This document shows positions 1 through 64,000 of a stretch of DNA of 64,000 nucleotides, piece after piece. The stretch lies in NCBI RefSeq assembly GCF_025244665.1, contig NZ_CP104205.1, forward strand, positions 434,001 to 498,000. The letters are read 5' to 3'. The translations under genes were made by a program, and so were the position numbers. The notes under the pieces were generated by a model that saw only the letters and a list, made by a program, of their open reading frames with translations, was not told where the DNA came from and ran no database searches. Every line of letters begins with the position of its first letter. The stretch's first letter is position 1. This stretch comes from Maribacter litopenaei (GTDB lineage: Bacteria; Bacteroidota; Bacteroidia; Flavobacteriales; Flavobacteriaceae).

Positions 1-355
1 GTTTTATACCAAGTCTGAACTAAAACCTTTGGTTGAGTTGGCCAATATTTTTGATGCTACGGTACGTATCGTACATGTACAATATGAAATAAGGACACTT
101 TCAGAGCTACAATTGTTCAATTTAGGGATGCTACGAAAGTATCTTGGAGAGGTAGAACATTATGTGCACACGGTGTCCGAACTTAATTCCGTTTCCAAGA
201 CACTGGAAGTATTTTCTAAGGAAATGGATATTCATTTGTTGGCCATGCTGAACTATCAGCATAGCTACATGGAGCAATTAATACGGGAGCCTGTGGTAAA
301 AAGGGTGGCTTTCCACACTCAGATACCTCTATTGGTAATTCCGAGTTGGGCATGA
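1..355 (+). CDS. Universal stress protein (UspA-like), 3' part only
   Basis: The reading frame is open from base 2 and ends at the TGA at 353-355, so the gene starts before the window. The visible ~117 residues look like the second half of a Bacteroidota tandem universal stress protein: a beta strand reading ATVRIVHVQYE, a long helical stretch, and the C-terminal pattern IREPVVKRVAFHTQIPLLVIP, where the ending LLVIP matches the last Usp strand. Usp proteins are cytoplasmic nucleotide-binding stress proteins; no specific role can be assigned here. The G-2X-G-9X-G(S/T) ATP loop is not evident in this half. An internal ATG at 29 is unlikely to be the true start. Confidence 0.7.
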   Translation, partial: FYTKSELKPLVELANIFDATVRIVHVQYEIRTLSELQLFNLGMLRKYLGEVEHYVHTVSELNSVSKTLEVFSKEMDIHLLAMLNYQHSYMEQLIREPVVKRVAFHTQIPLLVIPSWA

Positions 356-400
356 CATCAAACTTAAAGGAATCCAGTAACAAGGACAACGTATTACTTT

Positions 401-628
401 CTAATTGATTCGGTTCCCTATCGGATTGTCTTCGTAGAAGTCCTTAAAAGTCTTATCTGTAGTGTAGTTATCCGTTAAAACCTTATACACCATATAAACA
501 ACAAGTGCCTGCCCCAACACGGTACAGTAAAATACCCAATTAAAGGGAAGGTTCATCACGGACATTATAGTTACCGTGACTAAGGCCAAGGTTGTAATTA
601 CTATCCAAACGTACACTGAATCTTTCAT
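401..628 (-). CDS. Small two-helix membrane protein
   Basis: This 75-residue frame starts at ATG 626-628. It has two hydrophobic segments, around residues 7-26 (VWIVITTLALVTVTIMSVM) and 30-48 (WVFYCTVLGQALVVYMVY), followed by a polar tail with TDNYTTDKTFKDFYEDNP. The composition is that of a genuine small inner-membrane protein and the tail is not low-complexity. I do not recognise a function. Its first ~89 bases overlap, in another frame, the apparent 3' end of the glycosidase-like gene upstream, so one of the two ends is probably misplaced by a sequence error. Confidence 0.5.
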   Translation of the reverse strand: MKDSVYVWIVITTLALVTVTIMSVMNLPFNWVFYCTVLGQALVVYMVYKVLTDNYTTDKTFKDFYEDNPIGNRIN

Positions 629-1884
629 TTTTATCTGTAAGATAATGGTTAAGGGTTGCAGAATGCGTTAAAGGATTTCTAAAAAATGAGTTACTAATTG
701 TGGACCAAAATCTATCGGTTTCCGGAATCGTGTTTTTAAAATCTATTTCCAAAGGATTTTGGTTTGTCTTTGCAAAGTAATACCAAAGTGTTGCCGATAG
801 GGCCGGAGTAATATCCGAGTGGTCCCATAAATTGTTTTCGCCATAGGTAGTACCGAAATTTGCCGTATAGGGTATGCCTTTGGCATTTTCTGAAATGGAA
901 CTTTGAATAGATGTCTTTTCAATATTTTCCGGAATCCCTTCCGAAAGATCGAATCGCTGAATGCTATTAAATGCCACAGCCATTTGGGCGGTGCCTTCCA
1001 ACCAAATCACATCCTTATCTTCGTCAAAGCAATATCCGTAAATCAGTTCTCCACTTAAGGTGGCGGTTTGTTCATTAATGAACTTGTTGGCTTGAAACAG
1101 CACATCGTCAGATAGCTCATTGAATATCATTTTACTTAAGGAAAATACATCTAGCGCATAGGCATAATCCGGGTTTTACGGCCAGGCCATTAAAACGCCC
1201 AATTCTTGGTCCCATCGATTATTTTGTAGAAAGCTTAAGAGGTTCTTATGGAATTCGTCATACCCTTGTACAGCATGAAAAGCCGTAATCATACCTTCCG
1301 TAACATTTGGGATTTCTGTTCCGTCAGGATTATATCCACCTTTTAAAGCTCCGTTCTCCATTTGAAGGGAACGCAACCAGGTTTCCAATTTGAGGGAAAG
1401 TGAGTTGTATTTTCCAGATTGATATGTGTTCTCATATTGATTTAAGGCAATCAATAACCAGGCATTATCCCCCATCCATATTCTTTCAGGTTCGGAACCA
1501 TCAGAATTTCTAAATTGGTAAAAGCCACCAGTTTGTGATAATTCTGTGTCTGAAATGGATTCATAATAATCTAAAATCATTTCGGCATTACCTTTCATGC
1601 CCTCTTGCATAAAGAAAATAGCGGCAAGGGCATTATCATACAAGGAAGTAAAGCCGAGATATCTCGGTACTTTCCAATAGGCCGGAAGGCTGTTGCCTGT
1701 TCAAAATCCAATTGGTGAACGCTACATCAAAAACTTGGGATTTTTGGATTGTTTTTTCAGATTCCGTTGCTATTTCCTGATCTAAGGAAACCTTTAAGTC
1801 TTCATGCAGGGTAGTAACGTCCTCTTTGCTACAAGAGGATAAAATAATAATGAAGAATGAGAACGCGATTAATCGTAGGTTCAT
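540..1884 (-). CDS. Exported lipoprotein resembling six-hairpin glycosidases (interrupted)
   Basis: The N-terminus is a lipoprotein signal (MNLRLIAFSFFIIILSSCSK). It is followed by a helical-repeat protein rich in the motifs of (alpha/alpha)6-barrel glycosidase-like proteins: LYDNALAAIFFMQEG, GGFYQFRNSDG, WMGDNAWLLIALNQY, TEGMITAFHAV, GYCFDEDKDVIWLEGTAQMAVAF. It probably acts on a polysaccharide at the cell surface; the substrate is unknown. The frame is broken twice. Near 1653-1663 a one-base insertion separates the signal-peptide part from LYDNALAA. At 1176-1178 an in-frame TAA replaces the expected Glu in MAWP-E-NPDYAYALD. Both sites fit the CCAGA error pattern. The 3' end overlaps the small membrane gene by ~89 bases, so the true stop is uncertain. 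Confidence 0.65.
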
Positions 1885-2120
1885 GTAGTAGGTCTAAATA
1901 GATTTGGACTTACAAATTACGATGCTGAATGGTACAAGCGGAAAACTATCGACCAAGTCAGCCAATTATCGATATTACTCTATTTGGATTTATACTGAAC
2001 TGATTATCCAGTATTTAATCGATATTTCAGGAATGAATAGCATTTCATTTCAAGGAGAAAAATGGACTTTTTGACCCTTCATAATTTATAAAAGATCCCT
2101 TAATATTAATTTTCCTTTAT
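1885..2120. other. Intergenic region upstream of the glycosidase-like gene
   Basis: No gene is supported here. The DNA is AT-rich and should hold the promoter of the minus-strand lipoprotein gene, but no convincing TAnnTTTG box was found for that strand. The candidate small RNA begins just after this stretch. Confidence 0.4.
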
Positions 2121-2128
2121 TATCTTTG
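2121..2128 (+). promoter_or_regulatory. -7 box (TATCTTTG) of a candidate small RNA
   Basis: TATCTTTG matches the Bacteroidota -7 consensus TAnnTTTG. No clear TTG -33 element is seen. The box lies ~14 bases before a hairpin-rich stretch that ends in a terminator and holds no convincing gene on this strand. Confidence 0.45.
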
Positions 2129-2134
2129 CCATGT

Positions 2135-2231
2135 TGTGTTGTGTCCCTAAAGTAATTTTGGGACAATGGTAAGAATAGGATTATACCTGTTTTACACCAA
2201 TGAAAGGCTTTCCATTTGGGAGGCTTTTTTT
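2135..2231 (+). ncRNA. Candidate small RNA with 5' hairpin and intrinsic terminator
   Basis: Between two minus-strand genes a plus-strand unit of ~95 nt can be drawn. It has a TAnnTTTG box at 2121-2128, a 5' hairpin with arms TGTCCC (2142-2147) and GGGACA (2160-2165) extended inside by AAA/TTT, and a 3' hairpin AAGGCTTTCC-ATTT-GGGAGGCTTT (2204-2227) running into seven T. The 3' stem needs three G-U pairs that would be A-C mismatches if read from the other strand, which argues for plus-strand transcription. The only open frame (from 2166) has no recognisable protein features. I do not recognise a named RNA family, although flavobacterial small RNAs of this size are known. Confidence 0.45.
2204..2231 (+). 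terminator. Rho-independent terminator
   Basis: A ten-pair stem with three G-U pairs and an ATTT loop is followed by TTTTTTT. It ends the candidate small RNA and sits 14 bases before the hutG stop on the opposite strand. Confidence 0.55.
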
Positions 2232-2244
2232 GTTTTGGCCTCTT

Positions 2245-3219
2245 TTAAGGTAGGTCGTGGAGAATGTAATGCACCAAGGATGAAGCTAGTTTTGCCGTTT
2301 GGTTATCCAAGTCGAAATCTGGATTTAACTCTGCAATATCCAAGACCCTAAGTTTACCAGAGCCCATGATTGTCTTTAAAGACTCCAATACTACATCCGG
2401 GGTGAAACCCATAGGGGAAGGAGCACTTACTCCAGGGGCATAGGCAGAAGAAAATCCATCAAGGTCAATGGTCACATAAATATGGTCTACACTGCTGGTA
2501 AAGGCATTGATCCAAGCATTTAATTCATTATGAAATTGGATTCTAAAGGTTTCTCTCATGATATATTGGGCATCCAATTCCCTTGCCGTTTCAAATAAAG
2601 TTGGGTCATTGGCATCTTTTCTAACCCCCAGGCATAGGTATTTGAAAGGAGTCCCCTCTTTTTTGCAATCTTGGGCAATTTGATAAAATGGCGTACCCGA
2701 ATTATTTACTATTTCATTATCACCATCTAAATTGCTTCTTAGGTCAAAATGGGCGTCAAAATTAATAATCCCAATAGTTTCGGACTTTGATACATGTTTT
2801 TTTAGCCCATTGTAGGTGCCATATGCCATATCATGTCCACCCCCAAGAATAATGGGAAAGTGATTTTTTTGGAGCAGTTGAAATATAGATTCCGAGAGGT
2901 GTTGCTGTGCTGTTTCCATATCTCTATCCGCACAGTTTACGGTACCTGCATCTAGTACGTTTACCTCATTGGGCAGATGGTTGGGGAGCTTGCCCAATTG
3001 CTTTCTAATAGCATCTGGGCCATTGACGGCACCTATTCGTCCCTGGTTTCTTTTTACGCCCTCTTCACATGCATATCCTAATATGGAAAAGGATTTTTCC
3101 GTAGTATTGATTGAAATATCGCCAATGGGTAGACATAAAATCTTTTCATGCAAATACAGCTGATGGCTAGAAGGTCTGCCGGAGTATATATTCGATAAAG
3201 TTTCTGAATAACTTTTCAT
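2245..3219 (-). CDS. hutG: Formimidoylglutamase
   Basis: This enzyme of the arginase/agmatinase (ureohydrolase) family hydrolyses N-formimino-L-glutamate to glutamate and formamide, the last step of histidine degradation. The 324-residue frame is intact. The Mn-binding motifs are visible in order: GGGHDMAYG (about residue 128), NFDAHFDLR (about 155), and TIDLDGFSSAYAPGVSAPSP (about 250). It is the last gene of the hutH-hutI-hutU-hutG operon, ~50 bases after hutU. Formimidoylglutamase rather than agmatinase is chosen because of the operon and the Bacteroidota HutG-like N-terminus containing LGYACEEGVKRNQGR. Confidence 0.9.
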   Translation of the reverse strand: MKSYSETLSNIYSGRPSSHQLYLHEKILCLPIGDISINTTEKSFSILGYACEEGVKRNQGRIGAVNGPDAIRKQLGKLPNHLPNEVNVLDAGTVNCADRDMETAQQHLSESIFQLLQKNHFPIILGGGHDMAYGTYNGLKKHVSKSETIGIINFDAHFDLRSNLDGDNEIVNNSGTPFYQIAQDCKKEGTPFKYLCLGVRKDANDPTLFETARELDAQYIMRETFRIQFHNELNAWINAFTSSVDHIYVTIDLDGFSSAYAPGVSAPSPMGFTPDVVLESLKTIMGSGKLRVLDIAELNPDFDLDNQTAKLASSLVHYILHDLP

Positions 3220-3269
3220 CTGCTACTTTAAATTCTTCAACCGGATTATAAATACCCTTCTAAAATTCC

Positions 3270-5304
3270 CTAGTGCTTAATTTTTTGAGTTTTGGTCTTG
3301 AATAAGGGTTCAACAATATGGTCTTCTACTAAGTTAGGTAAATTAATATGTAACGAGGGTGTCCGCTCCATTTCCCTTTTTATGGCAAACATAGCTTCTT
3401 TGTTCCGAGCCCAGCTTCTACGGGCTATTCCATTGTTAACGTCAAAGAACAACATGCTTTTTAAACGGTTCGATGCTTCCGCTGTCCCATCCAGGACCAT
3501 TCCAAAGCCTCCATTGATGACTTCGCCCCAACCTACACCGCCACCGTTGTGAATAGATACCCAAGTGGCACCCCTAAAACTGTCACCAATAACATTATGA
3601 ATGGCCATGTCCGCAGTAAATTTACTTCCATCGTAAATGTTACTGGTTTCCCTATAGGGACTGTCAGTGCCACTCACGTCGTGGTGATCTCTTCCTAGGA
3701 CAACCGGAGCAGAAATTTCACCGGATTTTATAGCTTGGTTGAATGCCTCGGCAATCGTGGCTCTTCCTTCTGCATCGGCATATAAAATACGGGCCTGTGA
3801 TCCTACAACCGAGACTATTTTCTTCAGCCTCCTGTATCCATTTGATGTTGTCCTCCATTTGTTGCTGAACTTCTATGGGTGCGGTTGATTTTATCCGTTG
3901 CATTACCGCAAGCGCAATTTGATCTGTTTTTCTCAAATCCTCCGGATTTCCTGAAGTACAAACCCATCGAAACGGACCAAAACCATAGTCAAAACACATG
4001 GGTCCCAATATATCTTGAACATAAGACGGATATTTAAAATCAATCTGGTTTTCTGCCATTACCTCTGCACCGGCCCTGGAAGCTTCCAACAAAAAGGCGT
4101 TTCCATAATCAAAGAAATAGCAACCTCTATCGGTGTGCTTGTTGATGGCATTGGCATGTCTTCTTAGCGACTCCTGGACCTTGTCTTTGAATTGTTGAGG
4201 ATTGGAACTCATAAGGTCATTGGATTCCTCATAACTAAGTCCTACGGGGTAGTACCCACCTGCCCATGGGTTATGTAAGGATGTTTGATCCGATCCCAAA
4301 TGCACAAAAATGTTTTCGCTATAAAAGCGCTCCCAAACATCCACTACATTTCCTATATAGGCCAAGGAAACAATTTCTCTTTGCTCGATGGCGGTTTTGG
4401 TTCGCTCAACAAGGCTGTCTACATTTTCCAAAAGTTCATCGACCCATCCCTGCTCATATCGTTTTTTGGCCGCTAAAGGGTTAACTTCGGCGCATACGGT
4501 TATACATCCTGCAATATTTCCTGCTTTCGGTTGTGCCCCGCTCATACCTCCAAGTCCGGCCGTAAGAAATATTTTTCCTTCGGGTGTTTCTCCGGATTTT
4601 AATACTTTCCTAAAGGCGTTCATGACCGTAATCGTGGTACCATGAACAATTCCTTGCGGACCAATATACATATAGGAGCCAGCCGTCATCTGACCGTATT
4701 GCGTAACTCCAAGGGCATTAAAACGTTCCCAGTCGTCCGGTTTGGAATAATTTGGAATCATCATACCGTTGGTCACCACCACTCTTGGAGCTTCCTTGGA
4801 GGAAGGAAACAAGCCCATGGGATGCCCGAATAGATATTAAGCGTTTGTTCTTCGGTCATGATGGACAGATATTGCATCGTAATGAGATACTGGGCCCAAT
4901 TCTGAAAAACAGCACCATTCCCTCCGTAAGTGATTAATTCTTCCGGATGTTGTGCCACAGCTGGATCCAAGTTGTTCTGGATCATTAACATAATTGCGGC
5001 CGCTGGAGATGTCTTTGCGGGATACTCCGAAATGGGTCGGGCATATATAGCGTAGTCTCGGTTTGAATCGGTACATATAGATACGGCCAAATTCCAAAAG
5101 CTCCTGTGCAAATTCTTCAGCAAGTTCTTTATGCCATTCCTGGGGAAAATAACGGAGTGCATTCTTAATGGACAATTTTTTTTCCTCGTTGGATAAAATG
5201 TCCTTTCTTCTTGGGGCGTGAGATACATCTAAAGAGCGTCCTTTTTTCTTTGGTAATTCATACGGGATACCCGCCAAAATCTGTGCTTTAAAATCCTTGC
5301 TCAT
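3270..5304 (-). CDS. hutU: Urocanate hydratase (interrupted by three shifts)
   Basis: This enzyme converts urocanate to 4-imidazolone-5-propanoate using NAD+. The product of ~678 residues has the long flavobacterial form. Recognisable urocanase segments are YGGNGAVFQNWAQYL (5' third), GGMSGAQPKAGNIAG, FDYGNAFLLEASRAGAEV, CFDYGFGPFRWVCTSGN, and GGGVGWGEVINGGFGMVLDG near the C-terminus. Frame breaks lie near 5056-5061 (before DYAIYARP), 4825-4829 (YSG-HP) and 3809-3814 (before VVGSQARILYAD). All three occur where CCAGA or TCTGG is expected. Conserved residues are present on both sides, so the enzyme is probably functional in the organism. hutI ends 4 bases upstream. Confidence 0.9.
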
Positions 5305-5308
5305 TCTT

Positions 5309-6559
5309 TTAGGCTTTATGCTTGTTGTAAACCAATTCTCCGTTTTTCCATACCATGCAGGGCTTTAAATTCCCTTGGTTGTATAGAATTTCCTGGTAAT
5401 TATCGGTATGGAAAAGGCTAAAATCCGCCGAAATCCCTTTGCCAGTTTTCCTCAGTCCTCAAGGCCCAAAGCGGCGGCTGCCCTTACGGTAATTCCAGCC
5501 AAAACTTCGGCATTGGATAATTTTTCAAAAGCGCCCAATATGGCAGCTTGGGTCAATAAATCTCCCATAGGGGCAGAACCCGGATTGTGGTCGCTTGCAA
5601 TGGCCAATGTTGCACCTGCGTCCAACAGTTTTCCGGCAGGCGTAAAATTACAACCAAGTCCCAAAGAGGCTCCGGGTAGGGCCGTGGCAATTGTGTTACT
5701 ATTGGCTAATAGTTGAATTTCGGCATCCGTACTCGCCTCTAAATGATCGGCACTTATGGCCCCGAAATCAACGGCCACTTTGCTGCCTCCAGTGGAAAAT
5801 TGATCCGCATGTACCGTGATGTCAAAACCCATCTGTTTGGCCGCTTTAAAATAAGGGGCAATTTCCTCCGGCGAAAAGGCACTTTCCTCTATAAAGGCAT
5901 CGATTCTGTTGGTAAGTCCTTTTTCTTTTAATAATGGAAGAATGATTTCGGATAATTCTTTTAAATAGTCCGCTTTGGAACCCTTGTAGTCCTTGGGATA
6001 CATATGGGCGGCCGAGACACGTAGAAATAAGGTCCGAGGGTGTTTCTTTGTTCGCTTCCCTTATGGCCTCCAACATTTTAACCTCCTCTTGAATGGACAG
6101 GCCATAACCACTTTTTACCTCTAAGGTGGTGATACCGGTCTTAAGATGCCGATTGGCCAATTTTGCCGTCTTTTTTATCAAGGTTTCCTTGTCCGCCTTT
6201 CTCGTTTGTGTAACCGTGTCCCAAATACCCCCTCCCGCTTTGGCAATTTCCAAATAGGTTTTTCCGGAATTTCTAAGGGCGTAATCGTTCGCCCTGCTTC
6301 CTCCAAAACAAATATGGGTATGCGCATCGATAAATCCAGGGAGACAAACATGGGCCCCGGTCAGTTCATGACACTCGGCGGAAGCATGTTCTTTTTTAAG
6401 GGAATCAAAATTTCCCGTGGCTATCACTTTTCCTTCGGAAACTAAGATTCCCGCTTCTTCAATAATCCATAATTGACTATCAGATAAAGGTCCTTTTAGG
6501 GGCAACGCCTCCATGGTCAGTAATTGTTTAAAAGGTCCGATTAATTGCAATGCTTCCAT
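5309..6559 (-). CDS. hutI: Imidazolonepropionase (interrupted)
   Basis: This amidohydrolase opens imidazolone-5-propionate to N-formimino-glutamate, the third step of histidine breakdown. Metal and substrate motifs are visible: DAHTHICFGG with RANDY, the helix ending KSGYGL, VHADQFSTGG and ASDHNPGSAP. Breaks: a one-base insertion at 6012-6017 (expected DLISTCLAAHMYPKDY), an in-frame TGA at 5452-5454 where Arg is expected in LED-R-GKLAKGF, and a one-base loss near 5430. Beyond these the frame continues through DFSLFHTDNYQEIL to a natural TAA at 5309-5311. The gene lies 3 bases after hutH and 4 bases before hutU, so it is in the same operon. Confidence 0.88.
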
Positions 6560-6562
6560 GTA

Positions 6563-8139
6563 CTAATAGCTTTCAAATTCAGTTGAATATTTCGTTTTGA
6601 GCGAAATGTTTCTATTTTTTTCAACTTTTTCAATGACCGATATGATTGTTTTGTTTTGTATCATTTCAATGCCCTTTTCGATATCATCCGAAAAAACACG
6701 ATCCTTCTCGGCAAAAGATACTTGTTTTCGCACGGTTTTGTGTATTTCATCCGAGAAAGATTCCTGATTTCAAAGGCTTTCTATATTCAAAGGCCTGAGC
6801 GGCCGTCAATAATTCTATAGCCAATATTTTCTCTACATTTTCTATGACCCTAAGCGCTTTTCTCCCGCCGATGGATCCCATACTCACATGATCCTCTTGA
6901 CCTAAAGAAGTGGGAATACTATCGGCACTGGATGGAAAACACATGCCCTTGTTTTCGCTGGCCAGGGCGGCACTCGTATACTGTAATATCATATAACCGG
7001 AGTTGATGCCGGTGTCCTTCATCAATAATTTAGGAATTCCGGGGCTATTCCCCTCCAAGGCCAAATAAATACGTCAGTCCGAGATGTTACCTACCTCTGA
7101 GGCGGCCAAGCAGGCATAATCCAAGGCTAAGGCCAAGGGCTGTCCGTGAAAGTTACCACCACTTATTGTGAGTTCCTCATCGATTATTACGGGGTTGTCC
7201 GTAACAGAATTCAATTCGGTTTCCAGTAATTCCTTCAAGTGTAACCAAGCATTACGTGATGCCCCATGCACTTGGGGAATACACCTCAGGGAGTAGGGAT
7301 CCTGTACACGATCACAGTCTATATGATCTTCCATAATTTCCGACCCTTTTAGCAATCGCTTCACCCTTCGGGCAACGTGTATATTCCCTTTAAAGGGTCG
7401 TAATTCATGTAATTCTTTATAAAAAGGTTTCACGGAACCTTGTAGGCCTTCAATCATCATGGCACCAATGATATCGGCTTGTGATAAAAGAGAATGGAGT
7501 TTTTCCACGACCTTAACGGCATGGGCCGCAATGAATTGGGTGCCGTTAATAAGTGCAAGCCCCTCCTTTGGTCTCTAAGTCTATGGGGTCAAGCCCCGTT
7601 TTATCAAACATGTTTTGGGTCTCCATAACCACGCCATCATAAACAACCTTGCCTAAGCCTATGAGTGGTAGGAACAAATGTGACAAGGGAGCCAAATCAC
7701 CCGACGCCCCTACGGAACCCTGTGAGGGTACCACTGGAATGACATCATTTTCAATATGCCGAGATAATGCGTTTAAGTGTACTAAGGGAAATTCCGAATA
7801 TCCCTTGGCCAAGGAATGGGCCTTTAAAATCAGCATGATTTTAGCAAGTTCTTTGGAAATGGGTTCGCCCACACCCACGCTATGGCTTTTAAGGATGTTG
7901 CTCTGTAAAATTAGAGTCTCCTCTTTGGAAATTTTAGTGGTGCAAAGAGGCCCAAATCCAGTATTGATTCCATAGACTGGCTGTCCTTTTTCCACAATTG
8001 CTGAAACAACCTTGGCACTGTTTTCAATTCGCTGTTGGATAGCTTCGGAAAGTACTGTTGTAGTAGCTCCTTTTTCTATATCTAAGACCTTTCCTACAGT
8101 AAGCCAGTCTTCTCCAATTTTAAATGATTTTGAGGCCAC
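6563..8139 (-). CDS. hutH: Histidine ammonia-lyase (interrupted)
   Basis: It deaminates L-histidine to urocanate, the first step of the pathway, and belongs to the aromatic amino acid lyase family. The MIO-forming Ala-Ser-Gly is present in GSVGASGDLAPLSH, and YGINTGFGPL and the SGGNFHGQPLAL segment are clear. Breaks: a one-base insertion near 7564 (after DLETK), an in-frame TGA at 7074-7076 where Arg is expected in NISD-R-RIYLALEG, and an insertion at 6751-6756 (FL-DEIHKTVRKQ). After the last shift the frame runs to TAG at 6563-6565. The gene is first in the hut operon and divergent from the LysR gene 85 bases away. Confidence 0.9.
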
Positions 8140-8178
8140 AATTTACATTTTGAATATTAGTTTTATAAAGATATTGCT

Positions 8179-8186
8179 TAGGTTTG
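8179..8186 (+). promoter_or_regulatory. Possible -7 box (TAGGTTTG) for the LysR gene
   Basis: TAGGTTTG fits TAnnTTTG and lies 38 bases before the LysR ATG in the hutH/LysR divergent spacer. No -33 element was confirmed. Confidence 0.35.
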
Positions 8187-8224
8187 ATAATTGCCAATAC
8201 CATTTTAGTGAACAGTTAATTACT

Positions 8225-9114
8225 ATGAGTTCTCAGATAGAATTACGCCACCTTACCTACTTTTTGGCGGTAGCCGATGAACTACATTTTAGGAAGGCAG
8301 CCGATAAGCTTTTTATTTCACAACCAGGACTGTCCCGTCAAATAAAGCAAATGGAAGAAATTCTTCAAGCCGATTTGTTCGTTAGGGACAAAAAGAAGGT
8401 GTCCCTAACCCCAGCAGGACATTATTTAAAAAGTCAGGCCGAAGAAATTTTTGGGCAATTGAAAGAAACCAAACGTCAATTGCAGTTGATAGGAGAGGGA
8501 GATACAGGAGAAATCCGAATCGGATTTTTGGGTTCCGCCATGCAGGATGTCATACCAAATCTACTATTAAAATTAAGGGATAAATTCCCAAAGATAAAGA
8601 CGTCATTGGAGGAATTGTCCAACTTGAAACAAGTGGATGCTGTTTTAAAGGATACATTGGATATAGGTTTTGTAAGATTGGCCAGGATTCCGGCAGAATT
8701 GTATATGAGGACTGTTTATGAAGATACATTTTCATTGTATCTCTACCAGAAAGTTACCCCATGTTAACTAGGGAATATAAGGGGATGGGTCGATTCTCAG
8801 AAGACAATTTCATTCTGTTTAGTCAGGAGTATAGTCCCTATTACTATGAAACGATTATGAGTATCTGTTCCGATGCGGGTTTTGTACCTAAAGTCTCTCA
8901 TAAATCGGTACATGCGCAGACCATATTTAAATTGGTGGAAAATAATTTAGGAATTGCCATTGTACCTACAGCATTACAGTACGGGTTTCAAATGCGGGTA
9001 AAGTTTATAGAGTTAAAGAATATTGAACAAAGGGCTTTATTGTCTGTGATTTGGAAAAAGGAGCGTAAAAACCCAGTATTGCAAAACTGCATTGATCTTT
9101 TATTTCAGAAGTAA
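8225..9114 (+). CDS. LysR-family transcriptional regulator (one shift)
   Basis: The ~296-residue protein has an N-terminal winged helix-turn-helix with the LysR signature (RHLTYFLAVADELHFRKAADKLFISQPGLSRQIKQ) and a C-terminal effector domain. ATG 8225 (MSSQIELRHL) is chosen over longer frames that would run into the promoter spacer. A one-base loss near 8744-8750, just before an intact CCAGA, separates FSLYL from PESYPML. Its divergent position suggests that it controls the hut operon, perhaps with histidine or urocanate as ligand. That is inference from context, since many hut operons use other regulators. Confidence 0.85.
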
Positions 9115-9210
9115 AAGAAACAAAAATCAATTTGTGCCTTTTTAAATGCAGTTATTGGTTATTTATTCATGTACTATGAAGCGTATTTTTAAAAGACTAA
9201 AATTTAAACT

Positions 9211-9765
9211 ATGATATTTGATTTAATCAAAAAAAGAAGGTCGGTTTTTCCGCCTCAATATATAGACAAGGAGATATCCAAAACCGATTTGGAAAGGATA
9301 TTAGAAGCCGCTAATTGGGCGCCTACGCATAAAAAAACAGAACCTTGGCGATTTAAGGTACTGCGGGGTGAATCTAAGAAAGCCCTAGGACAATTCTTGT
9401 CTAAGAAATATGCGGAAACGGATCCAAGACCCAAACAGATGAAAATTAAAAAATTACAGTTCAATGCCGATCGATCTGCGGCGGTCCTAGCTATTTGTAT
9501 GCAGCGAGATCTTAAAGAAAGTCTGCCGGAATGGGAGGAAGTGGCAGCGGTTGCCATGGCGGTACAGAATATGTGGCTATGCTGCACGGAATTGGGAATT
9601 GGGTGTTACTGGAGCTCCCCTGGAATTATAAAATACATGCACGAATTTTTTGATTTGGCCGAAGGGGAGAAGTGCCTCGGATTCTTGTATATGGGCTATT
9701 TTGAGGGTGATATGCCGGAATCTACCCGGGAACCCATTCAGGATAAAACCGTTTGGCTGGATTAG
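9211..9765 (+). CDS. Nitroreductase-family flavoprotein
   Basis: The intact 184-residue protein shows the nitroreductase fold: N-terminal IKKRRSVFPPQYIDKEIS, the FMN-site motif NWAPTHKKTEPWRF (residues ~34-47), a central AVAMAVQNMWLCCTELGIGCYWSSPG and C-terminal LGFLYMGYFEG. The family reduces nitro compounds, quinones or similar substrates with NAD(P)H; the physiological substrate is not known. The last bases overlap the convergent DUF456 gene by 4. Confidence 0.8.
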   Translation: MIFDLIKKRRSVFPPQYIDKEISKTDLERILEAANWAPTHKKTEPWRFKVLRGESKKALGQFLSKKYAETDPRPKQMKIKKLQFNADRSAAVLAICMQRDLKESLPEWEEVAAVAMAVQNMWLCCTELGIGCYWSSPGIIKYMHEFFDLAEGEKCLGFLYMGYFEGDMPESTREPIQDKTVWLD

Positions 9766-10271
9766 TCAAAATAAGGAAACAGCACTGACCTATATTCCCA
9801 TGCTGTCACAATAAACAATCCCAAATACACGACGGCAACCACAAATTTCATAAAAGTTCCCGTCAGGAAACCCAAAAAGGAACCAAAAGCAGCTTTTAGT
9901 GCAGTTTTGTTATCTGCTTTCGCCGACAGTTCCCCAATAAAGGCCCCAACAAATGGACCTATGATTATGCCACCCGGGATAGGTGCTATCAAGCCTATGA
10001 TGAGTCCGATCGTAGTGCCGATTACCCCAGCCCTTGTACCACCAAATTTTTTGGTTCCCATAGCGGGTATAATGTAATCCAACCCAAAAACAATCAGCGC
10101 AATGGTAAGGGTGGTACCCAAAACCCACCAATTGTTGGGTATGGCTTGGGTGAGGTATAACAATAAAAGTCCGATCCAACTTATAGGTGGCCCGGGAAGT
10201 ACGGGCAGAAAACTTCCCAAGATTCCTACCAGCATAAAAACAAATCCTATTAATAAAAGTACAATATCCAT
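9762..10271 (-). CDS. DUF456 membrane protein
   Basis: The 169-residue protein consists of hydrophobic segments rich in Gly and Pro: MDIVLLLIGFVFMLVGILGS, LPGPPISWIGLLLLY, GVIGTTIGLIIGLIAPIPGG and a C-terminal VVAVVYLGLFIVTAWEYR. This pattern (VGILGSFLPVLPGPPISW; GAFIGEL) is that of DUF456 proteins, inner-membrane proteins of unknown function with 4-5 helices. It is convergent with the nitroreductase gene and the frame is intact. Confidence 0.75.
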   Translation of the reverse strand: MDIVLLLIGFVFMLVGILGSFLPVLPGPPISWIGLLLLYLTQAIPNNWWVLGTTLTIALIVFGLDYIIPAMGTKKFGGTRAGVIGTTIGLIIGLIAPIPGGIIIGPFVGAFIGELSAKADNKTALKAAFGSFLGFLTGTFMKFVVAVVYLGLFIVTAWEYRSVLFPYFD

Positions 10272-10377
10272 AATTTATGAATAAGACTGTCTTTTGTCCA
10301 CTTCGTTACAAAATAATGTAAAATAAAACCTTTACAATCCATCTTTCGTAAGTAGATTTGAAAACCAACTGAATTCC

Positions 10378-10815
10378 ATGAAATCAAATAAAACAAAGCG
10401 CAAAAGATATATCCAATTGGTGTGTACACTTATGTGCTCTTTTTATTTGTTGGGTGTCTTTAATGGTTCGGTTTTGGAGATGCTGCACGAGATATCGCAC
10501 ATTGTAGCTCCAAAGACCCACTCCCATACGTTTGTTTTTGGACATGAAATAGTGGATTATTCTTCTTTAAAGGGCATGGCAGGACATTCCCATGAGGCAC
10601 TTCAGGAACTTAAGGATTTGTTGGAAGCAAACAACCCCAAAAAGGACGACACCAAGAATACCTTTTCGGAGAAATTGGATAAGCATTTATCAGAAAAAGT
10701 TACTTTGAAAGTGCCCGCTGAAACTTCGTTTGAATCGCGGACCTCCTGGCATTATCAAGCGAACTATCACTTCAGATATCCAAAGCAGGAGTCCCCACCT
10801 CCCCAGTACATTTAG
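10378..10815 (+). CDS. His-containing exported protein next to a TonB receptor
   Basis: This intact 145-residue protein was not recognised as a named family. It has a basic N-terminus (MKSNKTKRKR) and one hydrophobic segment (residues ~11-33), so it is exported or membrane-anchored. The segment EMLHEISHIVAPKTHSHTFVFGHEI has an HxxxH-like arrangement and several further His, and AGHSHEAL follows. The C-terminus is rich in Pro and aromatic residues. It ends 100 bases before the TonB receptor, which has its own His cluster, so a joint role in metal uptake or sensing is plausible but inferred only from context and composition. Confidence 0.65.
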   Translation: MKSNKTKRKRYIQLVCTLMCSFYLLGVFNGSVLEMLHEISHIVAPKTHSHTFVFGHEIVDYSSLKGMAGHSHEALQELKDLLEANNPKKDDTKNTFSEKLDKHLSEKVTLKVPAETSFESRTSWHYQANYHFRYPKQESPPPQYI

Positions 10816-10915
10816 TTTAAAAAGGGTGATGCAGAAATTCGGAATTCATTTTTCGAAAAATTTCTAGTTGCCCAACATTCAAGTTTTTAGGCTAATCAAT
10901 AAAATGTACTACAAT

Positions 10916-13140
10916 ATGAAATATAGTATTGCGGTAGTACTCGTGCTATCTATGGGTATGGCAACCGCACAAAATATAAAAGGGAAACTGGTAAATACAT
11001 CGGATTCTCCCTTAGAGGACGCAGGAATTTTTAACAAAACCAGTGGACAACATAGTCATACGGATGCCACCGGACATTTCTTGCTGGATAGAACGTCAGT
11101 AGGTGATACCTTGTATTTTTCCATGCTTGGGTATGCCACGCAGACCAAAGTAATTCGACAGATAGATTTGGATACGCCGATAACGATAATTCTCGAAGAA
11201 AGCAGTATCTCATTAGATCAGATGGTGTTGGTGTCCAAGGTGGATGCACTAAGTAGATTGGTAGACGTAGATGTCAAAACCAATCCTGTAAAATCCTCCC
11301 AAGAAATCCTTCGTAAAGTTCCGGGTCTGATTATAGGGCAGCATGCGGGTGGCGGAAAGGCAGAACAGATATTTTTAAGGGGTTTTGATGTAGATCACGG
11401 AACCGACGTGGCGCTTAGTGTAGACGGAATGCCCGTAAATATGGTATCCCATGCGCATGGACAAGGGTATGCGGATTTACACTTTGTAATTCCGGAAACT
11501 ATTGAAAATATCAATTTTGGAAAGGGACCCTACTATGCCGATCAGGGAAACTTCAATACGGCTGGATATGTCAATTTAAGATTGAAAAAAGTCTCGATCA
11601 AAGCATGGTTTCTACCGAGGTGGGTCAGTTTGGTACTCGAAGGTTTATGGGCATGTTCAACGTAATGGAAAACCAAAACAGTAGCGCCTATTTGGCTTCT
11701 GAACTTTACCTCACGGATGGTCCTTTTGATTCCCCTCAGGACTTTAATCGGATAAATATTTTAGGGAGATATAGATATGCGTTGCCAGGAGAACAGGAAT
11801 TGGTACTTACCGCTTCACACTTTTCCAGTAAATGGGATGCTTCGGGTCAAATTCCACAGAGGGCCATAGATCAAGGACTTATTGGACGATTTGGAGCCAT
11901 TGACGATACGGAGGGTGGACAGACCAGTAGAACCAATATCGTATTGAATCACAACAAGAACTTGGGGGTAGGTGAGTCGCTGGAAACCACGGCGTTCATT
12001 TCCCATTATGATTTTGAACTTTTCTCTAATTTCACTTTTTTCTTGGAGGACCCTGTGAATGGTGACCAAATACGGCAGTTTGAAGACCGAATGCTGGCGG
12101 GAGCCAAAACGGTGTATCAGAATAAAATGGCCAAATTAGGTACTATGGATTTTGAATATAATGCAGGTATCGGTTTTAGATATGATAATGTAAATGATAA
12201 CCAATTATCTAGCACATTGAATAGGCAAGAACTTTTGGAGCGTCTTGCTTTTGGCGATGTGGATGAGATGAACGGATATGCCTTTGCCGGTGCTACCTTC
12301 CGGTCGGGAAAGTTTGCCTTTGAACCTGCATTGCGAATGGATTACTTTAGGTTCGATTATTATAATAAATTATCCACGCTTTATGATAATCGAAGCGAAG
12401 AAAAAGTGGCATTTAGTCCAAAGTTCAATACCATATTCAGTCCATCCCAAAACACTCAGATTTTTCTGAAAACAGGAATCGGATTCCACTCAAACGATAC
12501 CCGTGTAGTGGTGGCGAATGGTGGTGAAGAAATACTGCCGGCGGCATATGGCGTAGATTTAGGTACCATTCTAAAACCAGTGGATAAATTGGTATTTAAT
12601 GCAACGCTTTGGAGTTTGTTCCTGGATCAGGAGTTCGTCTATGTGGGGGATGCCGCAATCGTGGAACCTAGTGGTAAGACCGGAAGAATGGGTATTGAGG
12701 TAGGGGCTAGATACCAACCTTTGGAATGGTTATATGTCTATTCCGATGCCAATTTTACCCATGCCGGAAGTACAGAGGAGCCGGAGGGCGAGGACTATAT
12801 TCCCCTTGCGCCGGATTTTACCATGTCCGGTGGGTTAACCTTGGGTGGAGGGCAAGGTCTTTCCGGTGGAATCAACTATAGGTATATTGATGATAGACCG
12901 GCCAACGAGGATAATTCAATTATAGCTGAGGGCTATTTTGTAACGGATGCTACTGTAAATTATAGCCTAAAGAACTGGACTTTTGGTTTAATTGTAGAAA
13001 ATCTTTTTGATACGGAGTGGAACGAGACCCAATTTGCTACTGAAAGTAGATTGCGAAATGAAAGTATGCCGTTTGAGGAAATACACTTTACCCCTGGCAC
13101 ACCTTTTTATGTAAGGGGCAAAGTGACCGTAAACTTCTAA
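10916..13140 (+). CDS. TonB-dependent receptor with His-rich plug (one shift)
   Basis: This outer-membrane receptor of ~740 residues has a signal peptide (MKYSIAVVLVLSMGMATAQ), a carboxypeptidase-like beta-sandwich (KGKLVNTSDSPLEDAGI), a plug with IFLRGFDVDHGTDVALSVDG, and a 22-strand type barrel ending in a typical aromatic-poor VKGKVTVNF-like strand. The plug has an unusual His cluster, MVSHAHGQGYADLHF, after QHAGGG. The ligand could be a metal or metal chelate; this is inference. ATG 10916 is chosen because it gives a clean signal peptide. A one-base loss in an A run near 11586-11592 shifts the frame (KKSLDQSMVSTEVG continues). A terminator follows. Confidence 0.85.
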
Positions 13141-13143
13141 ATG

Positions 13144-13177
13144 GAAATCCGTCAGAAAAAACACTGACGGATTTTTT
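13144..13177 (+). terminator. Rho-independent terminator after the TonB receptor
   Basis: The arms AAATCCGTCAG and CTGACGGATTT are separated by an A-rich loop and followed by a T run. It lies immediately after the receptor stop codon. Confidence 0.85.
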
Positions 13178-13188
13178 CAATCATTTTT

Positions 13189-13255
13189 AACTAAAAAATT
13201 AGTTTAAACTAAATGTTTAGTTATATTTGTTTTATGTTAAACTAAAAAGATAGTT
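13189..13255 (+). promoter_or_regulatory. Three BlaI-type operators, AACTA-N6-TAGTT
   Basis: Three 16-bp inverted repeats with identical arms and exactly six spacer bases lie at 13189-13204, 13207-13222 and 13240-13255. They flank the -7 box TATATTTG (13222-13229) and end 5 bases before the blaI-like ATG. The arrangement suits a dimeric winged-helix repressor that shuts off its own operon. The second BlaI gene in this window has three sites of the same geometry but with different arms (TTCTA/TAGAA). Confidence 0.8.
13222..13229 (+). promoter_or_regulatory. -7 box TATATTTG of the first blaI-blaR1 operon
   Basis: It is a perfect match to TAnnTTTG, sandwiched between operators 2 and 3, 31 bases before the ATG. 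Confidence 0.7.
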
Positions 13256-13260
13256 GAAAA

Positions 13261-13633
13261 ATGAAGCAGTTAACAAAGGCCGAAGAGGAGGTAATGCAAG
13301 TATTATGGCAATTAGAGAAGTCAAATGTAGCCGGTGTCATAGCCGAGTTGCCGTGAACCCAAGCCGGCCTACAATACCATCTCCACCATCATACGGATTT
13401 TGGAAAGCAAGGGCTTCGTGGATCATGAGAAGGAAGGAAAGGGTTACCTGTACTTTCCAATCGTAAAAAGGTCAGATTACAGCAATCAAAGTATCAACAA
13501 ATTAGTAGACGGGTATTTTCAGGGTTCCTTTAAAAGTATGGTCTCTTTCTTTGTAAAGAAGAATGATATGAATCTTAAGGAACTGGAAGCCATCCTTAAG
13601 GAGATGAAGAAGGAAGAGGGTTCCACCAAATAA
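13261..13633 (+). CDS. BlaI/MecI-family repressor (interrupted)
   Basis: The ~123-residue winged-helix repressor starts MKQLTKAEEEVMQVLWQLEKS and continues, after one break, with PKPAYNTISTIIRILESKGFVDHEKEGKGYLYFP and a C-terminal dimerisation helix region. At 13351-13356 the window reads CCGTGAA where LPEPKPAYNT needs CCAGAA, which produces a TGA; this fits the window-wide CCAGA pattern. The partner BlaR1-type protease gene follows 25 bases later. The three palindromes upstream indicate autoregulation. Confidence 0.85.
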
Positions 13634-13658
13634 AATTAGTCCATTTAATACAATAGAG

Positions 13659-15561
13659 ATGATTCAATATATCTTAGAAATTATCGCCTTTCAATTGACC
13701 TTTTTGGTTATCTATGACTTCTTCCTAAAGAAGGAGACGTTCTTTCAATGGAACCGAGTTTATTTATTGACCACCTTCATTGGCTCCATGGCTTTGCCTT
13801 GGGTAAAAATCGAGGCCCTAAGAAGCGAGTCCCCTATCTTTAAAGGCTATTCTGAATATTTATGGAGCGTTCAGGAATCGCCCGTTACTATAGTAGAAGC
13901 TTCACAAGATTGGTTTTCAATTTCATAGTCCGAAGCAATTTTTGCACTTGGGTGTATGCTTGCCACCATCGTTTTTGCAATAAAATTATGGCGATTATAT
14001 CGATTAAGGACTATTGGCAGCATGCGCTATTTTCCGGACCATACCCGGATTCTTATTCCAAAAAGTCATATAGCCTTTTCATTCTTTACATCCATTTTCT
14101 TAGGCGAGAGTATCAATTCAAAGGAAATAGAATCCATTGTAAAACATGAGTTGGTTCATATTAGGCAGCGCCACACCTTAGACCTCTTGTTTTTTGAGGG
14201 TATGCGCATTCTGAGTTGGTTTAACCCCTTGGTTTATATGTATCAAAACCGGTTGACGGAACTGCACGAATACATTGCCGACGCCCAAGTTCCAAAACAA
14301 GACCGACAGTCGCATTGTGAGATGCTATTATCTCAATCATTCGAAGTTCAAAATATTTCTTTTATCAATCCATTTTATAAATCATCATTAATCAAAAAAC
14401 GAATAGTCATGTTACAAAAATCAAAATCTAAAAAAATCTGGCAGTTAAAATATTTGCTACTTGTTCCAATAGTCTTAGGCATGCTGGTTTATTCCTCTTG
14501 TGAAAGCGAATCTAATTCCAAGGAAGATACAAATAGCACTTCCTTAAAATCCATGAAGGTTCCCTTCAATGAAATTGATGTGGTGCCTATCTTTCCAGGG
14601 TGCGAGAACGTAGATGACCAACGTGCTTGTTTTAACGAAAAAATACAGATGCACATTGGCAAAAACTTTAGCTATCCGAGAGGAAGCTATAAAACAGGGT
14701 CTTGAAGGTAGGGTCAATGTTATGTTTACTATCAATGCCGAAGGAAATATTGTAGACATAAAAAAGCGAGGCCCACATCCTCTTTTGGAAGATGAAGTGG
14801 AGCGTATCATTTCCCGACTCCCGCAAATGAAACCAGGTTTAAAGGATAGTATCGCAGTGAACATACCTTACTCCATTCCCATAGTCTTTAAGTTAGATGG
14901 TACATCGGCTAAATCAATGTCGCAAAAAGGGCTTGATTCGGATTATGTTCCCTTTGGTCAGGTAGATGAGGTGCCCATTTTCCCGGGCTGTGAAGATGTA
15001 TCTGACACACGAGCCTGTTTCAATGAAAAAATAATGGAACACATCAGCAAGAATTTTAGATATCCTGAAGAGGCTCAAAAAAATGGTATTCAGGGTAGGG
15101 TTAGTGCCATGTTCACCATTTCGGATAAGGGTATGGTCCAAAACCTAAAATTAAGGGGGCCTGATAAATTATTAGAGGATGAGGTACAACGCATCTTGGA
15201 ACGTTTGCCCAAAATGGAGCCAGGTAAAAATGATGGAGAGCAAGTAGCAGTAGCTTATTCAATACCTGTAAATTTTAAGTTACAGGTTGAGGATGGTCAG
15301 ACATCCAATGAGAAAAAGGTAAAAGACTATTTACAGGTAGCGGGGGCTTTGGCAGTTGAAAGAGGAGCAAGTGTTTTTAAGGGCCAAGTAATGGATCGTG
15401 AATCTATGGGAATCCCTGGTGTGGATATTTTGGTCGTTGGAAGTAATGAAGCGGCTATTTCAGATTTTGAAGGTCAGTTTAGTATTCCCGTATTGGAAGG
15501 GCAAATTTTAGAATTTCAGTATGAAGGACTACCGCCAAAAAGGGTACTGGTTTTCGGATAA
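13659..15561 (+). CDS. BlaR1-type M56 metallopeptidase with two TonB-C domains (interrupted)
   Basis: Order of parts: N-terminal membrane helices (ILEIIAFQLTFLVIYDFFL), an M56 zinc protease site IVKHELVHIRQRH with downstream Glu, a further membrane helix (YLLLVPIVLGMLVYSSC), two tandem TonB-C-like domains (each containing FPGCE...ACFNEKI...YPEEA...GRV...LLEDEV), and a short carboxypeptidase-like sandwich (FKGQVMDRESMGIPGVDILVVG). It probably senses a periplasmic or envelope signal and triggers cleavage of the BlaI partner. Breaks: TAG at 13926-13928 in FSIS-x-SEAIFALG, and a one-base insertion at 14676-14681 (YP-EEAIKQG). The second site is of the CCAGA type. Confidence 0.8.
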
Positions 15562-15565
15562 AAAA

Positions 15566-16707
15566 ATGAAGAGAAAGTTCATTTTCATTTTGGCTCTTGT
15601 ATTTTACCAGGCTGATGCTCAATCCATAAAAATACAATTTGCAGACAGCCTATTTGTAAATGGCAACTATATAAATGCGATTAACGAATATTCCAAACTA
15701 GGTTTGGAGAAGGCATCTTTACAGATTGCAAGGGCGTATAATGCCATTGGGAATTTTGAAAAGGCCATCGCTCAATATAAAGCATTGGTCTCGGAAAATT
15801 CTACTCTTGGAATTGCCAAATTCGAGCTGGCCAAACTGTATCTAAAGACGAAGAAATATTTCCGAGCAAAAGAATTGTTAGGTATTCTAACGGCCGAATT
15901 TCCGAGAGAATCCTGAATATCACTTTTATTTTGGGGAAACTATCCGCGAAAAAGAGGATTTGGATTTGGCAATTCCTTCGTACAAGAAAGCCATCGCTGT
16001 GGATAGTACCCATCTAAGAAGTCTATTCCAGTTGTCCAAATTTTATTTGGTAAAGCGCGCAAAGGATTCTGTACTTTATTATACGAATATGGGGCTTAGC
16101 TTTTATCCCGAAGACGTTTCATTACTTAATTTCAAGGGGCTAGCTTATTTTAACAATGATAATTTTAGGGATGCCATTCCCTATTTTGAAAAGCTTATTG
16201 AGTTGGGAGAACATAAACCCTTTATCTATCAAAAACTTGGTTATGCATATTATAAGACCTGGGAGTTTGAAAAGGCCAAAATGATTTATAAAATGGCAAT
16301 TGGTATGGAGGTTGACAACCCCGAACTTTATTATGAATTGGGGCATGTGTATTTGAAGGATAGGGTTTTGGACAGTGCCCAAATATTTATCAAGAGAGCC
16401 ATTGAGGTTAAAAAACCAAATTTAGCGAAGGAGTATGAGACGCTAGCGAGTATTGCCCGTGAACAGAATGATTTAGGGGGTGCAATGAGATTTTACACAT
16501 TGGCGCATCAAGAAGCCCTTGATGAACCTAGTTTTTTTTATCAAATATGTGCAATGAAGGAAGGATTGAATAAAAATGCCAAGGAAAGTCTCGGATTGTT
16601 ACCAAAACTTCCTAGGTGAATATAGGGATAAGCATCCTTATTTCTATGAAATCGTATCCAAACGTATTTCTGAACTCAAGACAGAAATACACTTTTCCCA
16701 AAACTAA
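15566..16707 (+). CDS. Exported TPR protein (two shifts)
   Basis: The ~380-residue protein has a signal peptide (MKRKFIFILALVFYQADA) and then tandem tetratricopeptide repeats (for example GNYINAINEYSKLG, GNFEKAIAQYKALV, DNFRDAIPYFEKLIELGEHKPFIYQKLGYAYY). ATG 15566 is chosen for the signal peptide. Breaks: an insertion at 15902-15907 (EFP-ENPEYHFYFG) and one at 16589-16594 (KES-LDCYQNFLGEYRDKHP), both CCAGA-type. The true stop is TAA 16705-16707. It follows the BlaR1 gene by 4 bases and is probably the third gene of that operon, a scaffold of unknown partner. Confidence 0.75.
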
Positions 16708-16748
16708 ACTGCTCAAAAAATTGTAATTTCCACCGTAGATTAGGTGTC

Positions 16749-17225
16749 ATGCAACGCGTTTGGGTCTTTTTGTTTTTTCTAGGTCCGGTTTCTTGCAATT
16801 TCCTTGACTCCAAGGAAAAAAGAACCCAGGATTTGATCAATACGGAACTTAGGGAAATGGATTGGAACTCCGTGGATTCCTACCCCCTGTTTTTGGAGTG
16901 TGATGAAACCGCGACCAAGGAGGCCCAAAAGCAATGCTTCGCCCAACAATTGACCACTCATTTTGAAAACACCCTACGAGAATTCGAATTTACCATAGAT
17001 TCTGACCATAGCGCCATTGTAGATGTTATCTTTGTCATTGATGCGAAGGGAAAAATTAGTGTTGAGGATATTATTAAAGATGCGGCCATACTAAAGCAAA
17101 TGCCCGAGTTTGATGGTATCATCACACAAAGTCTAAAAAATATTCCTCCTATCGCTCCCGCTCTTAAAAGGGGCATTCCGGTAAAAACAAAATTTAAAAT
17201 ACCGGTACAATTAAATACCAAATAG
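16749..17225 (+). CDS. Small lipoprotein related to TonB-C domains
   Basis: The intact 158-residue protein has a lipoprotein-like N-terminus (MQRVWVFLFFLGPVSCNFLD). Its body follows the same scheme as the two TonB-C-like repeats of the BlaR1 gene upstream: PLFLECDE...KQCFAQQLTTHFENTL, then DVIFVIDAKGKISV, then a helix and NIPPIAPALKRGIPVKTKFKIPVQ. It may be a detached relative of those domains. Four bases separate it from ruvC, so it may share a transcript with it. Function unknown. Confidence 0.6.
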   Translation: MQRVWVFLFFLGPVSCNFLDSKEKRTQDLINTELREMDWNSVDSYPLFLECDETATKEAQKQCFAQQLTTHFENTLREFEFTIDSDHSAIVDVIFVIDAKGKISVEDIIKDAAILKQMPEFDGIITQSLKNIPPIAPALKRGIPVKTKFKIPVQLNTK

Positions 17226-17228
17226 GGT

Positions 17229-17783
17229 GTGGCTACAGAAAAAATCATTTTAGGAATAGATCCTGGGACCACCATAATGGGCTTTGGCCTGATTAAAGTG
17301 GTTGGCAAAAAAATGCAGTTTATCCAAATGAACGAATTGCAGCTAAAAAAGTATGATGACCCTTACACCAAGCTCAAGCTCATTTTTGAAAGGATCATTG
17401 AGTTAATCGATACCTATCACCCTGATGAGATTGCCATTGAAGCACCTTTTTTCGGAAAAAATGTCCAGTCCATGCTTAAATTGGGCAGGGCACAAGGCGT
17501 GGCCATGGCGGCAGGTCTTTCCGGACAAATTCCCATAACTGAATATCTCCCCAAAAAAATAAAAATGGCCATCACGGGCAATGGCAATGCCAGTAAGGAA
17601 CAGGTCGCAAAAATGCTCCAAAGTGTACTCTCCCTAAAAACCTTGCCCAAAAATTTGGACAGTACAGACGGGTTGGCGGCTGCCGTATGTCATTTCTATA
17701 ATGAAGGTCGGGTTGAAGTGGGCAAATCCTATTCGGGCTGGGAGGCCTTTGTGAAACAAAATGAAGGAAGGGTTAAGAATTGA
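17229..17783 (+). CDS. ruvC: Crossover junction endodeoxyribonuclease RuvC
   Basis: This endonuclease resolves Holliday junctions during homologous recombination and repair and works with RuvAB. The 184-residue protein is of normal family length. The RNase-H-like active site is recognisable: GIDPGTTIMGFG (Asp 11), IEAPFFGKNVQSMLKLGRAQGVA, and DSTDGLAAAVCH near the C-terminus. The start is GTG 17229, which gives MATEKIILGIDPG. The frame is intact. It is followed 17 bases later by hemW. Confidence 0.93.
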   Translation: MATEKIILGIDPGTTIMGFGLIKVVGKKMQFIQMNELQLKKYDDPYTKLKLIFERIIELIDTYHPDEIAIEAPFFGKNVQSMLKLGRAQGVAMAAGLSGQIPITEYLPKKIKMAITGNGNASKEQVAKMLQSVLSLKTLPKNLDSTDGLAAAVCHFYNEGRVEVGKSYSGWEAFVKQNEGRVKN

Positions 17784-17800
17784 CCTTAGAAACCTAGCAT

Positions 17801-18934
17801 ATGTCCGGCATATACATCCATATTCCCTTTTGCAAACAGGCATGCCATTATTGCGATTTCCACTTTTCAACTTCCATGGGGAAAAAGGAAGCCATGATAG
17901 CCGCTTTAAAGAAGGAGTTGCAATTTAGGAAAACGGAATTTAAGGATGAAGAAGTGGAAACTATCTATTTTGGTGGGGGCACTCCCTCCGTTTTGGAATT
18001 GCAGGAAATCAATGGTATAGTTGAAACCGTATATGAAAACTATAGGGTTATCGATAATCCCGAAATTACTTTGGAAGCAAATCCGGATGATTTATCACTC
18101 ACAAAAATCGAATCATTGTCCAAAAGTCCTGTAAACCGATTAAGCATAGGAATACAGTCCTTTTTTGATACCGATTTAAAACTGATGAACAGGGCACATT
18201 CATCCAAACAAGCATCGGAATCCTTAAAGAACGCTGTCCGTTATTTTGATAATATTTCTATCGACCTTATTTACGGTATGCCTGACATGACCTTGCAGCG
18301 TTGGGAAGAAAACATAGATACAGCTCTCTCTTTTGGGGTTTCCCATATCTCCAGCTATGCACTTACGATTGAACCAAAGACCGCATTGGCCAATTTTGTG
18401 GAGAAAGGTTTGGTCATACCTGCAAAAGATGAAATGGCTCAGGCACATTTCAACCTATTATATGACAAACTTCTTGATGAAGGTTTCGTTTGCTATGAAA
18501 TCTCCAATTTTGGTAAACCTGGTTATTTTTCCCAAAATAATTCGGCCTATTGGCAGCAAAAGAAATATTTGGGGATTGGACCATCGGCACATTCCTTTGA
18601 TGGTCACCGTAGGGGATGGAATATCAGTAACAATCCGAAATACATTAAGGCCCTTGAAAATGGGGAGCTTCCTATGGAAACGGAAATCCTGTCCACAAAG
18701 GATCAATACAATGAGTATGTCATGACCGGGCTACGGACGATTTGGGGGGTAAATTTGAGACGAATTCAAAAGGAGTATGGAGTGAAATATAGTGATTACC
18801 TCCTGTGGCAATCTCAAAAATATAGGGAACAAGGTCTATTATGGTTGGAAGGGGATGTGCTCTCTACGACCAAAAAAGGTAAGTTTTTAGCGGATGGAAT
18901 TGCTGCTGATTTGTTTATGATTAACTTGTCCTGA
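17801..18934 (+). CDS. hemW: HemW-like radical SAM protein
   Basis: The intact 377-residue radical SAM protein carries the cluster motif CKQACHYC (Cys 11, 15, 18). Further hallmarks are YFGGGTPS, EANPDD, RLSIGIQSF, SIDLIYGMP, ALTIEPKT and YEISNFGKPG with the C-terminal winged-helix-like domain. HemW is a heme-binding chaperone that was long misannotated as coproporphyrinogen III oxidase; the HemN-specific extra residues are absent. It lies 17 bases after ruvC. Confidence 0.92.
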   Translation: MSGIYIHIPFCKQACHYCDFHFSTSMGKKEAMIAALKKELQFRKTEFKDEEVETIYFGGGTPSVLELQEINGIVETVYENYRVIDNPEITLEANPDDLSLTKIESLSKSPVNRLSIGIQSFFDTDLKLMNRAHSSKQASESLKNAVRYFDNISIDLIYGMPDMTLQRWEENIDTALSFGVSHISSYALTIEPKTALANFVEKGLVIPAKDEMAQAHFNLLYDKLLDEGFVCYEISNFGKPGYFSQNNSAYWQQKKYLGIGPSAHSFDGHRRGWNISNNPKYIKALENGELPMETEILSTKDQYNEYVMTGLRTIWGVNLRRIQKEYGVKYSDYLLWQSQKYREQGLLWLEGDVLSTTKKGKFLADGIAADLFMINLS

Positions 18935-18967
18935 TAAAAGGTTTTCAATAGTTATTGATCTTATTGA

Positions 18968-19720
18968 GTGAAGACAACCATAATCCATAAAAAAAGGACG
19001 TATCAAGTAGATTTATCCAAGCCGTTGGATATATCCATCCCCATGACCGGGGATATTTCCAATGTGAATGCCTGGTATGTGGACCATCCGAGAATTGAGC
19101 CACACACGGAACATGGTTTTACGGGAAGTGTAAAGTCAGGTGCAAGTACCAATTTTAATGATATTTGGTTCAATCCACATGCGCATGGCACTCATACGGA
19201 ATGTTATGGACATATTACTCGAGAAGTATACTCTGTGAATGAAAAGTTGAAAAAATACTTCTTTTTGGCAGAGGTTATTACTATTGCACCGGGTAAGCTT
19301 GGGGATGACTTTGTGATTTCTAAGCATCAGTTAAGCAATACCATAAAAGGAACGAATCTAGATGCTTTGGTGGTAAGGACCTTGCCCAATACCAAGGAAA
19401 AATTGTCAAAACAGTATTCAAATAGTAACCCCCCTTACTTTATGGAGGATGCCATGGCTTTTTTGGTGTCAAAAGGCATAGATCATTTATTGGTGGATCT
19501 TCCTTCTGTGGATAAGGAAAAGGATGGTGGAGCGTTAGTCTGCCATAAGAAATTTTGGAATCTGAAAGGAGAAATACGGAAGGAGGCAACCATTACTGAG
19601 TTTATTTTTGTGCCCAATGATTTGGAAGATGGTACGTATCTGTTGAACCTACAGATGGCGCCATTCATAAACGATGCTAGCCCTAGCAGACCGGTTTTAT
19701 TTAAAACTACAGAAGTATGA
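18968..19720 (+). CDS. Cyclase-family metal-dependent hydrolase (kynurenine formamidase-like)
   Basis: The intact 250-residue protein uses a GTG start at 18968. The cyclase-family metal motif is present as HAHGTHTECYGH (about residues 70-81), with DLSKPLDISIPM at the N-terminus and DHLLVDLPSVDKEKDGG in the second half. The family includes kynurenine formamidase and other amide or lactone hydrolases; the substrate cannot be read from the sequence. Its stop overlaps the DUF4260 start by 4 bases (ATGA), so the two are translationally linked. Confidence 0.8.
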   Translation: MKTTIIHKKRTYQVDLSKPLDISIPMTGDISNVNAWYVDHPRIEPHTEHGFTGSVKSGASTNFNDIWFNPHAHGTHTECYGHITREVYSVNEKLKKYFFLAEVITIAPGKLGDDFVISKHQLSNTIKGTNLDALVVRTLPNTKEKLSKQYSNSNPPYFMEDAMAFLVSKGIDHLLVDLPSVDKEKDGGALVCHKKFWNLKGEIRKEATITEFIFVPNDLEDGTYLLNLQMAPFINDASPSRPVLFKTTEV

Positions 19721-20076
19721 AGAACCTATTAAAGTTGGAAGAATTTGCCATGTTCGTCCTCGGCATTTTTATGTATGGACTTTTGGGCTATCCCTGGTGG
19801 CTCTTTTTTGTATTGATCTTGACTCCGGATCTTGGTATGCTTGGGTATTTAATAAATGAGAAGGCAGGAGCTATTGGGTATAATATTTTTCATCATAAGG
19901 GAGTTGCCATATTATTGTATTTCTTTGGGATGTACCTATCTTTTCCGGTTATTGAAATGATAGGGGTCATACTATTTACACATAGTTCAATGGATCGTAT
20001 TTTTGGATATGGTTTAAAGTATGATAAGGGATTTAAGTATACCCATTTAGGGGAAATAGGAAAAAAGAATGGATAA
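19717..20076 (+). CDS. DUF4260 membrane protein
   Basis: The 119-residue protein has the DUF4260 pattern: KLEEFAMFVLGIFMY, LTPDLGMLGYLIN, GYNIFHHKGVAI, THSSMDRIFGYGLKY and a C-terminal HLGEIG. Three to four membrane helices are expected. Biochemical function is unknown. It overlaps both the hydrolase gene before it and the DUF4230 gene after it (8 bases). Confidence 0.85.
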   Translation: MKNLLKLEEFAMFVLGIFMYGLLGYPWWLFFVLILTPDLGMLGYLINEKAGAIGYNIFHHKGVAILLYFFGMYLSFPVIEMIGVILFTHSSMDRIFGYGLKYDKGFKYTHLGEIGKKNG

Positions 20077-20692
20077 TATACTCGATGTCTTTTTAGGCCT
20101 TATATTGGGTGGGATAAGCATGTATTGGTTGTTCTCATTGTTTAGAAAGAAGCAAAGCAAGGAGATAACCACCCATCAATCCACCGTATTGATGGAGAAG
20201 ATACGAAGTGTATGTAAGCTCATATCAGTGGAAGGAGATTTTGCCGAGGTATACAAGTACGAGAATACAAGAGAGCGATTCATGAGTTTATTGATAAGTA
20301 AGAAGAAGGCCCTCATTGTTATTAAGGCAAAAGCCCGGATAGGTTATGACCTAAGTAAAATATTGATGCATGCTGACAACGGCAAAAAGAAAATCATATT
20401 ATCCAATTTTCCGGAGCCGGAGGTACTTTCCATTGAACCTGACCTGGAATTTTATGATATTAAAAATGGACTATTTAATACGTTTACTCCGGATGATCTG
20501 ACAAGTCTAAACATCGAAGCAAAAAAACACATTCGAGAAAAAATTCCTGAAAGCGGACTTATGGATACCGCTAAAAAAGAGGCCCTTCAATCCGTTTTGT
20601 TAATTGAAAAGATAGTGGAGACCATTGGATGGAAATTGGATTATACCGCGCTTCATATTTCAGAGAAGGATAAAAAATTATTGGACACATAA
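20069..20692 (+). CDS. DUF4230 protein, membrane-anchored
   Basis: The 207-residue protein has one N-terminal membrane helix (residues ~5-24) followed by a soluble domain with the DUF4230 pattern: KIRSVCKLISVEGDFAEVY, LISKKKALIVIKAKARIGYDLSKI and ILSNFPEPEVLSIEPDLEFYDI. Function unknown. It overlaps the DUF4260 gene by 8 bases and appears co-transcribed with it. Frame intact. Confidence 0.82.
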   Translation: MDNILDVFLGLILGGISMYWLFSLFRKKQSKEITTHQSTVLMEKIRSVCKLISVEGDFAEVYKYENTRERFMSLLISKKKALIVIKAKARIGYDLSKILMHADNGKKKIILSNFPEPEVLSIEPDLEFYDIKNGLFNTFTPDDLTSLNIEAKKHIREKIPESGLMDTAKKEALQSVLLIEKIVETIGWKLDYTALHISEKDKKLLDT

Positions 20693-20701
20693 CTCAAGGG
20701 A

Positions 20702-21094
20702 ATGAAAACAGCTATTACTTTAGTATTTTTGGTATTTACAACAATTGCCTTTGGCCAAATAAATGAAAACATGAAAGAATTCGATCCTCATTTTAACCAT
20801 ACCGTATTTTTTTGGTTGAAAAACCCGGATAGTCAAGCGGACAAAGATGCTTTTGTAAAGTCCCTATCCAAATTTTTGGACAACTCCGGTTATGCAAAGA
20901 CCAAGTTTATTGGTACCCCACCAAAGGCGAGCAGGGACGTAGTGGATGGTTCGTTTACCTTTTCCTTAATGGTGTCATTTGAATCTGCCGAAGCGCAACA
21001 GGCTTATCAGGATGAGGCTCCACATAAACTTTTCATAGAAGAATCAGAACATCTTTGGGAAAAGGTCATTGTTTACGATTCTACCGGTATATAA
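20702..21094 (+). CDS. Dabb-family (stress-responsive alpha/beta barrel) protein, exported
   Basis: The 130-residue protein starts with a signal peptide (MKTAITLVFLVFTTIAFGQ). The Dabb fold follows: FNHTVFFWLKNPDSQADKDAFVKSL, FTFSLMVSFESAEAQQAYQDEAPHKLFIEESEHLWEKVIVYDS. Dabb proteins are small dimeric ferredoxin-like barrels of varied or unknown function. It lies 9 bases after the DUF4230 gene and the frame is intact. Confidence 0.8.
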   Translation: MKTAITLVFLVFTTIAFGQINENMKEFDPHFNHTVFFWLKNPDSQADKDAFVKSLSKFLDNSGYAKTKFIGTPPKASRDVVDGSFTFSLMVSFESAEAQQAYQDEAPHKLFIEESEHLWEKVIVYDSTGI

Positions 21095-21103
21095 ACCTTT
21101 GCC

Positions 21104-21454
21104 ATGAACATTGAGGTCTTTCGTGAATACTGTCTTTGCAAAAAAGGCGTAACGGAAGAATTTCCGTTTGATGAGAAAACCCTCGTGTTTAAGGTGATGG
21201 GTAAAATGTTCGCTTTATGCGGCTTGGAAAGGGTACCCTCTCAAGTAAACCTAAAATGCGAACCTGAACGTGGTGAGGCATTAAGGGAACGATATGACGG
21301 TTTGATCATTCCGGGCTACCATATGAGCAAAATCCATTGGAATACCCTTTTTATAGAAAGCTTGCCGCCCAAACTGGTTTTGGAACTTATTGACCACTCC
21401 TATGATTTGATTGTTGCCAAGTTTCCCAAGAAGTTACGTTCAGCATATGATTAA
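21104..21454 (+). CDS. MmcQ/YjbR-family protein
   Basis: The intact 116-residue cytoplasmic protein has the full MmcQ/YjbR pattern: FREYCLCKKGVTEEFPFD, LVFKVMGKMFAL, VNLKCEPERGEALRERYDGLIIPGYHMSKIHWNTL, DHSYDLIVAKFPKK. The fold is CyaY-like and DNA binding has been proposed for the family; the role is unknown. It lies 9 bases after the Dabb gene. Confidence 0.88.
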   Translation: MNIEVFREYCLCKKGVTEEFPFDEKTLVFKVMGKMFALCGLERVPSQVNLKCEPERGEALRERYDGLIIPGYHMSKIHWNTLFIESLPPKLVLELIDHSYDLIVAKFPKKLRSAYD

Positions 21455-21463
21455 CTCTAGAAA

Positions 21464-21937
21464 GTGACTACCGAATTCGAACATATCATCCAAAATATTA
21501 AAACCTGTTTTGATGGAAAGCCTTGGTACGGTGTTTCTATCATGAATAAGCTTAAAGAGATACCTTGGAATTTGGTCAACGAACAAAAGTACGGTGCTAA
21601 ATCCATTGCGGTCTTGGTAAAACATATTATCAATTGGCGCATTTTCGTTTTAAAGAAATTGGAGGGGGATGAAGCCTATGACCTTATCATTGACAGCATA
21701 GAGGATTGGACACCGTTATTTATAAAAAATAGAGAGGAATGGGAAGTACTGTTGGAAGAGTTACGACGGACACAATCTGAACTTTTAGAAAAACTGGCAT
21801 TGGAAGACGAGCAGCTTTTAGAGAAAAGAGTACCAGGTAAGAAGTACACATTCGGATCTATTTTGACCAGTATTTCACAACACGATATTTACCATTTAGG
21901 CCAAATTTCAATGTTGGTTTCCATGCATACGAATTGA
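21464..21937 (+). CDS. DinB-superfamily protein
   Basis: The 157-residue four-helix-bundle protein begins at GTG 21464. The family's metal-site His residues are seen in VLVKHIINWR (about residue 49) and SISQHDIYHLGQISML near the C-terminus (HxxxH). DinB-like proteins are thiol-dependent enzymes or stress-induced proteins; the substrate is unknown. The frame is intact and it ends the run of tightly spaced genes from 18968. Confidence 0.82.
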   Translation: MTTEFEHIIQNIKTCFDGKPWYGVSIMNKLKEIPWNLVNEQKYGAKSIAVLVKHIINWRIFVLKKLEGDEAYDLIIDSIEDWTPLFIKNREEWEVLLEELRRTQSELLEKLALEDEQLLEKRVPGKKYTFGSILTSISQHDIYHLGQISMLVSMHTN

Positions 21938-21942
21938 AACCC

Positions 21943-21950
21943 TACTTTTG
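21943..21950 (+). promoter_or_regulatory. Possible -7 box (TACTTTTG) for the MutS-like gene
   Basis: It matches TAnnTTTG, 27 bases before the ATG at 21977. No clear -33 partner at the usual spacing. Confidence 0.35.
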
Positions 21951-21976
21951 TTGAATTACAAGATGTTTACGGCAGC

Positions 21977-23748
21977 ATGGAGGAACCTCTATCTTTTTAT
22001 CAAGAAGAAATAGTATTATACCAAGAGCAACTTACAAAAGTGAAATCACAGTTGCTTACTTCCAGTATGATCAGATTGACTGTTTTTTTACTTGCGGCTT
22101 GTGGTGTTTACGTTTTTTACGAAAATACTAGAATAGTCTTAGGCCTGGTGGTCGTTGTTTTTGCCATTTTTCTTTTCCTGGTTTCAAGACATACCGATTT
22201 ACAGTACAAAAGGGACAAGCTTAAAAAGCTAATATCTATAAACGAAACGGAAATCCAGGTTTTAAAAAGAGACTTTAAAGACCTTCCTGACGGATCTGCA
22301 TTTAAGGATGATACCCATTTTTATAGTCAGGATATCGACCTATTTGGTTTAGGGTCTTTTTATCAGTATTTGAACAGGACCAGTCTATGGGAAGGGAGTC
22401 AGATGCTGGCCTCCTTTTTAAAAGGTAATGAAACTCAAAATATTGGAGATAAGCAGGCTGCCTTAAAGGAACTTTCCAGGATACCTAAATGGCGACAAGA
22501 TTTTTCCGCCACGGCCTCCTTGGCAAAGACGGAAATTACTTCCAAAAAAGTGCTTCAATGGATCAAGAACTATACCCCTTTCATCCCCAGGTTTATGAGG
22601 GTTCTTCCATTTCTATTTACTGGATTAAGCATATTGACTTTTACCTTCTTTCTGCTGGATTACCTTGCTGCAACAGTTTTGTTCTATTGGTTGCTTTTGG
22701 GTCTAATCATAACGGGCACGTACACTAAAAAATTGACCAAGCTGGTCTCCGGTACGGGTAAAATCCAATCCCTTTTTGAACAATATGATCAATTATTAGA
22801 GGGAATAGAAACTCGGAACTTTAAGTCGGAACTACTGAAGGACAAACAATTGGAGATTATTAGTCAGGGAAGAAAAACCTCGGTAGTTTTAAAGGAGTTT
22901 TCCAAGTTGTTGGCAGATTTGGACCAAAATAACAATTTGTTGTATTTAATTTTTGGCAATGGGTTATTTCTTAGAGGGTTACATACAGCCTTTAAAATAG
23001 AGAAGTGGATAAGTCTTCATGGTGAATTCGTCGAGAAATGGTTCAATTGTATCGCATTCTTCGATTCCTATAATAGTTTGGGGAATTTCGTTTTCAATCA
23101 TCCCGATTATACCTTTCCAGTCCTGAATGAAAATGAAGTGTGCATCAGATCTAAACAGGCCGGACACCCCTTATTGACCCTCAAAAGAGTGTGCTGAACG
23201 ATTATGAGATAAAGAAAGAGGATTTTTTCATTATCACTGGGGCCAATATGGCAGGGAAAAGTACCTTTCTTAGAACGGTTTCCTTACAGATAGTGATGGC
23301 CAATATCGGTTTGCCCGTATGCGCCAAAGTCATGGAGTACAGCCCTATTAAATTGATAACCAGTATGCGCACCTCGGATTCGCTGACCGATGATGAGTCC
23401 TATTTTTTCTCAGAATTGAAAAGACTAAAATTCATTGTGGACGAAATCCAAAAGGATAACTACTTTATTGTTTTGGATGAGATTCTCAAGGGAACCAACA
23501 GTACGGATAAGGCTAGGGGGTCGCGTAAATTTGTGGAACGCTTGGTGGCATCAAGCTCTACGGGAATCATTGCCACGCACGATTTAAGTCTCTGTGAAGT
23601 GGCAAACGAATTGCCCCAGGTCAAAAACTACTACTTTGACGCAGAGATAGTAGATGATGAGCTTCATTTTGACTATACTTTTAAGGAGGGGATTTGCCAA
23701 AATATGAACGCCTCGTTCTTACTACGAAAAATGGAAATAATTCAATAA
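21977..23748 (+). CDS. Membrane-anchored MutS-like ATPase (one shift)
   Basis: The ~590-residue protein has hydrophobic segments near the N-terminus (MIRLTVFLLAACGVYVFY and LGLVVVVFAIFLFLV) and two more around the middle (VLPFLFTGLSILTFTFFLL, ATVLFYWLLLGLIITG). A C-terminal MutS ATPase domain follows: Walker A GANMAGKSTFLRT, SMRTSDSLTDDESYFFSELKRL, Walker B VLDEILKGTNSTDK, and the helix ending IIATHDLSLCEVA. There is no N-terminal mismatch-recognition domain, so it is unlikely to act in mismatch repair. A one-base loss near 23172-23178 splits it (AGHPLL-DPQKSVLNDYE). Confidence 0.8.
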
Positions 23749-23903
23749 TAGCTCAATTTTCATATATACTGCAATAAGTGAGAATTCGTGATTTTATTAA
23801 AGAGGATACATTAATGATGTTGCTTAAAAGTATTTATCTTGCATGGATGCTTTAATTGTGAATAAACCGATCCAAGAGGTCGTTTCTATATTTGGACTAA
23901 ATA
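23749..23903 (+). promoter_or_regulatory. Spacer upstream of rfbC with TATATTTG box (23887-23894)
   Basis: This AT-rich spacer holds one perfect TAnnTTTG box at 23887-23894, only 9 bases before the rfbC ATG. If used, it would give an almost leaderless mRNA; an upstream promoter cannot be excluded. Confidence 0.35.
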
Positions 23904-24449
23904 ATGCAGATTAATAAAACGAACATCGAGGGATGTTATGAGATGAAACCTGAGATTTTTAAGGATCAAAGGGGATTTTTTTTTGAAAGCTTTAATAAAA
24001 AAAGGTTTGAACAGCTAACCGGACTGAAGGTGGCCTTTGTTCAGGATAATCAGGCTTTTTCAACGCATGGTGTTTTGCGGGGCCTTCATTTTCAGAAAGG
24101 AGAGAGTGCTCAGGCAAAATTGGTTCGGGTGATTCAGGGCGAAGTATTGGACGTAGTCGTAGATATAAGAAGAGATTCTCCAACTTATGGGAATTTCTTT
24201 AAAACCATTTTATCTTCGGAAAACCACAAACAACTTTTTATTCCCGGAGGATGCGCCCATGGATATGTTACTTTGAGCAACTCTGCAACATTCTTTTATA
24301 AGTGTGACAATCATTATAATCCGGGTGCGGAATCCGGAATTGCGTACAATGACCCAACGTTGAATATTGATTGGGAAATACCGGATAAAGAACTCATTCT
24401 TTCTGAGAAGGATCGTATCTTACCCAAATTCGACGATTTGTTAGATTAA
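23904..24449 (+). CDS. rfbC: dTDP-4-dehydrorhamnose 3,5-epimerase
   Basis: This enzyme epimerises dTDP-4-keto-6-deoxyglucose on the way to dTDP-L-rhamnose, a precursor of surface polysaccharides. The intact 181-residue frame has the RmlC pattern: GCYEMKPEIFKDQRGFFFESF, VAFVQDNQAFSTHGVLRGLHFQ (active-site His), AKLVRVIQGEVLDVVVDIRRDSPTYG, LFIPGGCAHGYVTLS. rfbD follows 9 bases later. rfbA and rfbB are not in the window. Confidence 0.93.
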   Translation: MQINKTNIEGCYEMKPEIFKDQRGFFFESFNKKRFEQLTGLKVAFVQDNQAFSTHGVLRGLHFQKGESAQAKLVRVIQGEVLDVVVDIRRDSPTYGNFFKTILSSENHKQLFIPGGCAHGYVTLSNSATFFYKCDNHYNPGAESGIAYNDPTLNIDWEIPDKELILSEKDRILPKFDDLLD

Positions 24450-24458
24450 TGGATAGCT

Positions 24459-25334
24459 ATGAAACAATCTAAAAGAGTATTGGTTACCGGTGGGTCAGGA
24501 CAATTGGGAAGTACTTTAAAAAAGGCGATTCAATCAACAACAGAAACTATTGATTTTGTTTTTACCGATTCTAAAGATTTGGACATAAGCAACTTGGAAT
24601 CAGTGATGGAATACCTAAATAAAGCTGACTTTGATTATTGTATAAATTGTGCAGGTTATACGCAAGTGGATAAAGCAGAGGAAGACGAAGAGAAGGCACT
24701 TTTTATCAATGAGCATGGAGTTAAAAACTTAGCCAAAGCCTGTCATAGCTATAATACTATTTTAATCCATATTTCAACGGATTTCGTGTTTGATGGCCGT
24801 AAGAGCTCTCCCTATTTAGAAACGGATAGGCCAAGCCCCTTGGGTATTTATGGTCTTTCCAAATATAAGGGAGAACAAGAAGTAGTACGAAATATGGACC
24901 GTTATTTTATTATCAGGACTTCTTGGCTTTATTCGGAGTATGGACATAATTTTTTCAAGTCCATGTTAAAGTACGGTAGGGAAAGGGACCAATTGTCAGT
25001 AGTATTCGACCAAATTGGTACGCCTACTTCGGCACATGACCTTGTAACAGCAATCTTGAAAATTATTGTTGAGGAAATAGACAACTATGGTATTTATCAC
25101 TTTAGCAATGAGGGGGTGGCGAGCTGGTATGACTTTGCCCAGGCTATTTTTGATATCAATGGTATCCAGGTCGATTTAAAGCCAATCCGGTCAAAAGAAT
25201 ATCCTACTCCGGCGGAACGACCATCTTATAGTCTGTTGGACAAAAGTAAAATTAAAAAGGTGTTGAAAACGCAAATACCCCATTGGAGAAAGAGTCTTGA
25301 AGAGGTTTCCAAGAATATGGGGAGTGTTAAGTAG
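24459..25334 (+). CDS. rfbD: dTDP-4-dehydrorhamnose reductase
   Basis: It reduces dTDP-4-keto-L-rhamnose to dTDP-L-rhamnose with NADPH. The intact 291-residue short-chain dehydrogenase has the Rossmann motif VTGGSGQLG, INCAGYTQVDKAE, ISTDFVFDG and the catalytic YGLSKYKGE (YxxxK). The C-terminal part contains FSNEGVASWYDFAQAIF and RPSYSLLDKSKI. It is in an operon with rfbC and convergent with tamL, 27 bases away. Confidence 0.92.
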   Translation: MKQSKRVLVTGGSGQLGSTLKKAIQSTTETIDFVFTDSKDLDISNLESVMEYLNKADFDYCINCAGYTQVDKAEEDEEKALFINEHGVKNLAKACHSYNTILIHISTDFVFDGRKSSPYLETDRPSPLGIYGLSKYKGEQEVVRNMDRYFIIRTSWLYSEYGHNFFKSMLKYGRERDQLSVVFDQIGTPTSAHDLVTAILKIIVEEIDNYGIYHFSNEGVASWYDFAQAIFDINGIQVDLKPIRSKEYPTPAERPSYSLLDKSKIKKVLKTQIPHWRKSLEEVSKNMGSVK

Positions 25335-25361
25335 ATTGCCATTATATCATGGAAATTGGAT

Positions 25362-27687
25362 TTAAAATGGATATCCAATGGCAAAATTCAAGGTCATTTT
25401 ATTCCCTTTGTCCCCAAAGAAGGGGATGTTCCATCGGTCATTTTCTCGGGCGGTAGGGTACTCGGAACGGGGATGCCAAATCTAGCCGAATTACAAAATT
25501 TTGAATATCGACCCGAGCGCCAAATCCAAATCCGGCGGCCACTTCACGTAGCCAATCCGATTCGAATTTTCCATCGGTAAATAATGAGTTGGATGCGTTG
25601 CTTAGTTGTTGGTCTGCTTCAAGATTTTCATAATTACCAGTCAACCAAACGTTACCCGCATCCACAAAGAATGCTCCCTTTAGATAGGAGACTATAGGAA
25701 ACCGATATTCCAGGTTTGCTTCCAATTTCAAATTTCCGGACCGGTCGAAATAATCGGTAGTGGCATCTTCTTGTGAGGCATTAAAGTTACCGGGCCCCAG
25801 GGAACGGATGTCAAAGGCCCTTACACTATAGGGTCCGCCTGAAAAAAACTGTTTCACAAAGGGTAAGGTTTCGCTATTGCCAAAGGGTACTCCCCATCCT
25901 GCATATACACGGGAAACCAAGGTTTGGTCATTCCCCATTCGTAGATAAAACCTAAAATCGGCATCCAATTTGGCATATTGGGCATACTCTGAACCAACTA
26001 TAGTCCCGGAACCTCCATCTACCAAACTGAATAGATTACCAGCTATATCCAAGTTGGTTGAAAAGAAAATGGGGTAGTCCTTTTCCAAATCAGACACTTC
26101 GTCATAGGTGAATCCATACAGCAAACCTGCTATGAACCGTTGGTCAAAACTGCGTCGCAAGAAAGGGTTGTCATCCAATATTTGTTGAAAATCGTCTGTA
26201 ACGTTTGATAGCCTTGCATAATTTAGGCTAATGGGATCCAATTGATGATATACATACCTGTTCTCTTTCCAAGTATATCCAAAGGATCCATTAATAGAGC
26301 TTAACGTGAACAATTGACTACGTCTTAAGTAATCAATACCAGCAGAGATTTTCGTTTTTGGAACGGAATACCTAAAGTTTTTGGGAGAGAATGGAATAGA
26401 CCTAGGAAAGATCAAGTCGCCTTTCAATCCCCAGGCAATGCTGCTTAAGCTTGAATTATTCCCTGATGAAAGTTGTGATTCATAGGAGAAGTTTGTGGAT
26501 AGGCTCAAGGTTTCCCCGCCGTGGAACAAGTTTCTATTGCTATAGATGAGTTGTATGCCCGGTCCCGTAAATCCGTTGGATTTTGTAACGGCCTGTACTT
26601 CTGCCCTTAGAGATCTTTTGGTCAAAGGGGCAAGAAATATATCTGCTGCCAAGGAACCTCCATCACCGTCGGTCATGGTAGTATCCAACTCTGTATATTG
26701 AATGTTGACATACTTGTAACTTCCCAATGAGGAAAGTCGGTCACTTGTTATCTTGGAGGTGTTGGCATCATAAAGGTCCCCTTCCTTAAAAAGGAGATAC
26801 GTCTCCAATAATTTCGGCCTAAAGTAATATTCGTTCTGTATAAAATCCGTTCCGTTTACCGTAACTGGTTTTTGCCTAGATTTTGGTATGGTATCCCCTT
26901 CCACGGAATAATTAGGATACACGGTGATGGAATCAATAGAGTAAGGGATAGCGGCCTTTTTGGGTACGTCTCTCTTAAGTCTTAGAAAAAGATCGAACTT
27001 TTTGTTTTTATACTGGTTGGTATCCGCCTCAAAAATCAAAAGGTTGGCCTGACTGTTATAATACCCTCTTTGTTTTAAGCTATTATCCAGTCGTTCCCGT
27101 TCAGCTTTTAACAGGTCAAGGTCGAATCGATTGTCCTTTTTTAAGGGGGTTTCTACAATAAGCTTTTCCAACTCTTTATAAATTGGAAGCGAATCCGTAT
27201 CCAATTGATAGTTTCCGAGCGTGTAGGGTTCTTGAATGGAAATACTATAGTTGACCGAAGCTTTTTTATCCCCTATAATGGCTTCGGAGTTTGATCTACT
27301 GTAAAAGAAACCGTTATTGTCCAAACGGTTTAATAAGAGCTCCTCAACTTGTTCCGGATTTATTTCAGAGAAGTATACTGGTTCTTCCCCGAAAGAATTG
27401 TTTAGGAATTTATATATAAAACCTGGACGCTCCCTTTGCGCCTTATAATGAAAAAAAAGCGCCGGTTTCATACCTAAAAACTGGGTATTGGGGTTCGGGG
27501 TTATTAAAGTTGTTAATTCCCTCTCGATATTTTTAAGGTCCCTAATTTCTCCAATGGTATCCACTTTTAAGTTGGCACCCGTATATAGTTTTTCTCCTTC
27601 AGGTATGAATCTCTCTACGCTGCATGCAAGGAATAGATTTACTGCCAAAAGGGTAAGAAATGTGTTTTTTAGGTGCAACGTTTTCAA
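25362..27687 (-). CDS. tamL: TamL, lipoprotein-type TamA/BamA homologue (shift near 3' end)
   Basis: The N-terminus has a lipobox (LLAVNLFLACSVERF), the mark of TamL, the Bacteroidota lipidated form of TamA. POTRA domains follow (for example EELLLNRLDNNGFFYS and ERLDNSLKQRGYYN), then a 16-strand Omp85 barrel with FFSGGPYSVRAFDIRSLGPG and FVDAGNVW. It works with TamB in moving lipids or proteins to the outer membrane. The visible frame stops at 25438, but an insertion at 25444-25449 explains this: without it the frame continues through ENDRWNIPFFGDKGNKMTLNF to TAA 25362-25364, a normal barrel end. tamB is 3 bases upstream. Confidence 0.85.
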
Positions 27688-27690
27688 AGT

Positions 27691-30600
27691 CTAGTTCTCC
27701 TGTTTTTGGTTGTCATTTTCCTTTATATCATCTTCTGTTTTTACCTTGACCGGACTAAAAAGTTGACTAAATTTATTAAACTCCCTATCGAAGATAAATG
27801 CGAGTCCGGTCACGATCAATTGCCCATCAATGATATTTTGATATTCTTGTCTTCTAAATCCTTTTAAACGATAGGTTCCCTTTTCGGATAAAAGATATTC
27901 AAGCATTACATTGCCGATCACCGGGGTGGAAGTGTCGGAATTGGCGGCACTGCCTTCCACATCCAAGGCGCTTCCTGCCGTAACGATTAGGCGGTCATTG
28001 AATAATTTTTTACTTGCATTGACATTAAGTTGGGTTCTGTTCTCGGTAGCCGTTTCCTTGATAATCCTGAAAACTGTCTAAGTCAAAATCGAGTTCAAAA
28101 CCACTGTTTCCCAATATTTTGTTCGAAATCGTATTCAGTTCGCTGGACAATACCTTATTGACATTGTTTCTTGCCAAGGCAATGGCGCCCCCATTACTTC
28201 CATCACTACCGGAGGTAGGATAGAATCGATTCAGGGCCAAGAGTGAGAACACCTGTTTGTTCAATTCAGATTCTTGTTCGTTCAATTGTTGTATGCGCCC
28301 GTAGACCGCTCCCCCATAGGAACCCTGTGCATTTTCTCGGCATATCGAGGGCAAAGGAGAGCTCTGGAGTGGTTATTTCCCCACCGACCATCAGATATAC
28401 TAGAAAAGTGGATGATCTTTGATATTGCCCCGAAATTCCAGTATCCTGACCAAAACTAATGGATGACATTAGGGGTGCAGCCGACGTTTCCAGCTCATAG
28501 ATGGCGGTAACATCCAATTTTGCATTGTATGGGTCGCCGGACCAGGTGACACTACTCCCCTTATTGATGGTAAACTCCCTGCTAACCAAATTGTACAAAC
28601 TGGTCCTGTAAAAACCTGAATTGAGTTCCAACCTTCCTGATAATCGAATATCTTGATTGGGGTCAATATTTAGGATTAAACTGGCATTGCCGGAGGCTTG
28701 TAATTTATCTTGGGTTTTTTCATCCAGCACAATGGTGAAAACCGCATCGTCTGAAATCTCCAAGGTGGTATTGATATCCATTCCGGCAAATACGGAATTT
28801 GCTGTTTCTCCTGAAGTTCTAGTGAGTATAGCATCAGGGTTTTCCCGGTTTACAAATAAGACTACCCCTTCCCTTTCTTGAATTTCGTATTGTGTTTGAG
28901 GTACCAAATAGGTAAGGTCTGTAGAATTTCCTATGTTCAGGGAGCCATCAATAATTGGTAGTTCCAAATCTCCTGTAATTTCTAGGTCGGTATCGATTAC
29001 GGCAGTCCCATATACCAATTCGTTATCTCCTTTTTCCGAATTCAAGGCCGTAAAGTTTTTGGCCTTTACGGTAAGTTCAAAACCTGGATTTAAGAGGTTG
29101 TCCGTGGTAATAGCTCCATCCAGTAGTATGCTACCTTGGTTGGAGTCATTTATGCGAAAGGCGTTCAGGGTAAATTCTTTCTCGTTCAAATCCAATTGTT
29201 GGCCATTTATTTTTAAATCGGTTTTAAATGCCGATAGTGTAAGACCCACATCGTTAAATTTGATCCTACCTGAGTACTCCGGCTCTGTAAGGGAGCCGTT
29301 GACCAATAAACTCCCGGATATATTTCCTGAAGGGTTCGAGAGTTCATCGGTAAAAAAACCTTGTACAATAGCAGTCTCCAATTTTTGTATGTCCAGCTCC
29401 AAGTTTAAGTCGGCGCCGTTCTGTGTTGCCGCATAATCCCCCATAAGGCGTACATTGGCACCACCATCTTTTAACACTAAGTCGATGTCATAATCCGATA
29501 ACGATTTTGAGGAGGCATTTAAGCTGAGGGTACCTAACGGGTTTTGTAGCAATCGGAATTGGTCTATATTGAGTTGCGACACCAAACCTGATGCCCCGTA
29601 CGGATTTAAAATGACAAAGTTGCCTTCCACGATGCCCTTGGCCAAGGGTTCTTCAGGATTGAAAAGGCTTAAAAAGGTCTGTAGCTGGAAGTTTTCAAAT
29701 TGGATACCTATATGGTCCGATGACATTTCAGGAATCTGTGTTGATACCTCCAATTTTTGATTGTTTCTCGGAGAGTTTTACGTTTTTAAATTGGGAGTAA
29801 GAGTTCGCTAAACGTATGGCATTGTCCTCTCGGAATGTCCCATGGTTTTTTGTTCAAGATGAGATTTTTTGGAGACACATGAAGCCGAACCGTATCACTT
29901 TGGAACACAAGTTCTGATGCAACGTGCATCACTGTAGTAGTATCATTGGCCGAACTAAAATCCAAAACCAGTTTCTTGTTTTTAAGACTGCCCTCCAAAT
30001 ACGTCTTTTTTAATAGAACCGGTTGGTAATGAAGTTCAGTAACCCCTGCCATAAATTTAAAATCCTGGGAGTCGCCCTCCAAATCCACACGGAGGCTATC
30101 TATCCTGCTCCCTGCATAGGAGACTGCGGGAACGATTACCTGACCCGATATTTCCTTTGTAAAAGAATCGAACTTGGCATCAATGGTAAGGGAATCCAAC
30201 TCTTGTATACCATCAAAAAACACCTTTGAAATTATGGGGGTAGGTGCAAGGGCCAAGTCCAGGGTGGCTTTTACACTGTCCAACTCCATAGTCGTTAGGG
30301 AATCCGAACTGAAGTAGGTTTCAAATTGTTTTTTTAATGCGGTAGTGATTACTGGTAGGGGAGGCGTTTGAAAATAATCCTCCGTTGATAAATCCACTCT
30401 TTATTTTCACATCCGTAATAGAATCCTCTACATGGGCATTTATGTTGAGCGGCGTAATTTGATATTGTTGGTTTTCAGTTACCGCAATTCCATTGTCGAT
30501 GGTGGTTTCAAGGGTGAAATTATTCGAAAGCCCCGTATAGGAACCCTCCATATTGGCGGCTAGTTTAATGTCCTTTCCGGTAAGGCCCAATGCCCTTAGG

Positions 30601-32674
30601 TCCGCCCCTATTAGATTGGCATTGAAGTTTACGGAATTGGTTGCTGCTTTTAAATCTATATTGGCAGTGGTTTTGAAATTAAGATTTCGATCCTGCATTT
30701 CAAGGGTCGCACCTCCTGTTCCATCGCTGATTTCCCCATTTATATGAATATCTTTATACCCATATTCACGAAATTCCACTATCGGGATTTGACCATCAAT
30801 TTTAGAATTTAGGTTGGAAAGGTTTGTTCCGGAACCGCTGGCGTTTAGATGTAGTGATAGCAATCCCAATCGCGGATTTTTCAAGATTTCGCCAATATGG
30901 AGACTATCGGTTTTTATGGTGCCATCAAAACTTTGAGTCGTATCAAAACTTGCATTACCATCTAAATGAACAGATCCTTCAGGGATTGAAAGTTGTAATT
31001 GTGTTTCTAAGGATTTTAAAGTGCCTTTCACATTCCCTGTAAGAGCTATGGATTCCGGAATTTCAATTCCCAATTCTTTGTCTGATAGAAACTTGGAAAC
31101 ATCAGTATTTATCGTATTTAGGTTAATATCGTTCAAATTATAACTAAAATCTTTTTCATCTGTGATAGCACTGGCCTCCCCTTGAACGTATACATTTGTA
31201 TTGGGACTCCAATGTATTTCCGACCGTAATAGGTCAATCTTTTTCAGATTCCCGAGATACTTCTAAGTTTCCTGTGATACTGTACTGCGACAGGGAATCA
31301 AGATATTGGTTGTGTTGGAGTTGGGGTAGGAATTTTTGAACGTCCTTGGTAGCAATGGATACATCCGAAATAGTAGCATTTAGTTTGGAATTGGCTGTGT
31401 TGACCATCGCCTTCTCTATGTTTTCATATTCCATTTCAAAATTTGCACGGGCGATGCTCTGATTAAGAACAATAGTAAAATCATTTAGAGAGGCCCCATT
31501 GTCTGATACCTGCGCATTGAAAGCCAATTGTTTAAGGATCAAACCACTGGCTTCCTTAAAAACTGTTTCATCCACGATCAGTTCAAAATTTTTAGGCTTA
31601 TAATTGAAATCCCGCGCTAGGAACGTCATCTCCTGAAAGTTGAGATTGTTCGGTTTGAAAGTAGTTTCGTTTGTACGAGCGTATGGTCCGGAAAAATGGG
31701 CTTCATTATTCTTTAGGTGAATGTTGTTCGCGGAAAGTTCCATTTCGGGCCACTTAAAGGGAGTATTCTGTGTTTGGGTAGTATCCAAGGACTGAATAAG
31801 GGTTAGTGACATGGATGTGTCCTCAAGAATGAAGTCCTCCACTGTGTAGATTGATTCGGAAAGGTTCACATTCGCTTCCGTAATGTTAAAATGGTTTAGT
31901 TTTCCGAGAGGTTGCTATACTATCGGGAGAGGAATCAAATTCATACGTTATGTTGTTAAGGAGAAATTGGTCTACATTTATTTTGGGTAAAGGACTCGTG
32001 CTAGGTTCGTTGGTTTGGGGAAAGGGATGCGTTTGGTTATAGATTATTTGGGTATTTCCAAGTTCAAAATCCCCTATATCAAAAATCATCGCTTCCAAGT
32101 CGAATTGATCAATATCGGTTTCGAGGGTTCCCAATAAAAGATGGACATAGATCCCCAAATAGTCGTCCTCGTAGCCGACTTTCCAGTCGGAAAGAAAAAA
32201 ATCACCCAAGCTGATTTCCATAGGTTCCGAGGACTGTGTGGTATCGGTCGGCGTCGAAAAAGCATCGATTAAAAAGGAAAAATTGAATTGGTCTATGTCC
32301 GAACCTCTTTTTATGTTCACTACCAAACCGTCTGCCTCCCCATCGTCAATGGAAAGTTGGTTTTTGAAAAGTAAAGGGTATAAGGGGAGGTCTAATTTAA
32401 GTTCCCTTGCATATACCAAAGTATCACCATGTTCATCTTCTAAATAAATGCCTTCGGTTTTTATGTCCCCTGAAAATGTAATGTAGACTTGATCGACCTC
32501 TACCTTGGTGTGGGTCTTGGATGAAACATAGTTGGTTAACTGCGTAACGATTAAATTTTGAGCCCAAGGTGTTCTAATGACCAATACCAAAACAGCGAAC
32601 AATACCAAAAGGGCGAGAATAGTTTTCCCCACCACCTTCATAATTCGTTTTCGGTTCCATTTTTTGTTTTCCAT
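27691..32674 (-). CDS. tamB: TamB, translocation/assembly module protein (at least seven shifts)
   Basis: The very long AsmA-like protein (~1660 residues) has one N-terminal membrane helix (ILALLVLFAVLVLVI), long repetitive beta-strand regions of the lipid-transfer beta-taco type, and a C-terminal DUF490/TamB domain (SGRLELNSGFYRTSLYNLV, FTINKGSSVTWSGDPYNAKLDVTA, LLALNRFYP, GNVMLEYLLSEKGTYRLKGFRR). Breaks occur near 31904, 31252, 30345, 29828, 29766, 28335 and 28041; all except the one near 30345 are CCAGA-type. ATG 32674 (MENKKWNRKRIMK) gives a short basic N-terminus before the helix. It is paired with tamL and both span the envelope. Confidence 0.85.
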
Positions 32675-32720
32675 AGGTCGTAAAGAAAGGAGATAAATAG
32701 GCAATTGGATTATGGCCCAA

Positions 32721-32939
32721 TTATAAAGTGTTCACCAAAATCGCCGTAATGATTACTAGCATTAGGGAAACTATAATTACCAAGTTGTATATCCTCCTCT
32801 TTCTTTGCTTTCTGTCCTTCAAGGTACCCATACGATGTAAATATAGGTCGGTCTTTTCATACTTTGATGCTGTTATGAAATTAAGAATATCTCTTTTCCC
32901 TGAAGAATCAATGTTTTGGATTAAATTTAGTGGTATCAA
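32721..32939 (-). CDS. Possible small single-helix membrane protein
   Basis: A 72-residue frame starting at TTG 32939, or 36 residues from an internal ATG (MGTLKDRKQRKRRIYN), has a basic stretch followed by one hydrophobic helix (LVIIVSLMLVIITAILV). It lies ~45 bases upstream of tamB on the same strand. The longer form overlaps the start region of the divergent VOC gene. I do not recognise it and the opposite strand is also open here, so it may be spurious. Confidence 0.3.
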   Translation of the reverse strand: MIPLNLIQNIDSSGKRDILNFITASKYEKTDLYLHRMGTLKDRKQRKRRIYNLVIIVSLMLVIITAILVNTL

Positions 32940-32950
32940 ATTTTAACAGT

Positions 32951-33313
32951 ATGCTTGGGTTAAGAACAGCTATTTATCACGTTGGGGATCTGGCGTTGGC
33001 CAAAGAATGGTATGCTAAGGCCTTTACTACCAATCCTTATTTTGATGAGCCTTTTTACGTAGGTTTTAATATTCAAGGATATGAATTGGGTCTATTGCCC
33101 GAGGAAATCCCTACAACAGATAAAACCGAAAGTGTAACGGCACTTTGGGGCGTTGAAGATATCCAATCTGAATATGACCGGCTCCTTGCACTTGGTGCGA
33201 CCACGAATGAAGCTCCAAACAACGTCGGTGGAGAAATAATGGTTGCTACTGTCAAAGACCCTTGGGGAAATATCTTGGGCCTTATCTACAATCCTGAATT
33301 TAAGCTGCCCTAG
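32951..33313 (+). CDS. VOC (glyoxalase/bleomycin-resistance) family protein
   Basis: A ~120-residue single-domain VOC protein: LRTAIYHVGDLALAKEWYAKAFT, NIQGYELGLLP, LWGVEDIQSEYDRLLALGAT and VATVKDPWGNILGLIYNPEF. ATG 32951 is preferred over GTG 32930 because the family begins with the first beta strand. The family includes isomerases, dioxygenases and resistance proteins; no substrate is indicated. Convergent with the DUF4407 gene, 5 bases away. Confidence 0.82.
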   Translation: MLGLRTAIYHVGDLALAKEWYAKAFTTNPYFDEPFYVGFNIQGYELGLLPEEIPTTDKTESVTALWGVEDIQSEYDRLLALGATTNEAPNNVGGEIMVATVKDPWGNILGLIYNPEFKLP

Positions 33314-33317
33314 ACAT

Positions 33318-34419
33318 CTATAGGTTTTTTACCTGAATCTCATGAAATTTATCTGCCTGTAGACGTAAGAGTTCCTCTGCTTTTTGTTTTTTATAACCGT
33401 ATAGTTCTTCCTCTCCTTTTAAGTCTTCATAGATTTTTTGGTTGATATCCCCATCGGTGGATACAATGAGTTGACGCTGTGCCACCTTTTGGGCAACCCA
33501 GGAAGAGAGGATACTTTCCTGTTCTTCCAATTTTACGTCGTACTCACCTTTGGGAGCCAGCAACTTGGCAATTATGGGAGAGGTTTCAATGGCCGGAAAC
33601 AAAAGGAAGATGAAAAAGGAAGGAAACCAAGGTAGTTCACCTAAAGCGTTGATTCGAGCCATAAGACCGTCAAAACCATCGATAATAGGTTGGGTATTTT
33701 GTACCACTTCTGAATATTCCGTATTCAAATCGGCTATTTGGTTTTCCAAACCGGCAATTTTTTCACCGTTGGTTGTTTTTAACTGTTGTAATTCTGCCAA
33801 GGAGGCATCGTGTTTCTCACGTTTTTCCTTGTAGACTTGATCCTTTTCCAAGAAGCCCCGTACCGGCTGTTCCCTCAGCTTCGTTGATATAGATATCATA
33901 GAGGGCGTTTGTTTCGGCTTCCTTTGCCGCTATTTCCGATTTTAAACTAGCGATATCCTGGTTCAATTGCTCCACCTTGGGCTTAAACTGTAAGGCAAGC
34001 TGTTCCTTGTTGGCCAAGGTCAGTTCATTTTTCTGTTCCAAAAGGACCTGATTGATTTCCTTCTCGAAAATTTTCATTTCAAGTGGTTCAGAGATGACAA
34101 CCGCGATGATGATAGCCAATACGATCCTCGGTGTAGCCTGTAGCAATTCCTGCGAAAAATTATTCCGCTTTTTTATGGTAGAAACGATAAAACGGTCGAG
34201 ATTGAAAATTAAAAGCCCCCAAATAAGACCGAAAATTATGGCTGCATAGATACTGTCGAATACAGTAAAGAGTGCGTAACTGCTGGCAATAAAGGCCATA
34301 ACGGCCGTAAAAAAAACGGTGGCGCCAATACCGGCGTATTTATTCTGCTCCCCTTTGGAACACGTTTTTAAAATTTCGGAATCTGCTCCGGAGCAAAGGA
34401 TAAAAAATTTTTGTAGCAT
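33318..34419 (-). CDS. DUF4407 membrane protein (one shift)
   Basis: The ~367-residue protein starts MLQKFFILCSGADSEIL, which is typical of DUF4407. Membrane helices follow (YAGIGATVFFTAVMAFIASSYA, AAIIFGLIWGLLIFNLDRFIV, RIVLAIIIAVVISEPLEM), then a long coiled coil, then a further helix (FFIFLLFPAIETSPIIAKLL) and a charged tail. Function unknown. A one-base insertion near 33857 separates GKG from VYKEKREKHDASLAEL. ATG 34419 is preferred because upstream DNA holds a dispersed repeat. Confidence 0.75.
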
Positions 34420-34450
34420 GTTGATTTGTTTTTTGATTGACCCTCCAATT

Positions 34451-34475
34451 TCACTTCGACTCTGCTCAGTGTCAC
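34451..34475. repeat. Dispersed short repeat (TTCGACT..GCTCAG type)
   Basis: The segment TCACTTCGACTCTGCTCAGT belongs to a family of short G+C-rich elements with relatives at 36099-36120 and 42901-42959. Comparable intergenic repeats are common in flavobacterial genomes; function unknown. Confidence 0.5.
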
Positions 34476-34540
34476 CGTTCAAGGCAAACATTGATTAAAG
34501 CCTTACCTGTTAGAACGCATTTTACCGAAGTTTGTTACAT

Positions 34541-34566
34541 AAAAAGCCCCTTAGAAGGGGCTTTTA
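34541..34566 (-). terminator. Rho-independent terminator of the second blaI-blaR1 operon
   Basis: The arms AAAAGCCCC and GGGGCTTTT enclose TTAGAA, and on the minus strand they are followed by a T run. It lies 20 bases after the corrected blaR1 stop. Confidence 0.85.
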
Positions 34567-34585
34567 ACAGTAATTAGTAAAAATT

Positions 34586-36885
34586 CTAGTTTTTTAGGTG
34601 AATGGGATTTACTGATAACTTCACTAAGGGCTTTTCTCCACTGGATTCCCTGAGGTCGATGTTTATTTTGTGATTGTTTTTAACGACTTCCAATGCTTTT
34701 TCTGGGAAATGGGTGTTCCGTTTAGAAAAAAGTCAGCACCGTCCTTTACCCATTTCTCCATACTTTCTATTGGGGATATAGGTTCGGGTGGCGGTGGTGG
34801 TGTGTTTGCATCTTCAGCCTTTATATAGGTTGTTGGTGCAGGAGGTTCCGGAAATCTTGTTTGATTTAGATTGATAGGGCCACTGACCACATCATAAGGA
34901 TCCTGGGTGTCAATAATGCTTTCTATTTCGTTGGAGGCATACTCCGTATCCGAGACGTTTTTGGGTGCTTTTGGTGCATGCGGGGCAGGAGGCGGTGGTG
35001 GAAAATTAGGGAAAGGTTCCGCATCCGCCTGTTGTTTTTTAGACATTTTGCCATACAGTTCCTTTAGGCGTTTTATTTCCTTGTTTTTAATGACCATATG
35101 GTTTCGGTCCATTTCATTGTACTTTTTGGCCAATGCGTTGTATTCCTTCATTTCCTCACGAGTGGCACTCTGCTGAACTCTTGAGAATTGTTTATCCTTC
35201 GGGCCTACAATATTGATGGTGGCAGAACCATAGTCCGTTAGGATTTTATCCACTTTTTGAATTACATTTTTTGGGGTTCTGGTGTCCACTCTAATTATTG
35301 AACGCACTATATTCTTGCGTTCATCATATGATAGGTGTTTGTTTATTTTTAAAAGAAATGGTTTTAGATTTTCCAAGGCTACTAACTCATCTCCAATCAT
35401 TAATTGCCCATTTTTATTAATTAGAATGGTAATATGTGTGGTTGTTTGTTGGTTTGAAGTCGACTTCTTCGGCAAACATTCAGGGAAGGGTTGCGCCTCC
35501 TTTTTTTGGGCGTCGCTCATTTTATCGTAAATGGTCTCTAGAACCTTTAAATCAGTGAATGGAATTTTTCGTTCTTCAACGGGAATGGCATTATATTTCA
35601 TTGCCAGGGTGTTGTATTTTTCAATTTCCTGCCTACCGGCATACTCATTTTCAATAGCAAATGGGGTATTTGCCTTTTCTCGTATAATTTCCTGGTTTGG
35701 AGTGACTATTCGGTAAAATCCATATTCAAAAAGGGATTTATATATAAACAAAACTTCACTATTGGAAATATCCCTTGAGGAGGTTAAGTGAATATTCAGA
35801 ATATTGTTTCTTATTTCCGTATTGATATCAGAGTTGAATTGATTTACGATTTCAACCAAATTATCCTTGTCCACCTTTATTTCTTCTACAAGGTAATTAC
35901 CATTCCCTAAAATTTCTATGTTCAAGCTTCTTGCGGAATGATTTAGAATTTCTATGGAAGCGTTGTTAGGTATGTAAACTTCTTTGCTGGTGCTAAAGGC
36001 AAATAGAAGGAATACGGTTAATGGGAGCAATAGAAAACTCCTTAATACAATTGATTTTTTTGATGTTTTTGTTTTCATGACTGTAAAACGTTTTTTGATG
36101 CTTCGACTTCGCTCGGCACGGGTTGATGAATAAACTATAGCGTTCGCTATTTTGATGGATGAATGGTAGTTTTCACATCCCTTTGATAAAAAGGAAAGTA
36201 AAAGATGTTGGTATTTAGGTATGCTAGTATCGTTCTTGACGACGGCACTATCCGCCAAAAATTCATGATTTAGCTTTATGGCTGATTTTAGCAGGTATAT
36301 AAGAGGGTTGAACCAAAAGATTATTTGGGCCAGTTCGACCAAAATAATGTCCAGGCTATGCCATTGCTTTGCATGGGTTTCTTCATGCAATAGCACTTCT
36401 TTCGGGATGTTTTGAGTTTCATAGGCCTCTCTGTTCAAAAAGATATAGTTGAAGAATGTGTGTGGAGGTATTTGCTGTAATAGGAGAACCCGCGTAGTAA
36501 AATATTCTTTAAGACGTGGGTTTCTACGAATACGCCACCATAGTTGGCCTATATGGAGTATAAATCGAATGCCAAATAACAAAACACCCAAACCATAGAT
36601 ACACCAAAGAATAGTTTCCCAATCCGCTTGCTGTTCAGTAGCCAATATTTGGTTATTGGATATCGCTTCAAATTCTGAAATGTTGGGTGTTTCCAAAGTG
36701 GAAGTATTGGAAGAAACTGCAACATATTCGGTAAAAACGATGCTTGGAATAAGAAAAGAAAACGCCAAAGCTGAAAGCAGATAAATTCTCTTAAAATGGT
36801 GCATATTCTCCTTTTCTAACAATAGTTTGTAGAAAATCAGGAAAATGACCAAACAGGCAGTCGATTTTGCTAGAAACACGAGCAT
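34586..36885 (-). CDS. BlaR1-type M56 metallopeptidase, second copy (shift near 3' end)
   Basis: The ~766-residue protein has N-terminal membrane helices (LACLVIFLIFYKLLLEKENM, LLSALAFSFLIPSIVF), the M56 site VLLHEETHAKQWHSLD with NHEFLAD downstream, a central membrane helix (LLPLTVFLLFAFS), and a periplasmic part with repeated blocks (EKYNTLAMKYNAIP...DKMSDAQKKEAQPFP and EYNALAKKYNEM...GKMSKKQQADAEPFP). The C-terminus beyond a one-base loss near 34706 reads ALEVVKNNHKINIDL...VKLSVNPIHLKN and stops at TAG 34586-34588. An in-frame dispersed repeat (36099-36120, encoding RAERSRS) sits after the protease domain. The blaI gene is 1 base upstream. Confidence 0.82.
36099..36120. repeat. Dispersed repeat inside the blaR1 coding region
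   Basis: The segment TGCTTCGACTTCGCTCGGCA resembles the intergenic repeats at 34451 and 42937. Read in frame it adds TRAERSRS between INSKIANAIVYSS-like and IKKRF residues, where the paralogue at 13659 has none. Confidence 0.45.
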
Positions 36886-36886
36886 A

Positions 36887-37253
36887 TTATTTCTTTTTTA
36901 TTTCGTTGTCTATCAATTTTCTCAATTCTTCCAATTCGGTTTTGCTCAAGTTCGTTTCTTGGGTAAAGAACGAGGCAAACTGACTGGCACTGTCATTAAA
37001 GAAGTTCTTGATCAATCCGTTTACGTGTTTGGAAAAATAATCCTTCTTCTTCACCAAGGGATAATATTCACGACTCCTTCCATAACTGTTGTACCCCACA
37101 AAACCTTTATCGGTCATACGCTTTAAAAGTGTAGCAACCGTGGTGGTAGCAGGTTTGGGTTCAGGGTAAGCATCGCGTAAGATCTTTCATAAAGGCTTTT
37201 TTGAGTTTCCATACGATATTCATAAGTTCTTCCTCGGATTTTGACAACTGCAT
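36887..37253 (-). CDS. BlaI/MecI-family repressor, second copy (one shift)
   Basis: The ~122-residue winged-helix repressor starts MQLSKSEEELMNIVWKLKKAFMKD and continues with DAYPEPKPATTTVATLLKRMTDKGFVGYNSYGRSREYYP and a C-terminal dimerisation helix. A net one-base gain near 37179-37182 breaks the frame before DAYPEP. It is followed directly by blaR1. Three TTCTA-N6-TAGAA palindromes lie just upstream, so autoregulation is expected. Confidence 0.85.
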
Positions 37254-37255
37254 TT

Positions 37256-37319
37256 TTCTACAGGTTTAGAATTTGTTCTACAAACATAGAATAAATATTT
37301 TAATTCTACAAGTGTAGAA
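37256..37319 (-). promoter_or_regulatory. Three BlaI-type operators, TTCTA-N6-TAGAA
   Basis: Three 16-bp inverted repeats with identical arms and exactly six spacer bases lie at 37256-37271, 37276-37291 and 37304-37319. The middle one contains the minus-strand -7 box TATGTTTG (37281-37288). The geometry is the same as the three AACTA-N6-TAGTT sites of the other BlaI gene, with a shared CTA-N6-TAG core but different outer bases. Confidence 0.82.
37281..37288 (-). promoter_or_regulatory. -7 box TATGTTTG of the second blaI-blaR1 operon
   Basis: It matches TAnnTTTG on the minus strand and lies inside the middle operator, so repressor binding would directly block the polymerase. Confidence 0.65.
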
Positions 37320-37388
37320 ATTAATTTTTATTCCGTCCGACTATTTTACCACATGAAAATGGTATGTTTGCCGATACATTTTTTGGAC

Positions 37389-37967
37389 ATGGGTTTATTA
37401 GAGGATTTACAAGACCGAAGTGGTAATGTGTGTGAGTTATGCGGTAGTACCGATAATTTAACGATTTACGAAGTACCGCCGGTTTCCACGGGTGGATTTG
37501 ATGGTAGCGCCTTAGTTTGCAGTACCTGTAAGGGTCAAATTGAACATCCTGAAACCACTGATGTCAATCATTGGCGTTGTCTCAATGATAGTATGTGGAG
37601 CGAATACGATGCTGTAAAGGTATTGGCATGGCGAATGCTTTCCCGATTAAAATCCGAGGGGTGGCCTAAAGATTTGTTGGATATGATGTACCTAGAACAG
37701 GAAACCCTCGAATGGGCAAAGGCCACGGGAGAGGGCGTTGCCGAAGCGGACAAGATAATCCATAGGGATGCCAACGGAGCTATTTTAGAGAATGGGGATT
37801 CCGTTGTGCTGATAAAGGATTTAAAGGTTAAAGGGTCAAGTATGGTAGCCAAACAGGGTACAGCAGTTCGTAGAATTTCCTTGGATCATGAAAACGCCGA
37901 ATATATAGAGGGCAAAGTAGACGGGCAGCAAATTGTTATCATTACTAAATATGTTAAGAAAGTGTAG
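37389..37967 (+). CDS. PhnA-like zinc-ribbon protein
   Basis: The ~192-residue protein has two Cys pairs at the N-terminus (CELCGSTDNLTIYEVPP and CSTCKGQIE), a middle region with WRMLSRLKSEGWPKDLLDMMYL, and the PhnA C-terminal SH3-like domain (HRDANGAILENGDSVVLIKDLKVKGSSMVAKQGTAVRRI). ATG 37389 (MGLLEDLQDRSGNVCELC) is chosen as the family start. Despite the name, the family has no proven role in phosphonate use. The frame is intact. Confidence 0.85.
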   Translation: MGLLEDLQDRSGNVCELCGSTDNLTIYEVPPVSTGGFDGSALVCSTCKGQIEHPETTDVNHWRCLNDSMWSEYDAVKVLAWRMLSRLKSEGWPKDLLDMMYLEQETLEWAKATGEGVAEADKIIHRDANGAILENGDSVVLIKDLKVKGSSMVAKQGTAVRRISLDHENAEYIEGKVDGQQIVIITKYVKKV

Positions 37968-37985
37968 CTTATATGCTTATCGATT

Positions 37986-38026
37986 ATAAAGATTTATCAT
38001 GATTGGCATTTCCATAAAATCTTTAT
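37986..38026. terminator. Possible AT-rich bidirectional terminator
   Basis: The ten-base arms ATAAAGATTT (37986-37995) and AAATCTTTAT (38017-38026) lie between the convergent PhnA-like and cyclase genes. Confidence 0.4.
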
Positions 38027-38046
38027 TATAAATTTATTTAGTAAGG

Positions 38047-40004
38047 TTAAGTAGACCCTACGAACCACATATTTATTTGTCCTTTTCCTTTTGCTTCAAT
38101 TTTCCCGCGGTATTCAAAAGATAGGTTGGGTTTGTATTTTATCAATTTATATGTATCCTCAGAAATATTTACTTTTCCAACTTCACCATTGCTTTCCATT
38201 CTAGAAGCGGTATTAACGGTATCTCCCCAAATATCATACTGAAATTTTTTGACTCCAACTATACCGGCTACCACAGATCCGGTGTGAATGCCTACCCGCA
38301 TTTCAAATGTCATTTCATTTGAAGCTTTCTTTTCTTTTATTCTTGAGCTCATAAAGGATTGCATCTCAAGTGCGGCCATTATGGTTTTTTCTACGGCATC
38401 ATCTGATGGAACGGGTAGGCCACCGGCGGCCATATAGGCATCTCCTATGGTCTTAATTTTTTCAATACCATATTTTTCACAAATCAGATCAAAATTTTTA
38501 AAACAATAGTTGATCTCACCAACTAGTTCTGATGCTGAAATTTTAGCTGATTGTTCTGTAAATCCTTTAAAATCAGTAAACAAAATTGATACCATCTCAA
38601 AATCACGAGCTTTTGCCTCTCCTTTTTCTTTTAACTCTTCAGCAATTTCAGCCGGCAGGATATTCAGCAGTAGATTTTCGGATCGATTCCTTTCTTTTTC
38701 TATAATCGCTCTAGACTTTTTTACATAACGCCAACGCGTATAAAAGGCTACTGCAAGTAAAAGAAAAAATAAACCGATGACTATGGCAAAATTTCTGTTT
38801 CTGTCCTTTTTACGTACTTCTTGCTGGTGCAGCATTTGTACCTCTAAATCCTTTTCAACTTGAAGTAGACTGTCCGCAAGCATCTGTTTTTTGAACTCCA
38901 TTTGTTCAAGTTTAACAGCGGTTTGACCCAATTGTAAGCTATCCGAAATAGTTAACATTTTTTCGTGATAGTTCAATGCCAAACTAGGGTTTCCCAAAGT
39001 TCTATATAGTTCATACAGGTTAGCATAAGCATATTCCTGATTGCCCAGATCTCCAATTTGAACTGCTTCTAATAGACATTTTTTATTTGCTTCTATGGCT
39101 TTTGAGTATTCTTTCTGTTTTAAATAAATATCCGCGATGGCGAATCGAGTCGCAATACCACCTTGAATATCATTTATTTCTTCACTTATATGTAAGCTTT
39201 TTTTGAGTGTATCCAGTGCTTTTTTATATTTTTCCTTTAAAAGTAATGCTTCCCCTATTCCCCCTAAAGCCGAGGCGATGCCCAATCGATTGCCAGTTTG
39301 TTTTTCTAGTACCAAAGCTTTATCATAATATTCAATAGCCTTGTCAAATTCGTTTTCATTTAAATAAAGGCTTCCAATGTTATTGTAGATTGGAGCATTG
39401 GCGCTTTTATTTTTGAGACTGTCATTTATCGAAAGGCTTTGTTGATAGTATCTTAAAGATTTCTCATAGTCACCATTTGCCCTATATATACTTCCAAACT
39501 CATTATAAACATCACTTTTTCCTTCCCAGTCGTTGGTTTCTTCATAAATCTTTAAACTTCTTTCGTAGTAGTTAATCGCTTTTACATAATCATCGTTGTC
39601 ATGATATACATAACCTGTTCTTATCAGAATATCTGCAATCCCTTTTTCATATTGTATCCTTAGAGCAATTTTTAGTCCATTGTTATAGTCATCTAATGCT
39701 TTTAGATATTCCCCTACGCGGAAATATGAATACCCTCTTAGATTCAAAGCATTTACGACCCCTCTTTCAAAACCTATTTTTTGGGTAAATTCGAAGAGTT
39801 GTCCGGCCCGAATATTGCGCTATCCGGATGTGTTGCGAATGGACCTTGATAAATATAGTCTTCTAGGGCATTGACCCTTACTGTATCAGTCAATTTTTCA
39901 TTCTGCCAAATATTGAGAAGAGAGTCTATGTCGTTTTGGGGAAAAGCGCAGATGGGCAAGAAAAATAAAACTAAATGCCCATAGACTTTCCCCAAATTTT
40001 TCAT
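38047..40004 (-). CDS. TPR-transmembrane class III adenylate cyclase (one shift)
   Basis: The ~650-residue protein has a signal peptide (MKNLGKVYGHLVLFFLPICAFPQ), about seven tetratricopeptide repeats, a coiled coil, one membrane helix (FAIVIGLFFLLLAVAFYTRW) and a C-terminal cyclase domain. Catalytic residues of adenylate cyclases are all present: metal-binding Asp in FTDFKGFT and in KTIGDAYMAAGG, the adenine-selecting Lys (KTIG) and Asp (YDIWGDTVN), and the transition-state Asn and Arg in NTASRMES. Topology suggests external TPRs and a cytoplasmic cyclase. A one-base loss near 39806-39812 breaks the frame early. Its ATG overlaps the stop of the DUF5706 gene (TAATG). Confidence 0.85.
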
Positions 40005-40591
40005 TAGGCTGAGATTAAGAGGATATAGTAGGTCGCCGCAATAAACAGTAGTGTCAAACTAATAGCCAAGAAAACTATAGCATATTTTACATTTTTGAAT
40101 TTCCATGCGGCAATTTTTGAAATGATGAAGATTTGTTCTCCCAATTGTTGAAAAAGCTGTTCTTCGTCAAGGCTTATTTCATAAAATGTTTTAGAGAACT
40201 GCTTTATATCACCAAATTTGGTAATTACATCACCAAAGAAGAAAAGATTTTTATCATATTTACCTTCAATTTTTGGAGTGAAGCATCGTATACAAAAGTA
40301 AATTGATATTGTGGTGGCCAAAAACCGGAGTCCAATTATTAAATAAAAAAGAGTGGCTTTCGAAACATTTATTATCAAGGATTGACTGATTTGAAAGATA
40401 AAATTTAGAAGAATGCCATAAAATGAAAGAATTAGGCCTGCTTTAATTTCACTGGATTTTATCATACTGTTCATATGATTCATGCTTCCCCAGTAATGAT
40501 CTACCAATTCTTCTTTATGTGTTCCTTTTTTATTTTGTTGTAAAGGTGTTTTAGACTTGGCAGGTTTTTGTGCATCATCACTTTCTTCCAT
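40004..40591 (-). CDS. Pycsar-effector-type membrane protein (DUF5706, PycTM-like)
   Basis: The intact 195-residue protein matches the pattern of Pycsar transmembrane effectors as I know it: DHYWGSMNHMNSMIKSSEIKAGLILSFYGILLNF, a second helix ending YFCIRCFTPKIEG, then NLFFFGDVITKFGD, EEQLFQQLGEQIFIISKIAAWKFKNVKYAIVFLAIS and a third helix. Known PycTM effectors respond to cCMP or cUMP and disturb the membrane to block phage. The adjacent cyclase here looks ATP-specific, so the ligand may be cAMP; that is inference. The TAATG overlap with the cyclase gene shows tight co-expression. Confidence 0.8.
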   Translation of the reverse strand: MEESDDAQKPAKSKTPLQQNKKGTHKEELVDHYWGSMNHMNSMIKSSEIKAGLILSFYGILLNFIFQISQSLIINVSKATLFYLIIGLRFLATTISIYFCIRCFTPKIEGKYDKNLFFFGDVITKFGDIKQFSKTFYEISLDEEQLFQQLGEQIFIISKIAAWKFKNVKYAIVFLAISLTLLFIAATYYILLISA

Positions 40592-40779
40592 CTTCCAATT
40601 TTAGGTTTATTTGGTTCGAAGTCTACCCAAAGGTGTTCATCCTAAACAATGGGCTAATCATGAAGATAATGAAAAATTTTCAGCGAAAATATCTTGAGCC
40701 AAAATGGGTTATTTCAATTTAGGCATTTCCACCCCTTTCATCCAAAATATTCCAGATTCATAAAACTTTAATCGTGTTT
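40592..40779. other. Spacer upstream of the DUF5706-cyclase operon
   Basis: No gene and no clear promoter box were found. It separates the small exported protein gene from the operon on the same strand. Confidence 0.4.
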
Positions 40780-41132
40780 TTATTTCCCTGTCCGATGTAT
40801 CTCTAGGTGACTTGGAGATATATCGAGCCTTAATCCTGAAAAATCTAAGGTATATTTTTCGCTCTTACTTTTCTCATCTAAGTAAAAGGAAAGAATCTCT
40901 TTCTTGGAAATCCATTTTCCTCTTCCATAAGTATGGACAACCGCTGGAATTCCGTCTTCGTTGTTGGAATAGGAATGAAAAATAAATGTTCCATCCTTGT
41001 TCAAGTTTAAAGTGTATTCTATGGTATGTTTCTCATTCCCTAGTTTCGGAAATAATCACCCACATACCTATCGTTTTGGCAATAAATAGTAACACCCAAG
41101 AGGAATAAAAAGATGGTCAACGTGCTTTTCAT
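40780..41132 (-). CDS. Small exported protein (one shift)
   Basis: The ~117-residue product has a signal peptide (MKSTLTIFLFLLGVTIYCQ), then YVGDYFQKLGNEKHTIEYTLNLNKDGTFIFHSYSN and GRGKWISKKEILSFYLDEKS. A one-base loss at 41045-41050 (CCAGAAA read as CCGAAA) otherwise gives a stop after DYFRN. The beta-rich NKDGTF...GKW pattern is seen in many flavobacterial exported proteins of unknown function. It ends 9 bases before the M20 peptidase gene begins its 3' side, on the same strand. Confidence 0.6.
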
Positions 41133-41141
41133 ATAACAGGG

Positions 41142-42528
41142 CTATTTTTTCATCTCTGTAAAATAGGTATAGAAATAAGGTATGGTCTCAATTCCTTTTA
41201 AGTAGTTCCGGACTCCAAAATGCTCGTTAGGTGAATGTATAGCATCGCTATCCAATCCGAATCCCATCAGGATAGTTTTACTATTCAATTCTTTTTCGAA
41301 AAGCGAAACAATGGGGATACTTCCGCCACTGCGTTGAGGTATAGGCTTTTTGCCAAAGGTAGTTTCATAGGCTCGGAAGCTGCTTGGTAGCCATCGGTGT
41401 CAATGGGCGTAACATAGCCTTGGCCTCCATGATGCGGTTTCACTTTCACTTTTACCCCTTGAGGGGCAATGGATTCAAAATGGTGTTGGAACAATTCCGT
41501 GATTTCCATCCAATCTTGATTAGGCACTAATCGCATGGATATTTTAGCATAGGCCTTACTGGCTATGACGGTTTTGGCACCTTCGCCTGTATATCCGCCC
41601 CAAATTCCATTGACGTCCAAGGTGGGTCTAATGGAGTTTCGTTCATTGGTAGTATATCCTTTTTCACCATAGACAGAATCAATATCCAGTGCTTTTTGAT
41701 ACATCTCCAACGAAAAAGGTGCCTTGGCCATTTCGGCTCGTTCTTCATCTGAAAGCTCCTGAACCTTGTCGTAAAAACCCGGAATGGTAATATGATTGTT
41801 CTGATCATGTAAACTGGCAATCATCTTGGCCAATATGTTGATGGGATTAGCCACAGCACCCCCGTACAAACCGGAATGCAAATCGCGATTGGGCCCTATG
41901 ACCTCCACCTCCACGTAGCTTAACCCACGTAGTCCCGTGGTAATGGAAGGCACGTCATTGGCAATCATTCCGGTATCGGAAATAAGGATTATGTCGTTTT
42001 TAAGTTTTTCCTTCTTTTGCGCAACGTAGGTGGCGGATTGCTACTCCCTACTTCTTCTTCGCCCTCGATCATGAATTTTACATTGCAAGGCAATTGATCG
42101 GTATTCACCATAAATTCCAAGGCCTTTACATGCATAAACATTTGACCTTTGTCATCACAGGCACCTCGGGCGAAAATGGCGCCTTGAGGGTGGAGTTCCG
42201 TTTCCTTTATTACTGGTTCAAAAGGTGGGGAGTTCCATAAATCCATGGGGTCCGGAGGTTGTACATCGTAGTGTCCATAAACCAATACGGTGGGTAAATT
42301 TGGGTTAATTATCTTCTCTCCGTATACAATAGGGTAGCCGTCGGTTTCATGGATTTCCACCACATCACACCCGGCCTTTTCCAGCGCTTCCTTTACCGCT
42401 TCGGCCGTATCCAATACATCCTGTGAGAAGGCGGAGTCGGCACTAATGGAAGGAATTTTTAAAAGTTCAACGAGCTCGTGTAGGAATCTGTTTTTGTGTT
42501 CGTCAATGTACTCTTTTACGTTGTGCAT
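41142..42528 (-). CDS. M20-family dipeptidase (interrupted)
   Basis: The ~462-residue metallopeptidase shows the M20 zinc sites: VYGHYDVQPPDP (His, Asp), ARGACDDKGQMF (bridging Asp), EGEEEVGSS (catalytic Glu), SDTGM and, at the C-terminus, PQRSGGSIPIV and GLDSDAIHSPNEHF (His). This is the CNDP/carnosinase-like dipeptidase subfamily, a cytoplasmic peptide-recycling enzyme. Breaks near 42031-42036 (SSN-LATYVAQKKEKL) and 41372-41376 (QAAS-RAYETTFGKKPIP) both fit the CCAGA pattern. The true stop is TAG at 41142-41144. Confidence 0.88.
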
Positions 42529-42609
42529 GTATGATTTTCTATATTCTTTTTAAAAATACAAAAACCTCGAATTTAAAGATTGTTTATTTAGAGAATTGAA
42601 AATTTACTT

Positions 42610-42617
42610 TATATTTG
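42610..42617 (+). promoter_or_regulatory. -7 box TATATTTG upstream of the tRNA region
   Basis: It is a perfect TAnnTTTG match placed to transcribe the partial tRNA copy and tRNA-Leu as one precursor. Confidence 0.6.
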
Positions 42618-42653
42618 CATCCCGAATATTTCGACAGCAGTCGGAAGGGAATT

Positions 42654-42695
42654 GCAGGCGTGGTGGTCAGGATAGTTATCGGGAGGTAGACACGC
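42654..42695 (+). repeat. Partial, altered copy of the tRNA-Leu 5' end
   Basis: GCAGGCGTGGTGG at 42654-42666 and TAGACACGC at 42687-42695 repeat the acceptor 5' strand and D-arm of the tRNA-Leu 84 bases downstream. Where the real tRNA has six bases (AATTGG) this copy has twenty. No anticodon arm, T-arm or acceptor 3' strand follows, so it cannot be a tRNA. Confidence 0.65.
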
Positions 42696-42737
42696 AACAG
42701 AAAAGGTCTTGATTTAAGGACCACAATATATTGAAAT

Positions 42738-42819
42738 GCAGGCGTGGTGGAATTGGTAGACACGCTAGACTTAGGATCTAGTGCCGCAAGGTGTGAGAGT
42801 TCGAGTCTCTCCGCCTGTA
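42738..42819 (+). tRNA. tRNA-Leu (anticodon UAG)
   Basis: The 82-nt cloverleaf has acceptor arms GCAGGCG and CGCCTGT with discriminator A, a D-arm TGGTGGAATTGGTAGACACG, anticodon stem CTAGA/TCTAG around loop CTTAGGA (anticodon TAG), a class II variable arm (TGCCGCAAGGTGT) and T-arm GAGAGTTCGAGTCTCTC. The CCA end is not encoded. The first pair would be G-U. A terminator follows. Confidence 0.95.
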
Positions 42820-42823
42820 CAGA

Positions 42824-42856
42824 GAAAACCTCTTGAGAAATCAGGAGGTTTTTTTT
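42824..42856 (+). terminator. Rho-independent terminator after tRNA-Leu
   Basis: The stem CCTCTTGA-GAAA-TCAGGAGG (one mismatch) is followed by eight T, immediately after the tRNA. Confidence 0.85.
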
Positions 42857-42900
42857 GCTGTAAAGCGAAATTGAGGTGGTCAGTAAGGAGAGACGAGAAG

Positions 42901-42959
42901 CTTGCCCTGAGTGGAGCGAAAGTAGTCTCGGAGTTTATACCGAGCGTAGCCGAGGTGCC
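42901..42959. repeat. Two facing dispersed-repeat copies
   Basis: CCCTGAGTGGAGCGAAAG (42905-42922) and TACCGAGCGTAGCCGAGGTG (42938-42957) belong to the same short family as the elements at 34451 and 36099. Non-coding; role unknown. Confidence 0.45.
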
Positions 42960-42970
42960 TCTAAAAAGGG

Positions 42971-42998
42971 AAAAGCCGACTTTTAAAAGTTGGCTTCT
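42971..42998 (-). terminator. Terminator downstream of the sulfatase gene
   Basis: The stem AAGCCGACTTTT/AAAAGTTGGCTT (one G-U in one direction) is followed by TTTT on the minus strand. It lies ~45 bases after the sulfatase stop. Confidence 0.6.
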
Positions 42999-43042
42999 TA
43001 ATTAATCAGAAATACTTCAAACTTCGTTCGGTTAATGGTAGA

Positions 43043-44763
43043 TCAATCCTTCTTCGAGTTTTCCCATTTTTCCACGATGGGCTCTAAAATATCATCTTCC
43101 ACACCCCAAACTTTTCCTTCTTTGGCAAGAGGCATAAATTCGTCAATATACTGTTGGCTAAGGGCCTCGGAATCCCCGTATTGCTTCCGCAGGGCATCCA
43201 GTTTTTGGTGAAGGTCTTTCTGTATATCCGCATAGGCAGGGTCATCATAATAATTATGCTGCTCCAACGTATCTTTTTTTCGGTCTATCAATTCCCAATA
43301 ATCCAAATCAAAATAGTAATGGATCAATTTGTAATCCTTGGTAATTACCGCATAATGTCTGTTCACGTTGTGTTCGGAGGGGTGCTCGTAGTAATGGTAA
43401 TACACGGCATCCCTGTCCCAATTTTCCATGTCATCGGTCAACACAGGTACCAAACTTTTTCCTTGCATGTCTGCGGGTTGCTCCACTCCGGCAACATCTA
43501 GGAAAGTTTGGGCAAAATCCAAGTTTTGTACAAGTTCATCGGAAACACTTCCAGGTTTTACATGGTTTTGCCATGAGACTAGCAAGGGTGTTTTTAGGCT
43601 TTCATCGTACACGAATCTTTTATCGAACCAACCATGTTCGCCCAAGTAAAACCCTTGATCCGAGGTATACACGATAATGGTATTTTCCATCATATTGTTG
43701 GCTTCCGAGATAATCCAACACCCTGCCTACGTTCTCATCCACAGATTTAATGGTGCCCAAATAATCCTGCATATAGCGCTGATAACGCCATTTAGCAATA
43801 TCGGTTTCGGTCATGTTGGGATAGTTCTCTATAAATTCATCCGCAATGGCCCTATAATAGGTGTCAAAAGTAGCTTTCGGGTGGAGTCCAACCTGCCTAC
43901 CGTCATTTCATACCTACGTTTATCAAAACCAATTTGCTCCTCCAATCCCAATTGATCCATAACCTCGGATACAACTTGCTGTCCGCTGCCCAGCCCATAT
44001 CACCGTCAACCTTCATTTCGGCCACTTTTGCGGCAGGCATACCTTCATGGGAATCGAACAAGGTGGCTGGTTCCGGAAAAGTCTTTGTTGTGAATTCTTC
44101 CATATGGCGTTCCGCCATTAACCAGGAACGGTGCGGGGCTTTGTGCAGGTACATGAGCATAAAGGGTTTGTCCGCTTGGCGCTCATTATCCAGCCAATCA
44201 AGGGTCATATCGGTTACAATGTCCGTTACGTATCCCTTTACGTTGATCTCCCCTTCGTTTTTGGTGATGAAATCCGGGTTGTAATACGAACCCTGTCCAG
44301 GTAAAATCTTGAACTGGTCAAAACCTTTGGGATTGTTTCCAAAATGCAATTTCCCGAACATGGCCGTTTGGTACCCCGCTTTTTGTAGGAGTTGTGGAAA
44401 GGTCACATTTGTGGTGTCAAAAGGGGATACATTATCTATTTTGCCGTTTAGGTGGGAGTGTTTTCCAGTAAGGATGGTAGCCCTTGATGGGGCACAGATA
44501 CTATTGGTAACGCTTGCATTGGTGAAAAGCATACCCATTTTTGCAATCCTGTCTATGTTAGGTGTTTCAATCAAACGATTGTCGTATGCCGAAATGGCCT
44601 GATAGGCATGGTCATCCGACATGATAAAGACAATATTTGGTTTTTTGGGTATTTCTTTTTCCGCTTCATTGCATCCAGTAAAAAAGGTTACGCTTAGTAA
44701 AAGAACTGTAAACTTGAGGAACTCTTTGGAGGCTTGGTATCTTGGGTTGGTTTTGGCGCTCAT
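43043..44763 (-). CDS. Exported type I sulfatase (interrupted)
   Basis: The ~573-residue lipoprotein-type sulfatase has a signal with Cys (SVTFFTGCNEAEKE), the metal motif PNIVFIMSDDHAYQA and the formylglycine site CAPSRATILTGKHSH (C-x-P-S-R). C-terminal motifs VYTSDQGFYLGEHGWFDKRF and MPAAK place it in the arylsulfatase-like S1 group, of the kind often annotated as acting on N-acetylglucosamine-6-sulfate or related glycans. Breaks near 43965 (YP-EVMDQLGLEEQIGF), 43880 (DST-PKATFDTYYRA) and 43705 (DYL-EANNMMENTI); the first and third are CCAGA-type. ATG 44763 gives the signal peptide. A separate maturase must supply formylglycine; none is in the window. Confidence 0.88.
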
Positions 44764-45001
44764 GTGAAATACATGTTTTTGATTCGTTTTGGAAGATACT
44801 ACTTTCTGTATAATTTTAGGGTAACCCGGAAGTTTTTTGCACCTGTCTTGTAAGTATTTTAGAAACCTTACGCCCAATTACTTGTTTGATAATCAAATAT
44901 CTCCAAGAACAGTACGTTATGTGTTCAAGCGAAGTACAGAGAAGTAGGTTTTGCACGATACAAGTAGTACCGATTCGAATATTTTGTACTTTTACATACA
45001 G
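44764..45001. other. Divergent spacer between sulfatase and copper cluster
   Basis: No gene is supported. It should contain promoters for both directions; only a near-match (TATTTTG, 44980-44986) to the -7 box was seen on the plus strand. Confidence 0.4.
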
Positions 45002-45424
45002 ATGAAGATTGTATTTCACAAAATAGTATCCATTTCAATGGCACTTTTGGTGCTGTTCACCACTACCTCTTTTTCAGTGGGCATGCATTTTTGTGGAGAT
45101 CATCTCATGGATTTTAGTCTTACCGGGAATGTGGAAGGTTGCATGATGCAACCCAAAGTCTCTCACGAAATGGACGATTGTCCTATGATGGAAATGAAAA
45201 TGGATTGTTGTGCCGATGTGGAGTTGTCCGTTGCCGGTCAAGATGACTTGCAGCCTACCTTTAATCAATTGACATTTGACCAACAGGTTTTCCTCTCTAC
45301 TTTCGTTTACGCCTATTTGCAGGTATACGAAAGTATCCATCAGGAAAAAATAACTTTTAAAGACTATTCTCCGCCGTCCTTGATTCGGGATGTTCAAATT
45401 CTGGATCAGACCTTCTTAATTTGA
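45002..45424 (+). CDS. HYC_CC_PP-type small exported protein
   Basis: The 140-residue protein has a signal peptide (MKIVFHKIVSISMALLVLFTTTSFSVG). A His/Cys/Met-rich segment follows: MHFCGDHLMDFSL, GCMMQPKVSHEMDDCPMMEMKMDCCADVEL. The tail contains a hydrophobic stretch and YSPPSLIRDV. The HFCG...CC...PP arrangement is that of HYC_CC_PP proteins found next to copper genes in Bacteroidota; the Met and Cys density suits Cu(I) binding. ATG 45002 is chosen for the signal peptide. It is first gene of the copper cluster. Confidence 0.8.
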   Translation: MKIVFHKIVSISMALLVLFTTTSFSVGMHFCGDHLMDFSLTGNVEGCMMQPKVSHEMDDCPMMEMKMDCCADVELSVAGQDDLQPTFNQLTFDQQVFLSTFVYAYLQVYESIHQEKITFKDYSPPSLIRDVQILDQTFLI

Positions 45425-45535
45425 TTTTAGACGTTTTGATGTAACCTGGTTGCTAATGCTCCCGGGCAGTTTTGTTGTATGGAATACCCAGTACCTCAAA
45501 ACGAACCTTGTAAAACTGTCTAATTTTCAAATGTT

Positions 45536-48500
45536 ATGCTGAACAAAGGCATCAAGTATCTTATAGAAAACAAACTTATTGCAGTGCTCCTTCCGGTTCT
45601 TTTTGTAGGATGGGGTTTGGTGAATGCACCTTTTAATAGAGGAAATTCCGGTTGGTTGTCCGGTTTGCCGGCTTCCCCGGTTGCGGTGGATGCCATCCCG
45701 GATATAGGGGAGAACCAACAGATTGTTTTTACCAAATGGGAGGGACGATCCCCACAGGATATCGAGGACCAAATTACCTATCCACTTACGAGCTCTTTGT
45801 TGGGAATTCCTGGAGTGAGGACTATCCGTAGTTCTTCTATGTTCGGATTTTCCAGCATCTATATCATTTTTGAGGAAGATGTAGAATTCTACTGGTCTCG
45901 CAGTCGCATCTTGGAAAAACTTAACTCGTTGCCCATAGGTCTACTACCGGATGGGGTAAGCCCCACTTTGGGGCCCGATGCCACGGGCTTGGGACAAATA
46001 TTCCGGTATACCTTGGAAGGAAGGACCAGGAAGGAAACGTCACCGGAGGATGGGATTTACAGGAATTACGTAGCATACAGGATTACTATGTAAAATATGG
46101 GTTGGCAGCTGCCGGTGGAGTTTCCGAAGTGGCTTCTATAGGTGGTTTTGTGCAGGAATATCAGGTAGATGTGGATCCTGAGCTTATGCGGCAGTACAAC
46201 ATAGGATTGGCCGAGGTGGTAAAGGCCGTAAAGCAAAGCAATCAAGACCTAGGAGCGCAAACCCTGGAAATGAATCAGGCCGAATATTTAATTCGTGGTT
46301 TGGGCTATGTAAAATCCATTGAAGACATTGAAAATGCGGTAGTGACCTCGGAAGATTTTACATCCATAAGGATCAAGGATATTGCGAGGGTAAATTTAGG
46401 TCCTGCCAGTCGGCGAGGTATTCTTGATAAGGAGGGCGCCGAAGTCGTTGGAGGTGTTGTTGTGGCCAGGTACGGTGCAAATCCTTTGGAAGTCATTAAT
46501 CAGGTAAAGGATAAAATTAAAGAAATAAGTGGAGGTTTGCCATCCAAGGTATTGGCCGATGGCCGTACTTCACAATTGACCATCGTACCCTTCTATGATC
46601 GAACGGAATTGATTCAGGAAACCTTGGGTACCCTCAACGAGGCGTTAACACTAGAAGTCTTGATCACCATTTTGGTCATCATCGTTATGGTATTCAACCT
46701 TCGTGCCTCTATACTTATTTCCGGGCTCTTGCCCGTTGCTATCCTTATGGTGTTCATCACCATGAAACTATTTGATGTGGACGCGAATATTGTGGCACTT
46801 TCCGGTATTGCCATTGCTATAGGTACTATGGTGGATGTAGGGGTAATCCTGGCGGAAAATATGATACGACATCTAGAGGATAAGACATTGTGTCTTGACA
46901 GAGAAGGCAACCCGTTAACGACCAATGAAATTGTCTACAATGCGACCTCCGAGGTATCCGGGGCTATTCTAACAGCCGTATTGACCACGATTATAAGTTT
47001 TATTCCTGTTTTTACCATGATTGGAGCGGAAGGAAAACTGTTTCGCCCTTTGGCCTTTACCAAGACGATGGCCCTGGCCGCATCCTTGGTCATTGCCCTA
47101 TTCTTGATTCCTCCTTTTGCAGCGCTATTTTTTAGAAAAGGAAAACAGCCTATTGCTCTGAGGAATCTTTGGGATTATGCACTGATTGTGATAGGGGTAC
47201 TGGCACTCATTTTCGGATTTTGGACAGGTCTCGGCATTGATCGCTTTTGGAGGAGTGGGGCTTTGGTTTCGATTAAACAAAAAGGAAAGTATAGAGATTT
47301 CCAGTGGTAATTTCAATGTTTCATTTTCAAAAAAACTGGCCAATATTGGGATATCCGTGTTACTTATCGTAATACTATTGGCCGAATACTGGAGACCTTT
47401 AGGCTTTGATAGAAGCATCCTCATAAATTTTGTTTTTGTGGCCCTTATTTGTTTCGGTCTTTTGGGTACTTTCTCGGTATTTAAAAGGTATTACTCCCGT
47501 ATTCTAAGGTGGGCCTTGGACCATAAGGGGCTTTTTATTGTAATACCTTCCACGATCCTCTTTCTTGGTATTATGATCATGAAAAATACGGGTGAGGAGT
47601 TCATGCCTTCCTTAAATGAAGGTACTTTTCTGTTGATGCCAACCTCCCTGCCCCATGCCGGGGTCGCGGAAAATAAGCGTGTGCTACAGCAATTGGATAT
47701 GGCGGTGGCTGGCATTTCTGAGATTGAAACCGTGGTTGGAAAATCAGGACGAACGGAATCGGCTTTGGACCCAGCTCCTTTGTCCATGTATGAGAATGTG
47801 ATTCAGTACAAGTCCGAATTCATGAGGAATACGGAGGGTAAAAGACAACGTTACAAAGTGAACAAGGACGGATTGTTTGTACTTAATGATGGAAAATTTC
47901 ATGTAAATCCCAACAATCCTATAGAAGGTCATGAGCAATATGATACTTCCCAATTGGTCCAATTTGTAGAAAGGGGAGATTTAATTCCTGACGAGAACGG
48001 AGCGTACTTTAGGAATTGGCGCCCGAAATAGAGAGTCCGGATGATATTTGGAACGAAATCGTATCCGCCACTCGTTTGCCGGGAGTTACATCGGCACCTA
48101 AACTGCAACCTATAGAAACCCGTTTGGTAATGTTGCAGACAGGAATGCGGGCACCAATGGGTATCAAGGTAAAAGGTCAGGATTTACGGGAGATTGAAAA
48201 ATTTGGACTTCAGCTGGAGGAGCTTCTGAAGGAGGCCGAGGGCGTTAAGGCGCAGTCCGTTTTTGCGACCGTATCATTGGAAAACCCTATTTGCTCATTG
48301 ACATTAAAAGAGAACAATTGGTACGTTACGGAGTATCGATCGCCGATGTACAAAACATCCTAGAGGTGGCCGTTGGAGGCATGCCCCTTACACAAACAGT
48401 GGAAGGCAGGGAACGGTATTCGGTAAGGGTTCGCTATCCAAGGGAATTAAGGGATAATCCGAGAGGATTTGAAGAATATCTATGTGCCCGTTGAAAAGGG

Positions 48501-49333
48501 AAGTCCCGTACCTCTAGGGGAGCTGGTGGAAATCAAATATGAAAAGGGACCACAGGTAATTAAAAGTGAGGATACCTTTTTAGTGGGGTATGTACTGTTC
48601 GACAAGTTGGACGGCTTTGCCGAAGTGGATGTGGTTGAAAATGCCCAGGCTTTGATAGGTAAGAAAATCAAAACCGGGGAATTGACAGTTCCCAAAGGGA
48701 TTAGCTATCAATTTACGGGGACCTATGAGAACCAGCTAAGGGCAGAAAAAACCTTGTCTATAGTAGTGCCCCTGGCCCTACTCATTATTTTTGTGATCTT
48801 GTACTTCCAGTTTAAATCGGTTACCACTTCTTTAATGGTATATACCGGTATCGCCGTAGCCTTTGCCGGAGGGTTTATCATGATATGGCTCTATGGCCAA
48901 GAATGGTTCCTCAATTTTAGCCTATTTGGTGAAAACCTTAGGGATTTATTTCATATGAAAACCATCAACTTAAGTGTGGCGGTATGGGTAGGGTTCATCG
49001 CCTTGTTTGGAATAGCCACGGATGACGGTGTGGTCATGGCCACCTACTTGACCCAAACGTTTGAAAGGGAAAAAACGGACAGTGTAAAGGGTATCCGTTT
49101 GGCAGCATTGCAAGCCGCGAATAAGCGAATTCGGCCCTGTTTGATGACCACGGTCACCACCATTTTGGCCTTATTACCGGTTATGACTTCCTCTCGGAAA
49201 GGGAAGCGATATCATGATTCCTATGGCCATACCTATTTTTGGTGGAATGGTGATTGACATAACCTCCTATTTTTTAGTGCCAGTATTGTATAGTTGGCAT
49301 AAAGAATATCGATTAAAAAAGACAAACAAATGA
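45536..49333 (+). CDS. cusA: CusA-type heavy-metal RND transporter (at least six shifts)
   Basis: This ~1265-residue inner-membrane pump of a tripartite copper/silver export system is longer than E. coli CusA because of an extra hydrophobic region around 47150-47520. Motifs: FVGWGLVNAPF, DAIPDIGENQQIV, GAQTLEMNQAEYLIRG, IAIGTMVDVGVILAENMIRHLE, GEEFMPSLNEGTFLLMP, GIKVKGQDLREIE, FGIATDDGVVMATYLTQTFE. Breaks near 46019, 47229, 48023, 48250, 48459 and 49192; four of these are CCAGA-type. After the last the frame ends IPIFGGMVIDITSYFLVPVLYSW with TGA 49331-49333, overlapping the ATG of the next gene. Confidence 0.9.
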
Positions 49334-50545
49334 GAAACCTGAGCCTACTATTATTCTTTTTGTTAGTTGTAGATGGTTCTGCCCAAAGTCTAAGAGATTA
49401 TTTGGTGGAGGCTATGTCTAACAACCCGTAAATACAAGCATTTGAAATGCGATATAATATATCAAAAGAGAAAATTTCGGCAGCTTATAGTTTGCCAAAT
49501 ACCTCTTTAAGTGCCGGATATTTTTTAAGTGAACCTGAAACACGAACGGGTCCACAGCGGATCCGACTTTCCGTATCCCAAATGTTGCCCTGGTTCGGTA
49601 CCATAACTGCACGCGAAAATTACGCAAGTTCACTAGCAGATGCGGATTATTTGGATTTGGTTATCGCCAAAAGAAAATTGGCCTTGTCCGTAACACAATC
49701 CTACTATACCCTATATCTTTTGGAAGCAAAACAAAAGGTCTTAGAGGAAAATATCCAATTGTTGGATACCTATGAGCAATTGGCCTTGACGTCCGTTGAG
49801 GTGGGCAAGGCCTCGGCAGTGGATGTGTTGAGATTGCAAATTCGAAAAAATGAATTACAGCAACAGGTAGAGGTTTTGAAACAAATGTTTTTTGCTGAAA
49901 GGGCGAACTTCAATGCATTGAGAAACCAAAAACAAAGCCTTGCCGTGCCAATTGTTTCGCAATTGGATTTACCCGTTGAAGATTCATTATTGAATAATTC
50001 ACAGATAGATTTGAATCCTGAGCTTTTAAAATATGATAGACTTTATGAATCAGTAATTAAGTCCGAAATGTTGAATCAAAAGCAAAGTGCCCCAAACTTT
50101 GGAATAGGATTGGACTATGTAACGGTTTCGGAGCGGCCAGATATGGATTTTGTAGATAATGGAAAGGACATATTGATGCCTATGGTGTCTTTGTCCATAC
50201 CGCTGTTCAACAATTCTTATAAATCCGTGACAAAACAGAATGAATTTCGTCAATTGGAGTTGGAATCGCAAAAGCAACAACGGCTGAAGGTACTCGAAAC
50301 GGCTTTGGCAAAAGCGGTTTCACAAAGAAACCAAGCCCGTATCTCCTATAATACTATTAATAGGAATTTGAAACAGGCAAAGGATGCTGAGGACATCCTA
50401 ATAAAAAACTACGAGACGGGTACTATAGATTTCAATGATGTTTTGGACATTCAGGAATTACAATTAAGGTTCCGAGATACATCGATTGGAAACCATAAAA
50501 TCATATTATGAACAGAGTGCAATTATTAACTATTTAATACAATAA
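49330..50545 (+). CDS. CusC/TolC-type outer-membrane factor (two breaks)
   Basis: The ~404-residue protein has a signal peptide (MRNLSLLLFFLLVVDGSAQ) and the helical repeats of outer-membrane efflux proteins: VTQSYYTLYLLEAKQKVLEENI, VGKASAVDVLRLQIRKNELQQQ, LKQAKDAEDILIKNYETGTIDFNDVLDIQELQL. Breaks: TAA at 49429-49431 (NNP-E-IQAFEMRY, CCAGAA read as CCGTAA) and an insertion at 50472-50477, after which HRLETIKSYYEQSAIINYLIQ ends at TAA 50543-50545. It forms the outer-membrane channel for the CusA/CusB pump. ATGA overlap with cusA. Confidence 0.85.
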
Positions 50546-50547
50546 CT

Positions 50548-51075
50548 ATGAAACGAGTAACTATGCCATTTATGGCAACCATTTTAATCTTTTCCCTTTC
50601 GTGTAAGGAAGAAAAGAAATCCGTAGAAACATCAAATCCGGAACCGGTGATGGAGGAGCAGGCAAAGGAGATGGCCGTGGCCTCTTTTAATCAGGAAAAG
50701 ACCAACATGTTGTTTACTGATTACCAAAATTTAAGAAAGGCTTTGGTGGCCACTGCACCGGACGATGCAAAGACAGCTGCAGAGCAAATGAAAATGAACT
50801 TGGATACGGAGGAGAAGGAAATCAGTGCTTTGGCAGATGAAATATCAAATGCCTTGGATGTGGAAGCACAACGGGAAGTGTTTTCCCGATTGACGGAAAA
50901 AGTAGAACCAAAGTTCAAGGAAACTATTGAAAGCGGGGAAATTTACAAGCAATTTTGTCCCATGGCATTTGAGGGCAAGGGCGCCTATTGGATTTCGGAT
51001 GCATCGGAGATTAGAAACCCATATTTTGGGGACAAGATGCTCACTTGTGGAAAGGTGACCGAAACTATAAATTAA
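50548..51075 (+). CDS. DUF3347 lipoprotein
   Basis: The intact 175-residue lipoprotein (LIFSLSCKEEKKSV) has a helical domain followed by the metal-site-like motif CPMAFEGKGAYWISDASEIRNPYFGDKMLTCG. The same motif, CPMANDNKGAFWLS...EIRNPYYGAEMLTCG, ends the CusB protein downstream. It is probably a periplasmic or outer-membrane copper-binding accessory of the efflux system. It lies 2 bases after the TolC-type gene and 7 before copA. Confidence 0.82.
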   Translation: MKRVTMPFMATILIFSLSCKEEKKSVETSNPEPVMEEQAKEMAVASFNQEKTNMLFTDYQNLRKALVATAPDDAKTAAEQMKMNLDTEEKEISALADEISNALDVEAQREVFSRLTEKVEPKFKETIESGEIYKQFCPMAFEGKGAYWISDASEIRNPYFGDKMLTCGKVTETIN

Positions 51076-51082
51076 AAAACCC

Positions 51083-53580
51083 ATGAAGCACACCTATAGC
51101 ATAACTGGGATGAGCTGTAACGGTTGTAAAAACCATGTTGAAAAGGCTTTGTCCAATGTAGAAGGTGTTTCCAAGGTATCTGTGAATCCGGAAGGTGCGG
51201 AAGCTACCATTGAAATGAAGGAACATATTCCGTTGGAACGCTTTAAGAAAGCTCTTAAAGAAGATGGTGGCGGGTATGCCATCCATCCTCAAGGTTATGT
51301 TGCAAATAAAACGGAAGAAAAGAAAGCTACAGGTAGCGGAACAGGTACTTTTTATTGCCCTATGCGTTGCGAAGGGGATAAAACCTACGATACCCCTGGA
51401 GACTGTCCTGTGTGTGGAATGGATCTGGTAGAGGAACAAAGGGTTCAATCTTCGTCCGAAACGGAGTGGACCTGTCCTATGCACCCTGAAGTGGTGAAAG
51501 ACGAGCCTGGGTCTTGTCCTATTTGCGGTATGGACCTTATACCCAAAGAGCCCGATATCTCTGCCGAGGAAAAAAACTATCAAAAACTACTGAAAAAGTT
51601 TTGGATTGCCCTTGGTTTTACCTTGCCTATATTTTTGATTGCCATGAGCGATATGCTGCCAAGTCAACCCTTGTTCCGTATTATGAATCAAAAATGGTGG
51701 AATTGGGATTCAACTGGTGCTATCTGTCCCAGTGGTATTCTATGCTACCTGGATGTTCTTTGAACGCGCCTATAGAAGTATTAAGACTTGGAACCTAAAC
51801 ATGTTCACGCTCATTGGTATTGGCGCTGGAATTGCATGGGTTTTCAGTGTTTTTGGATTGCTGTTCCCCGACTTTTTTCCCGCCCAGTTTAAAACGGAAT
51901 CAGGAGCCGTTCATGTGTATTTTGAATCCGCTACTGTTATACTGACTCTAGTGCTTATGGGACAAGTATTGGAGGCCCGGGCCCATAGTAAAACAAATTC
52001 CGCCGTAAAGGAACTATTAAAGTTGGCCCCAAACAAAGCCGTGCAAATTGTGGAAGGCCAAGAGAAAATGGTGGCCATTGATAGTATTGAAATCGATGAT
52101 ATCTTAAAAGTAAAACCAGGTGAAAAAATTCCTGTGGACGGTATCATTACGGAGGGTGGGACTTCCGTGGATGAATCTATGATAACAGGGGAACCCATAC
52201 CAGTGGACAAGACCGTAAATGATACCGTAAGCAGTGGAACCATTAATGGCAACCGGACCTTTTTAATGAAGGCCCAAAAAGTTGGATCCGATACCTTGCT
52301 ATCCCAAATAATTAGCATGGTCAATGATGCTAGTAGAAGCCGTGCCCCCATCCAAAATCTAGCGGATAAAATTTCAAGCTATTTTGTACCTATCGTAGTC
52401 CTTGTTTCCGTACTGACGTTTATCGTATGGGCAGTTTGGGATCCCAATCCGGTCTATGTATATGCATTGGTCAATGCCATAGCTGTGCTCATTATCGCAT
52501 GTCCCTGTGCCCTGGGGCTGGCGACCCCCATGTCCGTTATGGTTGGAGTTGGGAAAGGGGCCCAAAACGGAATACTTATTAAAAATGCAGAGGCCTTGGA
52601 AAAAATGGATAAGGTGAACGTTCTTGTCGTTGATAAAACAGGTACGATTACGGAAGGTAAACCGACGGTAGAAAAAGTAGCTTCCTTTGATAAAACTATT
52701 TCGGACGGTGAGGTATTGGAATCAATTGCATCACTGAATAGCTCCAGTGAGCATCCTTTGGGGGCAGCAACGGTAAAGTATGCCAAGGAAAAGAATATAG
52801 GGTTGAAAAAAGTCGAAAGTTTTAATTCCGTTACCGGAAAAGGAGTAGAAGGATTCGTAGACGGCAGAAAATTAAGTTTGGGCAATGCAAAAATGATGGA
52901 GTACGCAGGTCTTGGACTTGAAAGGGAAGCCGCGTTGGAGGCGGAGAAATATCAGGATCAAGGTAAGACAGTTTCATTTTTGGCTATTGAGAATACGTTG
53001 GTCGGTTACGTAGTAATCGGTGATAAAATAAAGAGTACTAGTAAAGAGGCAGTTAAAAAGCTTCAGGAAAAGGGTATTGATGTCATCATGATGACAGGCG
53101 ATAACGAAAATACGGCAAAAGCAGTAGCAAGCGAATTGAATTTGACCGATTTTAAGGCGGGTATGCTTCCGAGAGAACAAATTGGAGGAAGTGAAAGCGC
53201 TACAGGCAAAGGGCAAAATTGTTGCGATGGCCGGTGATGGTATAAACGATGCTCCGGCACTCGCTAAGAGTGATGTGGGTATCGCCATGGGAACGGGTAC
53301 TGACGTGGCTATTGAAAGTGCCATGATGACTTTAGTGAAAGGTGACTTGCATGGAATAGTAAAGGCCTATACTTTAAGTGATGAGGTCATGAGGAACATA
53401 AAACAAAATCTTTTCTTTGCGCTAGTTTACAATACTCTAGGAATACCGATAGCGGCGGGTGTACTGTACCCGTTTTTTGGAATTCTTTTGTCTCCAATGA
53501 TTGCGGCATTGGCAATGAGTTTTAGTTCCGTTTCCGTTATAGCAAATGCACTTAGATTAAGAAGTAAAAAATCGGATTGA
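51083..53580 (+). CDS. copA: Cu(I)-exporting P1B ATPase (two shifts)
   Basis: The ~832-residue ATPase has an N-terminal HMA domain ([15 protein letters not shown]), two heavy-metal-binding modules (CPMRCEG...CPVCGMDL and CPMHPEVV...[10 protein letters not shown]), then eight membrane helices with the transport motif [10 protein letters not shown], the actuator TGEP, the phosphorylation site [28 protein letters not shown] and [14 protein letters not shown]. It pumps Cu(I) from the cytoplasm into the periplasm, where the CusCBA pump can take it. Breaks: a one-base gain near 51704-51711 ([12 protein letters not shown]) and a CCAGA-type insertion at 53169-53174 ([13 protein letters not shown]). 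Confidence 0.92.
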
Positions 53581-53584
53581 ATTT

Positions 53585-54284
53585 ATGGTTAAAAGAAAAA
53601 CTGCCATCAAGATTAGGAAAGCCCATCGGTATTTGGGAATTTTTCTTGGGATACAATTCTTGTTCTCGGATCGTTAGTGGTCTCTATTTCAGTTGGACTG
53701 ATATAGATGAGATACACGGAGATCATTTTAGAAGGACCCCTTCTGAAATTGTAGCCTTTGAGAACCTCTTTGGCTTGGATGAAATTACCAAGGATATTTC
53801 CGTTTCATCCATAGCGCTAAGAAATATTGCAGGCGAACCTTATTACTGGATCAACCATGAATTTTTGTACAATGCCAAAACGGGTGCTTTAAAAAAGGAA
53901 ATCGACGAAAAGGAGGCTTTGGGAATTGCCGCTGCCAATATGATGCCGGAATTAAAGGTTTCCCATGTAGAGCGATTGAACGAGGTGGGCACGCATAGCG
54001 AGTATAGAGGAAGACCCTTACCTGCTTTCGCCATACATTATGATCATGACGAAAATGTGATAGCGTATGTATCCATAAAAGATGGGGCCTTCCAAACACT
54101 TCGGCATAGGGATTGGCGTTGGTTCGATTTTCTTTGGATGACACATACCATGGATTATGAGGGAAGGGATGATTTTAATACCCTAGTGCTAAGAGCCTTC
54201 TCCCTATTGGGGTTGATAACAGTCCTTAGTGGTTTTTTACTTTGGTTTACAAGTTCTCCAACCGTAAGAAAAATTAGAAAATAG
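53585..54284 (+). CDS. PepSY-domain membrane protein (one shift)
   Basis: The ~233-residue protein starts MVKRKTAIKIRKAHRYLGIFLGIQ, which is typical of PepSY-associated membrane proteins. It has an N-terminal helix, a PepSY-like extracytoplasmic domain (EALGIAAANMMPELKVSHVERL) and a C-terminal helix (AFSLLGLITVLSGFLLWF). The motif FLWMTHTMDYEGRDDFN precedes the last helix. A CCAGA-type insertion at 53664-53669 changes FLFW to a stop. It lies 4 bases after copA, inside the copper cluster; it might move electrons or assist metal reduction, but this is not established. Confidence 0.8.
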
Positions 54285-54315
54285 TGCATATTTAGATAAC
54301 TTAATCAAAATAATC

Positions 54316-56033
54316 ATGAATAAAAATGTGATTTATATTGTAATCGCTCTCATTATAGGAGTTGTAGTGGGAGGGTTCATATTTGGAAGTTTCATGGTGG
54401 AAACTGATAGTGGTGATTTAGTACATGAACATTCAGAAGAATCTGGGCAAATGTGGACCTGCTCCATGCACCCTCAGATAATGCAACCGGAACCGGGTGA
54501 TTGTCCTATATGTGGTATGGATTTGATTCCTGCGAAATCTGATGGAGAGGGTTTTGCCCTAAATGAAATCAAGATGACCGAAAATGCCATGGCCTTGGCC
54601 AACATAGGTACCACTGTCATTGGAGAAGGGAATTCCGGCGAAGGACAAAAAATCACATTATCAGGTCAGATTAAGGTCAATGAGGAAGCAGAGGCGGTTC
54701 AATCCAGTTATTTTGATGGCCGTTTGGAACAATTGAACATTTCTTATGAAGGGCAAGAAGTAAACAAGGGGGCTCTTTTGGCAACCATTTATGCGCCTAA
54801 CCTGGTGGCGGCACAACAGGAATTGATAAGCTCCTTATCCTTAAAGGAATCGCAACCGGCGCTTTATGAAGCGGTAAGAAAGAAATTGAAATTATGGAAA
54901 CTAACCGATAATCAAATAATTGCCATTGAAAAGAGTCAAAAGGTTCAGGAATATTTTCCAATATATGCTACGGTTTCGGAACCGTTGCCGAAAAAATGGT
55001 TTCAGAGGGGGACTATGTAAAACAAGGGCAACCCCTTTTGAAATTGGCGAATTTGAATTCGGTTTGGGCAGAATTTGATGTTTATGAAAATCAGATAGCC
55101 TCCTTAAAGAAAGGCCAAAAAATTACCATGTTCAGCAATGCATATCCAAATAAGGAATTTGAGGCTGCCATTAGTTTTATTGACCCTATCCTTAACGAGC
55201 AATCTCGAACAGTGGCCATGAGGGCCACTATTAAAAATAGCGATGGAATATTAAAACCCGGGATGTTTATGAGGGGTGAGATTCAAAACAATTCCGAGAG
55301 TTCATCCATTTTAAACGTTCCATCCGCTGCAGTACTATGGACGGGTGAACGCTCCATAGTATACATAAAAGTGAATCCCAATGCCCCCGTTTTTGAAATG
55401 AGGGAGGTTGTGCTTGGTAATAGGATTGGTGATTATTATGAAGTGCTTTCAGGTCTTCAAATTGGCGACGAAGTGGTTACAAATGGTACTTTCACTATCG
55501 ATGCGGCCGCTCAGTTACAGGGTAAAAGATTCATGATGAATGAAGATACGAAACTTGAAGCCAGCTCAGAAAATATGGTGGATATGAAACTCAAATTCCC
55601 AACCTCTTTTCAAAAGGATTTTAAGGATATATTGCCGCTATATTTAGATATTAAGAACGCTTTAGTGGAAAGTAATAAGGATGAAGTCAGCCTAGAGTCG
55701 CGGAAATTATTAGTACAATTAAACGCAATTGATATCGATGGTTTGGGCAACATGGAAAAGGAGCATATTAGTAATATAGTTGAAAGGGTCAAAAATATCG
55801 CCAGTGCCAAGGACATTGAAAACCAACGTGATAATTTTGTAATCCTTAACGAGAATATTGTTCCTGTGGCCATGAACATGAATGACCTGAGTACCCCTGT
55901 TTTTGTTCAAAAATGCCCTATGGCCAATGATAATAAAGGAGCTTTTTGGTTGAGTATGGAAAAGGAAATCCGCAATCCGTATTATGGTGCTGAAATGCTT
56001 ACCTGCGGAAGCATCGTTGATTCGATTCGATAA
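54316..56033 (+). CDS. cusB: CusB-type periplasmic adaptor fused to a DUF3347 domain (one shift)
   Basis: This ~572-residue membrane-fusion protein links CusA with the outer-membrane channel. Parts: an N-terminal anchor (VIYIVIALIIGVVVGGFIFG), a heavy-metal-binding module ([24 protein letters not shown]), barrel-sandwich and helical regions (QLNISYEGQEVNKGALLATIYAPNLVAAQQEL; VSEGDYVKQGQPLLKLANLNSVWAEFDVYE), a beta domain (VPSAAVLWTGERSIVYIK), and a C-terminal DUF3347 domain with CPMANDNKGAFWLSM...MLTCG. A one-base loss at 54975-54978 (TCTGGAA read as TCGGAA) separates ATVSG from TVAEKMVSEG. It is the last gene of the copper cluster. Confidence 0.9.
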
Positions 56034-56599
56034 ATATTTCCAAATTATATCATTTCAATATTAAGAGCAAGTGCCTCCTAAAGGGGTAAAACTCTTCAAT
56101 TTCATCTATTTTATATTTACTTAGGATGCTCTAGTCCTATCAAATTTTGTAAGGAATAATTAATAATTAATTGAAACTACTACATAATCCTAATGTTTGC
56201 TCTTTTGATTTTGAGATATAAAATTGTCTTGATTCCTTGAATGTTTTCTTGTGGTATCAATCAGTTAATTTTTTAGAAATCTGCGGATAATAGTTAAATA
56301 TTTATTAAATTTTGCGAAATATTTAATAAATAACAGTGTGAATTACACACTTGTCAATAGTTGATTCGATAGGTAATGAATTGCCGGATTCAGTTAAAAA
56401 AACTTAAAATTCATGAATTTGATAGTTCTTAAGGGTGTTAATTTGCAAGAGTTTAATTCTGTTAAGGTAGTTTTAAGAAATGAAAAAAAATTAACATAAA
56501 ATTTGGTTGCCCGGTATATCGGAAATATGCTTGGTTACACTTTGAAAATAATTCATTTTAACTAACAACAATCAATATTAACTTAAACCTAATTTTTTT
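56034..56599 (+). promoter_or_regulatory. Long AT-rich leader upstream of susC
   Basis: The 566 bases contain no supported gene. Structures seen: an inverted repeat with arms TATTTATTAAAT and ATTTAATAAATA (56299-56310 and 56321-56332), a short palindrome AAATTCATGAATTT (56407-56420), and TTAGGATGCTCT (56118-56129), which recurs upstream of the TPR-AraC gene. No clean TAnnTTTG box was found. A long leader suggests regulated expression of susC. Confidence 0.5.
56299..56332. repeat. AT-rich inverted repeat upstream of susC
   Basis: Twelve-base arms TATTTATTAAAT and ATTTAATAAATA flank TTTGCGAAAT, where TTT/AAA can extend the stem. It lies ~270 bases before the susC ATG; it could be an operator or a transcript hairpin. 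Confidence 0.55.
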
Positions 56600-59500
56600 A
56601 TGAAGAGTACATTCTTAAAGGGTCTTTTGCTTTTTGGAGCGTTTTTATGCTTTGGACTGGTAAAAGCTCAAACCGTAACGGGTACAGTTTCAGACCGAGA
56701 CCGATCCATTGCCCGGTGCCAGTGTTTTAATTAAGGGTACTACTACAGGTACCCAAACGGATTTTGACGGTAATTATACATTGGACAACGTAGATGACAA
56801 CGCTACCTTGGTATTTAGTTACATCGGTTTTAAGACACTTGAAGTTGCCGTGAATGGCCAATCAACTATTGATGTAACCATGGAAGAGGATGCCAGTAAA
56901 TTGGATGAAGTAGTTGTCACTGGGTATGGATCACAGGCCAAAAAGGATTTGACCGGTTCAGTATCCGTAGTGGATACGGAAGAACTTTTGGCTGTTCCTG
57001 CAACTACATTTGCCCAACAACTTCAAGGTAGGGCCGCTGGTGTTAGTATTATCAACGATGCCAGGCCTGGAGGTGAAGCAACGGTGAGAATTCGTGGTTT
57101 CGGTACAGTTGGTAACAATGCACCATTATACATCATTGATGGTGTTCCTACACAGGCGCAGGCGAACTTAAACCCAAATGACATAGAATCCCTTCAAATT
57201 CTAAAGGATGCCTCTGCTGCATCCATTTATGGTTCAAGGGCGGCAAACGGGGTTATCATTATTACGACCAAAAAAGGGAAAATGGGAAAACCAACAATCT
57301 CCTATAACTCATTTTATGGGATAGGTTCTCCTGAAAAGGATCCGAGAGGCTTTAAACGCTCGGGAACTAGGTGAGTATCTTTATTTAGCAGACCTTTACG
57401 CCGGAAAAACACCAAGCCATGGACAGTATACATTTGGGCCCAATGGCGAAGTTACCATTCCAGATTATGTGTTTCCTAGTGGTGCCAACGAAGGTGATGC
57501 AGGTACCGATCCAAGTTTGTACGCCTTAGAAGAAGGCAATATATATGCCATTACACGTTCCGCTGATACGGATTGGTGGGACGCGGTTACACGTTCTGCA
57601 CCTGTACAACAACATAATATATCAGCCTCCGGTGCTACGGAAAATGCAAGATATGCATTTACCTTAGGATATTTTGAGCAGGACTATTTGGTGAAATTTG
57701 CGAGTTATAATAGGGTTTCTTTGAGGGCAAATACGGAATTCAAGGCTATAGATGGAAAGTTGACGATTGGTGAGAATTTCACTGCCTCATTTGATAATCA
57801 GAAGGGTAACTTCCAAAATGACCAAGAACAAAATGCAGTTTCCGCAGCTTACAAGCACCATCCACTGCTTCCAATTTACGATATTGCTGGAAATTTTGCA
57901 GGTAGTAGGGGAGCCAATTTAGGAAACAATTTTAACCCTTATGCCGTTTTGGCAAGAGATCAGGATGATAGAACATACAGGTTGCGTCTTTTGGGGAATG
58001 TATTTGCCAATTACGCCATTACTCCAAATCTAAGTATTCGTTCCAGTTTTGGTGCAGACGTAAGAGCACAAAGAAATAGGGATTTGGGCAGGCCCCAACC
58101 TGAATATGTAGAAGGAAACTTTATCAATAGTTCAACCGCAAGGGAGGAATATGAGTATCAATGGACATGGACCAATAGTTTGGAATACACAAAAACCTTC
58201 AATGAGGTTCATAATTTCAAAGCCTTTGTGGGTGTTGAGAGTATACAGCAATTTGAGGAAAGATTTGGTGCTTCAAGGCAGCGTTTTGCTTTTGAAACGA
58301 CAAATATCCTGAGTTATTTGGACTTAGGAAACGCCACTACATCCACTAATTATGGGTTTGTTGAACAAGATTATTCCTTATGATCCCAATTTGGAAGATT
58401 GGATTACGATTATGATGGTAAATATCTAGCGCAGGTAACTTTGAGAAATGACTCATCTTCTAGATTTCAATCGGCTTCTCGAAGTGCTGTATTCCCGGCA
58501 TTTAGTTTAGGATGGAGGGTTTCTGATGAAAAGTTTATGGACAATGTGGGATGGATTGATGACTTTAAGATTAGGTATGGCTGGGGTCAAACAGGTAATC
58601 AACAGATCGGTGATTACAATGCCTTTACTACTTATCAATCCAATATAGGAACTGGCGGTTATCCAATAGACGGTAACCCCTCTTCGCCGGCTATTGGTTT
58701 TCAAACACAAGCATTTGGTAACCCAAACGCAAAATGGGAAACAACTACAACTAACAACATTGGTTTTGACCTTAATATGTTGCAAAACAGGTTGACTTTC
58801 TCTTTAGATGCATACAGTAGGGTTACAACCGATATGTTGTTCCAAATTCCTCCAACATATACTGCAGGACAGGCGGAAGCCCCAAGATTCAATGTAGGTG
58901 GTATTACCAATAAGGGGGTGGAATTTAATTTAGGGTTTAGTGATCGAAAAGGCGATTTCGGATATAGTGTGAATACAAACTTCACACATTACACAAACAA
59001 TGTGGACAAACTTGATGATAACCCATCCACTCGTTTCCTAGGCGGATCCGGAAGGGTTCCGTCATTGACAGTTACCCAAGCAGGTTCACCCCTTTCCTCT
59101 TTCTTCGGTTTTAAGACCGTTGGAATTTTTCAATCCCAAGCGGAAGCAGATGCTTGGCCGGAGTATGGGTCTTATAATGCTCCTGGTAAGTTAAAGGTGG
59201 CTGATATAAATGGTGATGGTGTAATCAATGATGATGACAGGACGGTCATTGGTAACCCTCATCCAGATTTTGTATATGGTATAAACATAGACCTTACCTA
59301 TAAAAATTTGGCTTTGAACATTTTTGGTAATGGCTCCCAAGGAAATGACATTTACAACTATGTAAGGTATTTTGCAGATTTTAACACTTTTCAGGGTAAT
59401 CGCTCAAGAAGAGCCTTGTACGGTGCTTGGCAACCTACAAACCCTCAAGCAGACCCAAGTACATGGGTAGCTGCAAATCCAGGTGCTACCGTGCCTATTA

Positions 59501-59799
59501 TGGACGCCAACGACCAGGTAAGTAGCCGTCCATCATCCTACTTTGTTGAAGATGGTAGTTATTTTAGAATTAAGAATGTTCAGCTTACGTATAATTTTGG
59601 TGAAAACTTATTGGATGCTATTCCTGGAATTTCAAGAGCTTCGGTTTATATCCAGGGTCAGAACTTGGCTACATGGACAAAATATTCAGGGTTGAATCCT
59701 GAAATCCAAACACCAAATAGTATAGATATAGGTTACGATGGAGGGTTCATGCCCGTTGCAAGAACTTTTCTTTTGGGACTTAATGTAACTTTAAATTAA
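56600..59799 (+). CDS. SusC/RagA-type TonB-dependent receptor (three breaks)
   Basis: The ~1066-residue outer-membrane importer has a signal peptide (MKSTFLKGLLLFGAFLCFGLVKAQ), a carboxypeptidase-like domain (PLPGASVLIKGTTTGTQTDFDGNY), a TonB box region (LDEVVVTGYGSQAKKDLTGSVSVV), a plug (RIRGFGTVGNNAPLYIIDGVP, SAASIYGSRAANGVIIITTKKG) and a large barrel. With SusD it forms the pedal-bin uptake complex for glycans or peptides. Breaks: insertions at 56695-56700 and 57342-57347, both CCAGA-type, and an in-frame TGA at 58381-58383 in DYSL-x-SQFGRLDYDYDG. Confidence 0.92.
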
Positions 59800-59824
59800 A
59801 AAAATTATGTTAGATACAAGTATT

Positions 59825-61578
59825 ATGAAAAAGAGGAATTTTATACTAGGGATCTTGCTCGCCATGTTGATTTTGGTGATTGGCTGTAGTGATGATTATT
59901 TGAATAGGGAGCCAGAAGGCCGTTTTAGCGAAAGTGATGTAGCCACTGCGGACGGTGTTGAAGGCCTTCTTATAGCGGCTTATACAATGGTCCTGGAGGC
60001 GGACTTACTGGTCAAACTTGGCATAATGACATTCATAGCTGGGTATTCAATATAGCGTCTGATGATGCTCTAAAGGGAACGGATGCAGGTGATCAACCTG
60101 AACAGTCGTTTATAGAAGCTTACGATTTTCAGGCATTTAATGTACACATACGCGATAAATGGAGGGGATTATACAAAGGTGTTGCGGCTGCCAATAATGT
60201 AATTAATACGTTGGCTCTCGTTGAGGAAGGTATACCTGACGCCGGAAGGGAACAAATCATTGCGGAAGCACGATTTTTGAGAGGTCTTTTTCATTTTGAA
60301 GCTAGAAAAATGTGGCGCTCACCTGTCTATATTAGTGATGAGAATTTTGTTCTCAATGATTTGGAGAGTACCAAAATTCCAAATGACCGTGAAATATGGC
60401 CATTTATTGAGGCAGACTTTGAAGCTGCAGCGTCTGTGTTACCTGCTGAGCAAGGTCAAGTTGGTAGACCAACAAGTTGGGCTGCGAAGGCATTTTTGGG
60501 AAAAGCAAAAATGTATCAAGGATGGGATGCAAATGGTTCTGCTAATACTTCAAAATTGCAAGAAGCGAAAACTATCTTTGATGACATAATTAACAATGGA
60601 CCTTTTCAGTTAATGGAGAAATTCGAAGACAATTTTTTGGTTGCCACTCGTAACAATGCGGAATCAATTTTTGAAGTTCAATATGCCATCAACAGTGCTA
60701 CAGGTGATGCAGCTAATAGGGGTATTGGTTTGGCTCATCCCTATACAGACCCTTGGGGTTGTTGTGGATTTTACCAAGCATCGCAAAACTTGGTGAATGC
60801 TTATCAAACTGAAAATGGACTACCTTTATTGGATACATTCGATGACACGGATGTTTCCGCGGATACCAATCCTGACGGTTCTTCAGTCGTTACGACTACG
60901 TTAGATCCAAGATTGGACCATACGGTAGGTAGACCTGGAATACTTTACAAGGGATTCAAAATTTATCAGACTGATTTTGTAAGAGACCTATCTTATGCAG
61001 GATCGTTTTTCTCTATGAAACACGTAGCAGAGCCTGAGTTCTTTGGTCAAGGAGGTTGGGGTAACTTATCCGCCAATAACTACAGGATTATGAGGTTGGA
61101 TATGATTTACCTATGGCTTGCAGAGGCAGAAGTAGAATTAGGTAATTTAGAAAGGGCTAGAGAGCTTGTTAACATAATTAGGACTAGGGCGGCCAATCCG
61201 GATGGTTTTGTTCCAAGTGCGATACAAGGAGCCGAGCGGAATGACTTTACTATTGAAGAAGGAGTTCCTGCGGCGAATTATGATATAGCTACCTATGATA
61301 CCCCTTGGACAGATCAGGATGTAGCAAGAAAAGCTGTGCGCTTTGAGTCTCGTTTGGAGTTTGCGTTAGAAGGACATAGGTTTTTTGACCTTCAACGCTG
61401 GGGAATATCAGCGGAAGTGTTGAATGCTTACATCGCAAGCGAGTCGGAACATCGTTCATATCTACAAGGCCGTTCCTTTACAGAAGGTAAGCACGAGTTC
61501 TTTCCAATACCTTTGGAGGCCATAGATCGTTCTGCTTTGGATGGACAGCCAACATTGACCCAAGACCCGGCCTATTAA
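59825..61578 (+). CDS. SusD/RagB-family surface lipoprotein (one shift)
   Basis: The ~584-residue protein covers the SusC channel and binds the ligand. Lipoprotein signal MKKRNFILGILLAMLILVIGCSDDYLN from ATG 59825 (preferred over 59807). SusD features: ADGVEGLLIAAYTMV, VHIRDKWRGLYKGVAAANNVINTL, AEARFLRGLFHFEARKMW, WAAKAFLGKAKMYQGW, MRLDMIYLWLAEAEVELG and RFESRLEFALEGHRFFDLQRWG. A one-base loss near 59994-59999 interrupts GGGLTGQTWHNDIHSW. It starts 25 bases after susC and is followed by a strong terminator. Ligand unknown; no glycosidase or protease gene lies beside the pair. Confidence 0.9.
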
Positions 61579-61600
61579 TAACCATTTATTATAATTAAAT

Positions 61601-61637
61601 AAAGCCTGGAAGATTATTCTTCCGGGCTTTTCTTTTT
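61601..61637 (+). terminator. Rho-independent terminator after susD
   Basis: The stem AAAGCCTGGAAGA/TCTTCCGGGCTTT (one G-U pair) with loop TTAT is followed by a T-rich stretch, 23 bases after the susD stop. Confidence 0.88.
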
Positions 61638-61832
61638 GTAGTTTAATCTAGATATCTGTTTTGATGATAGAATTAACAACGAATAGCCTGCTTGCTTTAA
61701 GAAAAATCCTTTTTCTTTTGGATAATTTGAAGACTCAGGTCAAATTGTTTTCAAATTCTTGTAAAGTTTGATATGGGTGTATTGATTGCATTTCTAGTTA
61801 GAATGGCACTATCAATTAAGAATTTAAGATAT

Positions 61833-61860
61833 TCTTGTAAAATTCATGAATTTTACAAGA
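61833..61860. repeat. 28-bp perfect palindrome
   Basis: Both halves are exact complements with no spacer: TCTTGTAAAATTCA, then its reverse complement TGAATTTTACAAGA. The core AAATTCATGAATTT also occurs upstream of susC at 56407-56420. It is not followed by a T run, so an operator or structural site is more likely than a terminator. Confidence 0.75.
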
Positions 61861-61960
61861 TTTGATCTTTATTACTAAGTAAACGACTGATTTTTAACGT
61901 AACTTGTTTGAGTAGTAAGGGCTACAAAATTGTTAGAGTTAGTTTATTTAATTTCAAAAA

Positions 61961-61992
61961 AAAGGTAGTATAGGTTCCCATACTACCTTTTT
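61961..61992 (-). terminator. Terminator of the TPR-AraC gene
   Basis: The stem AAAGGTAGTATAGG/CCATACTACCTTT, read from the minus strand, is followed by a T run; it lies 27 bases after that gene's stop. Confidence 0.8.
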
Positions 61993-62018
61993 CTATTATT
62001 ATAATCATAGAAATATCT

Positions 62019-63842
62019 TTACGATTCTTCATTCAATTGCTTAATGAAATAGGAAGGAAGTATTCCTTGTCTTTTTTTAAAGGCGGCATTAAAAGTGTTT
62101 AAATTGTTATAACCTATGGAGGATGCTATATAACTTAGTTTTCTATTCCGGAAATCTTCATCCTGTACTAATCTTGTCAATAGATAATTTATTCTGAGCT
62201 CGTTTATATAATTATTGAAATTAGAGCCCTTTTCAATATTTATGACTTGGGAGAGGTATTTTGGGTTGGTCTTTAGCTTTTCTGCCAATTGATGTAGATT
62301 ACAATTGGAGTCAATAAAAAAATGTTCCTTTTCAAGTTTTTTCAACCGCTCAAGAATAATGTCCTTTACGTTTTCGTCAAGCACAGTGTTCGTTTTGTCA
62401 TCAATTTTTGCGTCGGATTTTTTAATGATGGTAGTATGGCTATTTGTATTTAATTGTGCTTCTAAATTTTCAATAGTCCTTCTATAAATGACCCTATTTT
62501 TTTCTTTGATTTTTACATAAGTAATCCCTATAAACAATCCGATGACCAAAAAGGATACAAGAGCAGTAATGATGGCAGTGAGCTTAGCTTTTTGTGACTC
62601 GTTTTCCAATTCCAGCGCTTGTTGTTTTTGACCAGCCTCCTTAATCTTTCTTCTGGTCTCAAGAATAATGATGCGTTGCTCCTTTTCATTATTAAAAAGT
62701 GAATCTTTAATAACATCATATAGGATCTTATTTTCGCTTACTTTATCAGGTCTATCCATCCTTTTGTAAAGATCCATTAGGATAAGGCTATTAGATTTTA
62801 TAACATCAAAAGCATTGATGTTTTCTGCTGCGTCTATACTCTTTTCGTACGTAAAAATGGCGCTTGCGGTATCTTGGGATTTTAGATATAGTTCCGCCTG
62901 AATCATGAGTGCCCTGGGTAACCTAAACCGGTAGTTGTTGGCGTTTACCATCGTAATAGCTTGGTCCAAATAGTTTTGAGCAAGTTTGTAATCCCCATTG
63001 GACATATAAATGTCCGCCATGTTCATGTATACTATGCTTTGTATATAACTTCCTGGGGAATATAGTTCTTTCTCAATTTTCAAATAGAAATCATAAGCTT
63101 TTAGAGCGGCCTCCCTATCTCCAAGCTTTGCGGACATTCGTGCTATTTCATCCACTTTCTGAAAAATGTAGTGGGTGTCTTTCTGTTTTATAATGTAATC
63201 CAAACCTTTTAAGCAATGCTCCAAGGCTTTCTGATAGTTCTCCAAGCGAAGATAATAATGGGACAAGGCGGCATGGGCCTTTGATAAAATAAATTCATTC
63301 CCCGTGTTTTCCGCAATATCCAAAAGTTTAAGACCCGTTTCCAAAGCCCTGTCGTATTCTCCTTTTTCCGTATGGATGTCCGACTTTAAAGTTTCGAATT
63401 CTGCATAGGTTTCTGGATACTTTCTATAACTTATAGCTTGTTCCAAACCTTTAATTACTTCCATGGAACGATTAAAATCACCTTGAATAAAGAATAAGTA
63501 GGCCATGTTGTATTTGGCCTTGTATATTCCATTTTGATAATTTAATTCCTGGGATACCGTCAATGCCTCTTTGTTGAAGCTTTTGGCTATTTCAATGTTG
63601 CGATATTTATAGAGATGGCAGAGTTGAAGTAGGATGTCTGCCTTTTCTTTTCCAACGGCGTTATCCTTCATTGCGGTTAGCGTATTGATTTCCTCGTATT
63701 TATTTTGGTTTTTTGTTTCAGAAACCAACTTTTCAATACGATTAAAATAATCGCTTATACTATCATTTTTTTGTTTTTGGGAAAAAACGAATGAGTGAAT
63801 CGTTATAAAAACAGTAACGAGTATTTTGGAGCTTTTGTTCAA
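62019..63842 (-). CDS. TPR-transmembrane-AraC family regulator
   Basis: The intact 607-residue protein has a signal peptide (ILVTVFITIHSFVFSQ), about seven tetratricopeptide repeats (for example GEYDRALETGLKLLDIAENTG, NYQKALEHCLKGLDYI, GDYKLAQNYLDQAITMV), one membrane helix (LTAIITALVSFLVIGLFIGIT), and a C-terminal AraC-type DNA-binding domain (LHQLAEKLKTNPKYLSQVINIEKGSNFNNYINELR, YIASSIGYNNLNTFNAAFKKRQGILPSYFI). It senses something in the periplasm and acts directly on DNA. The only in-frame start seen is TTG 63842. Convergent with susCD, it is a candidate regulator of that pair by position only. Confidence 0.85.
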   Translation of the reverse strand: MNKSSKILVTVFITIHSFVFSQKQKNDSISDYFNRIEKLVSETKNQNKYEEINTLTAMKDNAVGKEKADILLQLCHLYKYRNIEIAKSFNKEALTVSQELNYQNGIYKAKYNMAYLFFIQGDFNRSMEVIKGLEQAISYRKYPETYAEFETLKSDIHTEKGEYDRALETGLKLLDIAENTGNEFILSKAHAALSHYYLRLENYQKALEHCLKGLDYIIKQKDTHYIFQKVDEIARMSAKLGDREAALKAYDFYLKIEKELYSPGSYIQSIVYMNMADIYMSNGDYKLAQNYLDQAITMVNANNYRFRLPRALMIQAELYLKSQDTASAIFTYEKSIDAAENINAFDVIKSNSLILMDLYKRMDRPDKVSENKILYDVIKDSLFNNEKEQRIIILETRRKIKEAGQKQQALELENESQKAKLTAIITALVSFLVIGLFIGITYVKIKEKNRVIYRRTIENLEAQLNTNSHTTIIKKSDAKIDDKTNTVLDENVKDIILERLKKLEKEHFFIDSNCNLHQLAEKLKTNPKYLSQVINIEKGSNFNNYINELRINYLLTRLVQDEDFRNRKLSYIASSIGYNNLNTFNAAFKKRQGILPSYFIKQLNEES

Positions 63843-64000
63843 ACCGTCATTATCAACCTTAAGAGCATCCTAAATTATAAAATATACTGGTCAAATGCTA
63901 TATATTGATTCGTATTGAATGAGGTATTTAAGTGTCCACTTATGCATCTATTTAATTATCAGAAAATTGATTTAGCTTAAATTGGTTGAGGAAGCCAAGA
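63843..64000. other. Upstream region of the TPR-AraC gene
   Basis: No gene is seen. The reverse complement contains TTAGGATGCTCT (63860-63871), also found upstream of susC at 56118-56129 in the same orientation relative to the gene. Confidence 0.35.

Follow-up and report, generated by a model that had tools for sequence, protein, structure and literature searches.

Frame breaks at CCAGA in a Maribacter genome as likely consensus errors at a probably modified word

Why should reading frames in one stretch of a Maribacter genome break repeatedly at nearly the same short word? The stretch (the window) comprises 64,000 nucleotides of a single-contig, 3.86-Mb genome from a marine bacterium (completeness, 81.68%; G+C content, 39.9% in a spaced 400-kb sample). 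A preliminary description of the window proposed that CCAGA, or TCTGG on the other strand, is misread between positions 1165 and 57347 as CCGAGA (one base gained), CCGA (one lost), or CCGT(G)A, thereby breaking over 30 reading frames.

Frame breaks in the window

All 22 positions described as CCGAGA/TCTCGG carry that word, and 18 of them exceed the commonest aligned relative by one base; M. flavus is present more than once among the relatives, so the counts per site are of aligned sequences, not of independent genomes. The firmest sites lie on the minus strand: 25444..25449 (longer than 32 of 32 aligned sequences), 28041..28046 (24 of 24), 28335..28340 (34 of 34), and 29766..29771 (18 of 18). 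Also among the firmest, site 29828..29833 (−) is one base longer than 17 of 23 sequences, two longer than four, and equal to two. On the plus strand, 14676..14681 differs in length from four relatives, and 31252..31257 and 31904..31909 each differ from two of two, both of which read CCAGA in the latter case. The other 10 of these 18 sites rest on one aligned sequence each: 5056..5061 and 49192..49197 on the minus strand, and 6012..6017, 6751..6756, 43705..43710, 48459..48464, 50472..50477, 53169..53174, 56695..56700, and 57342..57347 on the plus strand, the relative having CCAGA at 43705 and 57342. Three sites are uncovered by any relative (15902..15907, +; 16589..16594, −; 47229..47234, −), and one, 53664..53669 (−), is not supported, being equal in length to its one aligned relative.

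The six positions described as having lost a base all carry CCGA/TCGG, although three begin one base later than described. Four are one base shorter than aligned relatives: 4826..4829 (+; one relative), 41373..41376 (−; three of three), 43965..43968 (−), and 48023..48026 (+), the last two each against one relative with CCAGA. The remaining two, 41046..41049 and 54976..54979 (both −), are uncovered. The three positions assigned to CCGT(G)A, which read TACGG, CCGTGA, and CCGTA on the forward strand, fared unevenly: 13351..13356 (CCGTGA, +) is one base longer than two of two relatives, one of which has CCAGA; 1177..1181 (CCGTA, −) is equal in length to a relative that has CCAGA; and 49426..49430 (CCGTA, +) is uncovered.

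The window holds 35 CCGAGA/TCTCGG words in total; 4 of the 13 not previously described are one base longer than relatives, 5 are not, and 4 are uncovered. In the alignment with M. flavus, one more CCAGA-like word, at 30345..30357 (−), also differs in length. As a separate observation, the pattern of a short repeat near 34441 matched 0 of 142 loci, a set that did not include the window.

One word altered throughout the genome

CCAGA is the most depleted pentamer in the window (23 versus 60.3 expected), and the effect is spread over all sampled stretches of the genome, extending what had been claimed for the window alone. The preliminary description suggested looking genome-wide for loss of CCAGA and gain of CCGAGA, and both were found: CCAGA frequency is far from normal, with 304 occurrences in 864 kb versus 715 in 400 kb of M. 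flavus, while CCGAGA occurs 413 and 70 times, respectively. CCAGG is not depleted. CCAGAC occurs 66 times against 818 for the reversed word; among 298 other genomes of the family, taken irrespective of sequencing platform, none showed comparable CCAGA depletion, and the lowest CCAGAC/reversed-word ratio, picked out by eye, was 114/332.

What becomes of the word can be seen in a 22.6-kb segment that is almost the same as in M. flavus. CCAGA is altered at 33 of 42 sites (one of which is explained equally well as a base lost from a G run), whereas other differing columns number only 19. Both orientations are affected (20 of 22 versus 13 of 20 altered; p 0.06). The commonest outcome is CCGGA (n = 20), followed by CCGA (n = 7) and CCGAGA (n = 3); CCGGA is frame-neutral, while the other two produce the frame breaks. 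The preliminary description had noted A read as G but missed the frame-neutral substitution as the commonest outcome. More diverged alignments (83% identical) agree: CCAGA survives at 9 of 314 sites, whereas five pentamers of similar make-up do so at 309 of 1,056; its length is changed at 34 of 314 and theirs at 17 of 1,056; and the change from CCAGA to CCGGA (64 versus 7 in reverse) is the most asymmetric among 2,389 pairs. The deamination footprint of 5-methylcytosine was not seen in these alignments, since change of CCAGA to CCAAA (47 of 314) was within the control range.

The earlier statement that the expected DNA at frame breaks is nearly always CCAGA proved too strong when applied to all indels. 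At 159 clean frame-changing indels relative to M. flavus, the latter has CCAGA at 42; counting those where the genome under study has CCGAGA raises this to 73. Among the remaining 86, which were sorted by eye, are GGACC/GGTCC words, homopolymers, indels that are natural or lie between genes, and CCGA/TCGG sites at which M. flavus itself differs. GGACC/GGTCC is a second, more weakly affected motif that the preliminary description had missed; its asymmetry (39 versus 6) is only seventh in rank and has the same direction as a general loss of G+C against M. flavus. A candidate site in the window is 33836..33848, a length difference at GATCC where M. flavus reads GGACC.

Sequence flanking the word matters, as had been noted from the frequent survival of CCAGAT, but the dependence is sharper than that: CCAGATC is fully kept (58 versus 54 expected), CCAGATT is half kept (81 versus 166), and CCAGATA and CCAGATG are mostly lost (20 versus 121 and 17 versus 97).

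Noncoding DNA is affected as well as coding DNA. Each of the two rRNA copies has an error of its own at the conserved 16S site GGACCAGACTCC, which is exact in five of five other single-contig genomes of the genus. In addition, the essential genes dnaA and ligA are each in three pieces, the identity of which was confirmed by Pfam. A 16S site that differs between copies, together with split dnaA and ligA, argues for consensus error rather than gene decay.

Proposed modification and competing explanations

We think it likely that the frame breaks at CCAGA/TCTGG, and to a lesser extent those at GGACC/GGTCC, are nanopore consensus errors on modified DNA, the modification probably being 5-methylcytosine deposited by the enzyme of one of three cytosine-5 methyltransferase loci. 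The preliminary description had favored a systematic misreading of one motif in the consensus, probably brought about by DNA modification, and the alteration of 33 of 42 sites, retention of only 9 of 314, the scarcity of CCAGAC, and the 16S damage all bear this out. In our proposal, native CCAGA/TCTGG would carry a modification foreign to the training of the basecaller; the assembly platform, judging from the consensus, was probably nanopore. The base after the inner C is read as G (CCGGA), dropped (CCGA), or replaced by two bases (CCGAGA), and the outcomes that change length break the reading frame about once per 2 kb. The breaks are probably absent from the organism's own DNA, and many seemingly broken genes are probably intact.

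The three cytosine-5 methyltransferase loci (PF00145) lie outside the window. Their restriction partners include an HNH_2 nuclease, beside the methyltransferase at 1,952,124-1,953,629, and an EcoO109I-family protein; the third partner is unclassified. The 1.95-Mb enzyme has its closest plasmid-borne relatives (about 55%) next to LlaJI-family nucleases, but among the neighbors examined at 1,952,124-1,953,629 there was no LlaJI-family gene. Word avoidance in plasmids carrying these relatives did not help to assign its target: GGACC stands at 0.15, 0.25, and 0.57 of expectation, but three related plasmid stretches lacking such an annotated gene also give 0.31, 0.25, and 0.40, and CCAGA, slightly lower in carriers (178 versus 166 expected) than in controls (305 versus 228), gives too weak a difference. 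A GATC-type reading of the 3.68-Mb enzyme, whose relatives (44 to 49%) adjoin MutH/Sau3AI or BglII/BstYI-family nucleases, was dropped because identity between the catalytic motifs is only 25 to 45%; its 202-amino-acid neighbor had no match in the plasmids, and PDB searches returned only generic cytosine methyltransferases, an HNH nuclease, and one weak match.

This inventory bears on the nature of the mark. The preliminary description had suggested N6-methyladenine, made by an orphan, type IIG, or type III enzyme, as the cause of the same consensus error. We consider this unlikely. The main substitution is indeed an A read as G (20 of 42), and adenine methylation probably exists in the genome, given two type I systems; however, type I recognition words are split rather than five adjacent bases, and the TCTGG strand does not contain an A. 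Moreover, a search for adenine methyltransferases covering five families yielded no match in the genome to PF01555, PF02086, or PF20473, and for PF02384 and PF07669 only the two type I HsdM loci, a PrmC-like protein, and one match below the cutoff, so that the suggested type of enzyme did not emerge and three cytosine-5 loci were found instead. PF01555 is also the family that holds most N4-cytosine methyltransferases, and its absence speaks against N4-methylcytosine at CCAGA; we regard that mark, or any other base modification besides 5-methylcytosine and N6-methyladenine (a larger adduct, for example), as quite improbable here, even though Listeria errors at GCAGC/GCTGG have been ascribed, in the account cited below, to modification types on which basecallers were untrained.

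Two further readings dispense with modification. Evidence from the consensus would look identical, flank dependence included, if a basecalling or polishing model were simply at fault at CCAGA, but this is very unlikely: such a fault should recur elsewhere, whereas 0 of 298 family genomes, taken irrespective of platform, show CCAGA loss, and the genome has cytosine methyltransferases while CCAGA is a known methylation target. Finally, the deposited sequence truly has the length differences, and they could in principle be real, through gene decay, programmed frameshifting or recoding at CCGAGA, or a mutator acting on CCAGA. This is hardly credible: it would have to account for a conserved 16S site altered in unlike ways in two copies, split dnaA and ligA, alteration of CCAGA in both orientations, and a 22.6-kb segment otherwise so close to M. 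flavus, and the commonest outcome, a substitution, is outside the reach of frameshifting.

Some observations nonetheless count against our proposal. If only one strand of a nonpalindromic word were marked, half of the reads should be correct there, but errors stand at about 80% of sites; there is some difference between the orientations; a third or more of the errors change length, unlike in the Listeria precedent; the deamination footprint is absent; CCAGATC is fully kept; and the asymmetry of the second motif follows the general loss of G+C. It is conceivable, though doubtful, that a single enzyme puts 5-methylcytosine on both strands of CCAGA/TCTGG and that a second methylation at the overlapping GATC blocks it at CCAGATC. 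If so, CCAGATC alone would be unmarked and hence read correctly, and cross-talk between restriction-modification systems would be visible as a pattern of assembly errors.

The genome is the representative of its species, and extrapolation from word counts suggests that some 2,300 to 5,500 CCAGA sites are wrong; extrapolation from the one 22.6-kb segment suggests roughly 1,700 to 2,000 false frame changes. The 16S genes are among the places with errors. Users would be misled about gene content, pseudogene counts, and 16S placement. More generally, a finished assembly and a single relative are enough to propose a modified word, even when no reads are at hand. Another genome of this genus, sequenced by nanopore only, could be checked likewise; the published account describes 173 mostly frameshifted pseudogenes in it, interpreted as host adaptation (PMC10942906).

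Comparison with known systems

We found no paper combining CCAGA, methyltransferase, motif, and nanopore as whole words, but several systems resemble parts of what we describe. LlaJI, as reported, combines an asymmetric five-base word with 5-methylcytosine (PMC1459862); the 1.95-Mb locus differs from that type in having one methyltransferase with an HNH_2 nuclease and no LlaJI-family neighbor seen. In Klebsiella, when basecallers were untrained, Dcm 5-methylcytosine at CCAGG/CCTGG was reported to account for some 70% of the errors in the consensus (Wick et al. 2019, PMC6591954). The Dcm word shares CCAG with CCAGA, but it is palindromic and its enzyme is known, and CCAGG itself is not depleted in the genome studied here.

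Nanopore-only genomes of Listeria monocytogenes are described as having thousands of errors on GCAGC (four strains) or GCTGG (one strain), which were attributed to strain-specific modification; amplification removed them, and short reads and amplified DNA supplied the proof (Chiou et al. 2023, PMC10687267). In both organisms the errors are centered on one five-base word. The Listeria errors, however, are proven and, according to that report, mostly mismatches, while those in the present genome are inferred from a relative, fall on CCAGA, and include many length changes.

A further comparison is with a Neisseria meningitidis 5-methylcytosine methyltransferase described as specific for CCAGA (REBASE M.Nme15193ORF2725P, NEIS0771; PMC7973814, PMC7046676). 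NEIS0771 is reported to lie in a restriction-modification locus, its activity being observed through MspJI cleavage in one study and, with CCAGR as the word, through MspJI/FspEI in the other. The Neisseria genomes of the first study were sequenced by PacBio with Illumina polishing, and the likeness to the present genome lies in the word: the target of NEIS0771 is the same five-base word, CCAGA, that is probably misread here.

CCAGA in the window and across the genome

The preliminary description held that CCAGA is misread throughout the window, breaking reading frames as CCGAGA/TCTCGG (22 sites), CCGA/TCGG (6), or CCGT(G)A (3). Every listed word was found at its position, within one base. Length differences were genuine at 18 of the 19 insertion sites with aligned relatives (10 of these 18 based on one aligned sequence; 3 further sites had no aligned relative) and at all 4 deletion sites with aligned relatives (2 had none). 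CCAGA occurs 23 times in the window versus 60.3 expected, and no pentamer is more depleted.

The Maribacter litopenaei assembly is a single contig of 3,864,532 bases (81.68% complete, 4.01% contamination); its nearest named relative is Maribacter flavus KCTC 42508 (proteins 91% identical; DNA 84.5% identical across 9 kb). Depletion of CCAGA and enrichment of CCGAGA extend beyond the window: CCAGA was the most depleted pentamer relative to M. flavus (304 in an 864-kb sample versus 715 in 400 kb of M. flavus), and CCGAGA was found 413 times versus 70 in the same samples. Each of 40 20-kb stretches contained 2 to 17 CCAGA; in M. flavus, 20 stretches contained 27 to 52. At about 34441-34500, the window has ∼37 bases more than M. 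flavus; these resemble a short interspersed repeat, and a single pattern looked for in other loci gave no match.

Alignment with M. flavus

A 22.6-kb segment (about contig positions 366,225-388,860; from 12225 of stretch L055 to 14860 of stretch L056) is nearly identical to M. flavus, versus ∼80 to 87% identity for the rest of the genome. This block is recently shared and, by our reading of its genes, carries heavy-metal efflux genes adjoining a relaxase gene, near which it ends. Efflux genes also cluster in the window at 45500-56000: CusA-like efflux genes together with metal ATPase and adaptor genes, by our reading of the ORF list, diverged from those of the near-identical block.

Outside CCAGA sites, only 19 columns of the segment differ from M. 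flavus. Its 42 M. flavus CCAGA sites read in M. litopenaei as CCGGA (20), CCAGA (9), CCGA (7), CCGAGA (3), and CAGA, CTGA, and CCGTA (1 each); the single CAGA may reflect a lost base within a G run. Since CCGGA is commonest, the main outcome leaves reading frames intact. Length changed at 12 of the 42 sites (0.53 per kb), which predicts ∼34 frame changes per 64 kb, near the number originally listed. Both orientations were altered, unequally (20/22 versus 13/20; p 0.06).

The diverged alignments comprised 31 pieces (189,595 columns; mean identity 83.1%, counting the near-identical segment), with 314 M. flavus CCAGA sites having sound flanks. Only 9 were kept, while 61 read CCGGA, 13 CCGAGA, and 12 CCGA, and length changed at 34. 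Control pentamers were kept at 47/194 (CCAGC), 88/265 (CCAGT), 57/197 (GCAGA), 64/216 (ACAGA), and 53/184 (TCAGA) sites, with 17 length changes over the 1,056 summed (Fisher p ∼1e-28 for retention and 1e-11 for length change); two more controls, excluded from this sum, were CCAAA (550/1,085 kept, 15 length changes) and CCTGA (70/271 kept, 9 length changes). CCAGA became CCGGA 64 times versus 7 in reverse, the highest asymmetry among 2,389 pentamer pairs.

A second word and apparent damage to conserved genes

A second, weaker word, GGACC/GGTCC, is misread genome-wide, mostly as GGATC/GATCC. In the diverged alignments, GGTCC became GATCC 39 times versus 6 in reverse; alone, this asymmetry is weak because it ranks seventh and follows the overall loss of G+C. 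Support for the second-motif reading, weaker than that for CCAGA, comes from three further observations: GGACC is depleted (629 in 864 kb versus 501 in 400 kb of M. flavus), 3 of 10 GGACC in the near-identical segment are changed, and the two 16S copies (stretches L127 and L128) disagree at two GGACC/GGTCC words.

Within the gene, the 16S copies differ at two other places, four in all. One of the two is the conserved stretch ACACGGACCAGACTCC, for which one copy has ACACGGATCGAGACTCC and the other ACACGGACTGAGACTCC. The exact 26-mer around this site is present in 22 of 36 genus genomes, including all 5 other single-contig ones; the 14 lacking it are M. litopenaei, M. flavus, and 12 other multi-contig drafts. 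The dnaA and ligA genes each fall into three ORFs, every piece confirmed by Pfam; each gene has TCTCGG at one of its breaks and CCGA or TCGG words close to the others, which are placed only approximately. CCGAGA is also found at the break of a split methyltransferase gene (3.18 Mb). The genes themselves are probably intact: neither gene decay nor programmed frameshifting accounts for the rRNA damage.

Probable base modification and candidate enzymes

CCAGAC is rare relative to its reversed word (66/818); the next-lowest ratio in a table of 299 genomes, judged by eye, is 114/332. CCAGA retention varies with its flanks, tested up to two bases per side: relative to expectation it is 0.04 for CCAGAC, 0.75 for ACCAGAT, and 1.07 for CCAGATC, and 0/39 for GCCAGAG. 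CCAGATC is the one CCAGA extension without depletion genome-wide (58 versus 54 expected). Because flanks set retention, a pore sensing several bases together fits better than an enzyme's choice of sites; we infer both a nanopore platform and a DNA modification from the consensus sequence.

N6-methyladenine had been suggested as the modified base, and our search of five adenine-methyltransferase families does not favor it: whole-genome searches found no match for PF01555, PF02086, or PF20473, and PF02384 and PF07669 returned two type I HsdM loci, a PrmC-like protein, and one match below the cutoff. The two type I restriction-modification loci lie at about 2.87 and 3.61 Mb (stretches L123 and L124), one with a split hsdM. 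PF00145 identified three cytosine-5 methyltransferase loci, neighboring an HNH_2 protein, a 202-amino-acid ORF (for which a family search found no match), and an EcoO109I-family nuclease. The m5C type IIS targets recorded for Neisseria meningitidis include CCAGA, revealed by MspJI cleavage and missed by SMRT kinetics (PMC7973814), and CCAGR seen with MspJI and FspEI was ascribed to CCWGG plus CCAGA enzymes (PMC7046676). Given the N. meningitidis target, the three PF00145 loci, and the outcome of the adenine-family search, 5mC would be the better guess at CCAGA.

As candidate CCAGA enzyme, we lean slightly toward the HTH-methyltransferase at 1,952,124-1,953,629, which at E 1e-60 is absent from all others of the 36 genus genomes; its nearest plasmid relatives (55-56% identical) adjoin LlaJI-family nucleases. 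The cytosine-5 methyltransferase at 3.68 Mb is an almost equally good candidate. The EcoO109I-family partner would suit GGNCC-like words and hence the second motif; the word of EcoO109I itself is RGGNCCY, although GGACC/GGTCC misreading also extends outside RGGNCCY contexts.

The word of LlaJI itself is asymmetric and five bases long, and the system has two m5C methyltransferases (PMC1459862). For the enzyme M.BatI, the word determines whether one strand or both are marked (PMC8936443). Surroundings of methylation sites are described as showing A/G and T/C ambiguity across many species (PMC11610573); another account reports occasional errors near methylated motifs, but none at most methylated sites (PMC12392509). 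The nanopore-only M. halichondriae genome was reported with 173 pseudogenes, mostly frameshifted, that were taken as adaptation (PMC10942906). Published cases of modification-linked sequencing error include Dcm 5mC sites (PMC6591954) and GCAGC and GCTGG in Listeria (PMC10687267).
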